From: Ramlibacter sp.
Lineage (GTDB): Bacteria; Pseudomonadota; Gammaproteobacteria; Burkholderiales; Burkholderiaceae_C
Direction of reading: 5' to 3'
DNA length: 44,955 nt
Assembly: GCF_029866045.1 (NCBI RefSeq)
Contig: NZ_JARXAB010000054.1
Coordinates: forward strand, 1 to 44,955
Shown: piece after piece, positions 1 to 44,955 of the stretch
How positions within the stretch are numbered: the first letter of the stretch is position 1
How the letters are laid out: every line of letters begins with the position of its first letter
Program-made: the position numbers and the translations under genes
The notes under the pieces: model-generated
Told to the model about the DNA's origin: nothing
Database searches by the model: none
What the model saw: the letters and a program-made list of their open reading frames with translations, nothing else

Positions 1-3000
1 ACCACCCCGTAGGGCCGGGCGAGTACCCGCAACCGGTGCACGTCGATCAGGGTCTGGGCCTGCGCCGGCAGCTTGCCGAAGCGGTCGACGATTTCTTCGA
101 GCAGACCATCGATCTGGTCAGGGTTCTTGGCGGTGGCCAGCTTCTTGTAGAACGACAGCCGCAGGTGCACGTCGCCGCAGTAGTCGTTGGGGAGCAGGGC
201 GGGGGCGTGCAGGTTGATGTCGGTGGCGGCCGCGAGCGGTGCCAGCAGGTCGGGTTCCTTGCCTGCCTTCAAAGAGCGCACCGCTTCCGAGAGCATCTCG
301 TTGTACATCTGGAAGCCCACCTCTAGCATGTTGCCGCTCTGGTTCTCCCCCAGCACCTCGCCAGCGCCGCGGATTTCGAGGTCGTGCATCGCCAGGTAGA
401 AGCCCGAGCCGAGTTCTTCCATCTGCTGGATGGCGTCCAGGCGTTGCGAGGCCTGCTTGGTCAGGCCCTCGATCTCGGGCACTAGCAGGTAGGCGTAGGC
501 CAGGTGGTGGCTGCGACCGACCCGCCCCAGCAGCAGGTGCAGCTGCGCCAGGCCAAACTTGTCGGCGCGTGACATCACGATGGTGTTGGCGGTGGGCACG
601 TCGATGCCCGTCTCGATGATGGTCGAACACACGAGCATGTTGAAGCGCTGGTGCACAAAGTCGCGCATCACCCGCTCCAGGTCACGCTCGGGCATCTGCC
701 CGTGGGCCACCGCGATGCGGGCCTCAGGCAGCAGCTCCTGCAGCCGCTCGCGCCGGTTCTCGATGGTTTCCACCTCGTTGTGCAGAAAGTAAATCTGCCC
801 ACCGCGCTTCAACTCACGCAGCACCGCCTCGCGGATGATCCCGTTACCCTCGTTGCGTACAAAGGTTTTGATGGCCAGACGCCGCTGCGGCGCGGTGGCG
901 ATGACCGATAGGTCACGCAGACCCTCGAGCGCCATGCCCAGAGTGCGGGGAATGGGCGTCGCGGTGAGCGTGAGTACGTCGACCTCGGCGCGCATGGCCT
1001 TCATCGCCTCTTTGTGACGCACGCCAAAGCGGTGCTCTTCGTCGATGATCAGAAGACCTAAGTCCTTGAACTTCACGCTTTCCGAAAGCAGCTTGTGGGT
1101 GCCCACGACGATGTCGATGGTGCCCTCGGCCAGCCCCTTGGCCGCAGCGGTAATTTCCTTGCCTGAGCGAAAGCGGCTCATCTCGGCCACCTTCACCGGC
1201 CATTTGGCGAAGCGGTCTACCAGCGTCTGGTAATGCTGCTCGGCCAGCAAAGTGGTTGGCGCGAGAAAGGCCACCTGCTTGCCGCCGGTCACCGCGACGA
1301 AGGCGGCGCGCAGGGCGACCTCGGTCTTGCCAAAGCCCACGTCGCCGCAGACCAGACGGTCCATCGGCTGGGGCGAGATCAGGTCCTGGATGACGGCGTG
1401 GATGGCAGCGCGCTGGTCGGCCGTCTCCTCGAAGCCGAAGTCCTTGGCGAAGACCTCGTAGTCGCCCGCCGAAAAGCGGAAGGCGTGGCCGGTGCGGGCC
1501 GCGCGCCGGGCGTAAATATTTAAGAGCTCCGCGGCGGTGTCGCGCACCTGCTCGGCGGCGCGGCGCTTAGCCTTTTCCCACTGCCCGGAGCCAAGCTTGT
1601 GCAGCGGCGCCTCGTCGGCGGAGACGCCGGTGTAGCGGCTGATCTGGTGCAGCTGGCTCACCGGCACATAAAGCGTGGCCTTGTCGGCGTACTCCAGGTG
1701 CAGCATCTCCTGCAGCAGGGGCTTGCCCTCGGCGTCAGTCCCTTGGCCCAGGTCCATGTTCACCAGGCCCCGGTAGCGGCCGATACCGTGCTGAGCGTGC
1801 ACCACCGGGTCGCCCACGTTCAATTCGGACAGGTCCTTGATCAGGGCCTCGACGTCGCTGACCTGCTCCTGCTTGCGGCGCTTGCGCACGCTGGCGCCCG
1901 CAGCAAAGAGTTCGGTCTCGGTGACCAGGTCGATGCCGGCTTCCAGCCAGGCAAAACCCTGCACCAGGGGTGCGGTGGCAATACCCAGTGGTTCCTCGCT
2001 GGCCTCAAACTCGGCGAGAGAGTCAAAGGCGGGCGGTGACAGCTGGCTGGCGCGCAGGAAGTCCAGCAGGCTCTCGCGCCTACCGTCGCTCTCGGCCAGC
2101 ACCAGGGCGCGGCGGCCCTGGGCACGTGCCTGAATCAGGAAGTCCTTGAAGCGGGCCAGGGGCTCGTCGGCGCCGCGCGCGGCGGAGATGCCAGGCAGGG
2201 GCTCGGCCAAGCCATCGGGCACGGCCTCAGTGGCAGCGGCCACTGCATCTGTCTCCAGCCCCGTGGCTGAAGGACGGATGGCCAACTGCGGCAGGGCGTT
2301 GGCGCGGGCGTAAAACTGTTCCTCCGAGAGAAACAGTGCCGCAGGCGGTAGCACGGGTCGCTCCGGGTCGCCCTGCACCAGGCGATGACGGTCGCGGGTG
2401 TCCTGCCAGAAGCGGCCGAACGCCGGGCTCAGGTCGCCGTGCAGCACCAGGGTTGCGGCCTCGCCCAGGTAGTCGAAAACGGTGGCGGTGTCCTCGAAGA
2501 AGAGGGGCAGGTAGTACTCGATGCCGGCAGTGGCTACGCCGTTGCCCATGTCCTTGTAGATGCGGCTGCGAGTTGGGTCCCCGTCGAGCAGCTCGCGCCA
2601 GCGGCTGCGAAAGCGCGCGCGGGCATCGTCGTCCATCGGGAACTCGCGCCCCGGCAAGAGGCGCACCTCTGGCACCGGGTAGAGGCTGCGCTGGCTGTCC
2701 GGGTCGAAGGTACGGATGGAGTCGATCTCGTCGTCGAACAGGTCCACCCGGTAAGGCACCGGCGATCCCATGGGGAAAAGGTCGATCAGGCCGCCGCGTA
2801 CCGCGTACTCCCCCGGGCTCACCACCTGGGTGACATGGCTGTAACCCGCCAAGGTGAGCTGCGCCTTGAGCTTGCTGTCCTCAAGCTTTTGCTTGACCCG
2901 AAAGTGGAAGGTGTAGCCCGCCAGGAAGGAGGGTGGGGCCAGGCGGTAGAGGGCGGTGGTGGCCGGCACCAGCACCAGGTCGGCTTCCCCCTGCGAGATG

Positions 3001-3287
3001 CGCCACAGCGTGGCCAGGCGCTCGGAAATCAGGTCCTGGTGCGGCGAGAAGCTGTCATAGGGCAGGGTTTCCCAGTCGGGGAACAGACAGGTGCGCAGAT
3101 CGGGGGCGAAAAAGGCAATTTCGTCGAGCAGGCGCTGGGCGTCGGTCGCGTCGCTGGTGACGATGGCGGTGCGCCGGCCGGCAGCGCGCTCCCGCTCGGC
3201 CAAGCGGGCGAGCAGCAGGGCGTCGGCCGAGCCGGTGGGCCGGGGGAGGGTGAAGCGCTTGCCAGCGGAGAGCTTGGGCAGATCCAT
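1..3287 (-). CDS. mfd: Transcription-repair coupling factor Mfd (3' end beyond window)
   Basis: ATP-dependent DNA translocase that removes RNA polymerase stalled at lesions and recruits UvrA to start transcription-coupled repair. The frame is open from an ATG at 3287 to the left edge, 1095 codons, so only about the last 50-60 residues of a typical 1150-residue Mfd are missing. The N-terminal UvrB-like region has the diagnostic LFPDWETLPYD. The middle holds the CarD-like RNA polymerase-interaction segment (DPVVHAQHGIGRYRGL, near 1790). The RecG-like motor has Walker A GDVGFGKTE near 1330 and the DEEHRFG box near 1035, all in the same frame. No clear Shine-Dalgarno precedes the ATG. It is divergent from ispD, a common arrangement in Burkholderiales. 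The identification is firm. Confidence 0.97.
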   Translation of the reverse strand, partial: MDLPKLSAGKRFTLPRPTGSADALLLARLAERERAAGRRTAIVTSDATDAQRLLDEIAFFAPDLRTCLFPDWETLPYDSFSPHQDLISERLATLWRISQGEADLVLVPATTALYRLAPPSFLAGYTFHFRVKQKLEDSKLKAQLTLAGYSHVTQVVSPGEYAVRGGLIDLFPMGSPVPYRVDLFDDEIDSIRTFDPDSQRSLYPVPEVRLLPGREFPMDDDARARFRSRWRELLDGDPTRSRIYKDMGNGVATAGIEYYLPLFFEDTATVFDYLGEAATLVLHGDLSPAFGRFWQDTRDRHRLVQGDPERPVLPPAALFLSEEQFYARANALPQLAIRPSATGLETDAVAAATEAVPDGLAEPLPGISAARGADEPLARFKDFLIQARAQGRRALVLAESDGRRESLLDFLRASQLSPPAFDSLAEFEASEEPLGIATAPLVQGFAWLEAGIDLVTETELFAAGASVRKRRKQEQVSDVEALIKDLSELNVGDPVVHAQHGIGRYRGLVNMDLGQGTDAEGKPLLQEMLHLEYADKATLYVPVSQLHQISRYTGVSADEAPLHKLGSGQWEKAKRRAAEQVRDTAAELLNIYARRAARTGHAFRFSAGDYEVFAKDFGFEETADQRAAIHAVIQDLISPQPMDRLVCGDVGFGKTEVALRAAFVAVTGGKQVAFLAPTTLLAEQHYQTLVDRFAKWPVKVAEMSRFRSGKEITAAAKGLAEGTIDIVVGTHKLLSESVKFKDLGLLIIDEEHRFGVRHKEAMKAMRAEVDVLTLTATPIPRTLGMALEGLRDLSVIATAPQRRLAIKTFVRNEGNGIIREAVLRELKRGGQIYFLHNEVETIENRRERLQELLPEARIAVAHGQMPERDLERVMRDFVHQRFNMLVCSTIIETGIDVPTANTIVMSRADKFGLAQLHLLLGRVGRSHHLAYAYLLVPEIEGLTKQASQRLDAIQQMEELGSGFYLAMHDLEIRGAGEVLGENQSGNMLEVGFQMYNEMLSEAVRSLKAGKEPDLLAPLAAATDINLHAPALLPNDYCGDVHLRLSFYKKLATAKNPDQIDGLLEEIVDRFGKLPAQAQTLIDVHRLRVLARPYGV

Positions 3288-3383
3288 GAATAGGGCAGGA
3301 AATGTTGCGGTGAACGTCTACGGTGACTTGGGGCGCTGGGAAGGGGCGGCGTGCGGGACGGGGTTTGCGAGCTCAAATGGCAA

Positions 3384-3411
3384 ACACCCCGCGCGGACCG
3401 GCGCGGGGTGT
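3384..3411. other. GC-rich inverted repeat between mfd and ispD
   Basis: An 11-bp perfect inverted repeat (ACACCCCGCGC at 3384-3394 and its complement at 3401-3411) encloses a 6-nt loop. It lies between the divergent starts of mfd and ispD, so a terminator is not expected, and no T-run follows on either strand. It could be an operator or a leader hairpin; its function is unknown. The rest of the 210-nt gap shows nothing recognisable. Confidence 0.5.
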
Positions 3412-3497
3412 GAACCAAGAGATTCTAGAATGGTCGGCAGCGCGTAAGGCTGTCTGCGGATGGCCCGACCCGAACGCTGCCACCGCCAAATCTCCCC

Positions 3498-4220
3498 ATG
3501 CCCTCTGCCTCGACCTCCGCTCCCCGCCTGCACGCTCTGGTGCCCTGTGCCGGCAGTGGCAGTCGCGCCGGCACCGCCAGCCCGAAGCAATACCAGCCGC
3601 TGGCGGGGCAACCCCTGGTGCAGCACACCTTGCTGGCCCTGGGCGCGGTCCGTCGCCTGTCCACCGTCCTGGTGGCAGTGGCCCCAGGGGATCGCACGTT
3701 GGAAGGCATGGCGGGCTTGCGGGGCCTACCGAGGCTGGTGCGCGCCGAGTGCGGCGGCCCCACCCGTGCCGCTACCGTCACCGCCGGCCTGCGGGCCTTG
3801 CGCGAGCACGGTGCCTTGGACAGTGATTGGGTGCTGGTGCACGACGCCGCCCGCTGCCTGGTCACCGCCGAACTGGTGGATCGTCTGATTGACGCCTGCC
3901 TGCCCGACCCGGTGGGCGGCCTGCTGGCCCAGCCCGTTGCCGACACCCTCAAGCGCGGCTTGGACGGCCGCGCCGAGGCCACCGTGCCGCGCGATCACCT
4001 TTGGCAGGCCCAAACCCCGCAGATGTTCCGCCTCGGCCCGCTGCTGCAGGCCCTGGAGGCTGCCGGTAACGCCGTCACTGACGAGGCCAGTGCGATGGAG
4101 GCCGCCGGCCACCGCCCGCGTCTGGTGCCCTCGTCGGCGCTCAATTTCAAGGTCACCTGGCCGGAGGATTTCCGCCTGGCCGAGGCCGTGCTCTCGCAAC
4201 GCCAGGAGGTATCCGCATGA
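3498..4220 (+). CDS. ispD: 2-C-methyl-D-erythritol 4-phosphate cytidylyltransferase
   Basis: Third step of the MEP isoprenoid pathway: it joins CTP and methylerythritol 4-phosphate to give CDP-methylerythritol. The 240-residue protein has the usual length. The N-terminal nucleotide-binding signature appears as [10 protein letters not shown] followed by SPKQY (about residues 17-32). The signature [11 protein letters not shown] lies near residue 115, and a conserved threonine-rich [17 protein letters not shown] stretch follows near residue 160-175. The ATG at 3498 is the only reasonable start. The stop overlaps the ispF start as ATGA, so the two genes are translationally coupled, as in many proteobacteria. 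Confidence 0.96.
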
Positions 4221-4696
4221 ACATCCGCATCGGCGAGGGTTGGGACGTGCACGCCCTGGTGGAGGGGCGTCCTCTGATTCTCGGTGGGGTTCACATCCCC
4301 TACGAAAAAGGCTTGTTGGGTCACTCGGACGCAGACGCGCTGCTGCACGCCATCATCGACGCCCTGCTGGGCGCAGCCAGCCTGGGTGATATTGGCCGGC
4401 ACTTCCCCGACACCGACCCGCAGTTTCGCGGCGCTGATTCCGCCGTACTGCTGGCCGAGGCGCTGCGGCGGGTTCAGGCAGCCGGCTGGCGTCTGGTCAA
4501 TGTCGACTCGACCATCATCGCCCAGGCGCCCAAGCTCGCCCCGCACATCGAGGCCATTCGCGCCCGCGTCGCTGCCATCCTGGGGGTGGATGCTGGCTGC
4601 GTGAACGTCAAAGCCAAGACGGCCGAGAAGATGGGGCCGGTGGGCGAGGGCCGCAGCATCGAGGCGCGGGCGGTGGTGCTTTTGCAGGCTACTTGA
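4217..4696 (+). CDS. ispF: 2-C-methyl-D-erythritol 2,4-cyclodiphosphate synthase
   Basis: Fifth step of the MEP pathway: it cyclises CDP-methylerythritol 2-phosphate to the 2,4-cyclodiphosphate with release of CMP. The protein has 159 residues, typical of this trimeric zinc enzyme. The metal ligands are visible as Asp8 and His10 in GEGWDVHAL and His42 in [12 protein letters not shown]. The C-terminal signature [14 protein letters not shown] is complete. The start overlaps the end of ispD by four bases (ATGA). Nothing is missing from the family core. Confidence 0.97.
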
Positions 4697-4774
4697 GGCA
4701 AGCCACCTTTCCCGCGCAAGACTGACGGCGTCGTGGCCCTGGCCCACAAGGGTGTGGGTTCAGTAGTTGAATTC

Positions 4775-4792
4775 GCTCCGAACTCCCGGAGC
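4775..4792 (+). promoter_or_regulatory. Hairpin overlapping the ribosome binding site of the DUF1016 gene
   Basis: GCTCCG (4775-4780) pairs perfectly with CGGAGC (4787-4792) around a 6-nt loop. The 3' arm contains the GGAG (4788-4791) that sits 8 nt before the ATG at 4800. If the hairpin forms in RNA it would mask the ribosome binding site. The stem is short, so this is a suggestion only. Confidence 0.35.
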
Positions 4793-4799
4793 GGCGCAC

Positions 4800-5945
4800 A
4801 TGCCACAGGACGACCATTCACCTCAGGGCCGGGCCATCCCGGCGGACTATGGCGGAGTCCATGCGGACATCGTTTCTTTGCTGGAGGCCGCACGCCGTGC
4901 CAGCGTCCGCAGTGTCAATGCGGTGATGACTGCGACCTATTGGCAAATTGGACGGCGGATTGTCGAATTCGAGCAGTGTGGGCAGAGCCGAGCAGACTAT
5001 GGGCGGGAACTCGTCGCGCGGCTGGCAGAAGACCTGTCCTGCAGATTTGGCCGTGGCTTTGGTCGCCGGAACCTCTGGCAGATGCGGCAGTTCTACCTGT
5101 GCCGGCCAGAAGAGCAGATTCTGCAGACAGCGTCTGCAGAATCTGCTGAAGGGAAACCCAGGCACACCTCGCCTTCCCTGGAAGCGCTGACTCGGGTCTT
5201 TCCCTTGCCTTGGTCCGCCTACGTTTGTCTTCTCTCAGTGAAGAATCCTGCCGCTCGAGCTTTCTACGAAACCGAAGCCCTGCGCTGCGGCTGGTCGGTC
5301 CGTCAACTCGATCGTCAGATCAGTAGCCTGTTCTACGAGCGCACCGCGCTGTCCCGTGACAAGGTCCGCATGCTCGAGCGTGGCCAACAGCCTGAACCCG
5401 GCGACCTGATGACGCCAGAGCAAGCCATCAAAGACCCCTTCGTCCTCGAATTCCTCAACCTGAAGGACGAATACTCGGAATCAGAACTTGAAGAGGCCAT
5501 GATCCATCGCCTGGCCGACTTCCTCCTGGAGCTCGGCGACGACTTCGCCTTTGTCGGAAGGCAGCGCCGCTTGCGGCTGGACGACAACTGGTTTCGCGTC
5601 GACCTGCTGCTCTTTCACCGGCGGCTACGGTGCCTTGTCATCATCGACCTCAAGGCCGGCCGGTTCAGCCATGCCGATGCGGGCCAGATGCACATGTACC
5701 TGAACTACGCCCGCGAGCACTGGACGAAGCCAGACGAAAATCCGCCTGTAGGGCTGATTCTCTGCACCGAAAAAGGCGCTGCAGAGGCTCGCTACGCGCT
5801 GGAGGGTCTACCCAACCAGATTTTGGCCGCTCAGTATCAGACCGTCCTGCCCGACGTGGCGATGCTGGCCAACGCGATGGACACCAGCCGCCGGGAGCTT
5901 GAGGCCCGGCGGATCGGGCGCCCTCAGGCGCGAGAGGCCGACTGA
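4800..5945 (+). CDS. DUF1016 / YhcG-family PD-(D/E)XK nuclease domain protein
   Basis: A 381-residue protein with the two-part DUF1016 layout. The N-terminal helical domain contains ATYWQIGRRIVEFEQ and YGRELVARLAEDL, then FGRRNLWQMRQFY. The C-terminal nuclease-like domain contains FVGRQRRLRLDDNWFRVDLLLFH followed by LVIIDLKAG, which supplies the Asp and D-x-K residues of a PD-(D/E)XK active site. I chose the ATG at 4800, with GGAG 8 nt upstream, over a TTG at 4767 that lacks a ribosome binding site. Members of the family often sit near restriction or other defence genes, but here none is adjacent. The gene stands alone between ispF and a convergent FAH gene (9-nt gap). Its biological role is unknown. 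Confidence 0.88.
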   Translation: MPQDDHSPQGRAIPADYGGVHADIVSLLEAARRASVRSVNAVMTATYWQIGRRIVEFEQCGQSRADYGRELVARLAEDLSCRFGRGFGRRNLWQMRQFYLCRPEEQILQTASAESAEGKPRHTSPSLEALTRVFPLPWSAYVCLLSVKNPAARAFYETEALRCGWSVRQLDRQISSLFYERTALSRDKVRMLERGQQPEPGDLMTPEQAIKDPFVLEFLNLKDEYSESELEEAMIHRLADFLLELGDDFAFVGRQRRLRLDDNWFRVDLLLFHRRLRCLVIIDLKAGRFSHADAGQMHMYLNYAREHWTKPDENPPVGLILCTEKGAAEARYALEGLPNQILAAQYQTVLPDVAMLANAMDTSRRELEARRIGRPQAREAD

Positions 5946-5954
5946 GGCCCCGCT

Positions 5955-6800
5955 TCAGGCCCGAAAAGCCACGACTTCCTGCCGCTGGGCGCCCAGGCCT
6001 TGGATTCCCAGGGTCATCACGTCGCCCTTCTTCAGGAAGCGGGGCGGCTTCATGCCCATGCCCACGCCGGGGGGCGTACCGGTGGTGATGACGTCCCCCG
6101 GGTACAGAGTCATGAATTTGCTCACGTAGCTCACCAGCTCGGCGGCGCCAAAGACCATCGTTCGGCTGTTGCCGGTCTGCATCCGCTGGCCGTTTAATTC
6201 GAGCCACATGTCCAAACGCTGCGGGTTGGGCACTTCGTCCGTCGTGACCAGCCAAGGTCCGATGGGCCCGAAGGTGTCGCAGCTCTTGCCCTTGTCCCAT
6301 TGCGGGCCGCGTTCGAGCTGATACTCCCGCTCGCTCACATCGTTGACGACGCAGTAGCCGGCCACATACGAGAGGGCGTCCTTGCGCGTCACATAGCGCG
6401 CAGTGCTGCCGATCACGATGCCCAGCTCCACCTCCCAGTCGCTCTTGACCGAGCCCTTGGGCAGCATCACCGCATCGTCGGGGCCTTGGATGCAGCTGCT
6501 GGCCTTCATGAAGATGATGGGCTCTTTGGGAATCGGCATGCCGGCCTCGGCCGCGTGGTCGGAGTAGTTGAGGCCAATGGCCACAAACTTGCCGATTCCG
6601 GTGAGGGGGCATCCCATGCGCGGCTTGCCACGGACGGCCGGGGCCTTGCGCGCCGCGCGCCGAATCTTTTCCAGCGCGGTCGGCGAGAGTTGGGCCGGAC
6701 CGATGTCCGCCACGACAGCGCTCAGGTCGCGCAGCACACCCGCTTCATCAATCAGGCCGGGCTTTTCTTTGCCTGGGCGTCCGTAGCGAACCAGCTTCAT
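5955..6800 (-). CDS. Fumarylacetoacetate hydrolase (FAH) family protein
   Basis: A 281-residue FAH-fold enzyme. The family contains acylpyruvate hydrolases, 2-oxo-acid hydratases and decarboxylases, ureidoglycolate lyase-type proteins and oxaloacetate tautomerases, so the reaction cannot be fixed from sequence. The core is clear: GKFVAIGLNYSDHAAE, then DWEVELGIVIG with the metal-binding glutamates, VVNDVSERE, and the C-terminal PGDVITTGTPPGVGMG. I start at 6800, where MKLVRYG begins with AGGAAG upstream, rather than at the longer frame. It is the last gene of the minus-strand catabolic set, 58 nt after the MDR gene. In this pathway a 2-oxoacid tautomerase or hydrolase role would fit, but that is inference. 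Confidence 0.9.
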   Translation of the reverse strand: MKLVRYGRPGKEKPGLIDEAGVLRDLSAVVADIGPAQLSPTALEKIRRAARKAPAVRGKPRMGCPLTGIGKFVAIGLNYSDHAAEAGMPIPKEPIIFMKASSCIQGPDDAVMLPKGSVKSDWEVELGIVIGSTARYVTRKDALSYVAGYCVVNDVSEREYQLERGPQWDKGKSCDTFGPIGPWLVTTDEVPNPQRLDMWLELNGQRMQTGNSRTMVFGAAELVSYVSKFMTLYPGDVITTGTPPGVGMGMKPPRFLKKGDVMTLGIQGLGAQRQEVVAFRA

Positions 6801-6858
6801 GTTTGTCTTCCTTGTTTTGTTTTGTTTTGAATGAATGGAGAGCCGTCTGCCCCGCCGG

Positions 6859-7848
6859 TCAGGCCGCGACCTGCAGGACGACATTCCCGATGACCTGACC
6901 GCTTTCGATGGCTTCATGCGCGCTCACGATATCTTTCAGAGAAAACCGGGCCGCGATGTTGTGCTGCAAGACACCGCGCTCCAGCATCCGCGTCAGCGTG
7001 GCGACCGCGCGGGCGCGGTCGCTGGGGGACAGGTGGTACACGATGAAAAACTTCAGCTGGATGTTGCTGTGAAGCAGGCGAGAGAAGGGCAACTCGAGTT
7101 TGTCCATCCCGTTGCCGTAGATGACGCACTCACCGCCCGTCTTGAGCATGTCGAGATTAGCCCCCACGTTCGCGCCGATATCGACCTCAATCACCCGGTC
7201 GACTCCCTCGCCCTGCGTGATGTCGAGCACCCGCTTCGCGAGCGGCTCCGATTTGTAGAGAACTACCTCGTCCGCCCCAGCCTGGCGGGCAAGTTCGGCC
7301 TTCGCAGGGCTGCTGACGCTGGCGATCACCCGCGCCGCGCCGAGCAGGCTGGCAAACTGCACGGCGTAGTGCCCGACCGCCCCGGCGCCACCGGCCACTA
7401 CCACCGTCTTTCCAGCCACACCCCCGTCCATCAGAACCGCATGCAAGGCGGTGAGGGCCGGAATGCCCATGCAGGCGCCAGCCTCGAAGCTGGTCTGCTC
7501 GGGGAGGGCCACGGCCTGCTCAGAGGGCAGACACAGGAACTCGCAGGCGGTGCCGTGTGGACGCCCCCGGGCGGCATTCCACACCCATACCCGCTGGCCC
7601 AAGCGATGCGTTGAAACGCCCGCGCCCACAGCATCGATCACGCCCGCGCCGTCGCTGTGGGGAATCACCCGCGGAAAGGGCATCTCCGTGACCCGCCGTC
7701 CCATACGGGTTTTCACGTCGGAGGGGTTGATCCCGGAACTCTCGACGCGCACACGCACCTCGCCGGGAGCAGGTTCGGGCAGGGGCAGATCCTCTAACCG
7801 TAGGACGTCTCTCGCGGGTCCCAAGCGTTCGTAGAAGGCGGCTCTCAT
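6859..7848 (-). CDS. Zinc-independent medium-chain dehydrogenase/reductase (quinone oxidoreductase-like)
   Basis: A 329-residue MDR-superfamily NADPH-dependent oxidoreductase of the quinone reductase type. The GroES-like N-terminal part (PAPGEVRVRVESSGINPSDVK) is followed by a Rossmann domain with VVVAGGAGAVGHYAVQFA near residue 145. No catalytic or structural zinc cysteines are visible, so a classical alcohol dehydrogenase is unlikely. The start MRAAFYERLGPA at 7848 is the normal N-terminus of the family; the open frame continues upstream without homology-like sequence. It lies between the Bug protein gene (52-nt gap) and the FAH gene, so it probably reduces an enone or aldehyde intermediate, or has a side role. 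The substrate is unknown. Confidence 0.9.
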   Translation of the reverse strand: MRAAFYERLGPARDVLRLEDLPLPEPAPGEVRVRVESSGINPSDVKTRMGRRVTEMPFPRVIPHSDGAGVIDAVGAGVSTHRLGQRVWVWNAARGRPHGTACEFLCLPSEQAVALPEQTSFEAGACMGIPALTALHAVLMDGGVAGKTVVVAGGAGAVGHYAVQFASLLGAARVIASVSSPAKAELARQAGADEVVLYKSEPLAKRVLDITQGEGVDRVIEVDIGANVGANLDMLKTGGECVIYGNGMDKLELPFSRLLHSNIQLKFFIVYHLSPSDRARAVATLTRMLERGVLQHNIAARFSLKDIVSAHEAIESGQVIGNVVLQVAA

Positions 7849-7900
7849 GTCTTTGGGTTGTTTGGAGTCGTAGCGGCAGGCCGCAGCCGCCGCCACAGCC

Positions 7901-8875
7901 TCACTGAACCTTGATGTTGCCCGTCTCCACCACCCGCTTCCAGCGGACGATGTCGTCGCGCACGATCTGCAGCATTTGCTCGGGGGTGCCGCCAACGGGC
8001 GTTGTACCCTCAGTCGAGAACTTTTCCTGCACGCCCCGATGCGCCAGCACCGCATTGAGCTCGGTGTTCAGGTAGGCAACGATTTCCGGCGGGATGCCGC
8101 GCGGGCCGGCAATCGCCTTCCAGTCCACCACGTTGTAGCCGGGGGTTCCCTGCTCTTCGAAGGTAGGCACATCCGGCATGGCAGGCGAGCGTTGCGCGCC
8201 GGCAATGCCCAGCGCGCGCACACGCCCCGAGCGGATAAAGGGCGCGGCGTAGGTGGCGCTTGTGAGCATCATGTCCAGGCTGCCCCCCATCAGGTCGCTC
8301 ATGGCTTGCGAGGAGCCCTTGTACGGAATGTGAACGAGCTTCAGGCCCATGAGAAAGGCCAGTTCTTCCATGCCCAGGTGCGCGATCGAGCCGACGCCCG
8401 CAGACCCGTGCGTGAGCTTGTCGGGCGTGCGCTTGGCCTCCGCGATCAGGTCGCGGGCATTGCGAAGCTTGGAGTTCGTGTTGACGATCAGCACGACGGG
8501 GTCGCGCGAGACCATCATGATCGGCTGCATGTCGCGGATCGGGTCGAAGGGCAGGGGCCCCACGGCGGCCTGGATCGGGTAGGTGCTGGACATGTTCAGC
8601 AGGGTGTAGCCGTCCGGGGCGGACTTCATGACGAAGTCTGCGCCGATATTGCCCCCTGCGCCGACCCTGTTCTCAACCACCACCTGGATATTCGAGCGCT
8701 CAGTCATTCGCTGGGCCAGCATCCGCGCCACGGTGTCGCCACCGCCGCCCGCAGCGAAGGGGACGACGAACCTGATGGGTTTAGCCGGGTACTTAGCCGG
8801 TTGTGCGCCAGCCTGCATGGCCCAAGGCGTGAGCGCAGTGGCAAGCGTGAATTGACCAAATGTGCGTCTTTTCAT
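7901..8875 (-). CDS. Bug/TctC-family tripartite tricarboxylate transporter substrate-binding protein
   Basis: A periplasmic solute-binding protein of 324 residues, of the class greatly expanded in Burkholderiales. The N-terminus MKRRTFGQF followed by a hydrophobic stretch and AGAQ is an export signal; the KRR could suit Tat export. The mature protein begins PAKYPAKPIRFVVPFAAGGGGDTVAR, the usual Bug opening, and has ENRVGAGGNIGADFV and PDGYTLLN. CGGAG precedes the chosen ATG at 8875. No TctA or TctB membrane genes are in the window, which is common for orphan Bug proteins. Family ligands are mostly carboxylates, consistent with the neighbouring carboxylate enzymes. Confidence 0.93.
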   Translation of the reverse strand: MKRRTFGQFTLATALTPWAMQAGAQPAKYPAKPIRFVVPFAAGGGGDTVARMLAQRMTERSNIQVVVENRVGAGGNIGADFVMKSAPDGYTLLNMSSTYPIQAAVGPLPFDPIRDMQPIMMVSRDPVVLIVNTNSKLRNARDLIAEAKRTPDKLTHGSAGVGSIAHLGMEELAFLMGLKLVHIPYKGSSQAMSDLMGGSLDMMLTSATYAAPFIRSGRVRALGIAGAQRSPAMPDVPTFEEQGTPGYNVVDWKAIAGPRGIPPEIVAYLNTELNAVLAHRGVQEKFSTEGTTPVGGTPEQMLQIVRDDIVRWKRVVETGNIKVQ

Positions 8876-8950
8876 GGTTTGTCTCCGTGGTTTTTCCCGA
8901 TGGTATGTGAGTCTCGGCGTCGGGCTCAGCGCGATATTAGCGCGCAATTT

Positions 8951-10114
8951 TCAGCGCGCGAGACTCGTTCGGTAGTACACCTCGCCCTTGAACAGCCTGC
9001 GGGCGGTTCGATAGGCCGACGCATGGCGGGCTTGGAGGGTCTCGCCCTGGCGCTCCACATGCGCCGCCACGACGATCACGCCTGAGGGGTGTCCGATGCG
9101 GATGTCTGGGTCTGCGCCGGTGGTGGCGACCACCTGCGCCGGCAGGCTGCCGGGAACGCGGCAGGCCACGGCCAGGCACAGCGCGCCGGTCAGGGGCACT
9201 GCGCGATGTGGCTGCCCTGTCGACATCATGCGCACCAGGATGTCGGTTTTTGCCGCGCTCTGGACAGCGCCCGACAACAGCGGAGCGTCGGCGGGTGATG
9301 CGACCAGCGCCACGAGTGGCAGCGACGCCTTCAGGCCCGCCGCTTCGGCGTCCGGCGCCAGTCCCATTGCGACCGATGCCGCACGCCGCACCGCCTCGAG
9401 CTTGCGCAGCAGCTCCGGGTTGCTCTCGATCTCCCCGGGCAGTTCGATGCCGGTGGCGCCCAAGGCCCGAGCCTCGACGAAGACGCAGGGGTTGGCCGCG
9501 TCGATCAGGCTGGCGTTGACCGGTCCGAGGCCGGGTACGTCAAGCGTGTCGCACGCATGGCCGGTAGGCAGCAGTCGGCCGGTGCTCGGCCCGCCAGGGT
9601 GGAGGAAGTCCAGCCGGATGGGGGAGCCGGTTCCAGCCACGCCGTCCAGGCTCATTTCGCCGTCGACCGCTGCAGCGCCACCCTGCACGTTGAATTGCGC
9701 GTGGATGATCTTGCGGGTGTTGGTGTTGTGGATCCGGACCGTGGTCGGGCCGTCTGGCGGGCAGGGCACCAGACCTTCGTCGATCGCGAACGGACCGATG
9801 GCGGAGGTCATGTTGCCGCAGATCGCCGAAAAGTCCACCCGGTCGTCCTTCACCGATACCTGCGCGAAGGTGTAGTCGACGTCCGCATCCGGGTGGGTGG
9901 AGGGGCCGACGATGCAGATCTTAGAGACCGAGGAGACACCGCCGCCCATCCCGTCAAGCTGGCGAGCGTAGGGGTCGGGCGAACCCATCACCGCGCGGAA
10001 GATCGGCGCCCAGCTTGCCTGGTCTGCCGGGAGGTCTTCACGATGGAACATCACGGCCTTGGAGGTGCCGCCTCGCATGAAGACGGCGCGAAGTCTGGAC
10101 TGCTGCACGTTCAC
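8951..10114 (-). CDS. PrpF-family aconitate/methylitaconate-type double-bond isomerase
   Basis: A 387-residue protein of the PrpF family, a diaminopimelate-epimerase-like fold. Known members shift C=C bonds in unsaturated polycarboxylates: PrpF on 2-methylaconitate, Mii on 3-methylitaconate, and the 4-oxalomesaconate tautomerases. The opening RAVFMRGGTSKAVMF is typical. The residues expected for acid/base chemistry are present as Lys65 in SSVSKICIVG and Cys99 in AICGNMTSAIG. It begins 6 nt after etfA, so it is part of the same transcript as the TcuA-like dehydrogenase, where an isomerase of the newly formed alkene makes sense. A short GCGCGC hairpin (8940-8959) overlaps the stop. The substrate is not determined. 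Confidence 0.92.
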   Translation of the reverse strand: MNVQQSRLRAVFMRGGTSKAVMFHREDLPADQASWAPIFRAVMGSPDPYARQLDGMGGGVSSVSKICIVGPSTHPDADVDYTFAQVSVKDDRVDFSAICGNMTSAIGPFAIDEGLVPCPPDGPTTVRIHNTNTRKIIHAQFNVQGGAAAVDGEMSLDGVAGTGSPIRLDFLHPGGPSTGRLLPTGHACDTLDVPGLGPVNASLIDAANPCVFVEARALGATGIELPGEIESNPELLRKLEAVRRAASVAMGLAPDAEAAGLKASLPLVALVASPADAPLLSGAVQSAAKTDILVRMMSTGQPHRAVPLTGALCLAVACRVPGSLPAQVVATTGADPDIRIGHPSGVIVVAAHVERQGETLQARHASAYRTARRLFKGEVYYRTSLAR

Positions 10115-10120
10115 CTCGAT

Positions 10121-11089
10121 TCAGCCGCGGAGTTGGGCCACGCGTTCGTTGAAACCTTTGAGAACTTGCTCGTAATCGTCTACCACGCCCCAGTTGGCGC
10201 GCTTGAAAATCTCAGCACCGGCTTCGGTGTTGATCGCCACCACCATCTTGGCGCCGGTGATGCCCGCCAGGTGCTGCGGCGCGCCGGAGATGCCTACCGC
10301 GATGTACAACTCAGGCGCCACCGTGGTTCCCGACAAGCCCACCTGATGCCGGGAGGGGACCCAGCCAGAGTCGGCCACCGGACGCGAGCAGGCCACCGAG
10401 GCGCCTAGGGCGGCAGCGGTCTCCTCGATGCGGTGCCAGTGCTGCGGGCCGCCCACGCCACGGCCGCCGGCCACGATCTTCTTGGCGTCCTTCAGACGGA
10501 CACCCTCGGCGCTTTGCACCTCTTCGCTGAGGACCTGCACCGGTGCATCAGGCAGCGCCGTCACTTCGAGGTGACTAGGCGTCACCGCCTGGCCCGTGGG
10601 CAGAGGTTCAAAGTCGCCCGCGCTCACAGTCACGATGCGCAAATCGCCAAGCACTTCAAATTGCGCAAGGACGCTGCCACCGTTGACCGGCTTGGTGGCC
10701 AGCAGCTGGCCGTCTTCCACCGAGACGGCGCAGCAGTTCATTACCAACGCCGCCTGCAGGCGAGCGGCCAGAATCGGCGCCCACTCGCGTGCCACACCGC
10801 CGTGGGGGATGACCACGGTGGAGGCACCGCTGGCTTCAATCGCCGCTTGGGCGGCCCGCACATAGGCGTCCGCTGTGTAGGGCGCGAACTGCGTGCCTTC
10901 GGCCAGATAGAGGGCCGACAGGCCGCATTGCATTGCCTCTGCGGCTGCGGACAGGCTCGGGCCGATCAGGGCGCCCATGAGGGGAGCGCCCATGGCATTC
11001 GCCAAAGGTGCGGCTGCACCTGCGGCTTGAAGCAGGGAGCGGTCAAACTCGCCTTCAGTGAGGCCGCCCAGTACGAGTACGCCAGCCAT
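10121..11089 (-). CDS. etfA: Electron transfer flavoprotein alpha subunit
   Basis: The FAD-binding subunit of ETF, which accepts electrons from flavoprotein dehydrogenases and passes them to ETF:quinone oxidoreductase. The protein has 322 residues. The C-terminal FAD domain is recognisable as [29 protein letters not shown] and [17 protein letters not shown], close to the family consensus. The usual segment before the C-terminus reads [19 protein letters not shown] where many family members have NxDxxAPIF, a divergent version. The start shares one base with the etfB stop. It lies between etfB and the prpF-like gene, 6 nt apart, so all are co-transcribed with the dehydrogenase. No acyl-CoA dehydrogenase gene is present nearby. 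Confidence 0.95.
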
Positions 11090-11877
11090 CAGAGTAACCC
11101 CGCTTCGTGCAAGCGATCGGCCAGCGCGGCGCCCTTGGCTGCCGCGGTGTCGCCCTCGATCAGGCGCGCCGAGGAGGTACGCAACTGGATGTCCTGCTTT
11201 CGCATTTTGAGTTTGGGCTGGACCGGCGGGAGGGCGAGGTCACTCGCCGTCCACGTGGGGGCCAAGGCCCTCGACGCGATCATCGTGCCCTTCATGGAAG
11301 GCGCGCGGGGGTCGTTCATCTCGCTGGATACGCCGAGCACCGCCGGCAGACGGACGCGGACCCGCTGGTAACCGTCGTCAAGCAGGCGATGCACCAGCAG
11401 CGCTTCTTCGCCGCTTTCTTCCACCCGAGCCACAGGGCAGACGGCAGGCATGCCCAGTTCCTGGGCGATCCAGAACAGAACCTGCCCGGCGTCGGTGTCG
11501 GATGCCTGGCGGCCGCACAGAACCAGGTTCACATCACCGATGCGGCGGATGGCGGCGGCCAGCACACGGCCTGTCCCCGCGCTGTCCAGATCGGCCCAGG
11601 CCGGGTCGGACAGCAGCACCACCGCGTCTGCGCCCATCGCATGGGCCCGCTTGAGTGTGTTGCGGCTGGCACCGTCACCCAGGCAGATGACGGTGACCTT
11701 GCCGCCATGGGCTTCGCGCAGCTTGAGCGCGGCCTCCAGTGCGTTCGCGTCGTAGCCATTCATCACCGGCGGCAGGCCATAGGTGGAGACGATGCGCTGG
11801 CTGGCCGGATCGACGCTGATGAAATCGGCCGGCAGGTTGGGGTCGACCACCTGCTTGACGGTCACGACGATGTTCAT
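11089..11877 (-). CDS. etfB: Electron transfer flavoprotein beta subunit
   Basis: The AMP-binding subunit of ETF, 262 residues. The N-terminus NIVVTVKQVVDPN and the downstream MNGYDANALEAALKLRE are typical, and the signature LVLCGRQASDTDAGQV near residue 120 is well preserved. The gene starts 7 nt after the stop of the TcuA-like dehydrogenase and its own stop overlaps etfA by one base. This tight packing suggests that the ETF serves the dehydrogenase, not general beta-oxidation. Housekeeping etfBA genes probably exist elsewhere in the genome, but that cannot be seen here. Confidence 0.95.
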   Translation of the reverse strand: MNIVVTVKQVVDPNLPADFISVDPASQRIVSTYGLPPVMNGYDANALEAALKLREAHGGKVTVICLGDGASRNTLKRAHAMGADAVVLLSDPAWADLDSAGTGRVLAAAIRRIGDVNLVLCGRQASDTDAGQVLFWIAQELGMPAVCPVARVEESGEEALLVHRLLDDGYQRVRVRLPAVLGVSSEMNDPRAPSMKGTMIASRALAPTWTASDLALPPVQPKLKMRKQDIQLRTSSARLIEGDTAAAKGAALADRLHEAGLL

Positions 11878-11884
11878 CGTGGAC

Positions 11885-13381
11885 TCAGGCTTTGTCTGCC
11901 AGTACCGCCAGGGCTGCGCTGCTGCCGGCCAGGCGGCCGAAGGTCGAGCCCGCCATCATTCCCGAGCCGGAGGCATAGTTGCCGACCCACAGGCCGCCCA
12001 CCATCTCGCCGGCGGTGTAGAGGCCCGGAATGCCCCAGCCCGCGTTGTGCTGCACCTGCGAAGTTTCCGGGTCGACCCGCAGGCCGCCGAAGGCGAAGGT
12101 CATGCCGCAGCGCACCGCCCAGCCCTCGAAGGGGCCCTCGGAGACCGACAGCGCGTAGTTGCTCTTGTTCACGCGCAATCCCTTCGTGCCTTTGCCGTCG
12201 ACCTTGTGCCGGTTCGGGTTGAAGTCGCCAGGTTGGATGGCGGAATTGAACTCGGACACGGTCCTCACGAAGTTGTCGGGCTGGATTCCCAGCTCCTGCG
12301 CCAGCCCTTCGAGGGTGTTCGATTTGGCACCCGTCGCCCCGGCGTAGTTGGTCGGGTAGAGATTCATCTTGCGCGCCTTCGCGTCCAGGATCTGGAACGC
12401 AATGCCGCCGGGCTGGGCGAGGATGGCCCGGCCCATCTTGGCGTAGGTGCGGCCGCGGGTGTCCTCACCCTCGTCGACAAAGCGCTCGCCGTTGGTGTTG
12501 ACCATGATCGAGTACGGATACACGTAGCGATCGGTGCTGTCGCCACCCGAGAGCGCGTGTTGCGAGGGCAGGGTGTGCTCGCTGATGTTGATGTCCTGCG
12601 GCGAGGCGTGGCAGGTGGTCCAGCTGCCATGGGCCATGCCACCGATGTCCATGGCCATTTGCAGACCCTCGCCCGTGTTGTAAGGCACGCCGCGGATGCG
12701 GACCGTGTCCCACCCGGAGCCCAGGTAGCGCGCGCGCATCTCTGGGTTGGCCTCGAAGCTGCCGCAAGCCAGGATCACGGCGCTGGCGGTGAACTTCACC
12801 ATCCCGGTCGGGGTGCGGGCCCAGACCCCGCAGACCTTGCCGCCTTCCAAAATGAGTTCTGCCGCGGCATGCTGGTAGTGGATGGGGACACCCGCCTTGT
12901 CGAGCGCCGCGTAATAGCGCTGCTGCATGCCGTAGCCGCCGCCGTTCATGATCAGGATGTTGTCGCCCAGGGCTTGCATGCCCGTGGCGGGGACCCAGTC
13001 CTGCCCCTTGGATGCCAGCCACTGCATGGTGTTGCGCGACTGGGTGACATGCACGCGCAGCAGCTCAGGGTCGCACTGCCCCGAGGTGACACGCATCACC
13101 TCGTCCCACGAATCGTCCTCGGTCCGCCGCGGGAGGCGGTCGATCAGGCCCTGCAGCTCTTCTTCGTTGGTGTTTTTCACTAGGGGGCGCAGATCGTCGA
13201 TGCCCTGAAACACAAAGCGCATGTGCCCGGTGAGTGCGCTGTTGCCCCCCCGATCCTGCTTAGGCGCCTTTTCCAGCATGCCCACGCGCACATTCTTCTC
13301 GAGCGCTGAGAGGGCGGCGCAGCAGGCCGCGTTTCCGGTACCGACGATCAGTACATCGTAGTGAATGGAGTTGTTCGACAT
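11885..13381 (-). CDS. FAD-dependent fumarate reductase/TcuA-like dehydrogenase
   Basis: A 498-residue flavoprotein of the FAD-binding fumarate reductase/succinate dehydrogenase superfamily, most like tricarballylate dehydrogenase TcuA, which oxidises tricarballylate to cis-aconitate. The dinucleotide-binding motif is VLIVGTGNAACCAALSALE (residues 10-28), followed by GGNSALTGHMRF. The C-terminal FAD contact region is GLYTAGEMVGGLWVGNYASGSG. There is no signal peptide or covalent-heme domain, so it should be cytoplasmic. TcuA normally hands electrons to TcuB, an Fe-S/heme membrane protein; no tcuB is present, but etfBA follow after 7 nt. No good Shine-Dalgarno precedes the ATG. A desaturase for a substituted succinate or tricarballylate is the best reading; a ketosteroid-type dehydrogenase is less likely. 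Confidence 0.88.
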   Translation of the reverse strand: MSNNSIHYDVLIVGTGNAACCAALSALEKNVRVGMLEKAPKQDRGGNSALTGHMRFVFQGIDDLRPLVKNTNEEELQGLIDRLPRRTEDDSWDEVMRVTSGQCDPELLRVHVTQSRNTMQWLASKGQDWVPATGMQALGDNILIMNGGGYGMQQRYYAALDKAGVPIHYQHAAAELILEGGKVCGVWARTPTGMVKFTASAVILACGSFEANPEMRARYLGSGWDTVRIRGVPYNTGEGLQMAMDIGGMAHGSWTTCHASPQDINISEHTLPSQHALSGGDSTDRYVYPYSIMVNTNGERFVDEGEDTRGRTYAKMGRAILAQPGGIAFQILDAKARKMNLYPTNYAGATGAKSNTLEGLAQELGIQPDNFVRTVSEFNSAIQPGDFNPNRHKVDGKGTKGLRVNKSNYALSVSEGPFEGWAVRCGMTFAFGGLRVDPETSQVQHNAGWGIPGLYTAGEMVGGLWVGNYASGSGMMAGSTFGRLAGSSAALAVLADKA

Positions 13382-13433
13382 CGTGGAAAAGGTGAGTGGT
13401 CTAAGGGTGAACCCGCGGTTCGCGTTTCGTGGT

Positions 13434-13462
13434 TTGACAGGGGCGAGGCATTGCCCTAAATT
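13434..13462 (+). promoter_or_regulatory. Sigma-70-like promoter of the plus-strand catabolic operon
   Basis: A perfect -35 box TTGACA (13434-13439), a 17-nt spacer and TAAATT (13457-13462, four of six matches) lie 48 nt before the lyase ATG at 13510. This is the best promoter match I see in the window. It predicts a transcript start near 13469. The minus-strand operon begins on the other side of the same 128-nt gap; I see no equally good promoter for it. Confidence 0.6.
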
Positions 13463-13477
13463 AATTCTGCATTAGTT

Positions 13478-13489
13478 TTTGCATGCAAA
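13478..13489. promoter_or_regulatory. Candidate operator palindrome in the divergent control region
   Basis: TTTGCATGCAAA is a perfect 12-bp palindrome about 10 nt downstream of the predicted transcript start, where a bound repressor would block transcription. The GntR/FCD gene at the end of the plus-strand set is the obvious candidate regulator. TGCAT also occurs 12 nt earlier, as a direct repeat (13468-13472). The assignment to GntR is inference. Confidence 0.4.
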
Positions 13490-13509
13490 CAAGAGAAAGA
13501 TTCCAAGCC

Positions 13510-14391
13510 ATGTCGCTTTCCCCCAGCAAGGAGCTGCGCCGTATCTTCGTCCCGGGCGCGGGTCTGGTGATGCCCGGTGCGGGCAATGCGTTGACGGCGC
13601 GCGTGATTGAAGCAACCGGTCACAAGGTCATGCTGGTGAGCGGGGCGGCGATCGCCAACAACTACCTGGGTCAGCCAGACATCGGACTGACCTCACTCAA
13701 TGAGCTGGTCAATCACGTGGCCAATATGCGCAACGTGGTCAACATTCCCCTGATCGTCGACTGTGACACCGGCTTTGGCAACGCGATCAGCGTCCGCCAG
13801 ACCGTGCGTGCCGTCGAGCGCGCAGGCGGTAATGCGGTGCTGATTGAAGACCAGAGTTTTCCCAAGCGCTGCGGCCACTTCAACAACCACGAGATCATCA
13901 GCAAGGATGAAATGGTGCAGAAGGTCAAGGCGGCTGTTGATGCGCGAATCGACGGTGACCTGATGATCGGCGCGCGCACCGATGCGCGCGGGATCGACGG
14001 TCTCGAAGCCGCATTCGATCGCGCATGTGCCTACAAGGAAGCCGGAGCAGACTTCCTCTTCATCGAGGCGCCGCAGTCGGCGGACGAGTTGGCTGCGATC
14101 ACGCGCGAGGTGCCCGGCCTGCATCTGTGCAATATGGTCATTGGTGGCAAAACCCCGCTGCTGCATCGCGACCAGCTCGGCGCCATGGGTTACGGCATCG
14201 TGGCCTATGCCAATGCAGCGCTCCAGGCCGCCTTGCTGGGGATGCAGTATGTGCTTCAGCACCTCAATGACAAAGGGTCGATTGAAGGCGCCGAAGAAAA
14301 GATCATGATGTTCAAGGAGCGTCAGGCGCTCTTGAACGGCGACTTCTATGCCGACCTGGCCACGCGCTACGGCGGGAGGCCCCAGCAATGA
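13510..14391 (+). CDS. PEP mutase/isocitrate lyase superfamily lyase (2,3-dimethylmalate lyase-like)
   Basis: A 293-residue TIM-barrel enzyme of the PEP mutase/isocitrate lyase superfamily. These enzymes cleave or form C-C or C-P bonds next to a 2-oxoacid enolate held by magnesium. Visible active-site residues are Asp84 and Asp86 in VDCDTGFG, Glu113 in IEDQ, the flexible-loop motif KRCGH with Cys121, ARTDA at 156-160 and Glu186 in FIEAP. The later segment CNMVIGGKTPLL resembles dimethylmalate lyase and oxaloacetate hydrolase more than methylisocitrate lyase PrpB. The ATG at 13510 has a purine-rich AGAGAAAGA upstream; the in-frame ATG at 13483 has none. The stop overlaps the next start by four bases. 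It would perform the final cleavage of the pathway. Confidence 0.88.
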   Translation: MSLSPSKELRRIFVPGAGLVMPGAGNALTARVIEATGHKVMLVSGAAIANNYLGQPDIGLTSLNELVNHVANMRNVVNIPLIVDCDTGFGNAISVRQTVRAVERAGGNAVLIEDQSFPKRCGHFNNHEIISKDEMVQKVKAAVDARIDGDLMIGARTDARGIDGLEAAFDRACAYKEAGADFLFIEAPQSADELAAITREVPGLHLCNMVIGGKTPLLHRDQLGAMGYGIVAYANAALQAALLGMQYVLQHLNDKGSIEGAEEKIMMFKERQALLNGDFYADLATRYGGRPQQ

Positions 14392-15806
14392 GCGGCTCTC
14401 ACGTACAGCCGCAGACCTTCTTCGACAAAGTCTGGGACGAACATGTCGTCACCATGCTCGGTCAGGACACGGCGCTGGTGCAGATCGACCGCCTGGTCCT
14501 GCATGAATTGAGCGGAAGCCAGGCGGTGCGCGCCTTGGACGAGGCCCACCGCACGCCCGACAGCCGCGCCCAGGTCTTCACCGTCATCGAGCACCTGATT
14601 TCCACCCGCCCGGGGCGTGGCCCCCTCGACTCCGTCTCGGTGAGCGGGCCGGCCATGATCGGCGGCACGCGCGCGGCGTCCAAAAAATGGGGCTTTCACT
14701 TCATCGACTACGACGATCCTCGCCAAGGCATCGCCCATGTGGTGGCCCTCGAGTTGGGCATTGCCTTGCCTGGATCGACCTACGTCTGCTGCGACAGCCA
14801 TACGTCGACGGTAGGCGCCATTGGTGCGGTGGCCTGGGGCATCGGCGCATCGGAGGCCGAGCACTGCCTGGCGACCCAGACGCTGGCACAGGCCAAGCCG
14901 CAAAGGATGCGGGTGAATTTCGAAGGCGAGTTGCCCCTGGGTGTCTATGCCAAGGACATGATTCTTGCGCTGATTGGCAAGATCGGAGCCAATGGCGGCA
15001 TTGGTTACGCGGTCGAGTACGCCGGCAGCACGGTGCGCTCGCTGCCCATGGACGGTCGTGCCACGCTGTGCAATATGGCGATCGAGTTCCAAGCCAAGTA
15101 CGGATTCGTGGCGCCCGATGACATCACGATCGAGTACCTCAAGGGCCGCGACTACGCGCCACAAGGGGCTCTGTGGGACCAGGCGGCCGTGCATTGGCTT
15201 TCGATGCGCAGCGACGAGGGCGCCAGCTTCGACAAGGAAGTCCATATTGACTGCTCGCAACTCAAGCCGCAGGTGACCTGGGGCACCAGCCCCGAGCAGG
15301 TGATGCAGATCGACGCACTGGTGCCCGACCCCTCACTACAGCCCGATGCGCAGTCGCGCCTGGAAGCCGAGCGTGCCCTGGAGTACATGCAGCTCAAGCC
15401 AGGCATGTCCCTACTGGGGCTGCCGATTGACGTGGCCTACATCGGCTCCTGCACCAATGCCCGCCTGTCAGACCTGCGGGCTGCGGCGGAGATCCTCAAG
15501 GGCCGCACGATCAGTCCCAACGTACAGGCCATTTGTGTGCCGGGCTCGACGCCCGTCAAGCGCGCCGCCGAGGCCGAGGGGCTTGACCGCATCTTCATCG
15601 ACGCGGGCTTTGAATGGCATGAATCCGCATGCGGAAACTGCGGTCATATCGGCGACAACCGCTTTGCCAATCTGCGCACGATCAGCACCACCAACCGCAA
15701 TTTCAAGGGGCGCCAGGGGCCCAGCACCCGTACCCACCTGGCGAGCCCGGCCACCGTCGCAGCGTCGGCGCTCGCGGGCCGTATCACCGACGCAGTCAAG
15801 GACTGA
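14388..15806 (+). CDS. Aconitase-superfamily hydro-lyase large subunit (LeuC-like)
   Basis: A 472-residue [4Fe-4S] hydro-lyase subunit of LeuC length. Core motifs are present: FFDKVWDEHVV, DSHTSTVGAIGA (136-147), the cluster cysteines Cys355 in YIGSCTN and Cys415/Cys418 in SACGNCG, and STTNRNFKGRQG near the end. Segments that normally distinguish isopropylmalate isomerases differ: VIEHLISTRP replaces the usual TxDHNVPT, and LCNMAIEFQAKYG replaces MTIEGGARAG. It is therefore probably not the leucine enzyme. The dimethylmaleate hydratase large subunit DmdA is a LeuC-type protein and a good functional model. The start overlaps the lyase stop (ATGA), and the small subunit follows after 2 nt. Confidence 0.9.
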   Translation: MSGSHVQPQTFFDKVWDEHVVTMLGQDTALVQIDRLVLHELSGSQAVRALDEAHRTPDSRAQVFTVIEHLISTRPGRGPLDSVSVSGPAMIGGTRAASKKWGFHFIDYDDPRQGIAHVVALELGIALPGSTYVCCDSHTSTVGAIGAVAWGIGASEAEHCLATQTLAQAKPQRMRVNFEGELPLGVYAKDMILALIGKIGANGGIGYAVEYAGSTVRSLPMDGRATLCNMAIEFQAKYGFVAPDDITIEYLKGRDYAPQGALWDQAAVHWLSMRSDEGASFDKEVHIDCSQLKPQVTWGTSPEQVMQIDALVPDPSLQPDAQSRLEAERALEYMQLKPGMSLLGLPIDVAYIGSCTNARLSDLRAAAEILKGRTISPNVQAICVPGSTPVKRAAEAEGLDRIFIDAGFEWHESACGNCGHIGDNRFANLRTISTTNRNFKGRQGPSTRTHLASPATVAASALAGRITDAVKD

Positions 15807-15808
15807 CC

Positions 15809-16450
15809 ATGGAGCAATTCGTTTCTGTCCGGGGCATCGCGGCGCCGCTGATGCAGATCAACATCGACACCGACCAGATCATCCCCGCCCTCTATCTGGG
15901 CGGCACGGATGCCAAGGGCTACGGTGCGCACCTCTTTGCCAACTGGCGCTTCAAAAGCGATGGCAGTCCCAACCCGGACTTCATCCTGAACCAGGAGCCC
16001 TATACCCAGTCGGCGGTCTTGCTGGCGGACCGCAACTTCGGCTGTGGCTCTTCGCGTGAGCGTGCGCCCAAGGCCTTGCGCGAGTTCGGCATCCGGGTGG
16101 TGATTGCGCCCTCGTTCGGTGGCATCTTCTTCAACAATTGCTTCCGCAACGGCATGGTGCCAGTGAACCTGCCCATCGAGCAGGTTCGCGAAATCGTCGC
16201 CCTGGTTGAGGCCAGCAGCGGGCAGGCGCAAATCGTCGTGGACCTTGAGCGCAAGGTGGTCGAGTTGCCCGATGGACGGCAGTTCCCCTTTGACGTGCCA
16301 GAGACGCTGCGCCAGATGCTTTTGCTGGGTGTCGACGAGATCGACCAAACCAAGTCTCATCAGCCCACCATCGATGCCTACCGCGAACGCGACCGCGCGC
16401 GCCGCCCCTGGATCTACATCGACCCGGCGCCCCAGCCCGGAGCGCGCTGA
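15809..16450 (+). CDS. Aconitase-superfamily hydro-lyase small subunit (LeuD-like)
   Basis: A 213-residue swivelling-domain subunit of LeuD type, partner of the preceding large subunit. It has INIDTDQIIPALYL near the N-terminus, NFGCGSSRERAPKAL near residue 70, which is the substrate-anchoring loop of LeuD and aconitase swivel domains, and VIAPSFGGIFFNNCFRNGMVPV. The true start is the ATG at 15809, two bases after the large-subunit stop; the open frame runs further upstream, but that part overlaps the large subunit. The pair should add water to, or remove it from, an unsaturated di- or tricarboxylate. It lies inside a catabolic operon, not beside leuB or leuA. Confidence 0.92.
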   Translation: MEQFVSVRGIAAPLMQINIDTDQIIPALYLGGTDAKGYGAHLFANWRFKSDGSPNPDFILNQEPYTQSAVLLADRNFGCGSSRERAPKALREFGIRVVIAPSFGGIFFNNCFRNGMVPVNLPIEQVREIVALVEASSGQAQIVVDLERKVVELPDGRQFPFDVPETLRQMLLLGVDEIDQTKSHQPTIDAYRERDRARRPWIYIDPAPQPGAR

Positions 16451-16539
16451 GTCGTACGCCGGCGCAAATTGACAGCATTGAAACCACTGACCCCACTGGC
16501 CCCGCTCACCCGTTGAGCCAACATGCAGGAGAAAGAGTG

Positions 16540-17643
16540 ATGAAAAACGATCCGCAACACGGTCGCCGTTCCGCCCTTGCGGCGATGCTCGCGGGCATTG
16601 GAGGCGTGGGGTCTGGTTTGGCCCTGCCTGTACTGGCACAGGGCACCGGGAGCAAGGCTGCTCCGGCTCCAGCCGCAGGCCCAGCCTGGCCTGTGGTGGA
16701 GGCCGCCGGCAAGAAGGAAGCGAAGGTCGTTTTCTATCACAACATCACGCCCCCCGGCGGCGAGCTGGTGGTCAGGGAATTCCGCAAGGAGTTCCCGGGC
16801 ATCGAGGTGGAGGCCACCCGTTTTGCCAGCGCGGCGCTGATCGAGCGTTTCTCGACCGAGTTCTCGGCCGGGCGCCATCTGGCCGACGTGGTGCTCACCG
16901 TGCCAGACGAACGCATTTTCGATGGCACCAAGACCGGCTGGATGGCGAGTTGGGTGCCGCCCGAGGCCAAGAACTATCCTGCGAGCGTGAACTGGAACAG
17001 CCGCAACATGCTGTTTCACATTGACACGGCGCGCGAAGCCATCATCTGGAACAAGCGGCGGGTCCGTCCCGCCGACGCACCCAAAGATTGGACAGACCTC
17101 TTCGACCCGAAGTGGAAGGGCCGTATCGGCATGAATCCGCCCTGGCGCTCTGTCGGGCCCCAGGCCGTGGTCGCGCTCTGGGAGAAACTCGGCTACGGTG
17201 ACACGGCGGCCAAGCTCAAGGCCAACGATGTCCGCTTCTTCGAAGGTTCCGGTGGGCTGCTTCAGGCGGTGCTTCGCGGCGACATCGATGTGGCGCAAAT
17301 TTCCGACCTGCCGCTCAATGTGGCGTTGCAAGATGGCGCGCCGCTCGGGTTTGTCTACTCCCCCACCGCGAACGTGATGTCGCTGGGCTGGGCCTATGTG
17401 GCGGCCAAGGCGGCGAGGCCCAATGCGGCCAAGGTGTTTGTCAACTGGCTGCTGTCAGCGCGTGGGCAGATCATGATCCAGGCCTATGCCGGTCTGCCAG
17501 GCTCGCGCCCTGGGATTCCGCCGCTGTCCCACTTGCCGCCGACGGCCAACCTCGCCAACCCCATCGACGGGCTCACGCTGATCCCGCCGGCCAAGCAAAA
17601 GCAAATCGTCGACCACTGGCGCTCCACCTTCGGGGTGCTGTGA
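16540..17643 (+). CDS. ABC transporter solute-binding protein 1 (AfuA/FbpA-like fold)
   Basis: A 367-residue periplasmic binding protein of family 1. The signal region contains GRRSALAAML and ends near LPVLAQG; the paired arginines may indicate Tat export. The mature domain starts WPVVEAAGKKEAKVVFYHN, typical of iron(III)-type binding proteins, but no adjacent tyrosine pair as used for ferric iron in FbpA is present, so iron is doubtful as ligand. AGGAG (16527-16531) precedes the ATG at 16540; an upstream TTG at 16513 is rejected. It shares long identical blocks with the second binding protein at 22103, such as GMNPPWRSV and KANDVRFFEGSGG. Ligand inferred to be an organic acid. Confidence 0.9.
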   Translation: MKNDPQHGRRSALAAMLAGIGGVGSGLALPVLAQGTGSKAAPAPAAGPAWPVVEAAGKKEAKVVFYHNITPPGGELVVREFRKEFPGIEVEATRFASAALIERFSTEFSAGRHLADVVLTVPDERIFDGTKTGWMASWVPPEAKNYPASVNWNSRNMLFHIDTAREAIIWNKRRVRPADAPKDWTDLFDPKWKGRIGMNPPWRSVGPQAVVALWEKLGYGDTAAKLKANDVRFFEGSGGLLQAVLRGDIDVAQISDLPLNVALQDGAPLGFVYSPTANVMSLGWAYVAAKAARPNAAKVFVNWLLSARGQIMIQAYAGLPGSRPGIPPLSHLPPTANLANPIDGLTLIPPAKQKQIVDHWRSTFGVL

Positions 17644-17651
17644 TGCACAGC

Positions 17652-17686
17652 GGGGAAATGTCGTTGTGTGGCTGCGAGTTTTCCCC
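17652..17686 (+). other. Inverted repeat between binding protein and permease genes
   Basis: GGGGAAA (17652-17658) pairs with TTTCCCC (17680-17686) across a 21-nt loop in the 99-nt gap between the binding protein and its permease. Structures in this position often protect the binding-protein mRNA 3' end, so that it is made in excess. There is no T-run, so a strong terminator is unlikely. Confidence 0.35.
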
Positions 17687-17742
17687 ACCTGTCCATGGAT
17701 CCGCCCCCGCCGCCGGGCCCAATGTAATTTTGAGGTGACGTT

Positions 17743-19509
17743 TTGAAGGCAATCACCGTGACGAACCCTATTGCGATGGCAGGCCGGCCGGTCTCGCTGG
17801 GAGAACGCCTGTTTGGCTCTGGCAAGGTGCTGGGGACCCTATACCTAGCCTGTTTTGTCGTCGTTGCACTTCTCGTATTGATCCCGCTGGTCGCCCTGGT
17901 GATTGGCAGTCTGCGAGATGCGGCGCCTGGGCTCCCAGGCAGTTGGACGCTGGCCAACTGGGCGGGGTTGATGTCAAAGGGCGTGATCGGTACGTTTGCG
18001 ACGACCATTGGCATTGGTCTGGCTTCCAGTATTGCGTCGGCGGTTGTTGGCACCGCCATCGCTTTCATTCTGCATCGCACCGACATGCGTCTGGCCAGGT
18101 TGCTTGCCGCGCTTGTGAGCCTGAGTTTCTTCTTGCCCTCATTCATCTTGGCGATGGCCTGGATCATCATCGGTTCTCCCGGCGGACTGATCAACGGTCT
18201 GCTGCAGGACGTGCTCGGGATCGAGAGCTTCAAGGTCGACGCTTATTCCCATTTCGGCATCGTCTTCGTGATGGCGCTGCACCAGGTGCCCTTTGTTTAC
18301 CTGATGATGCGAGGCCCCATCATCGGCATGGATGCGAGCTTCGAAGAGGCTGCCCGCGCCGCGGGCGCGTCCCAGTTGTCGGTGCTGCGGCGGGTGACGC
18401 TTCCTTTGCTTTCGTATTCGCTCACCTCGAGCGTGGTGCTGTCCTTCATTCTGGCGATCGAGCAGTTCGCCATTCCCGCCCTCATGGGAATTCCCGGCCA
18501 CATCACGGTGCTGGCGACCCAGCTGTACCTGCTCGTACGCTTCCCTCCGCCCAACTACGGTCTCGCTGCTGCCCTTGGGCTGTCGCTGTCGATGCTGACC
18601 GCCTTGGCGCTCTGGTTGCAGCGGCGCATCGCGCGCAAGAATCGCTTGGCCGTGACGACCGGGAAGGCCGGGCGACTGGCGCCGGTTCCGCTGGGACGCT
18701 GGCGCTGGTTGGCGAGCCTCTTTTGCTGGAGCTATGTGATGCTGGCACTCATTCTGCCGGTCATCATCCTGGGCTATGTGTCGGTGATCAAGTACTTCAA
18801 CGCCAACCCGTTCGAGGCTGCTTACACCCTGCGCAATTACCTGTTCCTGCTGGATTCGAGCGCGACGATGCGCTCGTTCTGGAATACGTTGGTCGTCTCT
18901 GGTTTCGGCGCTTTGCTCGGGGTGGTACTTGCCACCTTGATCAGCTATTTCACCCTCCGACTCAAGCCGCCGGGTCATACCGCGCTGGATATGGCGGCTA
19001 ATCTGCCGTTTGGCGTGCCGGGTGTCGTGCTGGGCTTGGGTCTGCTGTGGGCCTACGCCTATCTGCCGGTGCCCATCTACGGCACCGTCACCATCCTGGT
19101 GATTGCCTTCATTACCCGTTTCCTGGCCTACGCCACCGAAACCATTGGTGGTCGCCTGGTGCAGATCGACAAGAGCCTCGAGGAGGCCGCCTGGACCGCC
19201 GGCGCAACCCGGCTCGAGGGCATCCGCAGGGTGCTGCTGCCACTGGCCGTGCCGTCGCTGCAGGGTGCCTACTTCCTCTTGTTCATGGCTTTCTTCCGCG
19301 AAATTGCCTCCGCCGTGCTCCTGTACACGGCCTCGTCTAATGTGCTTTCGACCTCGATCTGGTCTTCGTTCGAGCAGGCCAACTGGGGCCTGGCATCGGC
19401 GTTGTCCCTGGTCGGGATGATTGCCGTCTTCATCTTCATGTACGCACTGATGCTGCTGACCCGCGGCAGCCGCAAGGGTGAGAAGTCCGGCATGTTGCCG
19501 GGCGTCTAG
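17743..19509 (+). CDS. ABC transporter fused permease (FbpB/ThiP-like, two permease domains)
   Basis: A 588-residue inner-membrane protein with about twelve hydrophobic helices, made of two binding-protein-dependent permease domains in tandem. Each half carries an EAA loop for ATPase contact: EEAARAAGASQLSVLRRVTLP near residue 205 and EEAAWTAGATRLEGIRRVLLP near residue 480. This fused form is typical of iron(III), thiamine and 2-aminoethylphosphonate-type importers. I use the TTG at 17743 because GAGG ends 7 nt upstream; the alternatives GTG at 17758 and ATG at 17776 are too far from that site. It serves the adjacent ATPase and probably both binding proteins of the operon. Confidence 0.92.
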   Translation: MKAITVTNPIAMAGRPVSLGERLFGSGKVLGTLYLACFVVVALLVLIPLVALVIGSLRDAAPGLPGSWTLANWAGLMSKGVIGTFATTIGIGLASSIASAVVGTAIAFILHRTDMRLARLLAALVSLSFFLPSFILAMAWIIIGSPGGLINGLLQDVLGIESFKVDAYSHFGIVFVMALHQVPFVYLMMRGPIIGMDASFEEAARAAGASQLSVLRRVTLPLLSYSLTSSVVLSFILAIEQFAIPALMGIPGHITVLATQLYLLVRFPPPNYGLAAALGLSLSMLTALALWLQRRIARKNRLAVTTGKAGRLAPVPLGRWRWLASLFCWSYVMLALILPVIILGYVSVIKYFNANPFEAAYTLRNYLFLLDSSATMRSFWNTLVVSGFGALLGVVLATLISYFTLRLKPPGHTALDMAANLPFGVPGVVLGLGLLWAYAYLPVPIYGTVTILVIAFITRFLAYATETIGGRLVQIDKSLEEAAWTAGATRLEGIRRVLLPLAVPSLQGAYFLLFMAFFREIASAVLLYTASSNVLSTSIWSSFEQANWGLASALSLVGMIAVFIFMYALMLLTRGSRKGEKSGMLPGV

Positions 19510-19544
19510 ACCCCCATCCCATTCCACCAATTACTGCGAGCATC

Positions 19545-20618
19545 ATGGGCATCCGCATATCCAATCTGGTCAAGATCTACGGGTCGACCCTCATCGTCGA
19601 TCAAATCTCGTTTGACGTCGCCGACGGTGAATTCGTGACGCTCCTGGGCCCCAGTGGCTGTGGCAAAACGACGACCCTGCGGTGCATCGCGGGGCTGGAG
19701 CGAGCCGATGGTGGCAGCATCGAGATCGACGGCACGGTGGTGTCGGACGGATCTCTTGGCATCCATGTGGGGACCCATGAGCGAAACCTGGGCATGGTGT
19801 TTCAGTCTTACGCCATCTGGCCGCATATGACGGTGGCGCGCAACGTCGCTTTCCCGCTTCAGGTGCGAGGAGCCACCCCCAGTGCTGCGATCGACGAGGC
19901 GGTGCGCTGGGCACTGGACGTCGTGGGCCTGGGCGCGCTGTCTCACCGGCATCCCTCCGAGCTCTCTGGCGGGCAGCAGCAGCGCGTGGCGCTGGCCCGT
20001 GCCATTGTGGGCAAGCCCAAGGTGCTGCTGTTCGACGAGCCCCTGTCCAACCTGGATGCGCGGCTGCGTGACCGCACCCGTTCTGAAATCAGCCGTATTC
20101 AGAAGGAACTGGCCATTCCGGCGGTCTACGTGACCCACGACCAGGCCGAGGCCCTGTCCATGTCAGACCGGGTGATCGTGATGAATGGCGGTGTGACCGT
20201 CGAGGAGGGTGCGCCGCGCAACCTGTACCAGCGGCCACGCAAGCGCTTTACTGCCGAATTCATCGGCGCGGCTAACTTTATCGGCATGACCTGGGACGGC
20301 CAGTTGTGGAAGACCGCGGACGGCGCCTCTGTGGCGATCCCGGGGCATTCCGCGGCAGGAGCTGGCGATACGCGGCAGGCGGTCCTTCGCTCTGAAGTGC
20401 TGCATGTCGAGCCGGCCGACGCACCGCTTAGCGCGGGCTTCGCCGCCCTGCGGGGGACGGTGCTGGGCCACCAGTACATGGGTCCCTATACCGAGTATTC
20501 GATCGATGTCGCGGGCACCGCCATCATGGCCCACAGCGCTGCGGAGTTCCCGGTTGGCAGCCCTGTGCATGTCACCTTCCGGCCGCAGGACATTCACCTG
20601 CTGCCCCCGGATGCCTGA
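19545..20618 (+). CDS. ABC transporter ATP-binding protein (FbpC/PotA-like)
   Basis: A 357-residue ATPase subunit. It has Walker A GPSGCGKTTT, the Q-loop in VFQSYAIWPHMTV, the signature LSGGQQQRVALARA, Walker B VLLFDEPLSNLDA and the switch histidine in YVTHDQAEA. The C-terminal ~110 residues form a TOBE-like regulatory domain (RPQDIHLLPP near the end). It follows the fused permease by 35 nt and precedes the first MmgE/PrpD gene by 24 nt. It energises uptake of the pathway substrate; the ligand is not known. Confidence 0.94.
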   Translation: MGIRISNLVKIYGSTLIVDQISFDVADGEFVTLLGPSGCGKTTTLRCIAGLERADGGSIEIDGTVVSDGSLGIHVGTHERNLGMVFQSYAIWPHMTVARNVAFPLQVRGATPSAAIDEAVRWALDVVGLGALSHRHPSELSGGQQQRVALARAIVGKPKVLLFDEPLSNLDARLRDRTRSEISRIQKELAIPAVYVTHDQAEALSMSDRVIVMNGGVTVEEGAPRNLYQRPRKRFTAEFIGAANFIGMTWDGQLWKTADGASVAIPGHSAAGAGDTRQAVLRSEVLHVEPADAPLSAGFAALRGTVLGHQYMGPYTEYSIDVAGTAIMAHSAAEFPVGSPVHVTFRPQDIHLLPPDA

Positions 20619-20642
20619 CGACAAACATTGGCTCGGAGCACT

Positions 20643-22040
20643 ATGAACGACAACACCAAAGCGCACCTCCTGGAGCCGGCCATCGCGGCCCGGCTGGCCG
20701 ACAAGATTTGCAGCATCACCTCCGACCAGGTGAGCCCAGAGGCCCTGCAATGGGCGGTGATTGCCGTCGTGGACACCCTGGCGGTGACCTATCTCGGCGC
20801 GCCAGAGCCTTGCACCGCCTTGCTGCTGGACACTCCCGGCATCGGTGATGCGCCTGGGCCTGCACTTTTCTTCGGGACTTCCAGGCGGGGGAGCATGCTG
20901 GACGCTGCGCTGGTGAATGGCACCGCCGCCCACGCCCTGGATTACGACGATGTCAGTGGGACGGTCGGCGGGCACCCGTCCGCGCCGATGGTTGCGCCCC
21001 TTTTCGCCATCGCAGAAGCCGAGCACCGTTCAGGGCGGGACCTGCTGGTGGCCTTCATGGTCGGCGTGGAGGTGCAGCACCGCATTGGGCGAGGCGTTAA
21101 CTTTCATCACTACACCAAGGGCTGGCACCCGACGGCGACCTTGGGCATTTTTGGTACCACTGCGGCTGCCGCTCACCTGCTGCGTCTCGACCGCCAGCAG
21201 GTCGCGGTGGCGCTTGCTATTGCGGCCTCTTTCGCGGCCGGCATCAAGGCCAACTTCGGGACCATGACCAAGCCTCTGCATGTGGGGCACACCGCCCGCA
21301 GCGGTCTGCTCGCGGCCCTGCTCGCCCAGCGCGGTTACACGGCCAACCCCGCCGCCATCGAGCACAAGCAAGGCTTTCTCGAGGTGTTCAACGGGCAGGG
21401 CACCTATGACATCGACAAGATGTTCACCGACATCGACGCGCCGATCGGGCTGGACCCCTCACTGGGTCTCAAGCAGTTCCCCTGCTGCGGAAGCACACAC
21501 CCGGCCATCACCATGATGCTGCGTCTGGTGAAGGAGGAGGGGATTACCGCCGCAGATACAGCCAGGATTGAGATCTTGGCCCAACGCAACCGACTGCCGC
21601 ATACCAATAACCCTGATCCGCGCAGCGGGCTCGAGGCGAAGTTCAGCATTCAGTACACCACGGCCCGTGCGCTGGCTGATGGTGCAGTGCGTCTGGAGCA
21701 TTTTGAGGTCGAGGCGCATCTGGACCCGCACGTGCGGGCACTGATGGCGATTACCGACACGCGCGAGCACCCGGACATGCCGGCCGACGGCCCCAACCAG
21801 TTTGGCTCGGAAGTGATCGTCACCACGCGGGACGGAAGGCGGCTCGCGCGGCGCATCGACCATCTGGTCGGGCGGGGACCGGACAACCCCATGTCCCGCG
21901 AAGAGCTCCGCGAGAAATTCACCGATTGCGCCAAGCGGGTGCTAGCGCCCAGCCAGTGTGGTGCGCTGTTTGAGGCGCTCATGGATCTGGACGCCGTCGA
22001 CGACATCGCCACTTTGTCACGCGCCTTGGAAGTGCACTGA
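20643..22040 (+). CDS. MmgE/PrpD family protein 1
   Basis: A 465-residue member of the MmgE/PrpD family. Characterised relatives are 2-methylcitrate dehydratase PrpD, cis-aconitate decarboxylase and an iminodisuccinate epimerase, all acting on polycarboxylates without metal. The active-site segment ALDYDDVSGTVGGHPSA has DYDD at 100-103 and His111, and a conserved lysine appears as Lys210 in TMTKPLHVGH. CGGAG lies 4 nt before the ATG at 20643; the in-frame TTG at 20628 is rejected. It is encoded between the transporter ATPase and the second binding protein. It could epimerise, dehydrate or decarboxylate the imported acid; the sequence does not decide which. Confidence 0.9.
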   Translation: MNDNTKAHLLEPAIAARLADKICSITSDQVSPEALQWAVIAVVDTLAVTYLGAPEPCTALLLDTPGIGDAPGPALFFGTSRRGSMLDAALVNGTAAHALDYDDVSGTVGGHPSAPMVAPLFAIAEAEHRSGRDLLVAFMVGVEVQHRIGRGVNFHHYTKGWHPTATLGIFGTTAAAAHLLRLDRQQVAVALAIAASFAAGIKANFGTMTKPLHVGHTARSGLLAALLAQRGYTANPAAIEHKQGFLEVFNGQGTYDIDKMFTDIDAPIGLDPSLGLKQFPCCGSTHPAITMMLRLVKEEGITAADTARIEILAQRNRLPHTNNPDPRSGLEAKFSIQYTTARALADGAVRLEHFEVEAHLDPHVRALMAITDTREHPDMPADGPNQFGSEVIVTTRDGRRLARRIDHLVGRGPDNPMSREELREKFTDCAKRVLAPSQCGALFEALMDLDAVDDIATLSRALEVH

Positions 22041-22102
22041 CCGCGCAGGCGGACAGTTACCTCCCAGGCCACCTTTCACGAAAATCCAAAAGGAGATCCC
22101 TC

Positions 22103-23191
22103 ATGCAATGCAAACCCCGAGCACTTTCATCTGGGAAGGGACGGCGCGCCCTCCTGTCAGCGTCGATCGCCCTGGCGGCTGGATTCGGCGCTCTCCTGCC
22201 AGCTGCGTCCTGGGCCCAGGGGGCAGCCCCCGCCTGGTCCACCGTGACCGCTGCTGCCGCCAAGGAAGGCAAGGTGGTCCTGTATCACAACCTCAGCCCC
22301 GACGGGATGGAGGTGCTGGCCCGGGAGTTCCGCAAGGATGTGCCCGGTGTCGAGGTAGAACTGGTTCGCCTTGGCAGCGCCGCCCTCTCGCAGCGCTTCT
22401 CGACGGAATACAGTGCGCAGCGTCACATCGCGGATGTGGTGGTGACCACGGTGGATCCGAGCATCTTTGCGGGCATCGCTGGTGGCTGGGCCGCGGCCTG
22501 GACGCCCCCCGAGCTTGCGGCCTATCCCAAAGAGGTCAACTACAAGGGTCAGAACATGCTTTTTCATGTTCTGACGGTGCGGGATGCCATCGTCTGGAAC
22601 AAGCAGCGTGTCCGTGAGGCTGATGCGCCCAAGGAATGGGCCGATCTGTTCGACCCGAAGTGGAAGGGCAAGGTGGGCATGAACCCCCCGTGGCGTTCGG
22701 TGACCCAACAGGCCATCATCGCCTACTGGGACAAGTTGGCGCTGGGTGATACCGCTGCGCGGATGAAGGCCAACGACGTCCGCTTTTTCGAGGGTTCCGG
22801 TGGCGTGCTGCAGGCCGTCATTCGAGGCGACGTGATGGTGGCCCAGATGCTCGACCTGCCACTGAATTCGGCCATCGCCGATGGCGCCCCGATCGGTTTT
22901 GCCTACCCGAAATCGGGGACGACCGTGTCGCAGGTCTCGACCTTCGTCTCGTCCAAGGCGCCGCGGCCAAACGCCGCACGGGTTCTGACCAATTGGCTGC
23001 TCTCGGTCAAGGGCCAGACCAACCTGCAAATTAACGGTGGCCTCGCGGGCACTCGCCCGGGCATCCCGCGCATGGCGCACCTGCCCCCGACCTCCACGCT
23101 CTCGAACGTGGTGGACAGCCTTGACCTCACGCCTCCTGCCAAGCAGAAGGAAATCGTGGAGCATTGGCGCAAAACTTTTGGCGTGCAGTAA
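22103..23191 (+). CDS. ABC transporter solute-binding protein 2 (paralogue of protein 1)
   Basis: A 362-residue periplasmic binding protein of the same type as the one at 16540. The signal region is GKGRRALLSASIALAAGF, with a likely cleavage site after SWAQ. Blocks shared with the first copy include FDPKWKGK/R, GMNPPWRSV, KANDVRFFEGSGG and the C-terminal PPAKQK; the ligand-contact half differs more. No adjacent tyrosine pair is present. A strong AAAAGGAG lies 6 nt before the ATG. It has no permease or ATPase of its own, so it presumably docks onto the one at 17743-20618. Two binding proteins could extend the substrate range or bind two stereoisomers. Confidence 0.91.
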   Translation: MQCKPRALSSGKGRRALLSASIALAAGFGALLPAASWAQGAAPAWSTVTAAAAKEGKVVLYHNLSPDGMEVLAREFRKDVPGVEVELVRLGSAALSQRFSTEYSAQRHIADVVVTTVDPSIFAGIAGGWAAAWTPPELAAYPKEVNYKGQNMLFHVLTVRDAIVWNKQRVREADAPKEWADLFDPKWKGKVGMNPPWRSVTQQAIIAYWDKLALGDTAARMKANDVRFFEGSGGVLQAVIRGDVMVAQMLDLPLNSAIADGAPIGFAYPKSGTTVSQVSTFVSSKAPRPNAARVLTNWLLSVKGQTNLQINGGLAGTRPGIPRMAHLPPTSTLSNVVDSLDLTPPAKQKEIVEHWRKTFGVQ

Positions 23192-23230
23192 GCCCGTTCC
23201 TTCTCCTATTTCCTCACTGAGGAAGCCACC

Positions 23231-24658
23231 ATGGCCTCACTGACGCTCGCACCCAACCCGACGCTTCCCGACCCCGCCGGGCCGACCATCGCCCAGCAGC
23301 TGTCGGCATTTGCCTGTGGCTTCAGCTACGAGGGCATCCCCGAGCGGGTGCGCGAATCGGCGAAGGACTTCATCCTCGACGCTGTGGGCTGCGCGCTCGC
23401 ATCGTCGGGGTACGACTTTTCCCACCGGATCCTGGCGGGTCTGCGCGGGATCGACGAAGCAGGTACCTGCACCGTCATCGGCTTTCCGGACAGGCTGCCC
23501 ATGCGCGACGCCGCGCTCATGAACGGCACCTTGATTCACGGCCTTGACTACGACGACTCTCACCTGGAGGCAGTGCTTCACCCGGGTGTGACCTCGCTGG
23601 CCTGTGCGCTGGCACTCGGTGAGAAAACTAACCGCAGCGGCCGTGACCTGCTGGCCGCCTATGTGCTCGGGGTGGAAAACGTCATTCGCATCTCCCGGGC
23701 CTCGCGCGGCGGCTTTCATCATTTTGGCTACCACCCGACGGGCCTGATCGCGCACTTTTCTTGCGCGATCGAGGCGGCCTGGATGCTCGGGCTGTCTGAG
23801 CGGCAGATGACCATGGCGCAGGGCTTGGCCGGTAGCACGGCCGCGGCCACCCAGGAGTTTCTGGCCGAAGGCGCATGGAACAAGCGGCTGCACCCGGGCT
23901 GGGCGGCAGCCGCCGGCATCACTGCGGCTTCACTGGCCCGTGGCGGCACGATCGGCCCCACCAAACCCTATGAGGGGAGGCTGGGCATCTACAACACCCA
24001 CCTGCACCATCTGGCAGAAAAGGTCGACTACAACCTCATCACCCGGGGCCTGGGCGTCGAGTGGGAACTGCTCGAGATTGCCGTCAAGCCCTTCCCGGTC
24101 TGCCACTTCGTTCATGCCTGCGGTGACGCGGCCTTGACCCTGCGCGAGAAGCATCACATCGACCCCGATCAGATCGAGCGGATCACCGCCTACCTGGCCG
24201 AGCCGACGATGCACATCGTCGCGGAGCCCGTCGGGATCAAGCGCCGTCCGGCCAATGACTATGATGCGAAGTTCAGCGTTCACTATTTTGTGGCGGCCTG
24301 CTTGGTGCGGGGGGAGTTCGGGCTTGCGGAGCTCAAGGATGACTCCCTGCGAGACCCCAAGATCCTGGCGCTTGCCGAACGCGTGGACGCAGTTGTCGAT
24401 CCAAAAACGCTTTATCCCAAGTACATTTCCGGCGGTGTCACCATCCACATGAAAGACGGAACGCAGCATGTTCACTACGACGCCGTCAACCGCGGCGCAG
24501 GCGACCGGGCTTTGACCCGGGCCGAGGTCGAGGCGAAGTTTTTCGCCAACGCCAAGCTGGCGGTGACGCCTGTGCGTGCGCGTGAAATCCGTGATGCGGT
24601 GTATGGACTCGAGGACCTGAACGCGCGTGAATTCGGCGCGGTATTGGCAGGCCGATAG
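23231..24658 (+). CDS. MmgE/PrpD family protein 2
   Basis: A 475-residue MmgE/PrpD-family enzyme. It has IHGLDYDDSHLEAVLHPGV (DYDD at 106-109, His117), YHPTGLIAHF near residue 170 and a lysine at 218 in WNKRLHPGW. It is clearly diverged from the copy at 20643: the lysine region is quite different, and the C-terminal domain reads NDYDAKFSVHYFVAACLV instead of EAKFSIQYTTARAL. The two probably catalyse different steps or act on different isomers. GAGGAAG precedes the ATG. It follows binding protein 2 by 39 nt, making the second binding-protein/MmgE pair of the operon. Confidence 0.9.
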   Translation: MASLTLAPNPTLPDPAGPTIAQQLSAFACGFSYEGIPERVRESAKDFILDAVGCALASSGYDFSHRILAGLRGIDEAGTCTVIGFPDRLPMRDAALMNGTLIHGLDYDDSHLEAVLHPGVTSLACALALGEKTNRSGRDLLAAYVLGVENVIRISRASRGGFHHFGYHPTGLIAHFSCAIEAAWMLGLSERQMTMAQGLAGSTAAATQEFLAEGAWNKRLHPGWAAAAGITAASLARGGTIGPTKPYEGRLGIYNTHLHHLAEKVDYNLITRGLGVEWELLEIAVKPFPVCHFVHACGDAALTLREKHHIDPDQIERITAYLAEPTMHIVAEPVGIKRRPANDYDAKFSVHYFVAACLVRGEFGLAELKDDSLRDPKILALAERVDAVVDPKTLYPKYISGGVTIHMKDGTQHVHYDAVNRGAGDRALTRAEVEAKFFANAKLAVTPVRAREIRDAVYGLEDLNAREFGAVLAGR

Positions 24659-24662
24659 CCTT

Positions 24663-24720
24663 GAGATGGCCCTTGAAATAGCCCTTGATATAGCCCTTGA
24701 GATAGCCCTTGAGATAGCCC
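24663..24720. repeat. 12-bp tandem repeat, about five units
   Basis: Units of GAGATAGCCCTT run head to tail: 24663-24674 (GAGATGGCCCTT), 24675-24686, 24687-24698, 24699-24710 and a partial copy from 24711. Single-base differences separate the copies. The array fills the 113-nt gap between the second MmgE/PrpD gene and the GntR gene. It is too short and lacks spacers, so it is not CRISPR. It may be a slippage tract or a repeated protein-binding site. Confidence 0.85.
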
Positions 24721-24771
24721 CGATATCCCTCTGAGTCAAACCCTTCGCTCCATCGCCCCGATGCCCTTGCT

Positions 24772-25503
24772 GTGACCCCCCGAAAGCCAATCAATTCACT
24801 GGCGGGCGACGAACTGGACGTCTTGGTGCAGTCGGCTTATCAGCAGATCAAGGACGCGATCCTCGACAACCGGCTGCGCCCCGGCACCAAGCTGACCCAC
24901 CAGGCGCTGGCCGAGATGCTGGGTGTTTCGCGCACGCCGGTGCGGGAATCGCTGGAGCGCCTGTACCAGGAAGGCTACGTCAGCCGGATCGCCAACCGCG
25001 GGCATTACGTGGCAGAGATCAACTCGGCCGACGTCCGCGACCTTTACGAGACCCGCGAGGCGCTCGAGACCTTTGCGGTGCAGCTCTTGTTTGTCAAGGG
25101 CAAGGTAGAGGCCGCCGCCAAGCGCTTGGCCGCCATCAACAAGGAATACCGCAAGACCTGCGAGGCCAAGCTCACCCGGGAGCGGCTGCAGTTGGACCGC
25201 GAGTTTCACCTCACGCTGGCCGGGGAAACCGGCAATGACTACCTGGTCAAGATGCTCGCTGGCGTGTTCGACCGCCTGATTCTCAAGCGCAGGATCGAGG
25301 GCTTCCAGGACCTGCGCGGCATGGACCCCTACGACGAGCATGTCCGATTGGTATCGGCCCTTGGCAAGAAGGACGAGGCCGCCGCGCGGGCGGTGCTCAA
25401 TAGCCATATCGGCAGCTCATGCGAGCGCTTTGCGAACTATCTCGAGGTCGAGCGGGGGGCGAACCCGGGTCTTTCCGGCCTGGTGGTCAAGCGCCTCGCC
25501 TGA
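24772..25503 (+). CDS. GntR-family transcriptional regulator, FadR/FCD subfamily
   Basis: A 243-residue regulator. The N-terminal winged helix-turn-helix is the textbook GntR sequence: QIKDAILDNRLRPGTKLTHQALAEMLGVSRTPVRESLERLYQEGYV. The C-terminal FCD ligand-sensing domain has DLYETREALE and three histidines expected to bind a metal: REFHLTL, YDEHVRLV and LNSHIGS. FCD regulators usually respond to small carboxylic acids. The frame has no early ATG; the GTG at 24772 is the first plausible start, and a TTG at 24823 is an alternative. It ends the plus-strand set, so it is the likely local controller, possibly acting at the palindrome at 13478-13489. Confidence 0.93.
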   Translation: MTPRKPINSLAGDELDVLVQSAYQQIKDAILDNRLRPGTKLTHQALAEMLGVSRTPVRESLERLYQEGYVSRIANRGHYVAEINSADVRDLYETREALETFAVQLLFVKGKVEAAAKRLAAINKEYRKTCEAKLTRERLQLDREFHLTLAGETGNDYLVKMLAGVFDRLILKRRIEGFQDLRGMDPYDEHVRLVSALGKKDEAAARAVLNSHIGSSCERFANYLEVERGANPGLSGLVVKRLA

Positions 25504-25607
25504 ACCCTGAAGCAGGCCATTCGCTCGGCCCTTGATCGCCCCACAGCCGTTCGTGAGGCGGGACAATCTCGTTTTGTTGCCCCCCTTCCACCCAAAGGAG
25601 TCGCCCT

Positions 25608-26393
25608 GTGGCCTGGCCTGTCCTCGTCTTTGACATTGAATCCATCCCCGACCTTGCCGGCCTGCGCAGCCTGCGCGATGACCCGCCCGAGTGGAGTGAC
25701 GATCAGGTCTATGAAGCCTGGGTGAAAGAGCGCGCCGAAAAGGGGCAGGGCGACTTCATGCCGCTGCACCTGCAGCGGGTGCTGGTCATCAGTGTGGTGT
25801 TTCGCAACAGCGAAGGACTGAAGGTGCACTCCTTCGTCGATCGCGATGGCGCCAGCGAGGGCAAGGTCATCCAGCAGTTCTTCGGCACCCTCGAGAAGCA
25901 CGAACCTCAGCTCGTGAGCTGGAACGGCGGGGGCTTTGACCTGCCGGTGCTCAATTACCGCGGCCTGCGTCACGGGGTGGTGGCGTCCAAGTACTGGGAC
26001 CAGGGCGAGGACGAGCGCGAGTACAAGTTCAACAACTACATCAACCGTTACCACAACCGCCACACCGACCTCATGGACGTGCTGGCCATGTTCCAGGCCC
26101 GCGCCAACGCGCCTCTGGACGCTTTGGCCAAGCTGTGCGGCTTTCCGGGTAAGTTGGGGATGGACGGCTCCAAGGTGTTTGACGCGTTCAAGAACGGAGG
26201 CCTGGACGACATCCGCCGCTATTGCGAGACCGATGTGATGAACACCTATCTCGTCTATTGCCGCTTCCAGAAGATGCGCGGCGGCTTCACCGAGGCCGAG
26301 TACGAGCAGGAGATGGCCATGGTGCGTGGCTCCCTGGAGGCGCTGGCGCCCCAAGAGACCCACTGGCGGGAGTATTTGGACGCCTGGGCCTGA
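25608..26393 (+). CDS. PolB-like 3'-5' exonuclease domain protein
   Basis: A 261-residue stand-alone exonuclease of the DEDDy superfamily, related to the proofreading domain of family B DNA polymerases. The Exo I motif is VFDIESIP with Asp9 and Glu11, Exo II is SWNGGGFDLPVL, and Exo III is YCETDVMNTYLVY, which supplies the Tyr-x3-Asp of the DEDDy type. The start is a GTG at 25608, preceded by AAAGGAG 8 nt upstream. It is followed 80 nt later by rlmD on the same strand. The precise nucleic-acid substrate of this bacterial family is not established. Confidence 0.92.
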   Translation: MAWPVLVFDIESIPDLAGLRSLRDDPPEWSDDQVYEAWVKERAEKGQGDFMPLHLQRVLVISVVFRNSEGLKVHSFVDRDGASEGKVIQQFFGTLEKHEPQLVSWNGGGFDLPVLNYRGLRHGVVASKYWDQGEDEREYKFNNYINRYHNRHTDLMDVLAMFQARANAPLDALAKLCGFPGKLGMDGSKVFDAFKNGGLDDIRRYCETDVMNTYLVYCRFQKMRGGFTEAEYEQEMAMVRGSLEALAPQETHWREYLDAWA

Positions 26394-26473
26394 ACGCCAC
26401 ACCCCGGGTCTTGCCAGGCGCGCTGAGGCCCCGGTCTCGGTTCATGGCGGGTCCAGCCTGAGACAATCGGGCC

Positions 26474-27934
26474 ATGTCAACGGAGATCCAACAACAAGCG
26501 GCCGACGGGCAAGCCCCGGCCCCTGTGCCTGACCGTCCCCCGCGTCCCCAAGGCGTGCCGGAAGATGCCCTGCATGTCGACGCCCTGGACATTGAGGCCC
26601 AGGGCGTGGCGCGCCGCGACGACGGCAAGGTCGTCTTCATCGAGGGCGCCTTGCCTGGTGAATGGGTGTCGGCCAATGTCCATCGCAAGAAGAACAACTG
26701 GGAGGCGGCCAGCCTTCGTGCTGTCTACCGCGCTTCCTCCCAACGGGTGCAGCCCGGCTGCGCGCACTTCGGCTTGCACGAGGGCGCCTGCGGCGGCTGC
26801 AAGATGCAGCACCTCGACGCCAGCGCCCAGGTCGCCATCAAGCAGCGGGTGCTCGAGGACAACCTCTGGCACCTGGCCAAGGTCCGGCCCGACACGGTGC
26901 TGCGCCCCATTCACGGCCCCACCTGGGGCTACCGCTGGCGCGCGCGCTTCTCGGTGCGCCATGTGCACAAGAAGGGCGTGGTGCTGGTTGGCTTTCACGA
27001 GCGCAAGAGCCGCTATGTGGCCGACATCCGCGCCTGCGAGGTGGTGCCCCGGCATGTGAGCGACCTGCTGCTGCCCCTGCGTGGGTTGATCGGCAGCATG
27101 GACGCGATCGAGACCTGCCCGCAGATCGAGCTGGCCTGCGGCGTCGACGCGGCCGCCCCCTCCCGGCCAGTCATTGCCCTGGTGCTGCGGCACCTGGAGC
27201 CGCTTTCCGCGGGTGATCAGGACAAGCTGCGCGCCTTCGCTGTCGCCCATGATGGCGTGCAGTGGTGGCTGCAGCCCAAGGGGCCGGACACGGTGCACCT
27301 GATGGACCCCGGGCCGCAACTGTCCTATGTGTTGCCGGAGTTCGGCATCACCATGCCCTTCAAGCCGACCGACTTCACCCAGGTCAACCCCTTCATCAAC
27401 CAGGTGCTGGTCGCTCAGGCCCTGTCGCTGCTCCAGCCCGGGCGTAGCGAGCGGGTGATCGACTGGTTCTGCGGCCTGGGCAATTTCACCCTGCCCATCG
27501 CCACCCGCGCCGGTGAGGTGCTGGGCATCGAGGGCAGCGAAGTCCTGGTGGCCCGCTCGCGGACCAATCTGGCGCTGAACCAGCCCCAGGCCAGCGCACC
27601 CACCCGCTTCGTCGCCCGCAACCTGTTTGAGATCACGCCCACCACGCTGGTCTCGGACGGCGTGGCCGATAAGTGGTTGGTGGATCCGCCGCGAGAAGGC
27701 GCCTTCGCATTGGTCAAGGCCCTGGCCGATATTCACCAAGACCCTTCGCTCGCCCCGGGCTGGACGCCCCCTGCGCGCATCGTCTATGTGAGCTGCAACC
27801 CGGCCACCCTGGCGCGTGACGCCGGGTTGCTGGTGCACCAGGCCGGTTATCTCTGCACCCACGCGGGCGTGGTGAACATGTTCCCGCACACCGCCCATGT
27901 GGAGTCGATGGCGGTGTTCGAGCGGGCCGACTGA
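26474..27934 (+). CDS. rlmD: 23S rRNA (uracil-1939-C5)-methyltransferase RlmD
   Basis: SAM-dependent enzyme that methylates C5 of a conserved uracil in 23S rRNA, 486 residues. A TRAM-like RNA-binding segment ([20 protein letters not shown]) is followed by the Fe-S ligands Cys96, Cys106 and Cys109 in [15 protein letters not shown], and Cys188. The methyltransferase core has [16 protein letters not shown] for SAM binding, VDPPREGA, and the nucleophile Cys441 in [12 protein letters not shown]. TrmA-type enzymes lack the Fe-S cysteines, which supports RlmD; a paralogous RlmC-type activity is less likely. It is convergent with the export operon, with a 9-nt gap. Confidence 0.93.
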
Positions 27935-27943
27935 GCGCGCTTT

Positions 27944-29143
27944 TCAGGGGCTGCGCTCGGTCACCCGGCCATCGTCATTCACCCCAGCGGGCGGGTAGAC
28001 GATCACCCGCTGGCCGGCCGACAGGCCGGACTTCACCCAGCCCACTCGGCTGTTGCGCCCACCGAGTTCCACCGGCTGCAATCGGGCGCGCCCGCCGTCG
28101 AGCTGGTACACCGCCATGCCGCCCTCAGGCCGTGGGAACAGCGCGCCAATGGGCACCAGCAGCACCCCGTCCGCCGAGGTGGTGACCACCCGCACCAAGA
28201 CCCGAAAGCCATCCCCCATCTGCTTCCAGGCGTCGGGGGTGGGCGTCATTTCCAGCAGCACATTGACCCGCTGCTCCTCCACCCCCAGCGCCGAGACCTT
28301 GGTGAAGGCGGCCGGCTCCACCCGCCGTACCCGGGCGGGCAGAGGAGGGCCGCCCCAGCCTTCGATCACCGCAGCGCCGCCCGCTTGGGCCTGCACTGCA
28401 TCGGTGGTGAGCAGTTGGGCCAGGATTTCCATCTGGCGCGTGTCGCCGAGCGTCATCACCACCGCACCTGCAGCCACCGACGCCTCGCTCGGCTGGGGCA
28501 CCTTGAGCACCACGCCGCCCGCCGGCGCACGCAGCGCCAGCGGGGCAGCGCCTGGCTTCCCGCCGGCAGCTCCCGGCGACTGCAAGGCCGCCGCGGCCTG
28601 GGCGCGCTCCTGCCTAGCCACCTCTCGCTGGCTGGCGGCCGTATCCCGCTCGCGCTGGGCCGCGTCGACCGCCAGCCGGTCGTCGTCGAGCGCCGCGTTG
28701 GAGATAAAGCCCTGCTGGGCGAGCCCCTCGCTGCGCGCCAGCTTGTGGCGGGCCTGAGCCACTGCCACCCCGCTGCGATCGAGGCGGGCCTGGGCGACGG
28801 CCACCCCCGCATCGGCCGCCTGCAAGCGCGCCCGGCCTTCGGCGACGGTACGCGCGTCCTGCAGCGAGGGCAGCTGCGGCGAGAGCAGGGCCAGCACCTG
28901 GCCGGCCGTCACCACGTCGCCCTCGCGCAAGGTGATGCGCGCGAGCCTGCCAGCCAAGGGGGCTGAGACGGTGAAGCTGTCTCGGATGCGTGTGCGGCCT
29001 TCCTCCTCGATCGCCGCCTCGAACCGCCCGATTTCCACTGCCGCCGTTTCCACCGGCACCGGCTTGGGCGCAAAAGCCCAGGCCAGGGCGGCCAGGGCAG
29101 CGACGGTGGTGGCGGCCAGAATCCAGCGCGTGTTGCGTTTCAT
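27944..29143 (-). CDS. HlyD-type membrane fusion protein of an ABC exporter
   Basis: A 399-residue periplasmic adaptor. One N-terminal membrane anchor (WILAATTVAALAALAWAF) is followed by a barrel-sandwich entry RITLREGDVVTAGQVLALL, a long alanine- and glutamine-rich helical hairpin of about residues 90-190, and the second lipoyl half APAGGVVLKVPQPSE. I chose ATG 29143 because AAGGGA lies 7 nt upstream; the ATG at 29149 is too close to it. The gene overlaps the tail of the permease gene. It should link the permease to an outer-membrane channel, but no TolC-like gene is nearby. The exported substrate is unknown. Confidence 0.92.
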   Translation of the reverse strand: MKRNTRWILAATTVAALAALAWAFAPKPVPVETAAVEIGRFEAAIEEEGRTRIRDSFTVSAPLAGRLARITLREGDVVTAGQVLALLSPQLPSLQDARTVAEGRARLQAADAGVAVAQARLDRSGVAVAQARHKLARSEGLAQQGFISNAALDDDRLAVDAAQRERDTAASQREVARQERAQAAAALQSPGAAGGKPGAAPLALRAPAGGVVLKVPQPSEASVAAGAVVMTLGDTRQMEILAQLLTTDAVQAQAGGAAVIEGWGGPPLPARVRRVEPAAFTKVSALGVEEQRVNVLLEMTPTPDAWKQMGDGFRVLVRVVTTSADGVLLVPIGALFPRPEGGMAVYQLDGGRARLQPVELGGRNSRVGWVKSGLSAGQRVIVYPPAGVNDDGRVTERSP

Positions 29144-29145
29144 CG

Positions 29146-31599
29146 TCATTCCCTTGTCTTGAGTGCCGACACCATGTCGAGCTGGTCGATACGCCGGCGC
29201 ACCACCGCAGCACTGGCGATGCCGGCGGTGACCACCGCGACTGCCGCCCACGCATAGGTACGGGCCTGGATCACCACCGGAAACTGAAACTGGTCGGAGG
29301 CGACCAGACCCACGATCAGGTGGGTGAGGCCCCATCCCAGAAAGAACCCGAGCGGCAGCGCCAGGGCGATGGACAGGGCCAGCTCTCCAAGCAGCAGCGC
29401 AGAGACCTCGGCCCGGGTGAAACCCAGCACCCGCAGGCTGGCCAGCTCCCAGGTGCGCTCGGCGAGGGCGATGCGGGCGTTGTTGTAGACGACTCCTACC
29501 GCGATCACGGTAGCGAACAGGGTGAGGATGGTGCTCATGATCAGCACATTTCGGGCGCTGACCTCTTGCATATTGCGCAGCATGTTGGCCTTGCTGAAGG
29601 CGCCGGCCACCCGAGGCAGCCCCTGGGTAGCCTCCAGCACACGGTCCACCTGGCCCCGTTCAGCCGCCAGCGCGAAGTTGTTGGCAAGGTCGCCCTCGCC
29701 CAGCAGCCGGTTGAGGTCAGACCGCTCCATGTAGGCGTTGAGGCCGAACATGTCGCTCACCGTGCGCTCGAGTACCACCTCATGGACCCCGCGGCGGCCC
29801 TCGCGCACCTCGATCTGCACCCGCTCCCCCGGCAAGAGACCCAGCTTGTGCGCGAGCCGGTCGGTCATGACCAGGCCGTGGCTGCCCACCGGCACCTGGC
29901 GCAGGTCGGCGTCGATGAGGCGTTGCAGCACCGCCTGCGGCTCGCGCCCCATGATGCTGCCTTTCTCGCTTTGCGCGCCGTGGACGAAGCGCACGGCCAC
30001 GCGCCTGGCCGGCTCCACCTGGGTCACGCCGGGCAGGCGCGCCAGCTCGCGGCCGGTGGCGGCGCTCACCGGGTCGGTCGTCCAGACCATCACGTCGCCG
30101 CGCAGGACCAGGTTGAACTGGGTGTCGACGATGGCCTCGATCGCGTCGCGGAAGAAGTTGCCCATGATGACGATGGCCACCGCACTGGCGATGCCCACCA
30201 CGGTGATCCCTGCGCGTAGCGGCCGCCGTTCCAGGTTTCGCAGGATCATGCGAAGCGAGGGCGCCAGACGCAGCCAGCGCAGACGCTCTATCAGTGCGCG
30301 CCGGTAGTAGCCCGGTGCCGGTGGGCGCATCGCCTGCGCAGGTGACAGTCGCACTGTGGCCTGAATCGCCACCAGCGTGCCGGCCACCGCCGTGAGGAGC
30401 GCCAGACCCAGCGCGATCAGCGCCAGCTGCGGATCCAGGTGGTAGTCGAAGCGGGGAAAGCGAAACAGATCGGCATACAGCCCCATCATTCCCCGGCCGA
30501 GGGCACGACCCAGAAGCAGGCCAAGTGCGTAGCCGCCGAGCACCATGGGCGCGACCAGCTTCAGGTAATGCAAGGCAATGGCCCGATTGGGGTAGCCCAG
30601 GGCCTTGAGTGTGGCCACCTGTTCTCGCTGCGTGACAACCAATCGGGCGGTGACCATGTGCAGCAGAAAGCCGGCCACCGCCAGGAAGATGGCGGGCAGC
30701 ACCGAACCCATGACCTGTTGCTCGGTGATCTCGTTGGCGAGCATCGCGTGGGAGGCCTGCTCGTCGCGGCCATAGGCCGCCTGTCCACCGTAGGGCGCGA
30801 GTTGGCGGGTGAGTGCGTCCTGCACCGTGGCCGGTGAGGCGCCAGGCGCCAACTTGATCGCCACCTGGGTGAAGGCACCGGTCATGTCGGTGGCGGCGGC
30901 CAGCTCCGCGCGGTCCAGCCAGAACACGCCAAACGACCGCAGGTCGGGTGCACCCAGCATGCCACCGAAGATGTACTCGGGTGAGAGCGCAACCCCCACC
31001 AGGCGCAGTGGCCGGCGTTTGCCATTGACCAATGCGCTCACCCGGTCTCCCATCTTTAGGTGGTGAGCCAGCACGAAGCCCTCGCTGGCGACGGCCTCCA
31101 ACTCGCCGCCCGCCAGGCGCCCTGGCTCCGGCCAGCGACCGGCGCGCAATTGCACCCGGTTCAGGCGCTGGGGCGTGCGGGCGTCCCACCCGATCAGGCG
31201 TCCCACGATCGGGTCGGTGCTGCCCGCCACGCTCACACGGGCGTTGGCCTCCACCGTGCCCTGCACATCGACCACGCCTGGCCAACTGCGGACCGGATCC
31301 AGCACCGAGTTCGGCGCGCGACGTACGCTGGCGAAGACGTCGGCGAAGGCACCGCTGGCGTAGAAGCCGTCCCGCGCCCGGGCCAGGGAATCCACCGCCG
31401 AGAGCGTGGCCAAAAAGCCGCCGATGCCGCTGGCGACCACCAGGGCAATGGTGAGCGCCTGGCTCCACAGCAGCCGCAGCTCGCGGAGCACCTTGCGGTC
31501 CAGCGCGCCCAGTCGGCTGCGCGGCCTTTTCGCGAGGGTGGGCGGCAGTTCCCCTGCCGGGTCTGGGGTTGCAGGCGGGGAGGGCGTGTCCTGGCTCAT
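29146..31599 (-). CDS. ABC transporter permease with two FtsX domains
   Basis: An 817-residue inner-membrane protein of the MacB/LolC/FtsX superfamily. An N-terminal helix (ALTIALVVASGIGGFLATLSAV) precedes a large periplasmic domain. Two FtsX-type transmembrane blocks follow, around residues 290-430 and 710-805, with a second periplasmic domain between them, like the large YbbP-type permeases. It starts 4 nt after the ATPase stop and its end overlaps the adaptor gene, so the three form one operon. These permeases act as mechanotransmitters moving lipids, peptides or lipoproteins out of the membrane; which one is not apparent. Confidence 0.93.
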   Translation of the reverse strand: MSQDTPSPPATPDPAGELPPTLAKRPRSRLGALDRKVLRELRLLWSQALTIALVVASGIGGFLATLSAVDSLARARDGFYASGAFADVFASVRRAPNSVLDPVRSWPGVVDVQGTVEANARVSVAGSTDPIVGRLIGWDARTPQRLNRVQLRAGRWPEPGRLAGGELEAVASEGFVLAHHLKMGDRVSALVNGKRRPLRLVGVALSPEYIFGGMLGAPDLRSFGVFWLDRAELAAATDMTGAFTQVAIKLAPGASPATVQDALTRQLAPYGGQAAYGRDEQASHAMLANEITEQQVMGSVLPAIFLAVAGFLLHMVTARLVVTQREQVATLKALGYPNRAIALHYLKLVAPMVLGGYALGLLLGRALGRGMMGLYADLFRFPRFDYHLDPQLALIALGLALLTAVAGTLVAIQATVRLSPAQAMRPPAPGYYRRALIERLRWLRLAPSLRMILRNLERRPLRAGITVVGIASAVAIVIMGNFFRDAIEAIVDTQFNLVLRGDVMVWTTDPVSAATGRELARLPGVTQVEPARRVAVRFVHGAQSEKGSIMGREPQAVLQRLIDADLRQVPVGSHGLVMTDRLAHKLGLLPGERVQIEVREGRRGVHEVVLERTVSDMFGLNAYMERSDLNRLLGEGDLANNFALAAERGQVDRVLEATQGLPRVAGAFSKANMLRNMQEVSARNVLIMSTILTLFATVIAVGVVYNNARIALAERTWELASLRVLGFTRAEVSALLLGELALSIALALPLGFFLGWGLTHLIVGLVASDQFQFPVVIQARTYAWAAVAVVTAGIASAAVVRRRIDQLDMVSALKTRE

Positions 31600-31603
31600 G
31601 CGC

Positions 31604-32446
31604 TCACCAGGACAATTCGGCCGGCGACAGCCGCCGGGGCGGCCTGTCGATCCGGTCGATGCGGCCGTCGACCAGGCGCATCACCCGGTCGGCCATCCCG
31701 GAGATGGCGGCGTTGTGCGTGATCACCACCGTGGTCGTGCCCAACTCCTGGTTGATACGGGCAATAACCTCCAGCACCCGCTTGCCGGTGGCGTAGTCGA
31801 GCGCGCCGGTGGGTTCGTCGCACAGCAGAAGTTGCGGCCGCTTGGCGATGGCGCGTGCGATGGCCACCCGCTGCTGCTCGCCACCAGACAACTGGGAGGG
31901 GAAATGGTCACGGCGCGGCATGAGCGCCACCAGCGCGAGTGCCTCGTCCACCGTCATGGGCTTGTCGGCGATGTCGGTCACCAGGGCTACGTTCTCGGCC
32001 ACCGTGAGGCTGGGGATCAGGTTGTAGAACTGGAAGACAAAGCCCATATGCGCGCGCCGGTAGCGGGTCAGCGTGTCTTCGTCGGCGTTGCTGAGGCAGT
32101 GATCCTCGAACCAGAGCTCACCGCTGCTGGGCCGGTCGAGCCCACCCAGAAGGTTGAGTAAGGTCGACTTGCCGCTGCCTGATGCGCCCAGCAGTACGAT
32201 GAACTCACCGCGCGCCACATCGAGGTCTACCTCCCACAGGGCCCGGACTTCGGTGTCGCCAGTCCGGTAGACGCGGCACAGTCTCCGCGCGCGCAGCACG
32301 GCCTGTGCAGGCGGATCATTCGCCGGGGCGGCCTCCGCGCCAGTCCTCGGGCCTTCCACCGGGCTATCCGCCAGGCCATCCGCCGCGTCGTCCACCGACC
32401 CATCCGTTGGACCTGGTGACGATGGGGCAGAGGTCGATGCGGGCAT
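31604..32446 (-). CDS. ABC transporter ATP-binding protein (LolD/MacB-type)
   Basis: A 280-residue ATPase. A low-complexity N-terminal extension of about 50 residues, rich in Ser, Ala and Pro, precedes the ATPase domain. The domain has [18 protein letters not shown] (Walker A), the Q-loop in [28 protein letters not shown] (signature), [12 protein letters not shown] (Walker B) and VVITHN. The pattern is that of MacB/LolD ATPases, which work with FtsX-type permeases, and the permease follows after 4 nt. No good ribosome binding site lies close to the ATG at 32446. A later start within the extension is possible, but no internal ATG is well placed. Confidence 0.92.
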
Positions 32447-32522
32447 GCCGGCAATCTACCCCTGTGCGGCGCAGACACATTGACCTGTCGCAAGAGCGCG
32501 CACACTCTTTGGCGCTAGGCCA

Positions 32523-32548
32523 TGAAAAAGGGGCCCGAAGGCCCCTTT
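32523..32548 (-). terminator. Rho-independent terminator of the Bax-inhibitor-like gene
   Basis: On the minus strand AAAGGGGCC, a TTCG tetraloop and GGCCCCTTT form a perfect 9-bp stem followed by more T residues. It lies 20 nt after the stop of the gene at 32569-33258 and separates it from the ABC export operon. Confidence 0.9.
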
Positions 32549-32568
32549 GGATTGGTGCGGGTACGCGC

Positions 32569-33258
32569 TCAGTCGCGCTCGCCGCCCATGATGCCCAGCA
32601 TGGCCAGCAGGCCCTGGAACACGTTGACGATGTCCAGATACAGCGCCAGGGTGGCAGAGATGTAGTTGGTCTCGCCGCCGTCGATGATGCGGCGAATGTC
32701 GTACAGCATGAAGGCGCTGAAGATCATGACCGACAGGGCACTGATCACCAGCATGCCAGTGGTCGAGCCGACGAAGGCATTGATCACGCTGGCCACCAGC
32801 AGGCCGATCACGCCCACGAACAGGAACTTGCCCATGCCCGACAGGTCACGCTTGACCACGGTGGCCAAGCTGGCCATGGCGAAGAAGACGCCGGCAGTTC
32901 CGCCAAAGGCGGTCATCACCAAGCTCGCGCCGTTGGAGAAGCCCAGCACCGAGGCAATCAGCCGCGACAGCATCAGGCCCATGAAGAAGGTGAACGCCAG
33001 CAGGACGGGGACACCGGCGGCTGAGTTCTTGGTCTTCTCGATCGCGAAGATGAAGCCGAAGATGCCCGCCAGGAAAAGCACCAAGCCCATGATGCCACCC
33101 ATGTACTGGGTGATGCCGGTGGCCACGCCGATCCAGGCGCCGAGCACCGTGGGCAGCAGGCTCAGTGCCAGCAGCCAGTAGGTGTTGCGCAGCACGCGAT
33201 TGCGCTGTGCAGCGGGCAGGGCATGGTCCCAAGTTTGGGTGTGCAGGGAATCGTTCAT
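32569..33258 (-). CDS. Bax inhibitor-1/YccA family membrane protein
   Basis: A 229-residue protein with seven hydrophobic segments, the UPF0005/BI-1 architecture. N-terminal NRVLRNTYWLLALSLLPTVLGAW and the C-terminal MLYDIRRIIDGG with YISATLALYLDIVNVF are typical of the family; the acidic residues there are implicated in pH-gated calcium leak in characterised members. The start at 33258 has an ideal AGGAGG upstream; the longer open frame is not used. E. coli YccA modulates FtsH proteolysis, and a similar role is possible but not shown. The gene has its own terminator. Confidence 0.94.
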   Translation of the reverse strand: MNDSLHTQTWDHALPAAQRNRVLRNTYWLLALSLLPTVLGAWIGVATGITQYMGGIMGLVLFLAGIFGFIFAIEKTKNSAAGVPVLLAFTFFMGLMLSRLIASVLGFSNGASLVMTAFGGTAGVFFAMASLATVVKRDLSGMGKFLFVGVIGLLVASVINAFVGSTTGMLVISALSVMIFSAFMLYDIRRIIDGGETNYISATLALYLDIVNVFQGLLAMLGIMGGERD

Positions 33259-33417
33259 GAACAGGCCTCCTGTGGTAAGCGGATGGTCCGCAGATGGGCG
33301 CATTCTAGGGTTCTTCAAGGTCAGGAGAAATATTCCGGAATGCCCTTGCGGGGCCCGGGCGTATTCGGGCTCTTCTGCAGCGGAAACAGCCTCCGGTGGG
33401 CGGTTATGCTCACGGGC

Positions 33418-33825
33418 ATGAAAACCACGCATTCTCTGGATCTGGCCGACATCAAGGCCATCGCCGCTGCGGCCGAGGCCGAGGCGCTCAAGAACAAATG
33501 GGCGGTCACCATCGCCGTCGTCGACGCCGGCGGCCATCTGCTGTGGCTGCAGCGCCTCGACGGCGCGCCGGCCATTTCCGCGCACATCGGCCCGGCCAAG
33601 GCGCATACCGCGGCGCTCGGCTGCCGCGAGAGCAAGGTCTACGAAGACATCATCAATGGCGGTCGCTACGCCTTCCTCACCGCCCCCACGGTCGAGGGCA
33701 TGCTCGAGGGCGGCGTCCCCATCATGAAGGACGGCCAATGCATCGGTGCGGTTGGCGTGAGCGGCGTCAAGTCCAACGAGGACGCCCAGATCGCCAAGGC
33801 TGGTATCGCCGCGCTCGGCCTCTGA
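33418..33825 (+). CDS. GlcG/HbpS-like heme-binding family protein
   Basis: A 135-residue small protein of the GlcG/HbpS (DUF336) family. Typical features are WAVTIAVVDAGGHLLWLQRLDGA, SAHIGPAKAHTAA and the C-terminal GGVPIMKDGQCIGAVGVSGV. Members include a heme-binding sensor (HbpS) and proteins of glycolate or corrinoid metabolism; the function here is unknown. The start at 33418 (MKTTHSLDL) is preceded by GGGC only; an ATG at 33406 is an alternative. No signal peptide is seen. It is convergent with tonB. Confidence 0.88.
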   Translation: MKTTHSLDLADIKAIAAAAEAEALKNKWAVTIAVVDAGGHLLWLQRLDGAPAISAHIGPAKAHTAALGCRESKVYEDIINGGRYAFLTAPTVEGMLEGGVPIMKDGQCIGAVGVSGVKSNEDAQIAKAGIAALGL

Positions 33826-33881
33826 GCGGTCTGATCAGCGGCCAGGCCGGTCGCCCGGCGCCCTCTGAACGGCCCCCAGGC

Positions 33882-33911
33882 GGCCATAGGAGGCCATAGG
33901 AGGCCATAGCG
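33882..33911. repeat. 10-bp tandem repeat, three units
   Basis: GGCCATAGGA occurs at 33882-33891 and 33892-33901, with a near copy at 33902-33911, in the 183-nt convergent gap between the GlcG-like gene and tonB. A weak CCGCC/GGCGG hairpin (33992-34005) lies just past the tonB stop. Neither has a T-run, and no clear terminator is seen here. Confidence 0.7.
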
Positions 33912-34008
33912 GCCCTAGCCCACTGCCAGGCGGTTTACAGGCGGGCCCCCACTAGGGGATCCTGATCTGCCTCGATGCGGGTCGGTCTGGACCGCCTGAG
34001 GGCGGCAA

Positions 34009-35148
<1,140 letters not shown>

Positions 35149-35221
35149 GGGACGGGGCTTGCGCGGCGTTCAAGACGCGTCAGTGTAGGACGGGTCCTGC
35201 GGCGGCATGCGAGGGCCGTCC

Positions 35222-35698
35222 CTAGGTAGCCGCGTCCATCTGGGTCTGCAAATAGTTGGGCAGGCCCACTTTGCCCAGCAGGTCGATCTGGGTCTCCAGG
35301 AAGTCGATGTGCGCCTCGGTGTCGTTCAGCACGTCCTGCAGGAGGCCCCGTGAGACATAGTCGCGGGCCGCCTCGCAGGCGGCAATGCCCTCCTTGACGG
35401 TGACCTGGGCGGCGCGCTCGAGGCGCAGGTCGCAGTCCAGGATATCGGGTACATCCTCGCCGATCAGCAACTTGCCCAGATCCTGCAGGTGGGGGAGGCC
35501 GTCCAGGGTGAGGATGCGGGCCATCAGCCGGTCGGCATGCTTCATTTCGCCCATCGACTCCTCGTACTCCTTCTTGGCCAGCTTGCCCAGCCCCCAATGC
35601 TGGAGGACGCGGTAGTGCAGAAGATACTGGCTGGTGGCCGTGAGCTCGTTGCGCAACTGCGCCTGGAGGTGGTGGATGATCTTCGGATCGCCTTGCAT
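35222..35698 (-). CDS. bfr: Bacterioferritin 1
   Basis: Iron-storage subunit of a 24-mer cage with heme at subunit interfaces, 158 residues. Ferroxidase ligands Glu18, Glu51, His54 and Glu94 and the heme ligand Met52 (GEMKHAD) are present, as is His130. At position 127, where E. coli Bfr has Glu, the sequence NDTEAHID has Thr, with Glu at 128. It lies 73 nt upstream of tonB on the same strand and downstream of ahpF. It closely resembles the second bacterioferritin at 39933, so the cage may be mixed. No Fur-like site was recognised before it. Confidence 0.96.
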   Translation of the reverse strand: MQGDPKIIHHLQAQLRNELTATSQYLLHYRVLQHWGLGKLAKKEYEESMGEMKHADRLMARILTLDGLPHLQDLGKLLIGEDVPDILDCDLRLERAAQVTVKEGIAACEAARDYVSRGLLQDVLNDTEAHIDFLETQIDLLGKVGLPNYLQTQMDAAT

Positions 35699-35788
35699 GC
35701 CTGCACTCCCGTGACGCCAATAGAAAGGGGCCGCATTGTCACGCGAAAGCGTGCGCTGCGGCCCCGGCGGAGGGCAGATTTGCCAGAC

Positions 35789-37408
35789 TCAGGCGGTTAC
35801 CAACTCCGGCACCTGGGCCGGCGCCGCCACTGGTACGGCGTCGCTCGGGGCGCTGCTGCGGATCAGGTGGTCAAACGCACCCAGCGCGGCCTTGGCCCCT
35901 TCGCCTGCCGCCACGATGATCTGTTTGTACGGCACCGTGGTGGCGTCGCCCGCGGCGAACACGCCGGGCAGCGAGGTCTGGCCCTTGGCGTCGACCACGA
36001 TCTCGCCGTGCCTGGACAACTCCAGCGTGCCCTGGAGCCACTCCGTGTTGGGCGCCAACCCGATCTGCACGAACACCCCGGCCAGGTCCACACGGTGCTC
36101 CTGGCCGGTAGCCCGGTCTTGGTAGCGCAGGCCGTCGACCTTTTGGCCGTCGCCGGTGACCTCGGTCGTTTGCGCGTTGGTGATCATGGTCACATTGGCC
36201 AGGCTGGCCGCCTTGCGTTGCAGCACTGCGTCGGCGCGCAGCTCGGTGCCGAACTCGATCAGCGTCACGTGCTGGGCGATGCCGGCCAGGTCAATGGCTG
36301 CTTCCACGCCGGAATTGCCGCCGCCGATCACCGCCACCCGCTTGCTTTTGTACAGCGGTCCGTCGCAGTGCGGGCAGTAGGCCACGCCCTTGTTCTTGTA
36401 TTCGGCCTCACCCGGCACACCCAGGTTGCGCCAGCGCGCGCCGGTGGCCAGGATCACTGCCCGTGCCTTCAGGGAGGCGCCGCTGTCGAACTGCACCTCG
36501 ACCAGCCCGCCGGCGTCAGCCGCCGGCACCAGACCCTTGGCACGCTGCATGTTCATGATGTCCACGTCGTAGTGGCGGACATGCTCCTCGAGAGCCAGCG
36601 CAAAGCGCGGTCCTTCGGTTTCCTTGATCGAGATGAAGTTCTCGATGCCCAGCGTATCCAGCACCTGGCCGCCAAAGCGTTCGGAGGCGACCCCGGTACG
36701 GATGCCCTTGCGTGCGGCATAGACGGAAGCCGCCGCGCCCGCCGGTCCACCGCCCACGATCAGCACGTCAAACGGCGCCTTGGCGTTGAGCTTTTGCGCC
36801 TCACGGGCCTGGGCGCCGGTGTCCACTTTGGCCAAGATCTCCTCGAGGGTCATCCGGCCGGTGCCAAACAGGGTGCCATTGAGGTACACCGAGGGCACGC
36901 CCATGATCTTGCGCTCTTCGATCTCGGCCTGGAACAGGCTGCCCTCGATCATGGTCGCCTTGATTCGGGGGTTTTGCACCGCCATGAGGTTGAGGGCCTG
37001 AACCACGTCCGGGCAGTTGTGGCAGGTGAGGCTCATGTAGACCTCGAAGTTGAAGTCCCCTTCGAGCGCAGCGATCTGCTCGATCACCTCAGGCTCGACC
37101 TTGGGCGGGTGGCCGCCCGTCCACAAAAGGGCCAGCACCAGCGAGGTGAATTCATGGCCCAGGGGCAGGCCCGCAAAGCGCAGGCTGTTGGCAGCACCCA
37201 CGCGCTGCAGGCTGAACGAGGGCTTGCGCGCGTCGTTGCCGTCGGTGCGCAGCGTGATCTTGTCGCTGCGCAGCGATTGGATGGTCGTCAGCAACTCGCG
37301 CATGTCGCGCGCAGTCTCGCTGTCGTCCAGGGATGCCACCAGCTCAAACGGCTGCTGCACGCGCTCCAGGTAGGCGGAAAGCTGGGTCTTGAGTTGTTCG
37401 TCGAGCAT
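35789..37408 (-). CDS. ahpF: Alkyl hydroperoxide reductase subunit F
   Basis: NAD(P)H-dependent flavoprotein that re-reduces AhpC. The protein has 539 residues. The N-terminal double-thioredoxin domain contains the redox pair Cys129/Cys132 in [15 protein letters not shown]. The FAD motif [18 protein letters not shown] follows, then [15 protein letters not shown] with the catalytic CxxC near residue 350, and the NAD motif [16 protein letters not shown]. The start at 37408 has AAAGGA upstream; the longer open frame is spurious. It lies 200 nt after ahpC, beyond a terminator, so its expression depends on read-through or an own promoter. Confidence 0.97.
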
Positions 37409-37519
37409 GGTGGTGTCCTTTGAATTTCGATTTATAGGTTGGGGGCTGGGGCCGCTTTTGGCAACCCTGAAGCCGCAACGGAGCCTGAGAAAAGGCGGAA
37501 TACGGCGAAGTACGGGCGT

Positions 37520-37567
37520 AAAAAAGCCGGACGGCATGGCGCACAGGCACCATGACGCTGTCCGGCT
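37520..37567 (-). terminator. Terminator between ahpC and ahpF
   Basis: On the minus strand, AGCCGGAC (37567-37560) pairs with GTCCGGCT (37532-37525), with an inner CATGG/CCATG stem, and is followed by a run of six T. A second hairpin, GAGCCCC/GGGGCTC at 37571-37590, precedes it. It lies 42 nt after the ahpC stop. It would let ahpC be made in excess over ahpF. Confidence 0.85.
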
Positions 37568-37608
37568 GGGGAGCCCCACGCAAGGGGCTCTGCCGAATCG
37601 GTGGCAGC

Positions 37609-38184
37609 TTAGATCTTGCCGACCAGGTCCAGCGAGGGGGCCAGGGTCTTGGCGCCTTCGTTCCACTTGGCGGGGCACACTTGGCCGGGGTTGGCGGCGG
37701 TGTACTGGGCAGCCTTGAGCTTGCGCACGGTTTCCTTCACATCGCGGGCGATTTCGTTGGAGTGGATTTCGGCCGTCTTGATGATGCCGTCGGGGTTGAT
37801 CACGAACGTGCCGCGCAGTGCAAGACCTTCTTCAGGGATGTGCACGCCAAAAGCATTGGTCAGCTGGTGCGTTGGGTCGCCAACCAGGGGGAACTTGGCC
37901 TTGCCCACGGCGGGGCTGGTTTCGTGCCAGACCTTGTGCGAGAAATGCGTGTCGGTCGTGACGATGTAGACCTCGGTACCGGCCTTCTGGAATTCTGCGT
38001 AGTGCTCAGCAGCGTCTTCGATTTCAGTGGGGCAGTTGAAGGTGAAGGCGGCAGGCATGAAGATCAGCACGGACCACTTGCCCTTCAGGTCGGCTTCGGT
38101 CAGATCGATGAATTCACCCTTGCCATTGCGGTTGACGAAAGCGGTTGTCTTGAAAGGCTGAACGGGAGTGTTGATCAGGGACAT
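37609..38184 (-). CDS. ahpC: Alkyl hydroperoxide reductase subunit C (2-Cys peroxiredoxin)
   Basis: Peroxiredoxin that reduces hydrogen peroxide, organic hydroperoxides and peroxynitrite. The protein has 191 residues. The peroxidatic Cys51 lies in [11 protein letters not shown], matching PxxxTxxC, and the resolving Cys170 in GQVCPAKW. The conserved [13 protein letters not shown] and [13 protein letters not shown] are intact. AAAGGA precedes the ATG. A good promoter and a perfect palindrome lie upstream, followed downstream by a strong terminator before ahpF, the usual arrangement of an inducible, highly expressed peroxide-defence gene. Confidence 0.98.
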
Positions 38185-38226
38185 TGCTGTTTCCTTTAGG
38201 TTGGTTGGTTAACTGAACAGGGCTGA

Positions 38227-38256
38227 AGTCTAGGCCCTTTGAGACCATGAATCCAA
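38227..38256 (-). promoter_or_regulatory. Candidate ahpC promoter
   Basis: On the minus strand TTGGAT (38256-38251), an 18-nt spacer and TAGACT (38232-38227) lie about 43 nt before the ahpC ATG. Each box has four of six consensus bases. A weak promoter directly beside an activator site is the layout expected of an activated peroxide-stress gene. Confidence 0.5.
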
Positions 38257-38257
38257 T

Positions 38258-38281
38258 CAATTGATTTAATTAAATCAATTG
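38258..38281. promoter_or_regulatory. 24-bp perfect palindrome upstream of ahpC, candidate OxyR/LysR-type site
   Basis: Positions 38258-38281 are a perfect AT-rich palindrome with core TTGATTTAATTAAATCAA. Its edge is one base from the -35 box of the ahpC promoter, where OxyR and other LysR-type activators bind. It contains T-N11-A spacing but does not match the classic ATAG/CTAT OxyR motif. The gap between TTGAT and ATCAA is 8 nt, not 4, so an FNR site is unlikely. Confidence 0.55.
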
Positions 38282-38561
38282 TCATGAACTATAAATGGAC
38301 GCTTCCGCACCGCAGCGGAGGCAGTAAGCAGTAGGCAAGTGCATCAGTGCTTCCCTCTGTGGACATCAAATACTCAAATAAAACAGATTCTCGACCGTGC
38401 ACCTGCACCTGCACCTGCTGATGCCACTGCGTACGGGCGTGGCGACGACTGCCCTGCTCCCGCTCGTACTGGAGCGGCGCGGTTGTGCGGGTGCCGATGC
38501 GCATAGAGCCGCTGGCGTCAACACTGTGGGATAGCCACGCGTTCGGGCCAGACCACACGGG
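38282..38561. other. Gene-free stretch between ahpC control region and an unknown gene
   Basis: These 280 nt hold no gene I can support. They contain a short GCACCT direct repeat (three copies near 38398-38417) and an imperfect hairpin near 38306-38322. An 89-codon minus-strand open frame (38289-38558) has no recognisable features. Confidence 0.5.
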
Positions 38562-39659
38562 TTAGTTATTGCTGGACAGCCCAGCCATCGCCTTGTTTAC
38601 ATCCACGCTCAGGATGCGTGGGTCCCGTTGGGCAAACAACTTTTCAAGCTGGGGCCTGGTGATGACAAGGTGCACCAGCCCCATGTGGGCATCGACCTCT
38701 GATAGCACGGGCAACGCCCCCACACCGGCGGCTTTGAGAATCTCGCCTAGCGCGCGCGTGTTGGCATCCATCTGGTAAATGCGTGCCTTGGGACTTTGGC
38801 GAGGCAAGTGCGTGTAAGTCACGCCACCTCGCAAGAGGATATGGATTTCCGCACGACCTTCACGCGCCGCGACCCGCAAAGCGTCCTCATGCCAGATGGC
38901 CGACGGCTGGCGCACAAAGCCACGCGGCCGCACCGCCCGCACATGCACGCTTTCCACCAATCCAAAAAACGCCACCCGATCAATTTTGGCCTGCACCACG
39001 GGCGCGAGTTGGGGGTTTTGGCTTCGATCGATGCCCTGGATGTGCTGCGCAAACGGCTCGGCAAGCAGGCGGTCCAGCACTTCGTTCACTTCCGAGGGGC
39101 CATCAAAGCGGGTGCTGCCATCGGGTAGCAGGGTATACGGCGGCTCGTCAGTGGCCAGCACCAAATCCACCTCCACGGTGGGTGAGGCAATGAGCGCATC
39201 GTCGATAGCCTCAAAGCTACCATCCCCCGCCCGTTCACGCCCCCAGCTTCTGGTCGTCGAATCCATGGAAAACTTCTCGGCCAACGCGGTGCGAGAAAGC
39301 ATGGCGATGCCCGCTGAGTCGGTGAAAAACCCAATCCACCCAAATCCGCGGTTCGTGCGGCCCGTGGGAAAAGCGGAATCGCCTAGTTCCGCATACAGCC
39401 GGTCGGCCAGGGCCTGCAGCCGCAATGTCTGTTCTTCCGACCGAGTGCGCCAGGCGTTGCGATCCAAAGTCACCAAGACCCTAACCCAACCCGTACGCTG
39501 AACTTGCTGCTGCAGCGTTGCGAGTTCATGGGGATGAATCTCCGCGGAATTGGATTGAAAAGCCACTGCGGCCAAGGCCAATAACAGGCTTGCGCCGCGC
39601 ACCCACATGCGGGTCACGCCAACTGGAGGTAAATGGAGGAAGGGGATTGGCTGTGCCAT
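38562..39659 (-). CDS. Exported protein of unknown function with three repeated alpha/beta modules
   Basis: A 365-residue protein that I do not recognise. An N-terminal hydrophobic segment (ASLLLALAAVAF, residues 24-35) ending near SNSA suggests a signal peptide. The ATG at 39659 gives the full frame; the ATG at 39608 gives a more usual signal length; neither has a good ribosome binding site. The mature part seems to hold three modules, each with an edge strand then a helix: WVRVLVTLD, VEVDLVLATDE and AEIHILLRGGV. Each module ends with an element of the form L..L...RILSVDV or IDRVAFFGLVESVHV. This pattern resembles the I9-type prodomain of subtilases, but no protease domain follows. It faces bfr2 divergently. 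Confidence 0.7.
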   Translation of the reverse strand: MAQPIPFLHLPPVGVTRMWVRGASLLLALAAVAFQSNSAEIHPHELATLQQQVQRTGWVRVLVTLDRNAWRTRSEEQTLRLQALADRLYAELGDSAFPTGRTNRGFGWIGFFTDSAGIAMLSRTALAEKFSMDSTTRSWGRERAGDGSFEAIDDALIASPTVEVDLVLATDEPPYTLLPDGSTRFDGPSEVNEVLDRLLAEPFAQHIQGIDRSQNPQLAPVVQAKIDRVAFFGLVESVHVRAVRPRGFVRQPSAIWHEDALRVAAREGRAEIHILLRGGVTYTHLPRQSPKARIYQMDANTRALGEILKAAGVGALPVLSEVDAHMGLVHLVITRPQLEKLFAQRDPRILSVDVNKAMAGLSSNN

Positions 39660-39932
39660 GGTGTGCTCTGAAGTTGCGCCGCGCGCTCAGCGCCGCATAC
39701 GTTGAATGACGTTGCAGCTTGCAAATGGGCCACGTTTACCCCGCCGCGACAACCATTTTTTGGCCATTGGGTGCGGGCATACAGGTGGACACCATGAGTC
39801 TGCCTGAACGCGAACACAACTCAACATCAAACGCAGCCAGTGCGCGAAAACATGGGATTGCGTTGCACGGGTTGACGGGGGTCACGACAATCGGGGCGGC
39901 ATCAGCACTACACAACACAACAAGGAGTCCCC

Positions 39933-40409
39933 ATGAAAGGCGACGCACAAGTCATCGGCCATCTGCAGGCGCAGCTCAAGAACGAACTCACAGCCATCAA
40001 CCAGTACTTCCTGCACTACCGCATGCTCAAGCACTGGGGCTTCGACAAGCTGGCCAAGAAAGAGTATTCGGAATCCATAGGCGAGATGAAGCACGCCGAC
40101 TGGCTCATGGACCGCATCTTCACGCTGGACGGCCTGCCCAACCTGCAGGACCTGGCCAAGCTGCAAGTGGGCGAGGATGTGCCCGAGATCCTGGCCTGTG
40201 ATCTGCGCTCCGAACAAGGCGCGCAGGCCACCATCAAGGAAGGCATTGCCCACTGCGAATCCGTGCGCGACTATGTTTCGCGCGACCTGCTGCAAAAGAT
40301 CCTGGACGACACCGAAGAGCACATCGACTTCCTCGAAACCCAGATTGACCTGATCGACAAGGTCGGCCTGCAGAATTACCTGCAGTCGCAGATGGGCGAC
40401 GCGGACTGA
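39933..40409 (+). CDS. bfr: Bacterioferritin 2
   Basis: A second 158-residue bacterioferritin. Glu18, Glu51, Met52 (heme), His54, Glu94 and His130 are present; residue 127 is Thr in DDTEEHID, as in the first copy. AAGGAG lies 6 nt before the ATG. The two copies share most of the sequence, for example AQL.NELTA, GEMKHAD and [14 protein letters not shown], but differ in surface positions. It has its own strong terminator and is followed by the siderophore-uptake cluster on the same strand. Confidence 0.97.
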
Positions 40410-40457
40410 TCCTCAAAGATTTCCAGAGCGCTCCACGAAAAAAGCAAAGAAGAAATC

Positions 40458-40485
40458 AAAAAAACGGGCCAAGGCCCGTTTTTTT
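40458..40485. terminator. Bidirectional rho-independent terminator after bfr2
   Basis: A run of seven A, CGGGCC, AA, GGCCCG and seven T form a perfect hairpin with T-runs in both directions, 48 nt after the bacterioferritin stop. The remaining ~370 nt up to the next gene hold the Fur-like site and nothing else I can name. Confidence 0.93.
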
Positions 40486-40592
40486 GTGCCCGCGCACAAC
40501 CCTCGCGCATACCCAGCCCGAGGCCACCATGCCCCCAGCTGTCACGGGTTGTTGCAAGTGCACATCAAAGGCAGAAAATTCCCGCATCCATA

Positions 40593-40611
40593 AATGCGAA
40601 TGCTTCTCAAC
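40593..40611. promoter_or_regulatory. Fur-box-like site with adjacent -10 box
   Basis: AATGCGAATGCTTCTCAAC matches 15 of 19 positions of the AATGAGAATGATTCTCATT form of the Fur box. A TAGAAT -10-like box (40617-40622) follows on the plus strand, so bound Fur-iron would block this promoter. It lies about 250 nt before the DUF3649 gene and would control the siderophore-uptake set. Confidence 0.55.
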
Positions 40612-40858
40612 AAAAGTAGAATGCATGCCTACGATCCGCGGCCGGATTCTGTGACCACCTGATTCCCGCGCCCGCCAGCAAGCCAGTCAGCCCCGGCCCC
40701 GCCGCCAGCTGCAGCCAGCGTTTGTGCGTTTTTTGCACCCACACACACCTGCCTGGAGCCTCTTTGCTGATGCTGCGCCACACCGCCCGCCCCTGCCTTG
40801 CAGGGACGCTGCCCCTTTCCTCTCGCCCTTCCACGCCCGGCGCCACCCGGGCTCGGCC

Positions 40859-41167
40859 ATGAAAACCGCCTGCGCCGATTGGCGCTACCGGCTGGCAGTC
40901 ACCTCGCGCGCCGTGGCTGCGGTGGGGGGCGGCTATGCGCTGGCAGCAGGCTTCACGGCGGCGATGTCGCTGCTGCTTGCGCAGTGCATGCCACGTGTGG
41001 AGGCCGTGATCACCGCCACCATGCTCGCCTGGCTGGTGTATGCCGCTGCCGCAGGCTGGGCTTTTTATGCGCGCACCGCCTGGGGGGCGTGGGGTGGCAC
41101 GCTGCTGCCCGCACTGGTACTGGGCGCCTGCGCCATAGCACCGCAATGGATGAAGGCGGCGGCATGA
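40859..41167 (+). CDS. DUF3649 domain membrane protein, iron-uptake accessory
   Basis: A 102-residue protein with two to three hydrophobic segments (AVAAVGGGYALAAGFTAAMSLLL, TATMLAWLVYAAAAGWAF, LLPALVLGACAIA). The length and the N-terminal WRYRLAVTSRAVAAVGGGYAL suit DUF3649, a small inner-membrane family found beside PepSY proteins and siderophore receptors. The ATG at 40859 is preferred; a longer frame from a GTG at 40724 has no membrane-protein character before this point. The stop overlaps the next start as ATGA. Its molecular role is unknown. Confidence 0.8.
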   Translation: MKTACADWRYRLAVTSRAVAAVGGGYALAAGFTAAMSLLLAQCMPRVEAVITATMLAWLVYAAAAGWAFYARTAWGAWGGTLLPALVLGACAIAPQWMKAAA

Positions 41168-42987
41168 GCACCACCACACTGACACCCGACGCCGTGCCAG
41201 AGCGCGCCCCTGACAACGCGGCTTCCGACACCCCCAGCAAGGCCAGAGTCCCCAAGGCCCCCAACGACCGCGAAGGTTTTCGCCAGGCCATGTCGTGGCT
41301 GCATACCTGGGCCGGGCTCATCCTGGGCTGGCTGCTGTTTGCGATCTTCCTCACCGGCACGCTCTCCTTCTTCAAGAACGAGTTCAACCTGTGGATGCGC
41401 CCCGAGATGCATGGCCTGCAGCCGGTGGATGCCAGCGAGCCGCAGGTGGCGCAAACGGCGCAAAAGGCCCTGGACGCACTGGTGCGCAAGCTGCCCAACG
41501 TCACGCAGTGGATCATGCACCTGCCCGACGACCGCGACCCCGCCGTCAACATCCTGTGGCGCGACACTGGTAACGGCCGCTTCGAGACGATGCGCATGAA
41601 CCCGCAGACCGGCGAGGCCATCGACACCCGCCAGACCATGGGTGGCGACTTCTTCTACCGCTTCCACTTCGAGCTGCGCACGGCGCAGAAAGGGCGCTGG
41701 ACACTCGAAGGCCGCTGGGTGGTGGGCGTGGCCACCATGCTGATGTTTGTGGCACTGATCACTGGCGTGATCACGCACCGCCGCATCTTCAAGGACTTCT
41801 TCACCTTCCGCCCCACCAAGGGCGGACAGCGCGCCTGGCTGGACGCACACAACGTCACCGGCGTGCTGGTGTTGCCGTTCTATCTGATGATCACCTTCAG
41901 CGGGCTGATGATCTTCCACTCGCTGTACATGCCTTCCGGCATTGCCACGGCCTACAAGGGCGAGAAGGGCGTGGACTCCAACGCGTACTTTGCCGACCTG
42001 CAGGGCGACAAAGCCGAAAACCGCGCCCGCCGTGGCGCTGCCGACAAGGTAGAACCCCTGCCCGCCATAACGCTCCCGCCCATCCTGAACGAGGCCCGCA
42101 CCCGCTGGGACGGCGGGCGCATCGGCAGCGTGCAGGCACGCCGCGACGCCAAGGGCCGCGCCGTGGTCGAGGTCACCCGCCACGAAGGCGACCGCCTGCA
42201 ATACCGCCCGCCGCGCTTGCTGTTTGACGCCACCACCGGCCAGTGGCTGGACCAGGCCGACGCCACCGGCCCCGCGGTCAAGACCTATGGCGTGCTGGTG
42301 GGCCTACATGTGGCGCGGTTTGCCGACACCGGCCTGCGCTGGGCGCTGTTTGGCTTTGGCCTTCTGGGCTGCCTGATGATCGCCACGGGCATGGTGCTGT
42401 GGTCGGTCAAGCGCAGCGCCAAGTCGCTGACACAGGCCAGCCGCAAAGGCGCCACAAACGCAGCGGATGCAGCCACGCCCAAGGCACCCTTTGGCGAGCG
42501 CCTGGTGGCTGCCATCAACATCGCAACCCTGGCGGGCCTGCCGCTGGCCTGCGGCGTGTACATCGCATCAAACCGACTGATCCCGCTGGGCACCGAAGGC
42601 CGGGCCGATGTGGAACTGGCGTGGTTCTTCAGCGCCTGGGGCCTGGCACTGCTGTGGGCGCTGGGTTGCGCCGTGGTGCGGCCCAGCCGCGTGGGCTGGT
42701 CGGTGCCACTGGGCGTGGCAGGGCTGGTGTGGGCGCTGCTCCCGGTCGTCAATGCGCTGACCACACACACCCACCTGGGCATCACGCTGCCTGCGGGTGA
42801 ATGGGTGTGGGCCAGCATGGACCTGGCCTTCCTGACCACCGGGCTGCTGCTGGGCTGGCTGTCATGGCGGCTGCGCCCGGGCCGAGTAACCAACGGCAAA
42901 GCGGCTGCGGCCAAGGCACCACGCACGCCCCCTGCTGCCGCATCGCCTGCGACACCCGACGTGTCCGTTTCGACCTCGGGAGCCTGA
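41164..42987 (+). CDS. PepSY-associated TM helix protein (ferric-siderophore reductase-like)
   Basis: A 607-residue inner-membrane protein. After a ~40-residue polar N-terminus comes WLHTWAGLILGWLLFAIFLTGTLSFF, the hallmark of the PepSY_TM family. A periplasmic PepSY-type domain follows, then VVGVATMLMFVALITGVITHRRIFKDFFTF with a conserved His, then HNVTGVLVLPFYLMITFSGLMIFH, and four more helices towards the C-terminus. Relatives such as FoxB and FsrB-type proteins are implicated in siderophore-iron reduction. It is translationally coupled to the DUF3649 gene and followed 5 nt later by DUF3325. The tail is rich in Ala and Pro and appears disordered. Confidence 0.9.
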   Translation: MSTTTLTPDAVPERAPDNAASDTPSKARVPKAPNDREGFRQAMSWLHTWAGLILGWLLFAIFLTGTLSFFKNEFNLWMRPEMHGLQPVDASEPQVAQTAQKALDALVRKLPNVTQWIMHLPDDRDPAVNILWRDTGNGRFETMRMNPQTGEAIDTRQTMGGDFFYRFHFELRTAQKGRWTLEGRWVVGVATMLMFVALITGVITHRRIFKDFFTFRPTKGGQRAWLDAHNVTGVLVLPFYLMITFSGLMIFHSLYMPSGIATAYKGEKGVDSNAYFADLQGDKAENRARRGAADKVEPLPAITLPPILNEARTRWDGGRIGSVQARRDAKGRAVVEVTRHEGDRLQYRPPRLLFDATTGQWLDQADATGPAVKTYGVLVGLHVARFADTGLRWALFGFGLLGCLMIATGMVLWSVKRSAKSLTQASRKGATNAADAATPKAPFGERLVAAINIATLAGLPLACGVYIASNRLIPLGTEGRADVELAWFFSAWGLALLWALGCAVVRPSRVGWSVPLGVAGLVWALLPVVNALTTHTHLGITLPAGEWVWASMDLAFLTTGLLLGWLSWRLRPGRVTNGKAAAAKAPRTPPAAASPATPDVSVSTSGA

Positions 42988-42992
42988 GCACC

Positions 42993-43325
42993 ATGTCCGC
43001 TTTTCTGCTGTGTTTTGCGGCCTGGTCGGCCATTGCGCTGGGCATGGATCGCCACCACGAAGACGCCACAGGCCGCGAAGGTGCGGCCCGCCACCTGCAA
43101 CAGCTGCGCCGGGCCGGGTGGCTGCTGCTGCTGCTGTCGCTGTGGCTGGCAGCCCGCCCGACAGGTAGTACGCCTGCCTCGCTGGGCGTAGCGGCCTGGG
43201 CGGTGGCCTTGTCGGTGGCTGCCGTGGCCGTGACGGCCACCGTGACCTGGCAGCCCCGGCGCGCGCCGTTGCTGGCAGGGGTGGCCCTGGCAGCTGGCCT
43301 CGCCGCCTGGGCATGGGGGTGGTGA
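42993..43325 (+). CDS. DUF3325 domain membrane protein
   Basis: A 110-residue protein with three hydrophobic helices. The N-terminus FLLCFAAWSAIALGMDRHHEDATG and the RHLQQLRRAGWLLLLLSLWLA segment fit DUF3325, a small membrane family that accompanies PepSY proteins in siderophore clusters. Its ATG lies 5 nt after the PepSY gene stop, so the three accessory genes form one transcript. A 178-nt gap with no recognised site then leads to the receptor gene. Function unknown. Confidence 0.82.
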   Translation: MSAFLLCFAAWSAIALGMDRHHEDATGREGAARHLQQLRRAGWLLLLLSLWLAARPTGSTPASLGVAAWAVALSVAAVAVTATVTWQPRRAPLLAGVALAAGLAAWAWGW

Positions 43326-43503
43326 GCGCAAAGGATGTAGCGCCCCTGCGGACCCGCACCACCTTCTGATCCGCGTCCCTCTCCAGATTTCGTTTTCTCT
43401 CGCTCTCTGCGCCCCTCCCAGCCATCGGCCCCACGGGCCTGCGCCAGGTCCGGTGCCTGCGGAGCCGTTTTCAACCGCGTTGTGCACACACCAAGGACAA
43501 ACC

Positions 43504-44955
43504 ATGCACGCATCTCTGCACCACTCCCTCCAACGCCCCTTCCGCCACCCCCAGGCCCTGCACCCGCTGGCCGCCGCCGTCCTGGCCGCGTTCTGCGGCA
43601 CCGCGCTGGCACAAGCCACACCGCCCTCTGCGCCCACCCAGACACTGGGCGAGGTCACCGTGCAATCCACCAGCGGTGACGACGGCTACGCCCCCGCCGC
43701 CAGCACATCGGCCACCAAGGGCAGCGCGCCGCTGCGCGATGTGCCCCAGGCCGTGAACGTGGTGCCCGAGCAGCTTCTGCGCGACCAAGGCGCCCGGTCA
43801 ATGGAAGACGCACTGCGCAATGTGCCCGGCGTAGCCATGAGCCATGGCGACGGCCAGCGCGACCAGGTGGTGATCCGGGGCTTCACCGCGATTGCCGACC
43901 AGTTTGTGGATGGCGTGCGCGACGACGCGCTGTACTTCCGCGATCTGGCCGACATCGAGCGTGTGGAAGTGCTCAAGGGCCCCGCCGCCGTGCTGTACGG
44001 GCGCGGATCTTCGGGTGGCCTGATCAACCGCGTGACCAAGAAGCCCAAGTTTGGCGAGACATCGGGCGAGGCCAGCTTGGGCCTGGGCAATTTCGACTAC
44101 CGCCGCGCCACAGCCGACGTGAACGTGGGCATCAGCGACACCGCAGCGCTGCGCATCAACGCCGCCGTCGAAGACTCCGGCAGCTACCGCGACCAGCAGT
44201 TCGTCAAACGCCACAACTTCGCACCCTCGCTCGCGCTCAAGCTCGCCGCGCAGACCGACCTGCTGCTGCAATACACCAACGTGCGCGACAAGCGCCTCAC
44301 GGACTTCGGCATCCCCGCGCTCAATGGTCGCCCCGTCAACGTGCCTGCGGGCACCTACTACGGCTCTCGCAACGCCGCGCAGGATGACACCACCACCAGC
44401 ACCATGCAGTCGCTGGCAGCCACGCTGAACCACCGCTTCAACGACGACTGGTCGGTGCGCAACGTCACTCGCGTGTACGACTACACGCTGGACCGCTACA
44501 ACACCCTGCCCGGCGGCACCACCAACCCCGTGGACATGAGCGTGGGGCGCACCCGCTCGTTCATCCTGCGCGATGAAAAAGGCTTCTTCAACCAGACCGA
44601 CGTGACTTGGCGCAACCAGCTGGGCGGCTTGAAGCAAGAGTGGCTGATGGGCGTGGAGCTGGGCCAGCAAAAGAAGCGCGCTGAATCCGTCTCGGGTGGC
44701 GCCGACCGCGTGCCCATCCTCAACCCCGGCAACCGCCCGGCCCCCACCATCCCGGCGGCCAGCTACAGCGCCGACAGCGCCATCCCCAGCCACACCACAC
44801 AAGACACGGCCGCGCTGTACTGGCAAAACCAGATCACGCTGGCCCCGCAGTGGAAGGCGCTGGTGGGCGCGCGCTACGACGTGTTCGGGCAAGAAACCAC
44901 GTTTGACCGCAAGCTGAGCACGCTGTCGCGCACCGACAAAAAGTTCAGCCCGCGC
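43504..44955 (+). CDS. TonB-dependent siderophore receptor (3' end beyond window)
   Basis: Outer-membrane ferric-siderophore receptor; 484 codons are seen before the right edge, of an expected ~700. The signal peptide (LHPLAAAVLAAFCGTALAQA) is followed by a TonB-box-like EVTV. The plug domain has PLRDVPQAVNVVPEQLLRDQG, LRNVPGVAMSHGDGQRDQVVIRGF, VDGVRDD and the signature ERVEVLKGPAAVLYGRGSSGGLINRVTKKP. Barrel strands follow, for example FDYRRATADVNVG and WKALVGARYDVF. The plug signature is that of siderophore receptors of the FhuA/Fiu/FpvA type; the ligand cannot be named. TonB at 34009 could energise it. Confidence 0.95.
   Translation, partial: MHASLHHSLQRPFRHPQALHPLAAAVLAAFCGTALAQATPPSAPTQTLGEVTVQSTSGDDGYAPAASTSATKGSAPLRDVPQAVNVVPEQLLRDQGARSMEDALRNVPGVAMSHGDGQRDQVVIRGFTAIADQFVDGVRDDALYFRDLADIERVEVLKGPAAVLYGRGSSGGLINRVTKKPKFGETSGEASLGLGNFDYRRATADVNVGISDTAALRINAAVEDSGSYRDQQFVKRHNFAPSLALKLAAQTDLLLQYTNVRDKRLTDFGIPALNGRPVNVPAGTYYGSRNAAQDDTTTSTMQSLAATLNHRFNDDWSVRNVTRVYDYTLDRYNTLPGGTTNPVDMSVGRTRSFILRDEKGFFNQTDVTWRNQLGGLKQEWLMGVELGQQKKRAESVSGGADRVPILNPGNRPAPTIPAASYSADSAIPSHTTQDTAALYWQNQITLAPQWKALVGARYDVFGQETTFDRKLSTLSRTDKKFSPR

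Follow-up and report, generated by a model that had tools for sequence, protein, structure and literature searches.

A divergent gene cluster of Ramlibacter that may degrade substituted succinates as free acids

Which acid is degraded by a gene cluster that groups relatives of methylcitrate-cycle, leucine and tricarballylate enzymes? The question is raised by a Ramlibacter metagenome-assembled genome (about 93% complete), in which the window, the whole stretch of 44,955 nt analysed here (GCF_029866045.1, contig NZ_JARXAB010000054.1, positions 1-44,955, forward strand), carries 17 genes in a divergent operon pair (5955-13381, minus strand; 13483-25503, plus strand), defined by open reading frames and Pfam and NCBIfam profile matches (Table 1). 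All the genes listed by an earlier sequence-only reading are present in this arrangement. That reading had proposed a joined route of desaturation, isomerisation, hydration and cleavage for an alkyl- or carboxymethyl-substituted succinate. The answer that we find quite possible, if short of probable, is that the cluster takes up a C2/C3-substituted succinate and degrades the free acid by steps that do not depend on CoA; a Pfam search of the 17 genes found no CoA-transferase, CoA-ligase or acyl-CoA dehydrogenase family.

Table 1. The two divergent operons and their predicted promoter, in window coordinates.
Feature	Coordinates	Strand	Basis
FAH-family hydrolase, 281 aa	5955..6800	-	PF01557
MDR reductase, PIG3/quinone-reductase-like, 329 aa	6859..7848	-	PF00107/PF08240
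Bug/TctC periplasmic binding protein, 324 aa	7901..8875	-	PF03401
PrpF-family isomerase, 387 aa, Mii-like by best PDB match	8951..10114	-	PF04303
EtfA	10121..11089	-	PF00766, PF01012
EtfB	11089..11877	-	PF01012
TcuA-like FAD_binding_2 dehydrogenase, 498 aa	11885..13381	-	NF006130
Sigma-70-like promoter of lyase operon, predicted	13434..13462	+	TTGACA-17-TAAATT consensus match
PEPM/ICL-superfamily C-C lyase, 302 aa	13483..14391	+	PF13714
LeuC-like hydratase large subunit, 472 aa	14388..15806	+	PF00330
LeuD-like hydratase small subunit, 213 aa	15809..16450	+	PF00694
ABC solute-binding protein (SBP) 1	16540..17643	+	PF13416
Fused ABC permease	17743..19509	+	PF00528, two stretches
ABC ATPase with TOBE	19545..20618	+	PF00005, PF08402
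MmgE1, MmgE/PrpD protein, probable free-acid succinate epimerase	20628..22040	+	best PDB match IDS epimerase
ABC solute-binding protein (SBP) 2	22103..23191	+	PF13343
MmgE2, second MmgE/PrpD protein	23231..24658	+	6/7 epimerase residues
FCD/GntR regulator	24772..25503	+	PF07729, PF00392

In the scheme that we infer (step order, reactions and alkyl nature of the substituents alike), a substituted succinate would be imported by the ABC system and/or the Bug protein, epimerised by MmgE1 and desaturated by the TcuA-like flavoenzyme to a substituted maleate or fumarate, with electrons passing through the enzyme's own EtfAB to an ETF-quinone oxidoreductase, which is indeed encoded in the same genome. 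The PrpF/Mii-like isomerase might shift a double bond from the itaconate to the maleate type, the LeuCD-like enzyme would hydrate the product to a substituted malate, and the lyase would perform a retro-aldol cleavage to a 2-oxo acid and a carboxylic acid. The FAH enzyme, whose best PDB match is L-2,4-diketo-3-deoxyrhamnonate hydrolase (350.8 bits; NF053535 458.5 bits, under the cut-off of 500), and the MDR reductase (TIGR02824 140.9 bits, under cut-off; other sub-cut-off NCBIfam matches include CoA reductases) may process the oxo-acid product or a side substrate. The FCD protein would regulate the cluster. The 101-bp gap between the operons holds a single sigma-70-like site (shuffled-sequence mean 0.0), with hexamers identical in two related loci (L152 and L290). 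A search of the divergent region for an FCD operator gave a sole exact inverted repeat (arms of at least 6, gap below 8), which is 6 bp long and lies where the lyase gene begins.

Is the cluster a unit? Another Ramlibacter contig (L290) matches positions 4549-14800 of the window in gene order, at 87.6% nucleotide identity, up to its end inside LeuC, and the eight genes measured between the two are under selection (dN/dS 0.013-0.10; for LeuC only the first 411 bp were used, and PrpF was omitted because of gaps). Lyase copies of at least 61% identity occur in four of 60 Ramlibacter genomes; the FAH-to-TcuA operon together with the lyase is found, besides the window, in one of the 60 (G686). As to conserved co-occurrence, by which the sequence-only reading could be judged, we saw the complete set in no genus but Ramlibacter. 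Similar sets of functions with other hydratases occur in three further genomes of the order, which join a TcuA-like desaturase and a LeuCD-type hydratase with lyase and isomerase (L064), isomerase (L083) or lyase (L293). Bug relatives (54-65%) directly precede the lyase in five loci (L144, L157, L158, L159 and L291). The linkage of the isomerase clade to the rest of the set elsewhere is weak; within 8 kb of its 26 other copies (contig ends truncate some of these loci) lie no ETF, three FAD_binding_2, three lyase, three LeuC and ten MmgE genes. A link to AtuA/DUF4387, taken from locus L291, was rejected: among the loci from L046 on and the window, AtuA-like genes occur only in L060, L291 and at the edge of L211, and DUF4387 only in L060 and L291.

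These patterns could also reflect a composite island, doubtful in our view, in which three modules (Bug-lyase-LeuCD with FAH-MDR, TcuA-EtfAB-PrpF and ABC-MmgE1-MmgE2) serve two or three related acids with no single linear route. Bug-lyase-LeuCD stands without TcuA, ETF and PrpF in loci of Xenophilus, Pseudacidovorax and genome G250 (in the sequence at hand). Likewise, genome G293 has a TcuA-MmgE-Bug-EtfB-EtfA locus (L264) with no lyase within its 13 kb, and the near relative L152 is devoid of most of PrpF, EtfAB, TcuA and the ABC-MmgE block while it retains the third module, with lyase and LeuC at dN/dS 0.037 and 0.053. However, L152 looks like a case of loss because the ends of PrpF and TcuA remain, and gaps are present in its FCD gene as well. 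The desaturase is, moreover, joined with hydratase and lyase or isomerase in L064, L083 and L293, and one divergent region is common to both operons, which also argues against independent modules.

The TcuA-like protein passes one TcuA model (NF006130, 473 bits over 369) and falls below another (TIGR02485, 220.9 against 372.55), and in the tree it groups with three G293 copies (support 100/100). In L264 the ETF lies beside one TcuA-like relative (61%), next to an MmgE with all seven epimerase catalytic residues; two of the three G293 relatives have no ETF in the sequence at hand, and the MmgE beside another (L262) misses two of the seven. The EtfB of the cluster has three other hits in the genome, all partial and 30-31% identical, and its type is rare: at E<=1e-70 it was found in one of 369 genomes of the class, the source genome itself. 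In open-access literature we did not find tricarballylate dehydrogenase and electron transfer flavoprotein together; most subscription papers lay outside the search, which does not prove absence.

The lyase scores 259.8 bits against the prpB equivalog TIGR02317 (cut-off 354.4), and the tree (built from 110 matches that reached 100 bits and 75% coverage, together with petal death protein; 105 rows were left once duplicates had been removed) places it in its own 10-row clade (100/100), apart from the clade of E. coli PrpB and the genome's own true PrpB. The catalytic Cys, Arg and Glu are kept. Position 43, where a Tyr binds pyruvate in PrpB (PMC11982470), is L, I or M in 10/10 rows of the lyase clade and Tyr in 90/94 others; position 113 is L or M in the clade and Gln (88), His (3), Met (2) or Asn (1) in the others. 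Petal death protein (PDB 1zlp) has Phe at both places, hydrophobic as in the lyase clade. Its structure is also the top match by sequence, although at 33% identity only, and by fold, in a search with an AF2 model (pLDDT 93.1) in which PrpB structures came almost level and 3fa3, of the petal death protein/2,3-dimethylmalate lyase group, ranked lower. The hydrophobic residues at 43 and 113 therefore suggest a pocket that favours alkyl-substituted malates over a tricarboxylate. The joined route is partly supported, and its carboxymethyl version has the lyase pocket against it.

Could the alkyl substrate be specified further? A CoA-free aerobic pathway for 2,3-dialkyl-succinates or -maleates, in which a fumarate-reductase-fold desaturase feeds its own ETF, is rather doubtful as a specific proposal; if true, it would open an unrecognised carbon source. 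Petal death protein cleaves 2-ethyl-3-methylmalate, and amidases or amidohydrolases, possible imide openers, lie near some lyase or isomerase relatives (none in the window); because of these two points, acids of the ethylmethylmaleate type, formed when heme or chlorophyll is degraded, are one speculative candidate. The link to imide degradation is suggestive only: amidases occur within 8 kb in 2/26 loci of the isomerase clade (the amidase queries came from two of these) and in 0/45 control loci. The open-access literature, with most subscription papers outside the search, gave no title on a dimethylmaleate, dimethylmalate, methylitaconate or dimethylsuccinate pathway and no paper joining any two of dimethylmaleate hydratase, methylitaconate isomerase and nicotinate.

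We consider a tricarboxylate route unlikely. Here the TcuA-like enzyme, which passes NF006130, would convert tricarballylate or an alkyl homologue to an aconitate-type acid, PrpF would correct the geometry, LeuCD would form an isocitrate-type acid and the lyase would yield succinate and a 2-oxo acid. In Ramlibacter G638 an AcnA-like gene does stand upstream of Bug-lyase-LeuCD, and five of 26 loci (L064, L067, L068, L083 and L162) have one no more than 8 kb from the related PrpF. The lyase pocket speaks against this route, in V212/G214 (T/F in E. coli PrpB) as at 43 and 113; a dedicated hydratase and lyase would be superfluous for plain aconitate; and the search for TcuB in the genome, which is about 93% complete, gave a single 37-bit match, below the cut-off of 246.6.

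A substituted succinate as substrate fits MmgE1, whose best PDB match is IDS epimerase (261.6 bits). It keeps all seven catalytic residues of that enzyme (H85, D88, H99, Y145, H150, K198, K266) and is therefore probably a free-acid succinate epimerase, as judged by residue comparison; MmgE2 has six of the seven (Tyr145 to His) and scores 105.5 bits with IDS epimerase against 99.7 with CAD. LeuCD enzymes act on citraconate, which would suit a C5 special case: breakdown of free-acid 2-methylsuccinate, itaconate or citraconate by a cluster that parallels the known itaconate/methylsuccinate one and dispenses with CoA. The known cluster includes an MmgE/PrpD methylsuccinate isomerase (PMC12290011, PMC9875883). 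That enzyme, said to keep the same catalytic residues, was shown to interconvert the (S) and (R) forms of methylsuccinate and to accept free acids and not CoA esters, and docking puts Glu91 where IDS epimerase has its Asp (PMC12290011); this result also speaks for the role proposed for MmgE1. We nevertheless regard the C5 case as quite improbable, since a Mii/PrpF-type isomerase would not obviously be needed for C5 acids and a CoA route for them already exists.

The hydratase and the isomerase, like the lyase, stand outside the true enzymes whose family names they bear (LeuC, PrpF and PrpB), and the trees that could have refuted the sequence-only reading thus leave it standing. The LeuC-like subunit passes NF009116 (637 bits) and not the equivalog TIGR00170 (517.6, below 560.25); its clade is apart from E. 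coli LeuC and from the genome's separate true, leuB-linked LeuC in a tree of matches of at least 250 bits, a threshold that excludes subunits of the archaeal type, among them those of L064 and L083 (L291, L290 and L293 are in none of our trees). The LeuD-like subunit passes the LeuD model TIGR00171 (198.9 over 116.25) and has, unlike true LeuD, a loop LGGTDxKGYG in 5/5 clade rows. A hydratase of the DmdAB kind is not borne out: both models fall short (TIGR02087, 73.6 below 108.95; TIGR02086, 266.4 below 410.15), and family models indicate the bacterial-LeuC type, not the LeuD/DmdB type. DmdB is mentioned in the name of TIGR02087 only; DmdA itself is presumably a member of TIGR02086. Mii (3g7k) is the best PDB match of the isomerase (302.7 bits, against 255.7 for PrpF) and shares with it the motif IHNTNT (IWQANI in PrpF), but the best NCBIfam match is 4-oxalomesaconate tautomerase (NF033377, 321.3 bits, below 440) and Mii falls outside the isomerase's 27-row clade, on a long branch with deviant letter make-up. 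That clade also excludes PrpF of prp operons, and TIGR02334 (PrpF) is missed at 318.1 bits (440.55). A plain methylcitrate cycle and plain leucine genes are both rejected on model cut-offs, trees and the separate true PrpB and LeuC, and a variant cycle with redundant PrpB, PrpF and PrpD copies, although the family names agree, is extremely unlikely given the sub-cut-off prpB and prpF models, the separate trees, that true PrpB (59% to E. coli), three of seven site residues that differ between E. coli PrpD and MmgE1 (H85, Y145, H150) and the absence of a citrate-synthase family among the 17 genes (Pfam search).

If breakdown of a substituted succinate as free acid is the correct reading, such family names can mislead in Burkholderiales, and families whose present names refer only to the methylcitrate cycle, leucine or tricarballylate would gain testable functions. 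Alongside the CoA-dependent itaconate/methylsuccinate route, bacteria would then have one that works on free acids, with a TcuA-type desaturase in which ETF replaces TcuB. Besides petal death protein/2,3-dimethylmalate lyase, three known systems share parts of this design: (i), the tricarballylate utilisation system TcuABC has the TcuA-model dehydrogenase (by NF006130, not TIGR02485), while the Ramlibacter cluster has ETF for TcuB and a downstream isomerase, hydratase and lyase; (ii), the end-module of nicotinate fermentation in Eubacterium barkeri (Mii, DmdAB, Dml) has the same isomerase, hydratase and lyase order and folds, with a different hydratase subfamily (compared via family models), and the Ramlibacter cluster adds desaturase, ETF and epimerase; (iii), the itaconate/methylsuccinate cluster of Cupriavidus and Pseudomonas (Ict, Ich, Ccl, methylsuccinyl-CoA dehydrogenase, MmgE/PrpD methylsuccinate isomerase) has in common, as described in PMC12290011, free-acid epimerisation of a substituted succinate, flavin desaturation, hydration and C-C cleavage, with ETF as the authors' assumed electron carrier. 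That cluster works with CoA esters and relies on an acyl-CoA dehydrogenase together with a citramalyl-CoA lyase, whereas the Ramlibacter cluster has a FAD_binding_2 dehydrogenase, an ICL-superfamily lyase and no such CoA enzyme.

Every gene that the sequence-only reading had placed in the two divergent operons was recovered at its position by ORF calls and Pfam/NCBIfam profile matches, and both operons start outward from the region between them, which holds one sigma-70-like site. The window is one contig (C160) of a 3.85 Mb assembly of 182 contigs, 93% complete and 5.1% contaminated. A contig from another genome of the genus (L290, genome G686) is collinear with it at 87.6% nucleotide identity, in the order FAH-MDR-Bug-PrpF-EtfA-EtfB-TcuA plus lyase-LeuC up to the contig end, and eight genes give dN/dS values of 0.013-0.10 between the two (Nei-Gojobori script; LeuC over its first 411 bp, PrpF left out owing to gaps). 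The closest named contig, from Ramlibacter sp. SFB_Fresh_Co_96 (L152; lyase 98% identical, one contig search), has the flanks of the window and lacks the stretches listed in the table, together with two short ones around the FCD gene; contig L289 (genome G684) matches L152 in length and gene layout and was treated as the same contig. Because L152 retains the PrpF 3' end (about 177 bp) and roughly 56 bases from the start of TcuA, the gap between them is most easily explained by a deletion in L152; with so many gaps in a single metagenome contig, misassembly is also possible.

Coordinates of features in the window and at compared loci
Feature	Position	Strand	Remarks
Stretch collinear with L290	4549-14800
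Stretches missing from L152	4681-5951; 9128-13325; 16440-24741; 28695-31367		last one outside the cluster
DUF1016/YhcG PDDEXK nuclease gene	4767-5945		adjoins cluster; in a stretch missing from L152, across which L290 is collinear
Divergent intergenic region	13382-13482
Sigma-70-like site	13434-13462
Tandem array	24654-24720		12-bp unit GATAGCCCTTGA, 5.7 copies; covers MmgE2 end and gap before FCD gene
Ferritin-family gene 1	35222-35698	-	pair spans 35222-40409, flanking an AhpC-type peroxiredoxin gene
Ferritin-family gene 2	39933-40409	+
Another lyase, LeuC and LeuD set, own genome (contig C104)	L074 9264-12171		33%, 48% and 36% to window copies
Thermocrispum (actinobacterium) lyase and amidohydrolase ORFs	L160 9866-12237		share one base; FCD, FAD_binding_2 and two MmgE/PrpD genes nearby
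Ancylobacter sp. Lp-2 consecutive genes	L162 2097-10873		AcnA-like, PrpF (58% to window), FCD-type regulator, TctC/B/A-like (by eye), lyase

The idea that these are standard PrpB, LeuC and PrpF fails in the trees, because the window lyase, LeuC and PrpF each sit outside the standard-enzyme clades, and the trees therefore do not refute the route proposed from the sequence alone. The lyase falls in a 10-row clade (105 rows, support 100/100) that excludes both the PrpB of E. coli and that of the window's genome (contig C172, 59% to E. coli PrpB); LeuC falls in a 5-row clade (17 rows, 100/100), with E. coli LeuC and the own leuB-linked LeuC elsewhere; PrpF falls in a 27-row clade (80 rows), the solved Shewanella PrpF lying in a separate 50-row clade and Mii outside both on a long branch. 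The hydratase belongs to the bacterial LeuC subfamily (NF009116) and scored below the cut-off of the LeuD/DmdB model in the NCBIfam profile search. Its small-subunit loop reads LGGTD[AS]KGYG in all five clade rows, unlike own and E. coli LeuD (L[KQ][KS][VI]..TGFG), which suggests that its substrate should be other than isopropylmalate.

The lyase retains catalytic C123, R158 and E188 (E. coli PrpB numbering) in 10/10 clade rows. In Pseudomonas aeruginosa PrpB, pyruvate is held by Y45, S47, G48, G49 and R160 according to PMC11982470, Y45 being E. coli Y43 (constant offset of two). Position 43 is L, I or M throughout the clade and Tyr in 90/94 other rows; position 113 is L or M in 10/10, the other rows having Gln (88), His (3), Met (2) or Asn (1). 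Both positions hold Phe in the petal death protein, which carries Ser at position 236, where the clade has Ala and E. coli PrpB has Pro; Ala236 also occurs in 86 of the 94 non-clade rows, and V212 and G214 in 89 each, so these positions split PrpB from the rest, not the window clade from its neighbours. The top match of an AF2 model (pLDDT 93.1) is the petal death protein (E 1.4e-29), with PrpB structures almost level at 3.3e-29. The pocket would thus appear less polar and suited to alkyl substituents, which is not proof but favours these over a tricarboxylate; which residues set selectivity is described as an open question in PMC11982470.

The TcuA-like protein scores over the cut-off of NF006130 and below that of TIGR02485, and in a 42-row tree groups only with three copies from one genome, G293 (61-67% identity, 100/100). 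One of these (locus L264) lies on the same strand in the order TcuA-MmgE-Bug-EtfB-EtfA (EtfB 58%, EtfA 46%); the other two have no ETF within the surrounding 14.6 kb and 3.8 kb. The window's genome encodes ETF-QO, has no TcuB over the cut-off, and holds three further EtfB-like matches that are partial and 30-31% identical. Given its own ETF, the L264 order and these genome contents, the TcuA-like protein is best understood as an ETF-linked desaturase. The EtfB type is rare: at E<=1e-70 it occurs in 1/369 class genomes, the window genome itself. With the TcuA-like query, first-look candidates numbered 92 in G293 and at most 40 in any other genome listed.

Co-occurrence, named as a test of the proposed route, held in part: the full set is not conserved outside Ramlibacter, while parts of it recur elsewhere. 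Bug-lyase-LeuC-LeuD is found in Xenophilus aerolatus E41, Pseudacidovorax RU35E, G250 and Ramlibacter G638; in five other lyase-clade rows (L153-L157) the available sequence shows no LeuC match, and four of these rows lie near contig ends. LeuC at E<=1e-145 occurs in 10/399 order genomes, only G250 besides the window being near 70% identity; lyase at E<=1e-70 occurs in 55/250 family genomes, one besides the window (G368) at 62%, and at E<=1e-95 in 5/60 genus genomes, the last of these at 50% identity. Sets of similar function built from other family members occur at L064 (TcuA-lyase-LeuC-LeuD-PrpF-TcuA), L083 (TcuA-LeuC-LeuD-PrpF), L293 (FCD-LeuC-LeuD-TcuA-lyase-amidohydrolase-Bug) and L267 (TcuA-TcuA-LeuC-LeuD-MmgE). 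In the hydratase model scan of L064 and L083, both large subunits match IPMI_arch and the L083 small subunit matches LeuD/DmdB; the L267 large subunit is LeuC-type, near true LeuC in the tree. TcuA-like, lyase, MmgE and FCD genes recur without LeuCD on own contig C176 (L076), in a Hyphomicrobiales MAG (L179) and in Rubrobacter marinus (L216), and a comparable set in the actinobacterium L160 includes a different FAD_binding_2 protein (L163 alike by eye). Against these recurring sets stand weak counts for the 8-kb surroundings of the 26 further genes of the PrpF clade: MmgE 10, FAD_binding_2 3, lyase 3, LeuC 3, ETF 0.

The gene content, the dedicated ETF, the recurring function sets and the epimerase residues of MmgE1 support a putative route that breaks down some C2/C3-substituted succinate without CoA and whose modules may serve one compound or several. 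MmgE1 matches IDS epimerase best in the PDB (261.6 bits), followed by B. subtilis IRG1 (194.6) and cis-aconitate decarboxylase (156.1), with PrpD absent at E<=1e-5. The IDS epimerase residues named in PMC12290011 map to the alignment at a constant offset of 20; 7/7 are present in MmgE1 and in five of 14 aligned MmgE/PrpD relatives (L264, L076, L266, L276, L248), each with a TcuA-like gene alongside, so at these five loci MmgE1-like relatives, by residues, adjoin TcuA-like genes. The remaining nine deviate at at least one residue, including L262 beside a G293 TcuA copy; E. coli PrpD deviates at three of the seven and MmgE2 at Tyr145. An MmgE/PrpD match lies in flanks up to 1.5 kb at 14/29 TcuA-like loci (window locus excluded). 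Among known systems, one MmgE/PrpD protein is a (S)-(R)-methylsuccinate isomerase acting on free acids, and the characterised members share as substrate core a four-carbon 1,4-dicarboxylate with C2/C3 substituents (PMC12290011; also PMC9875883).
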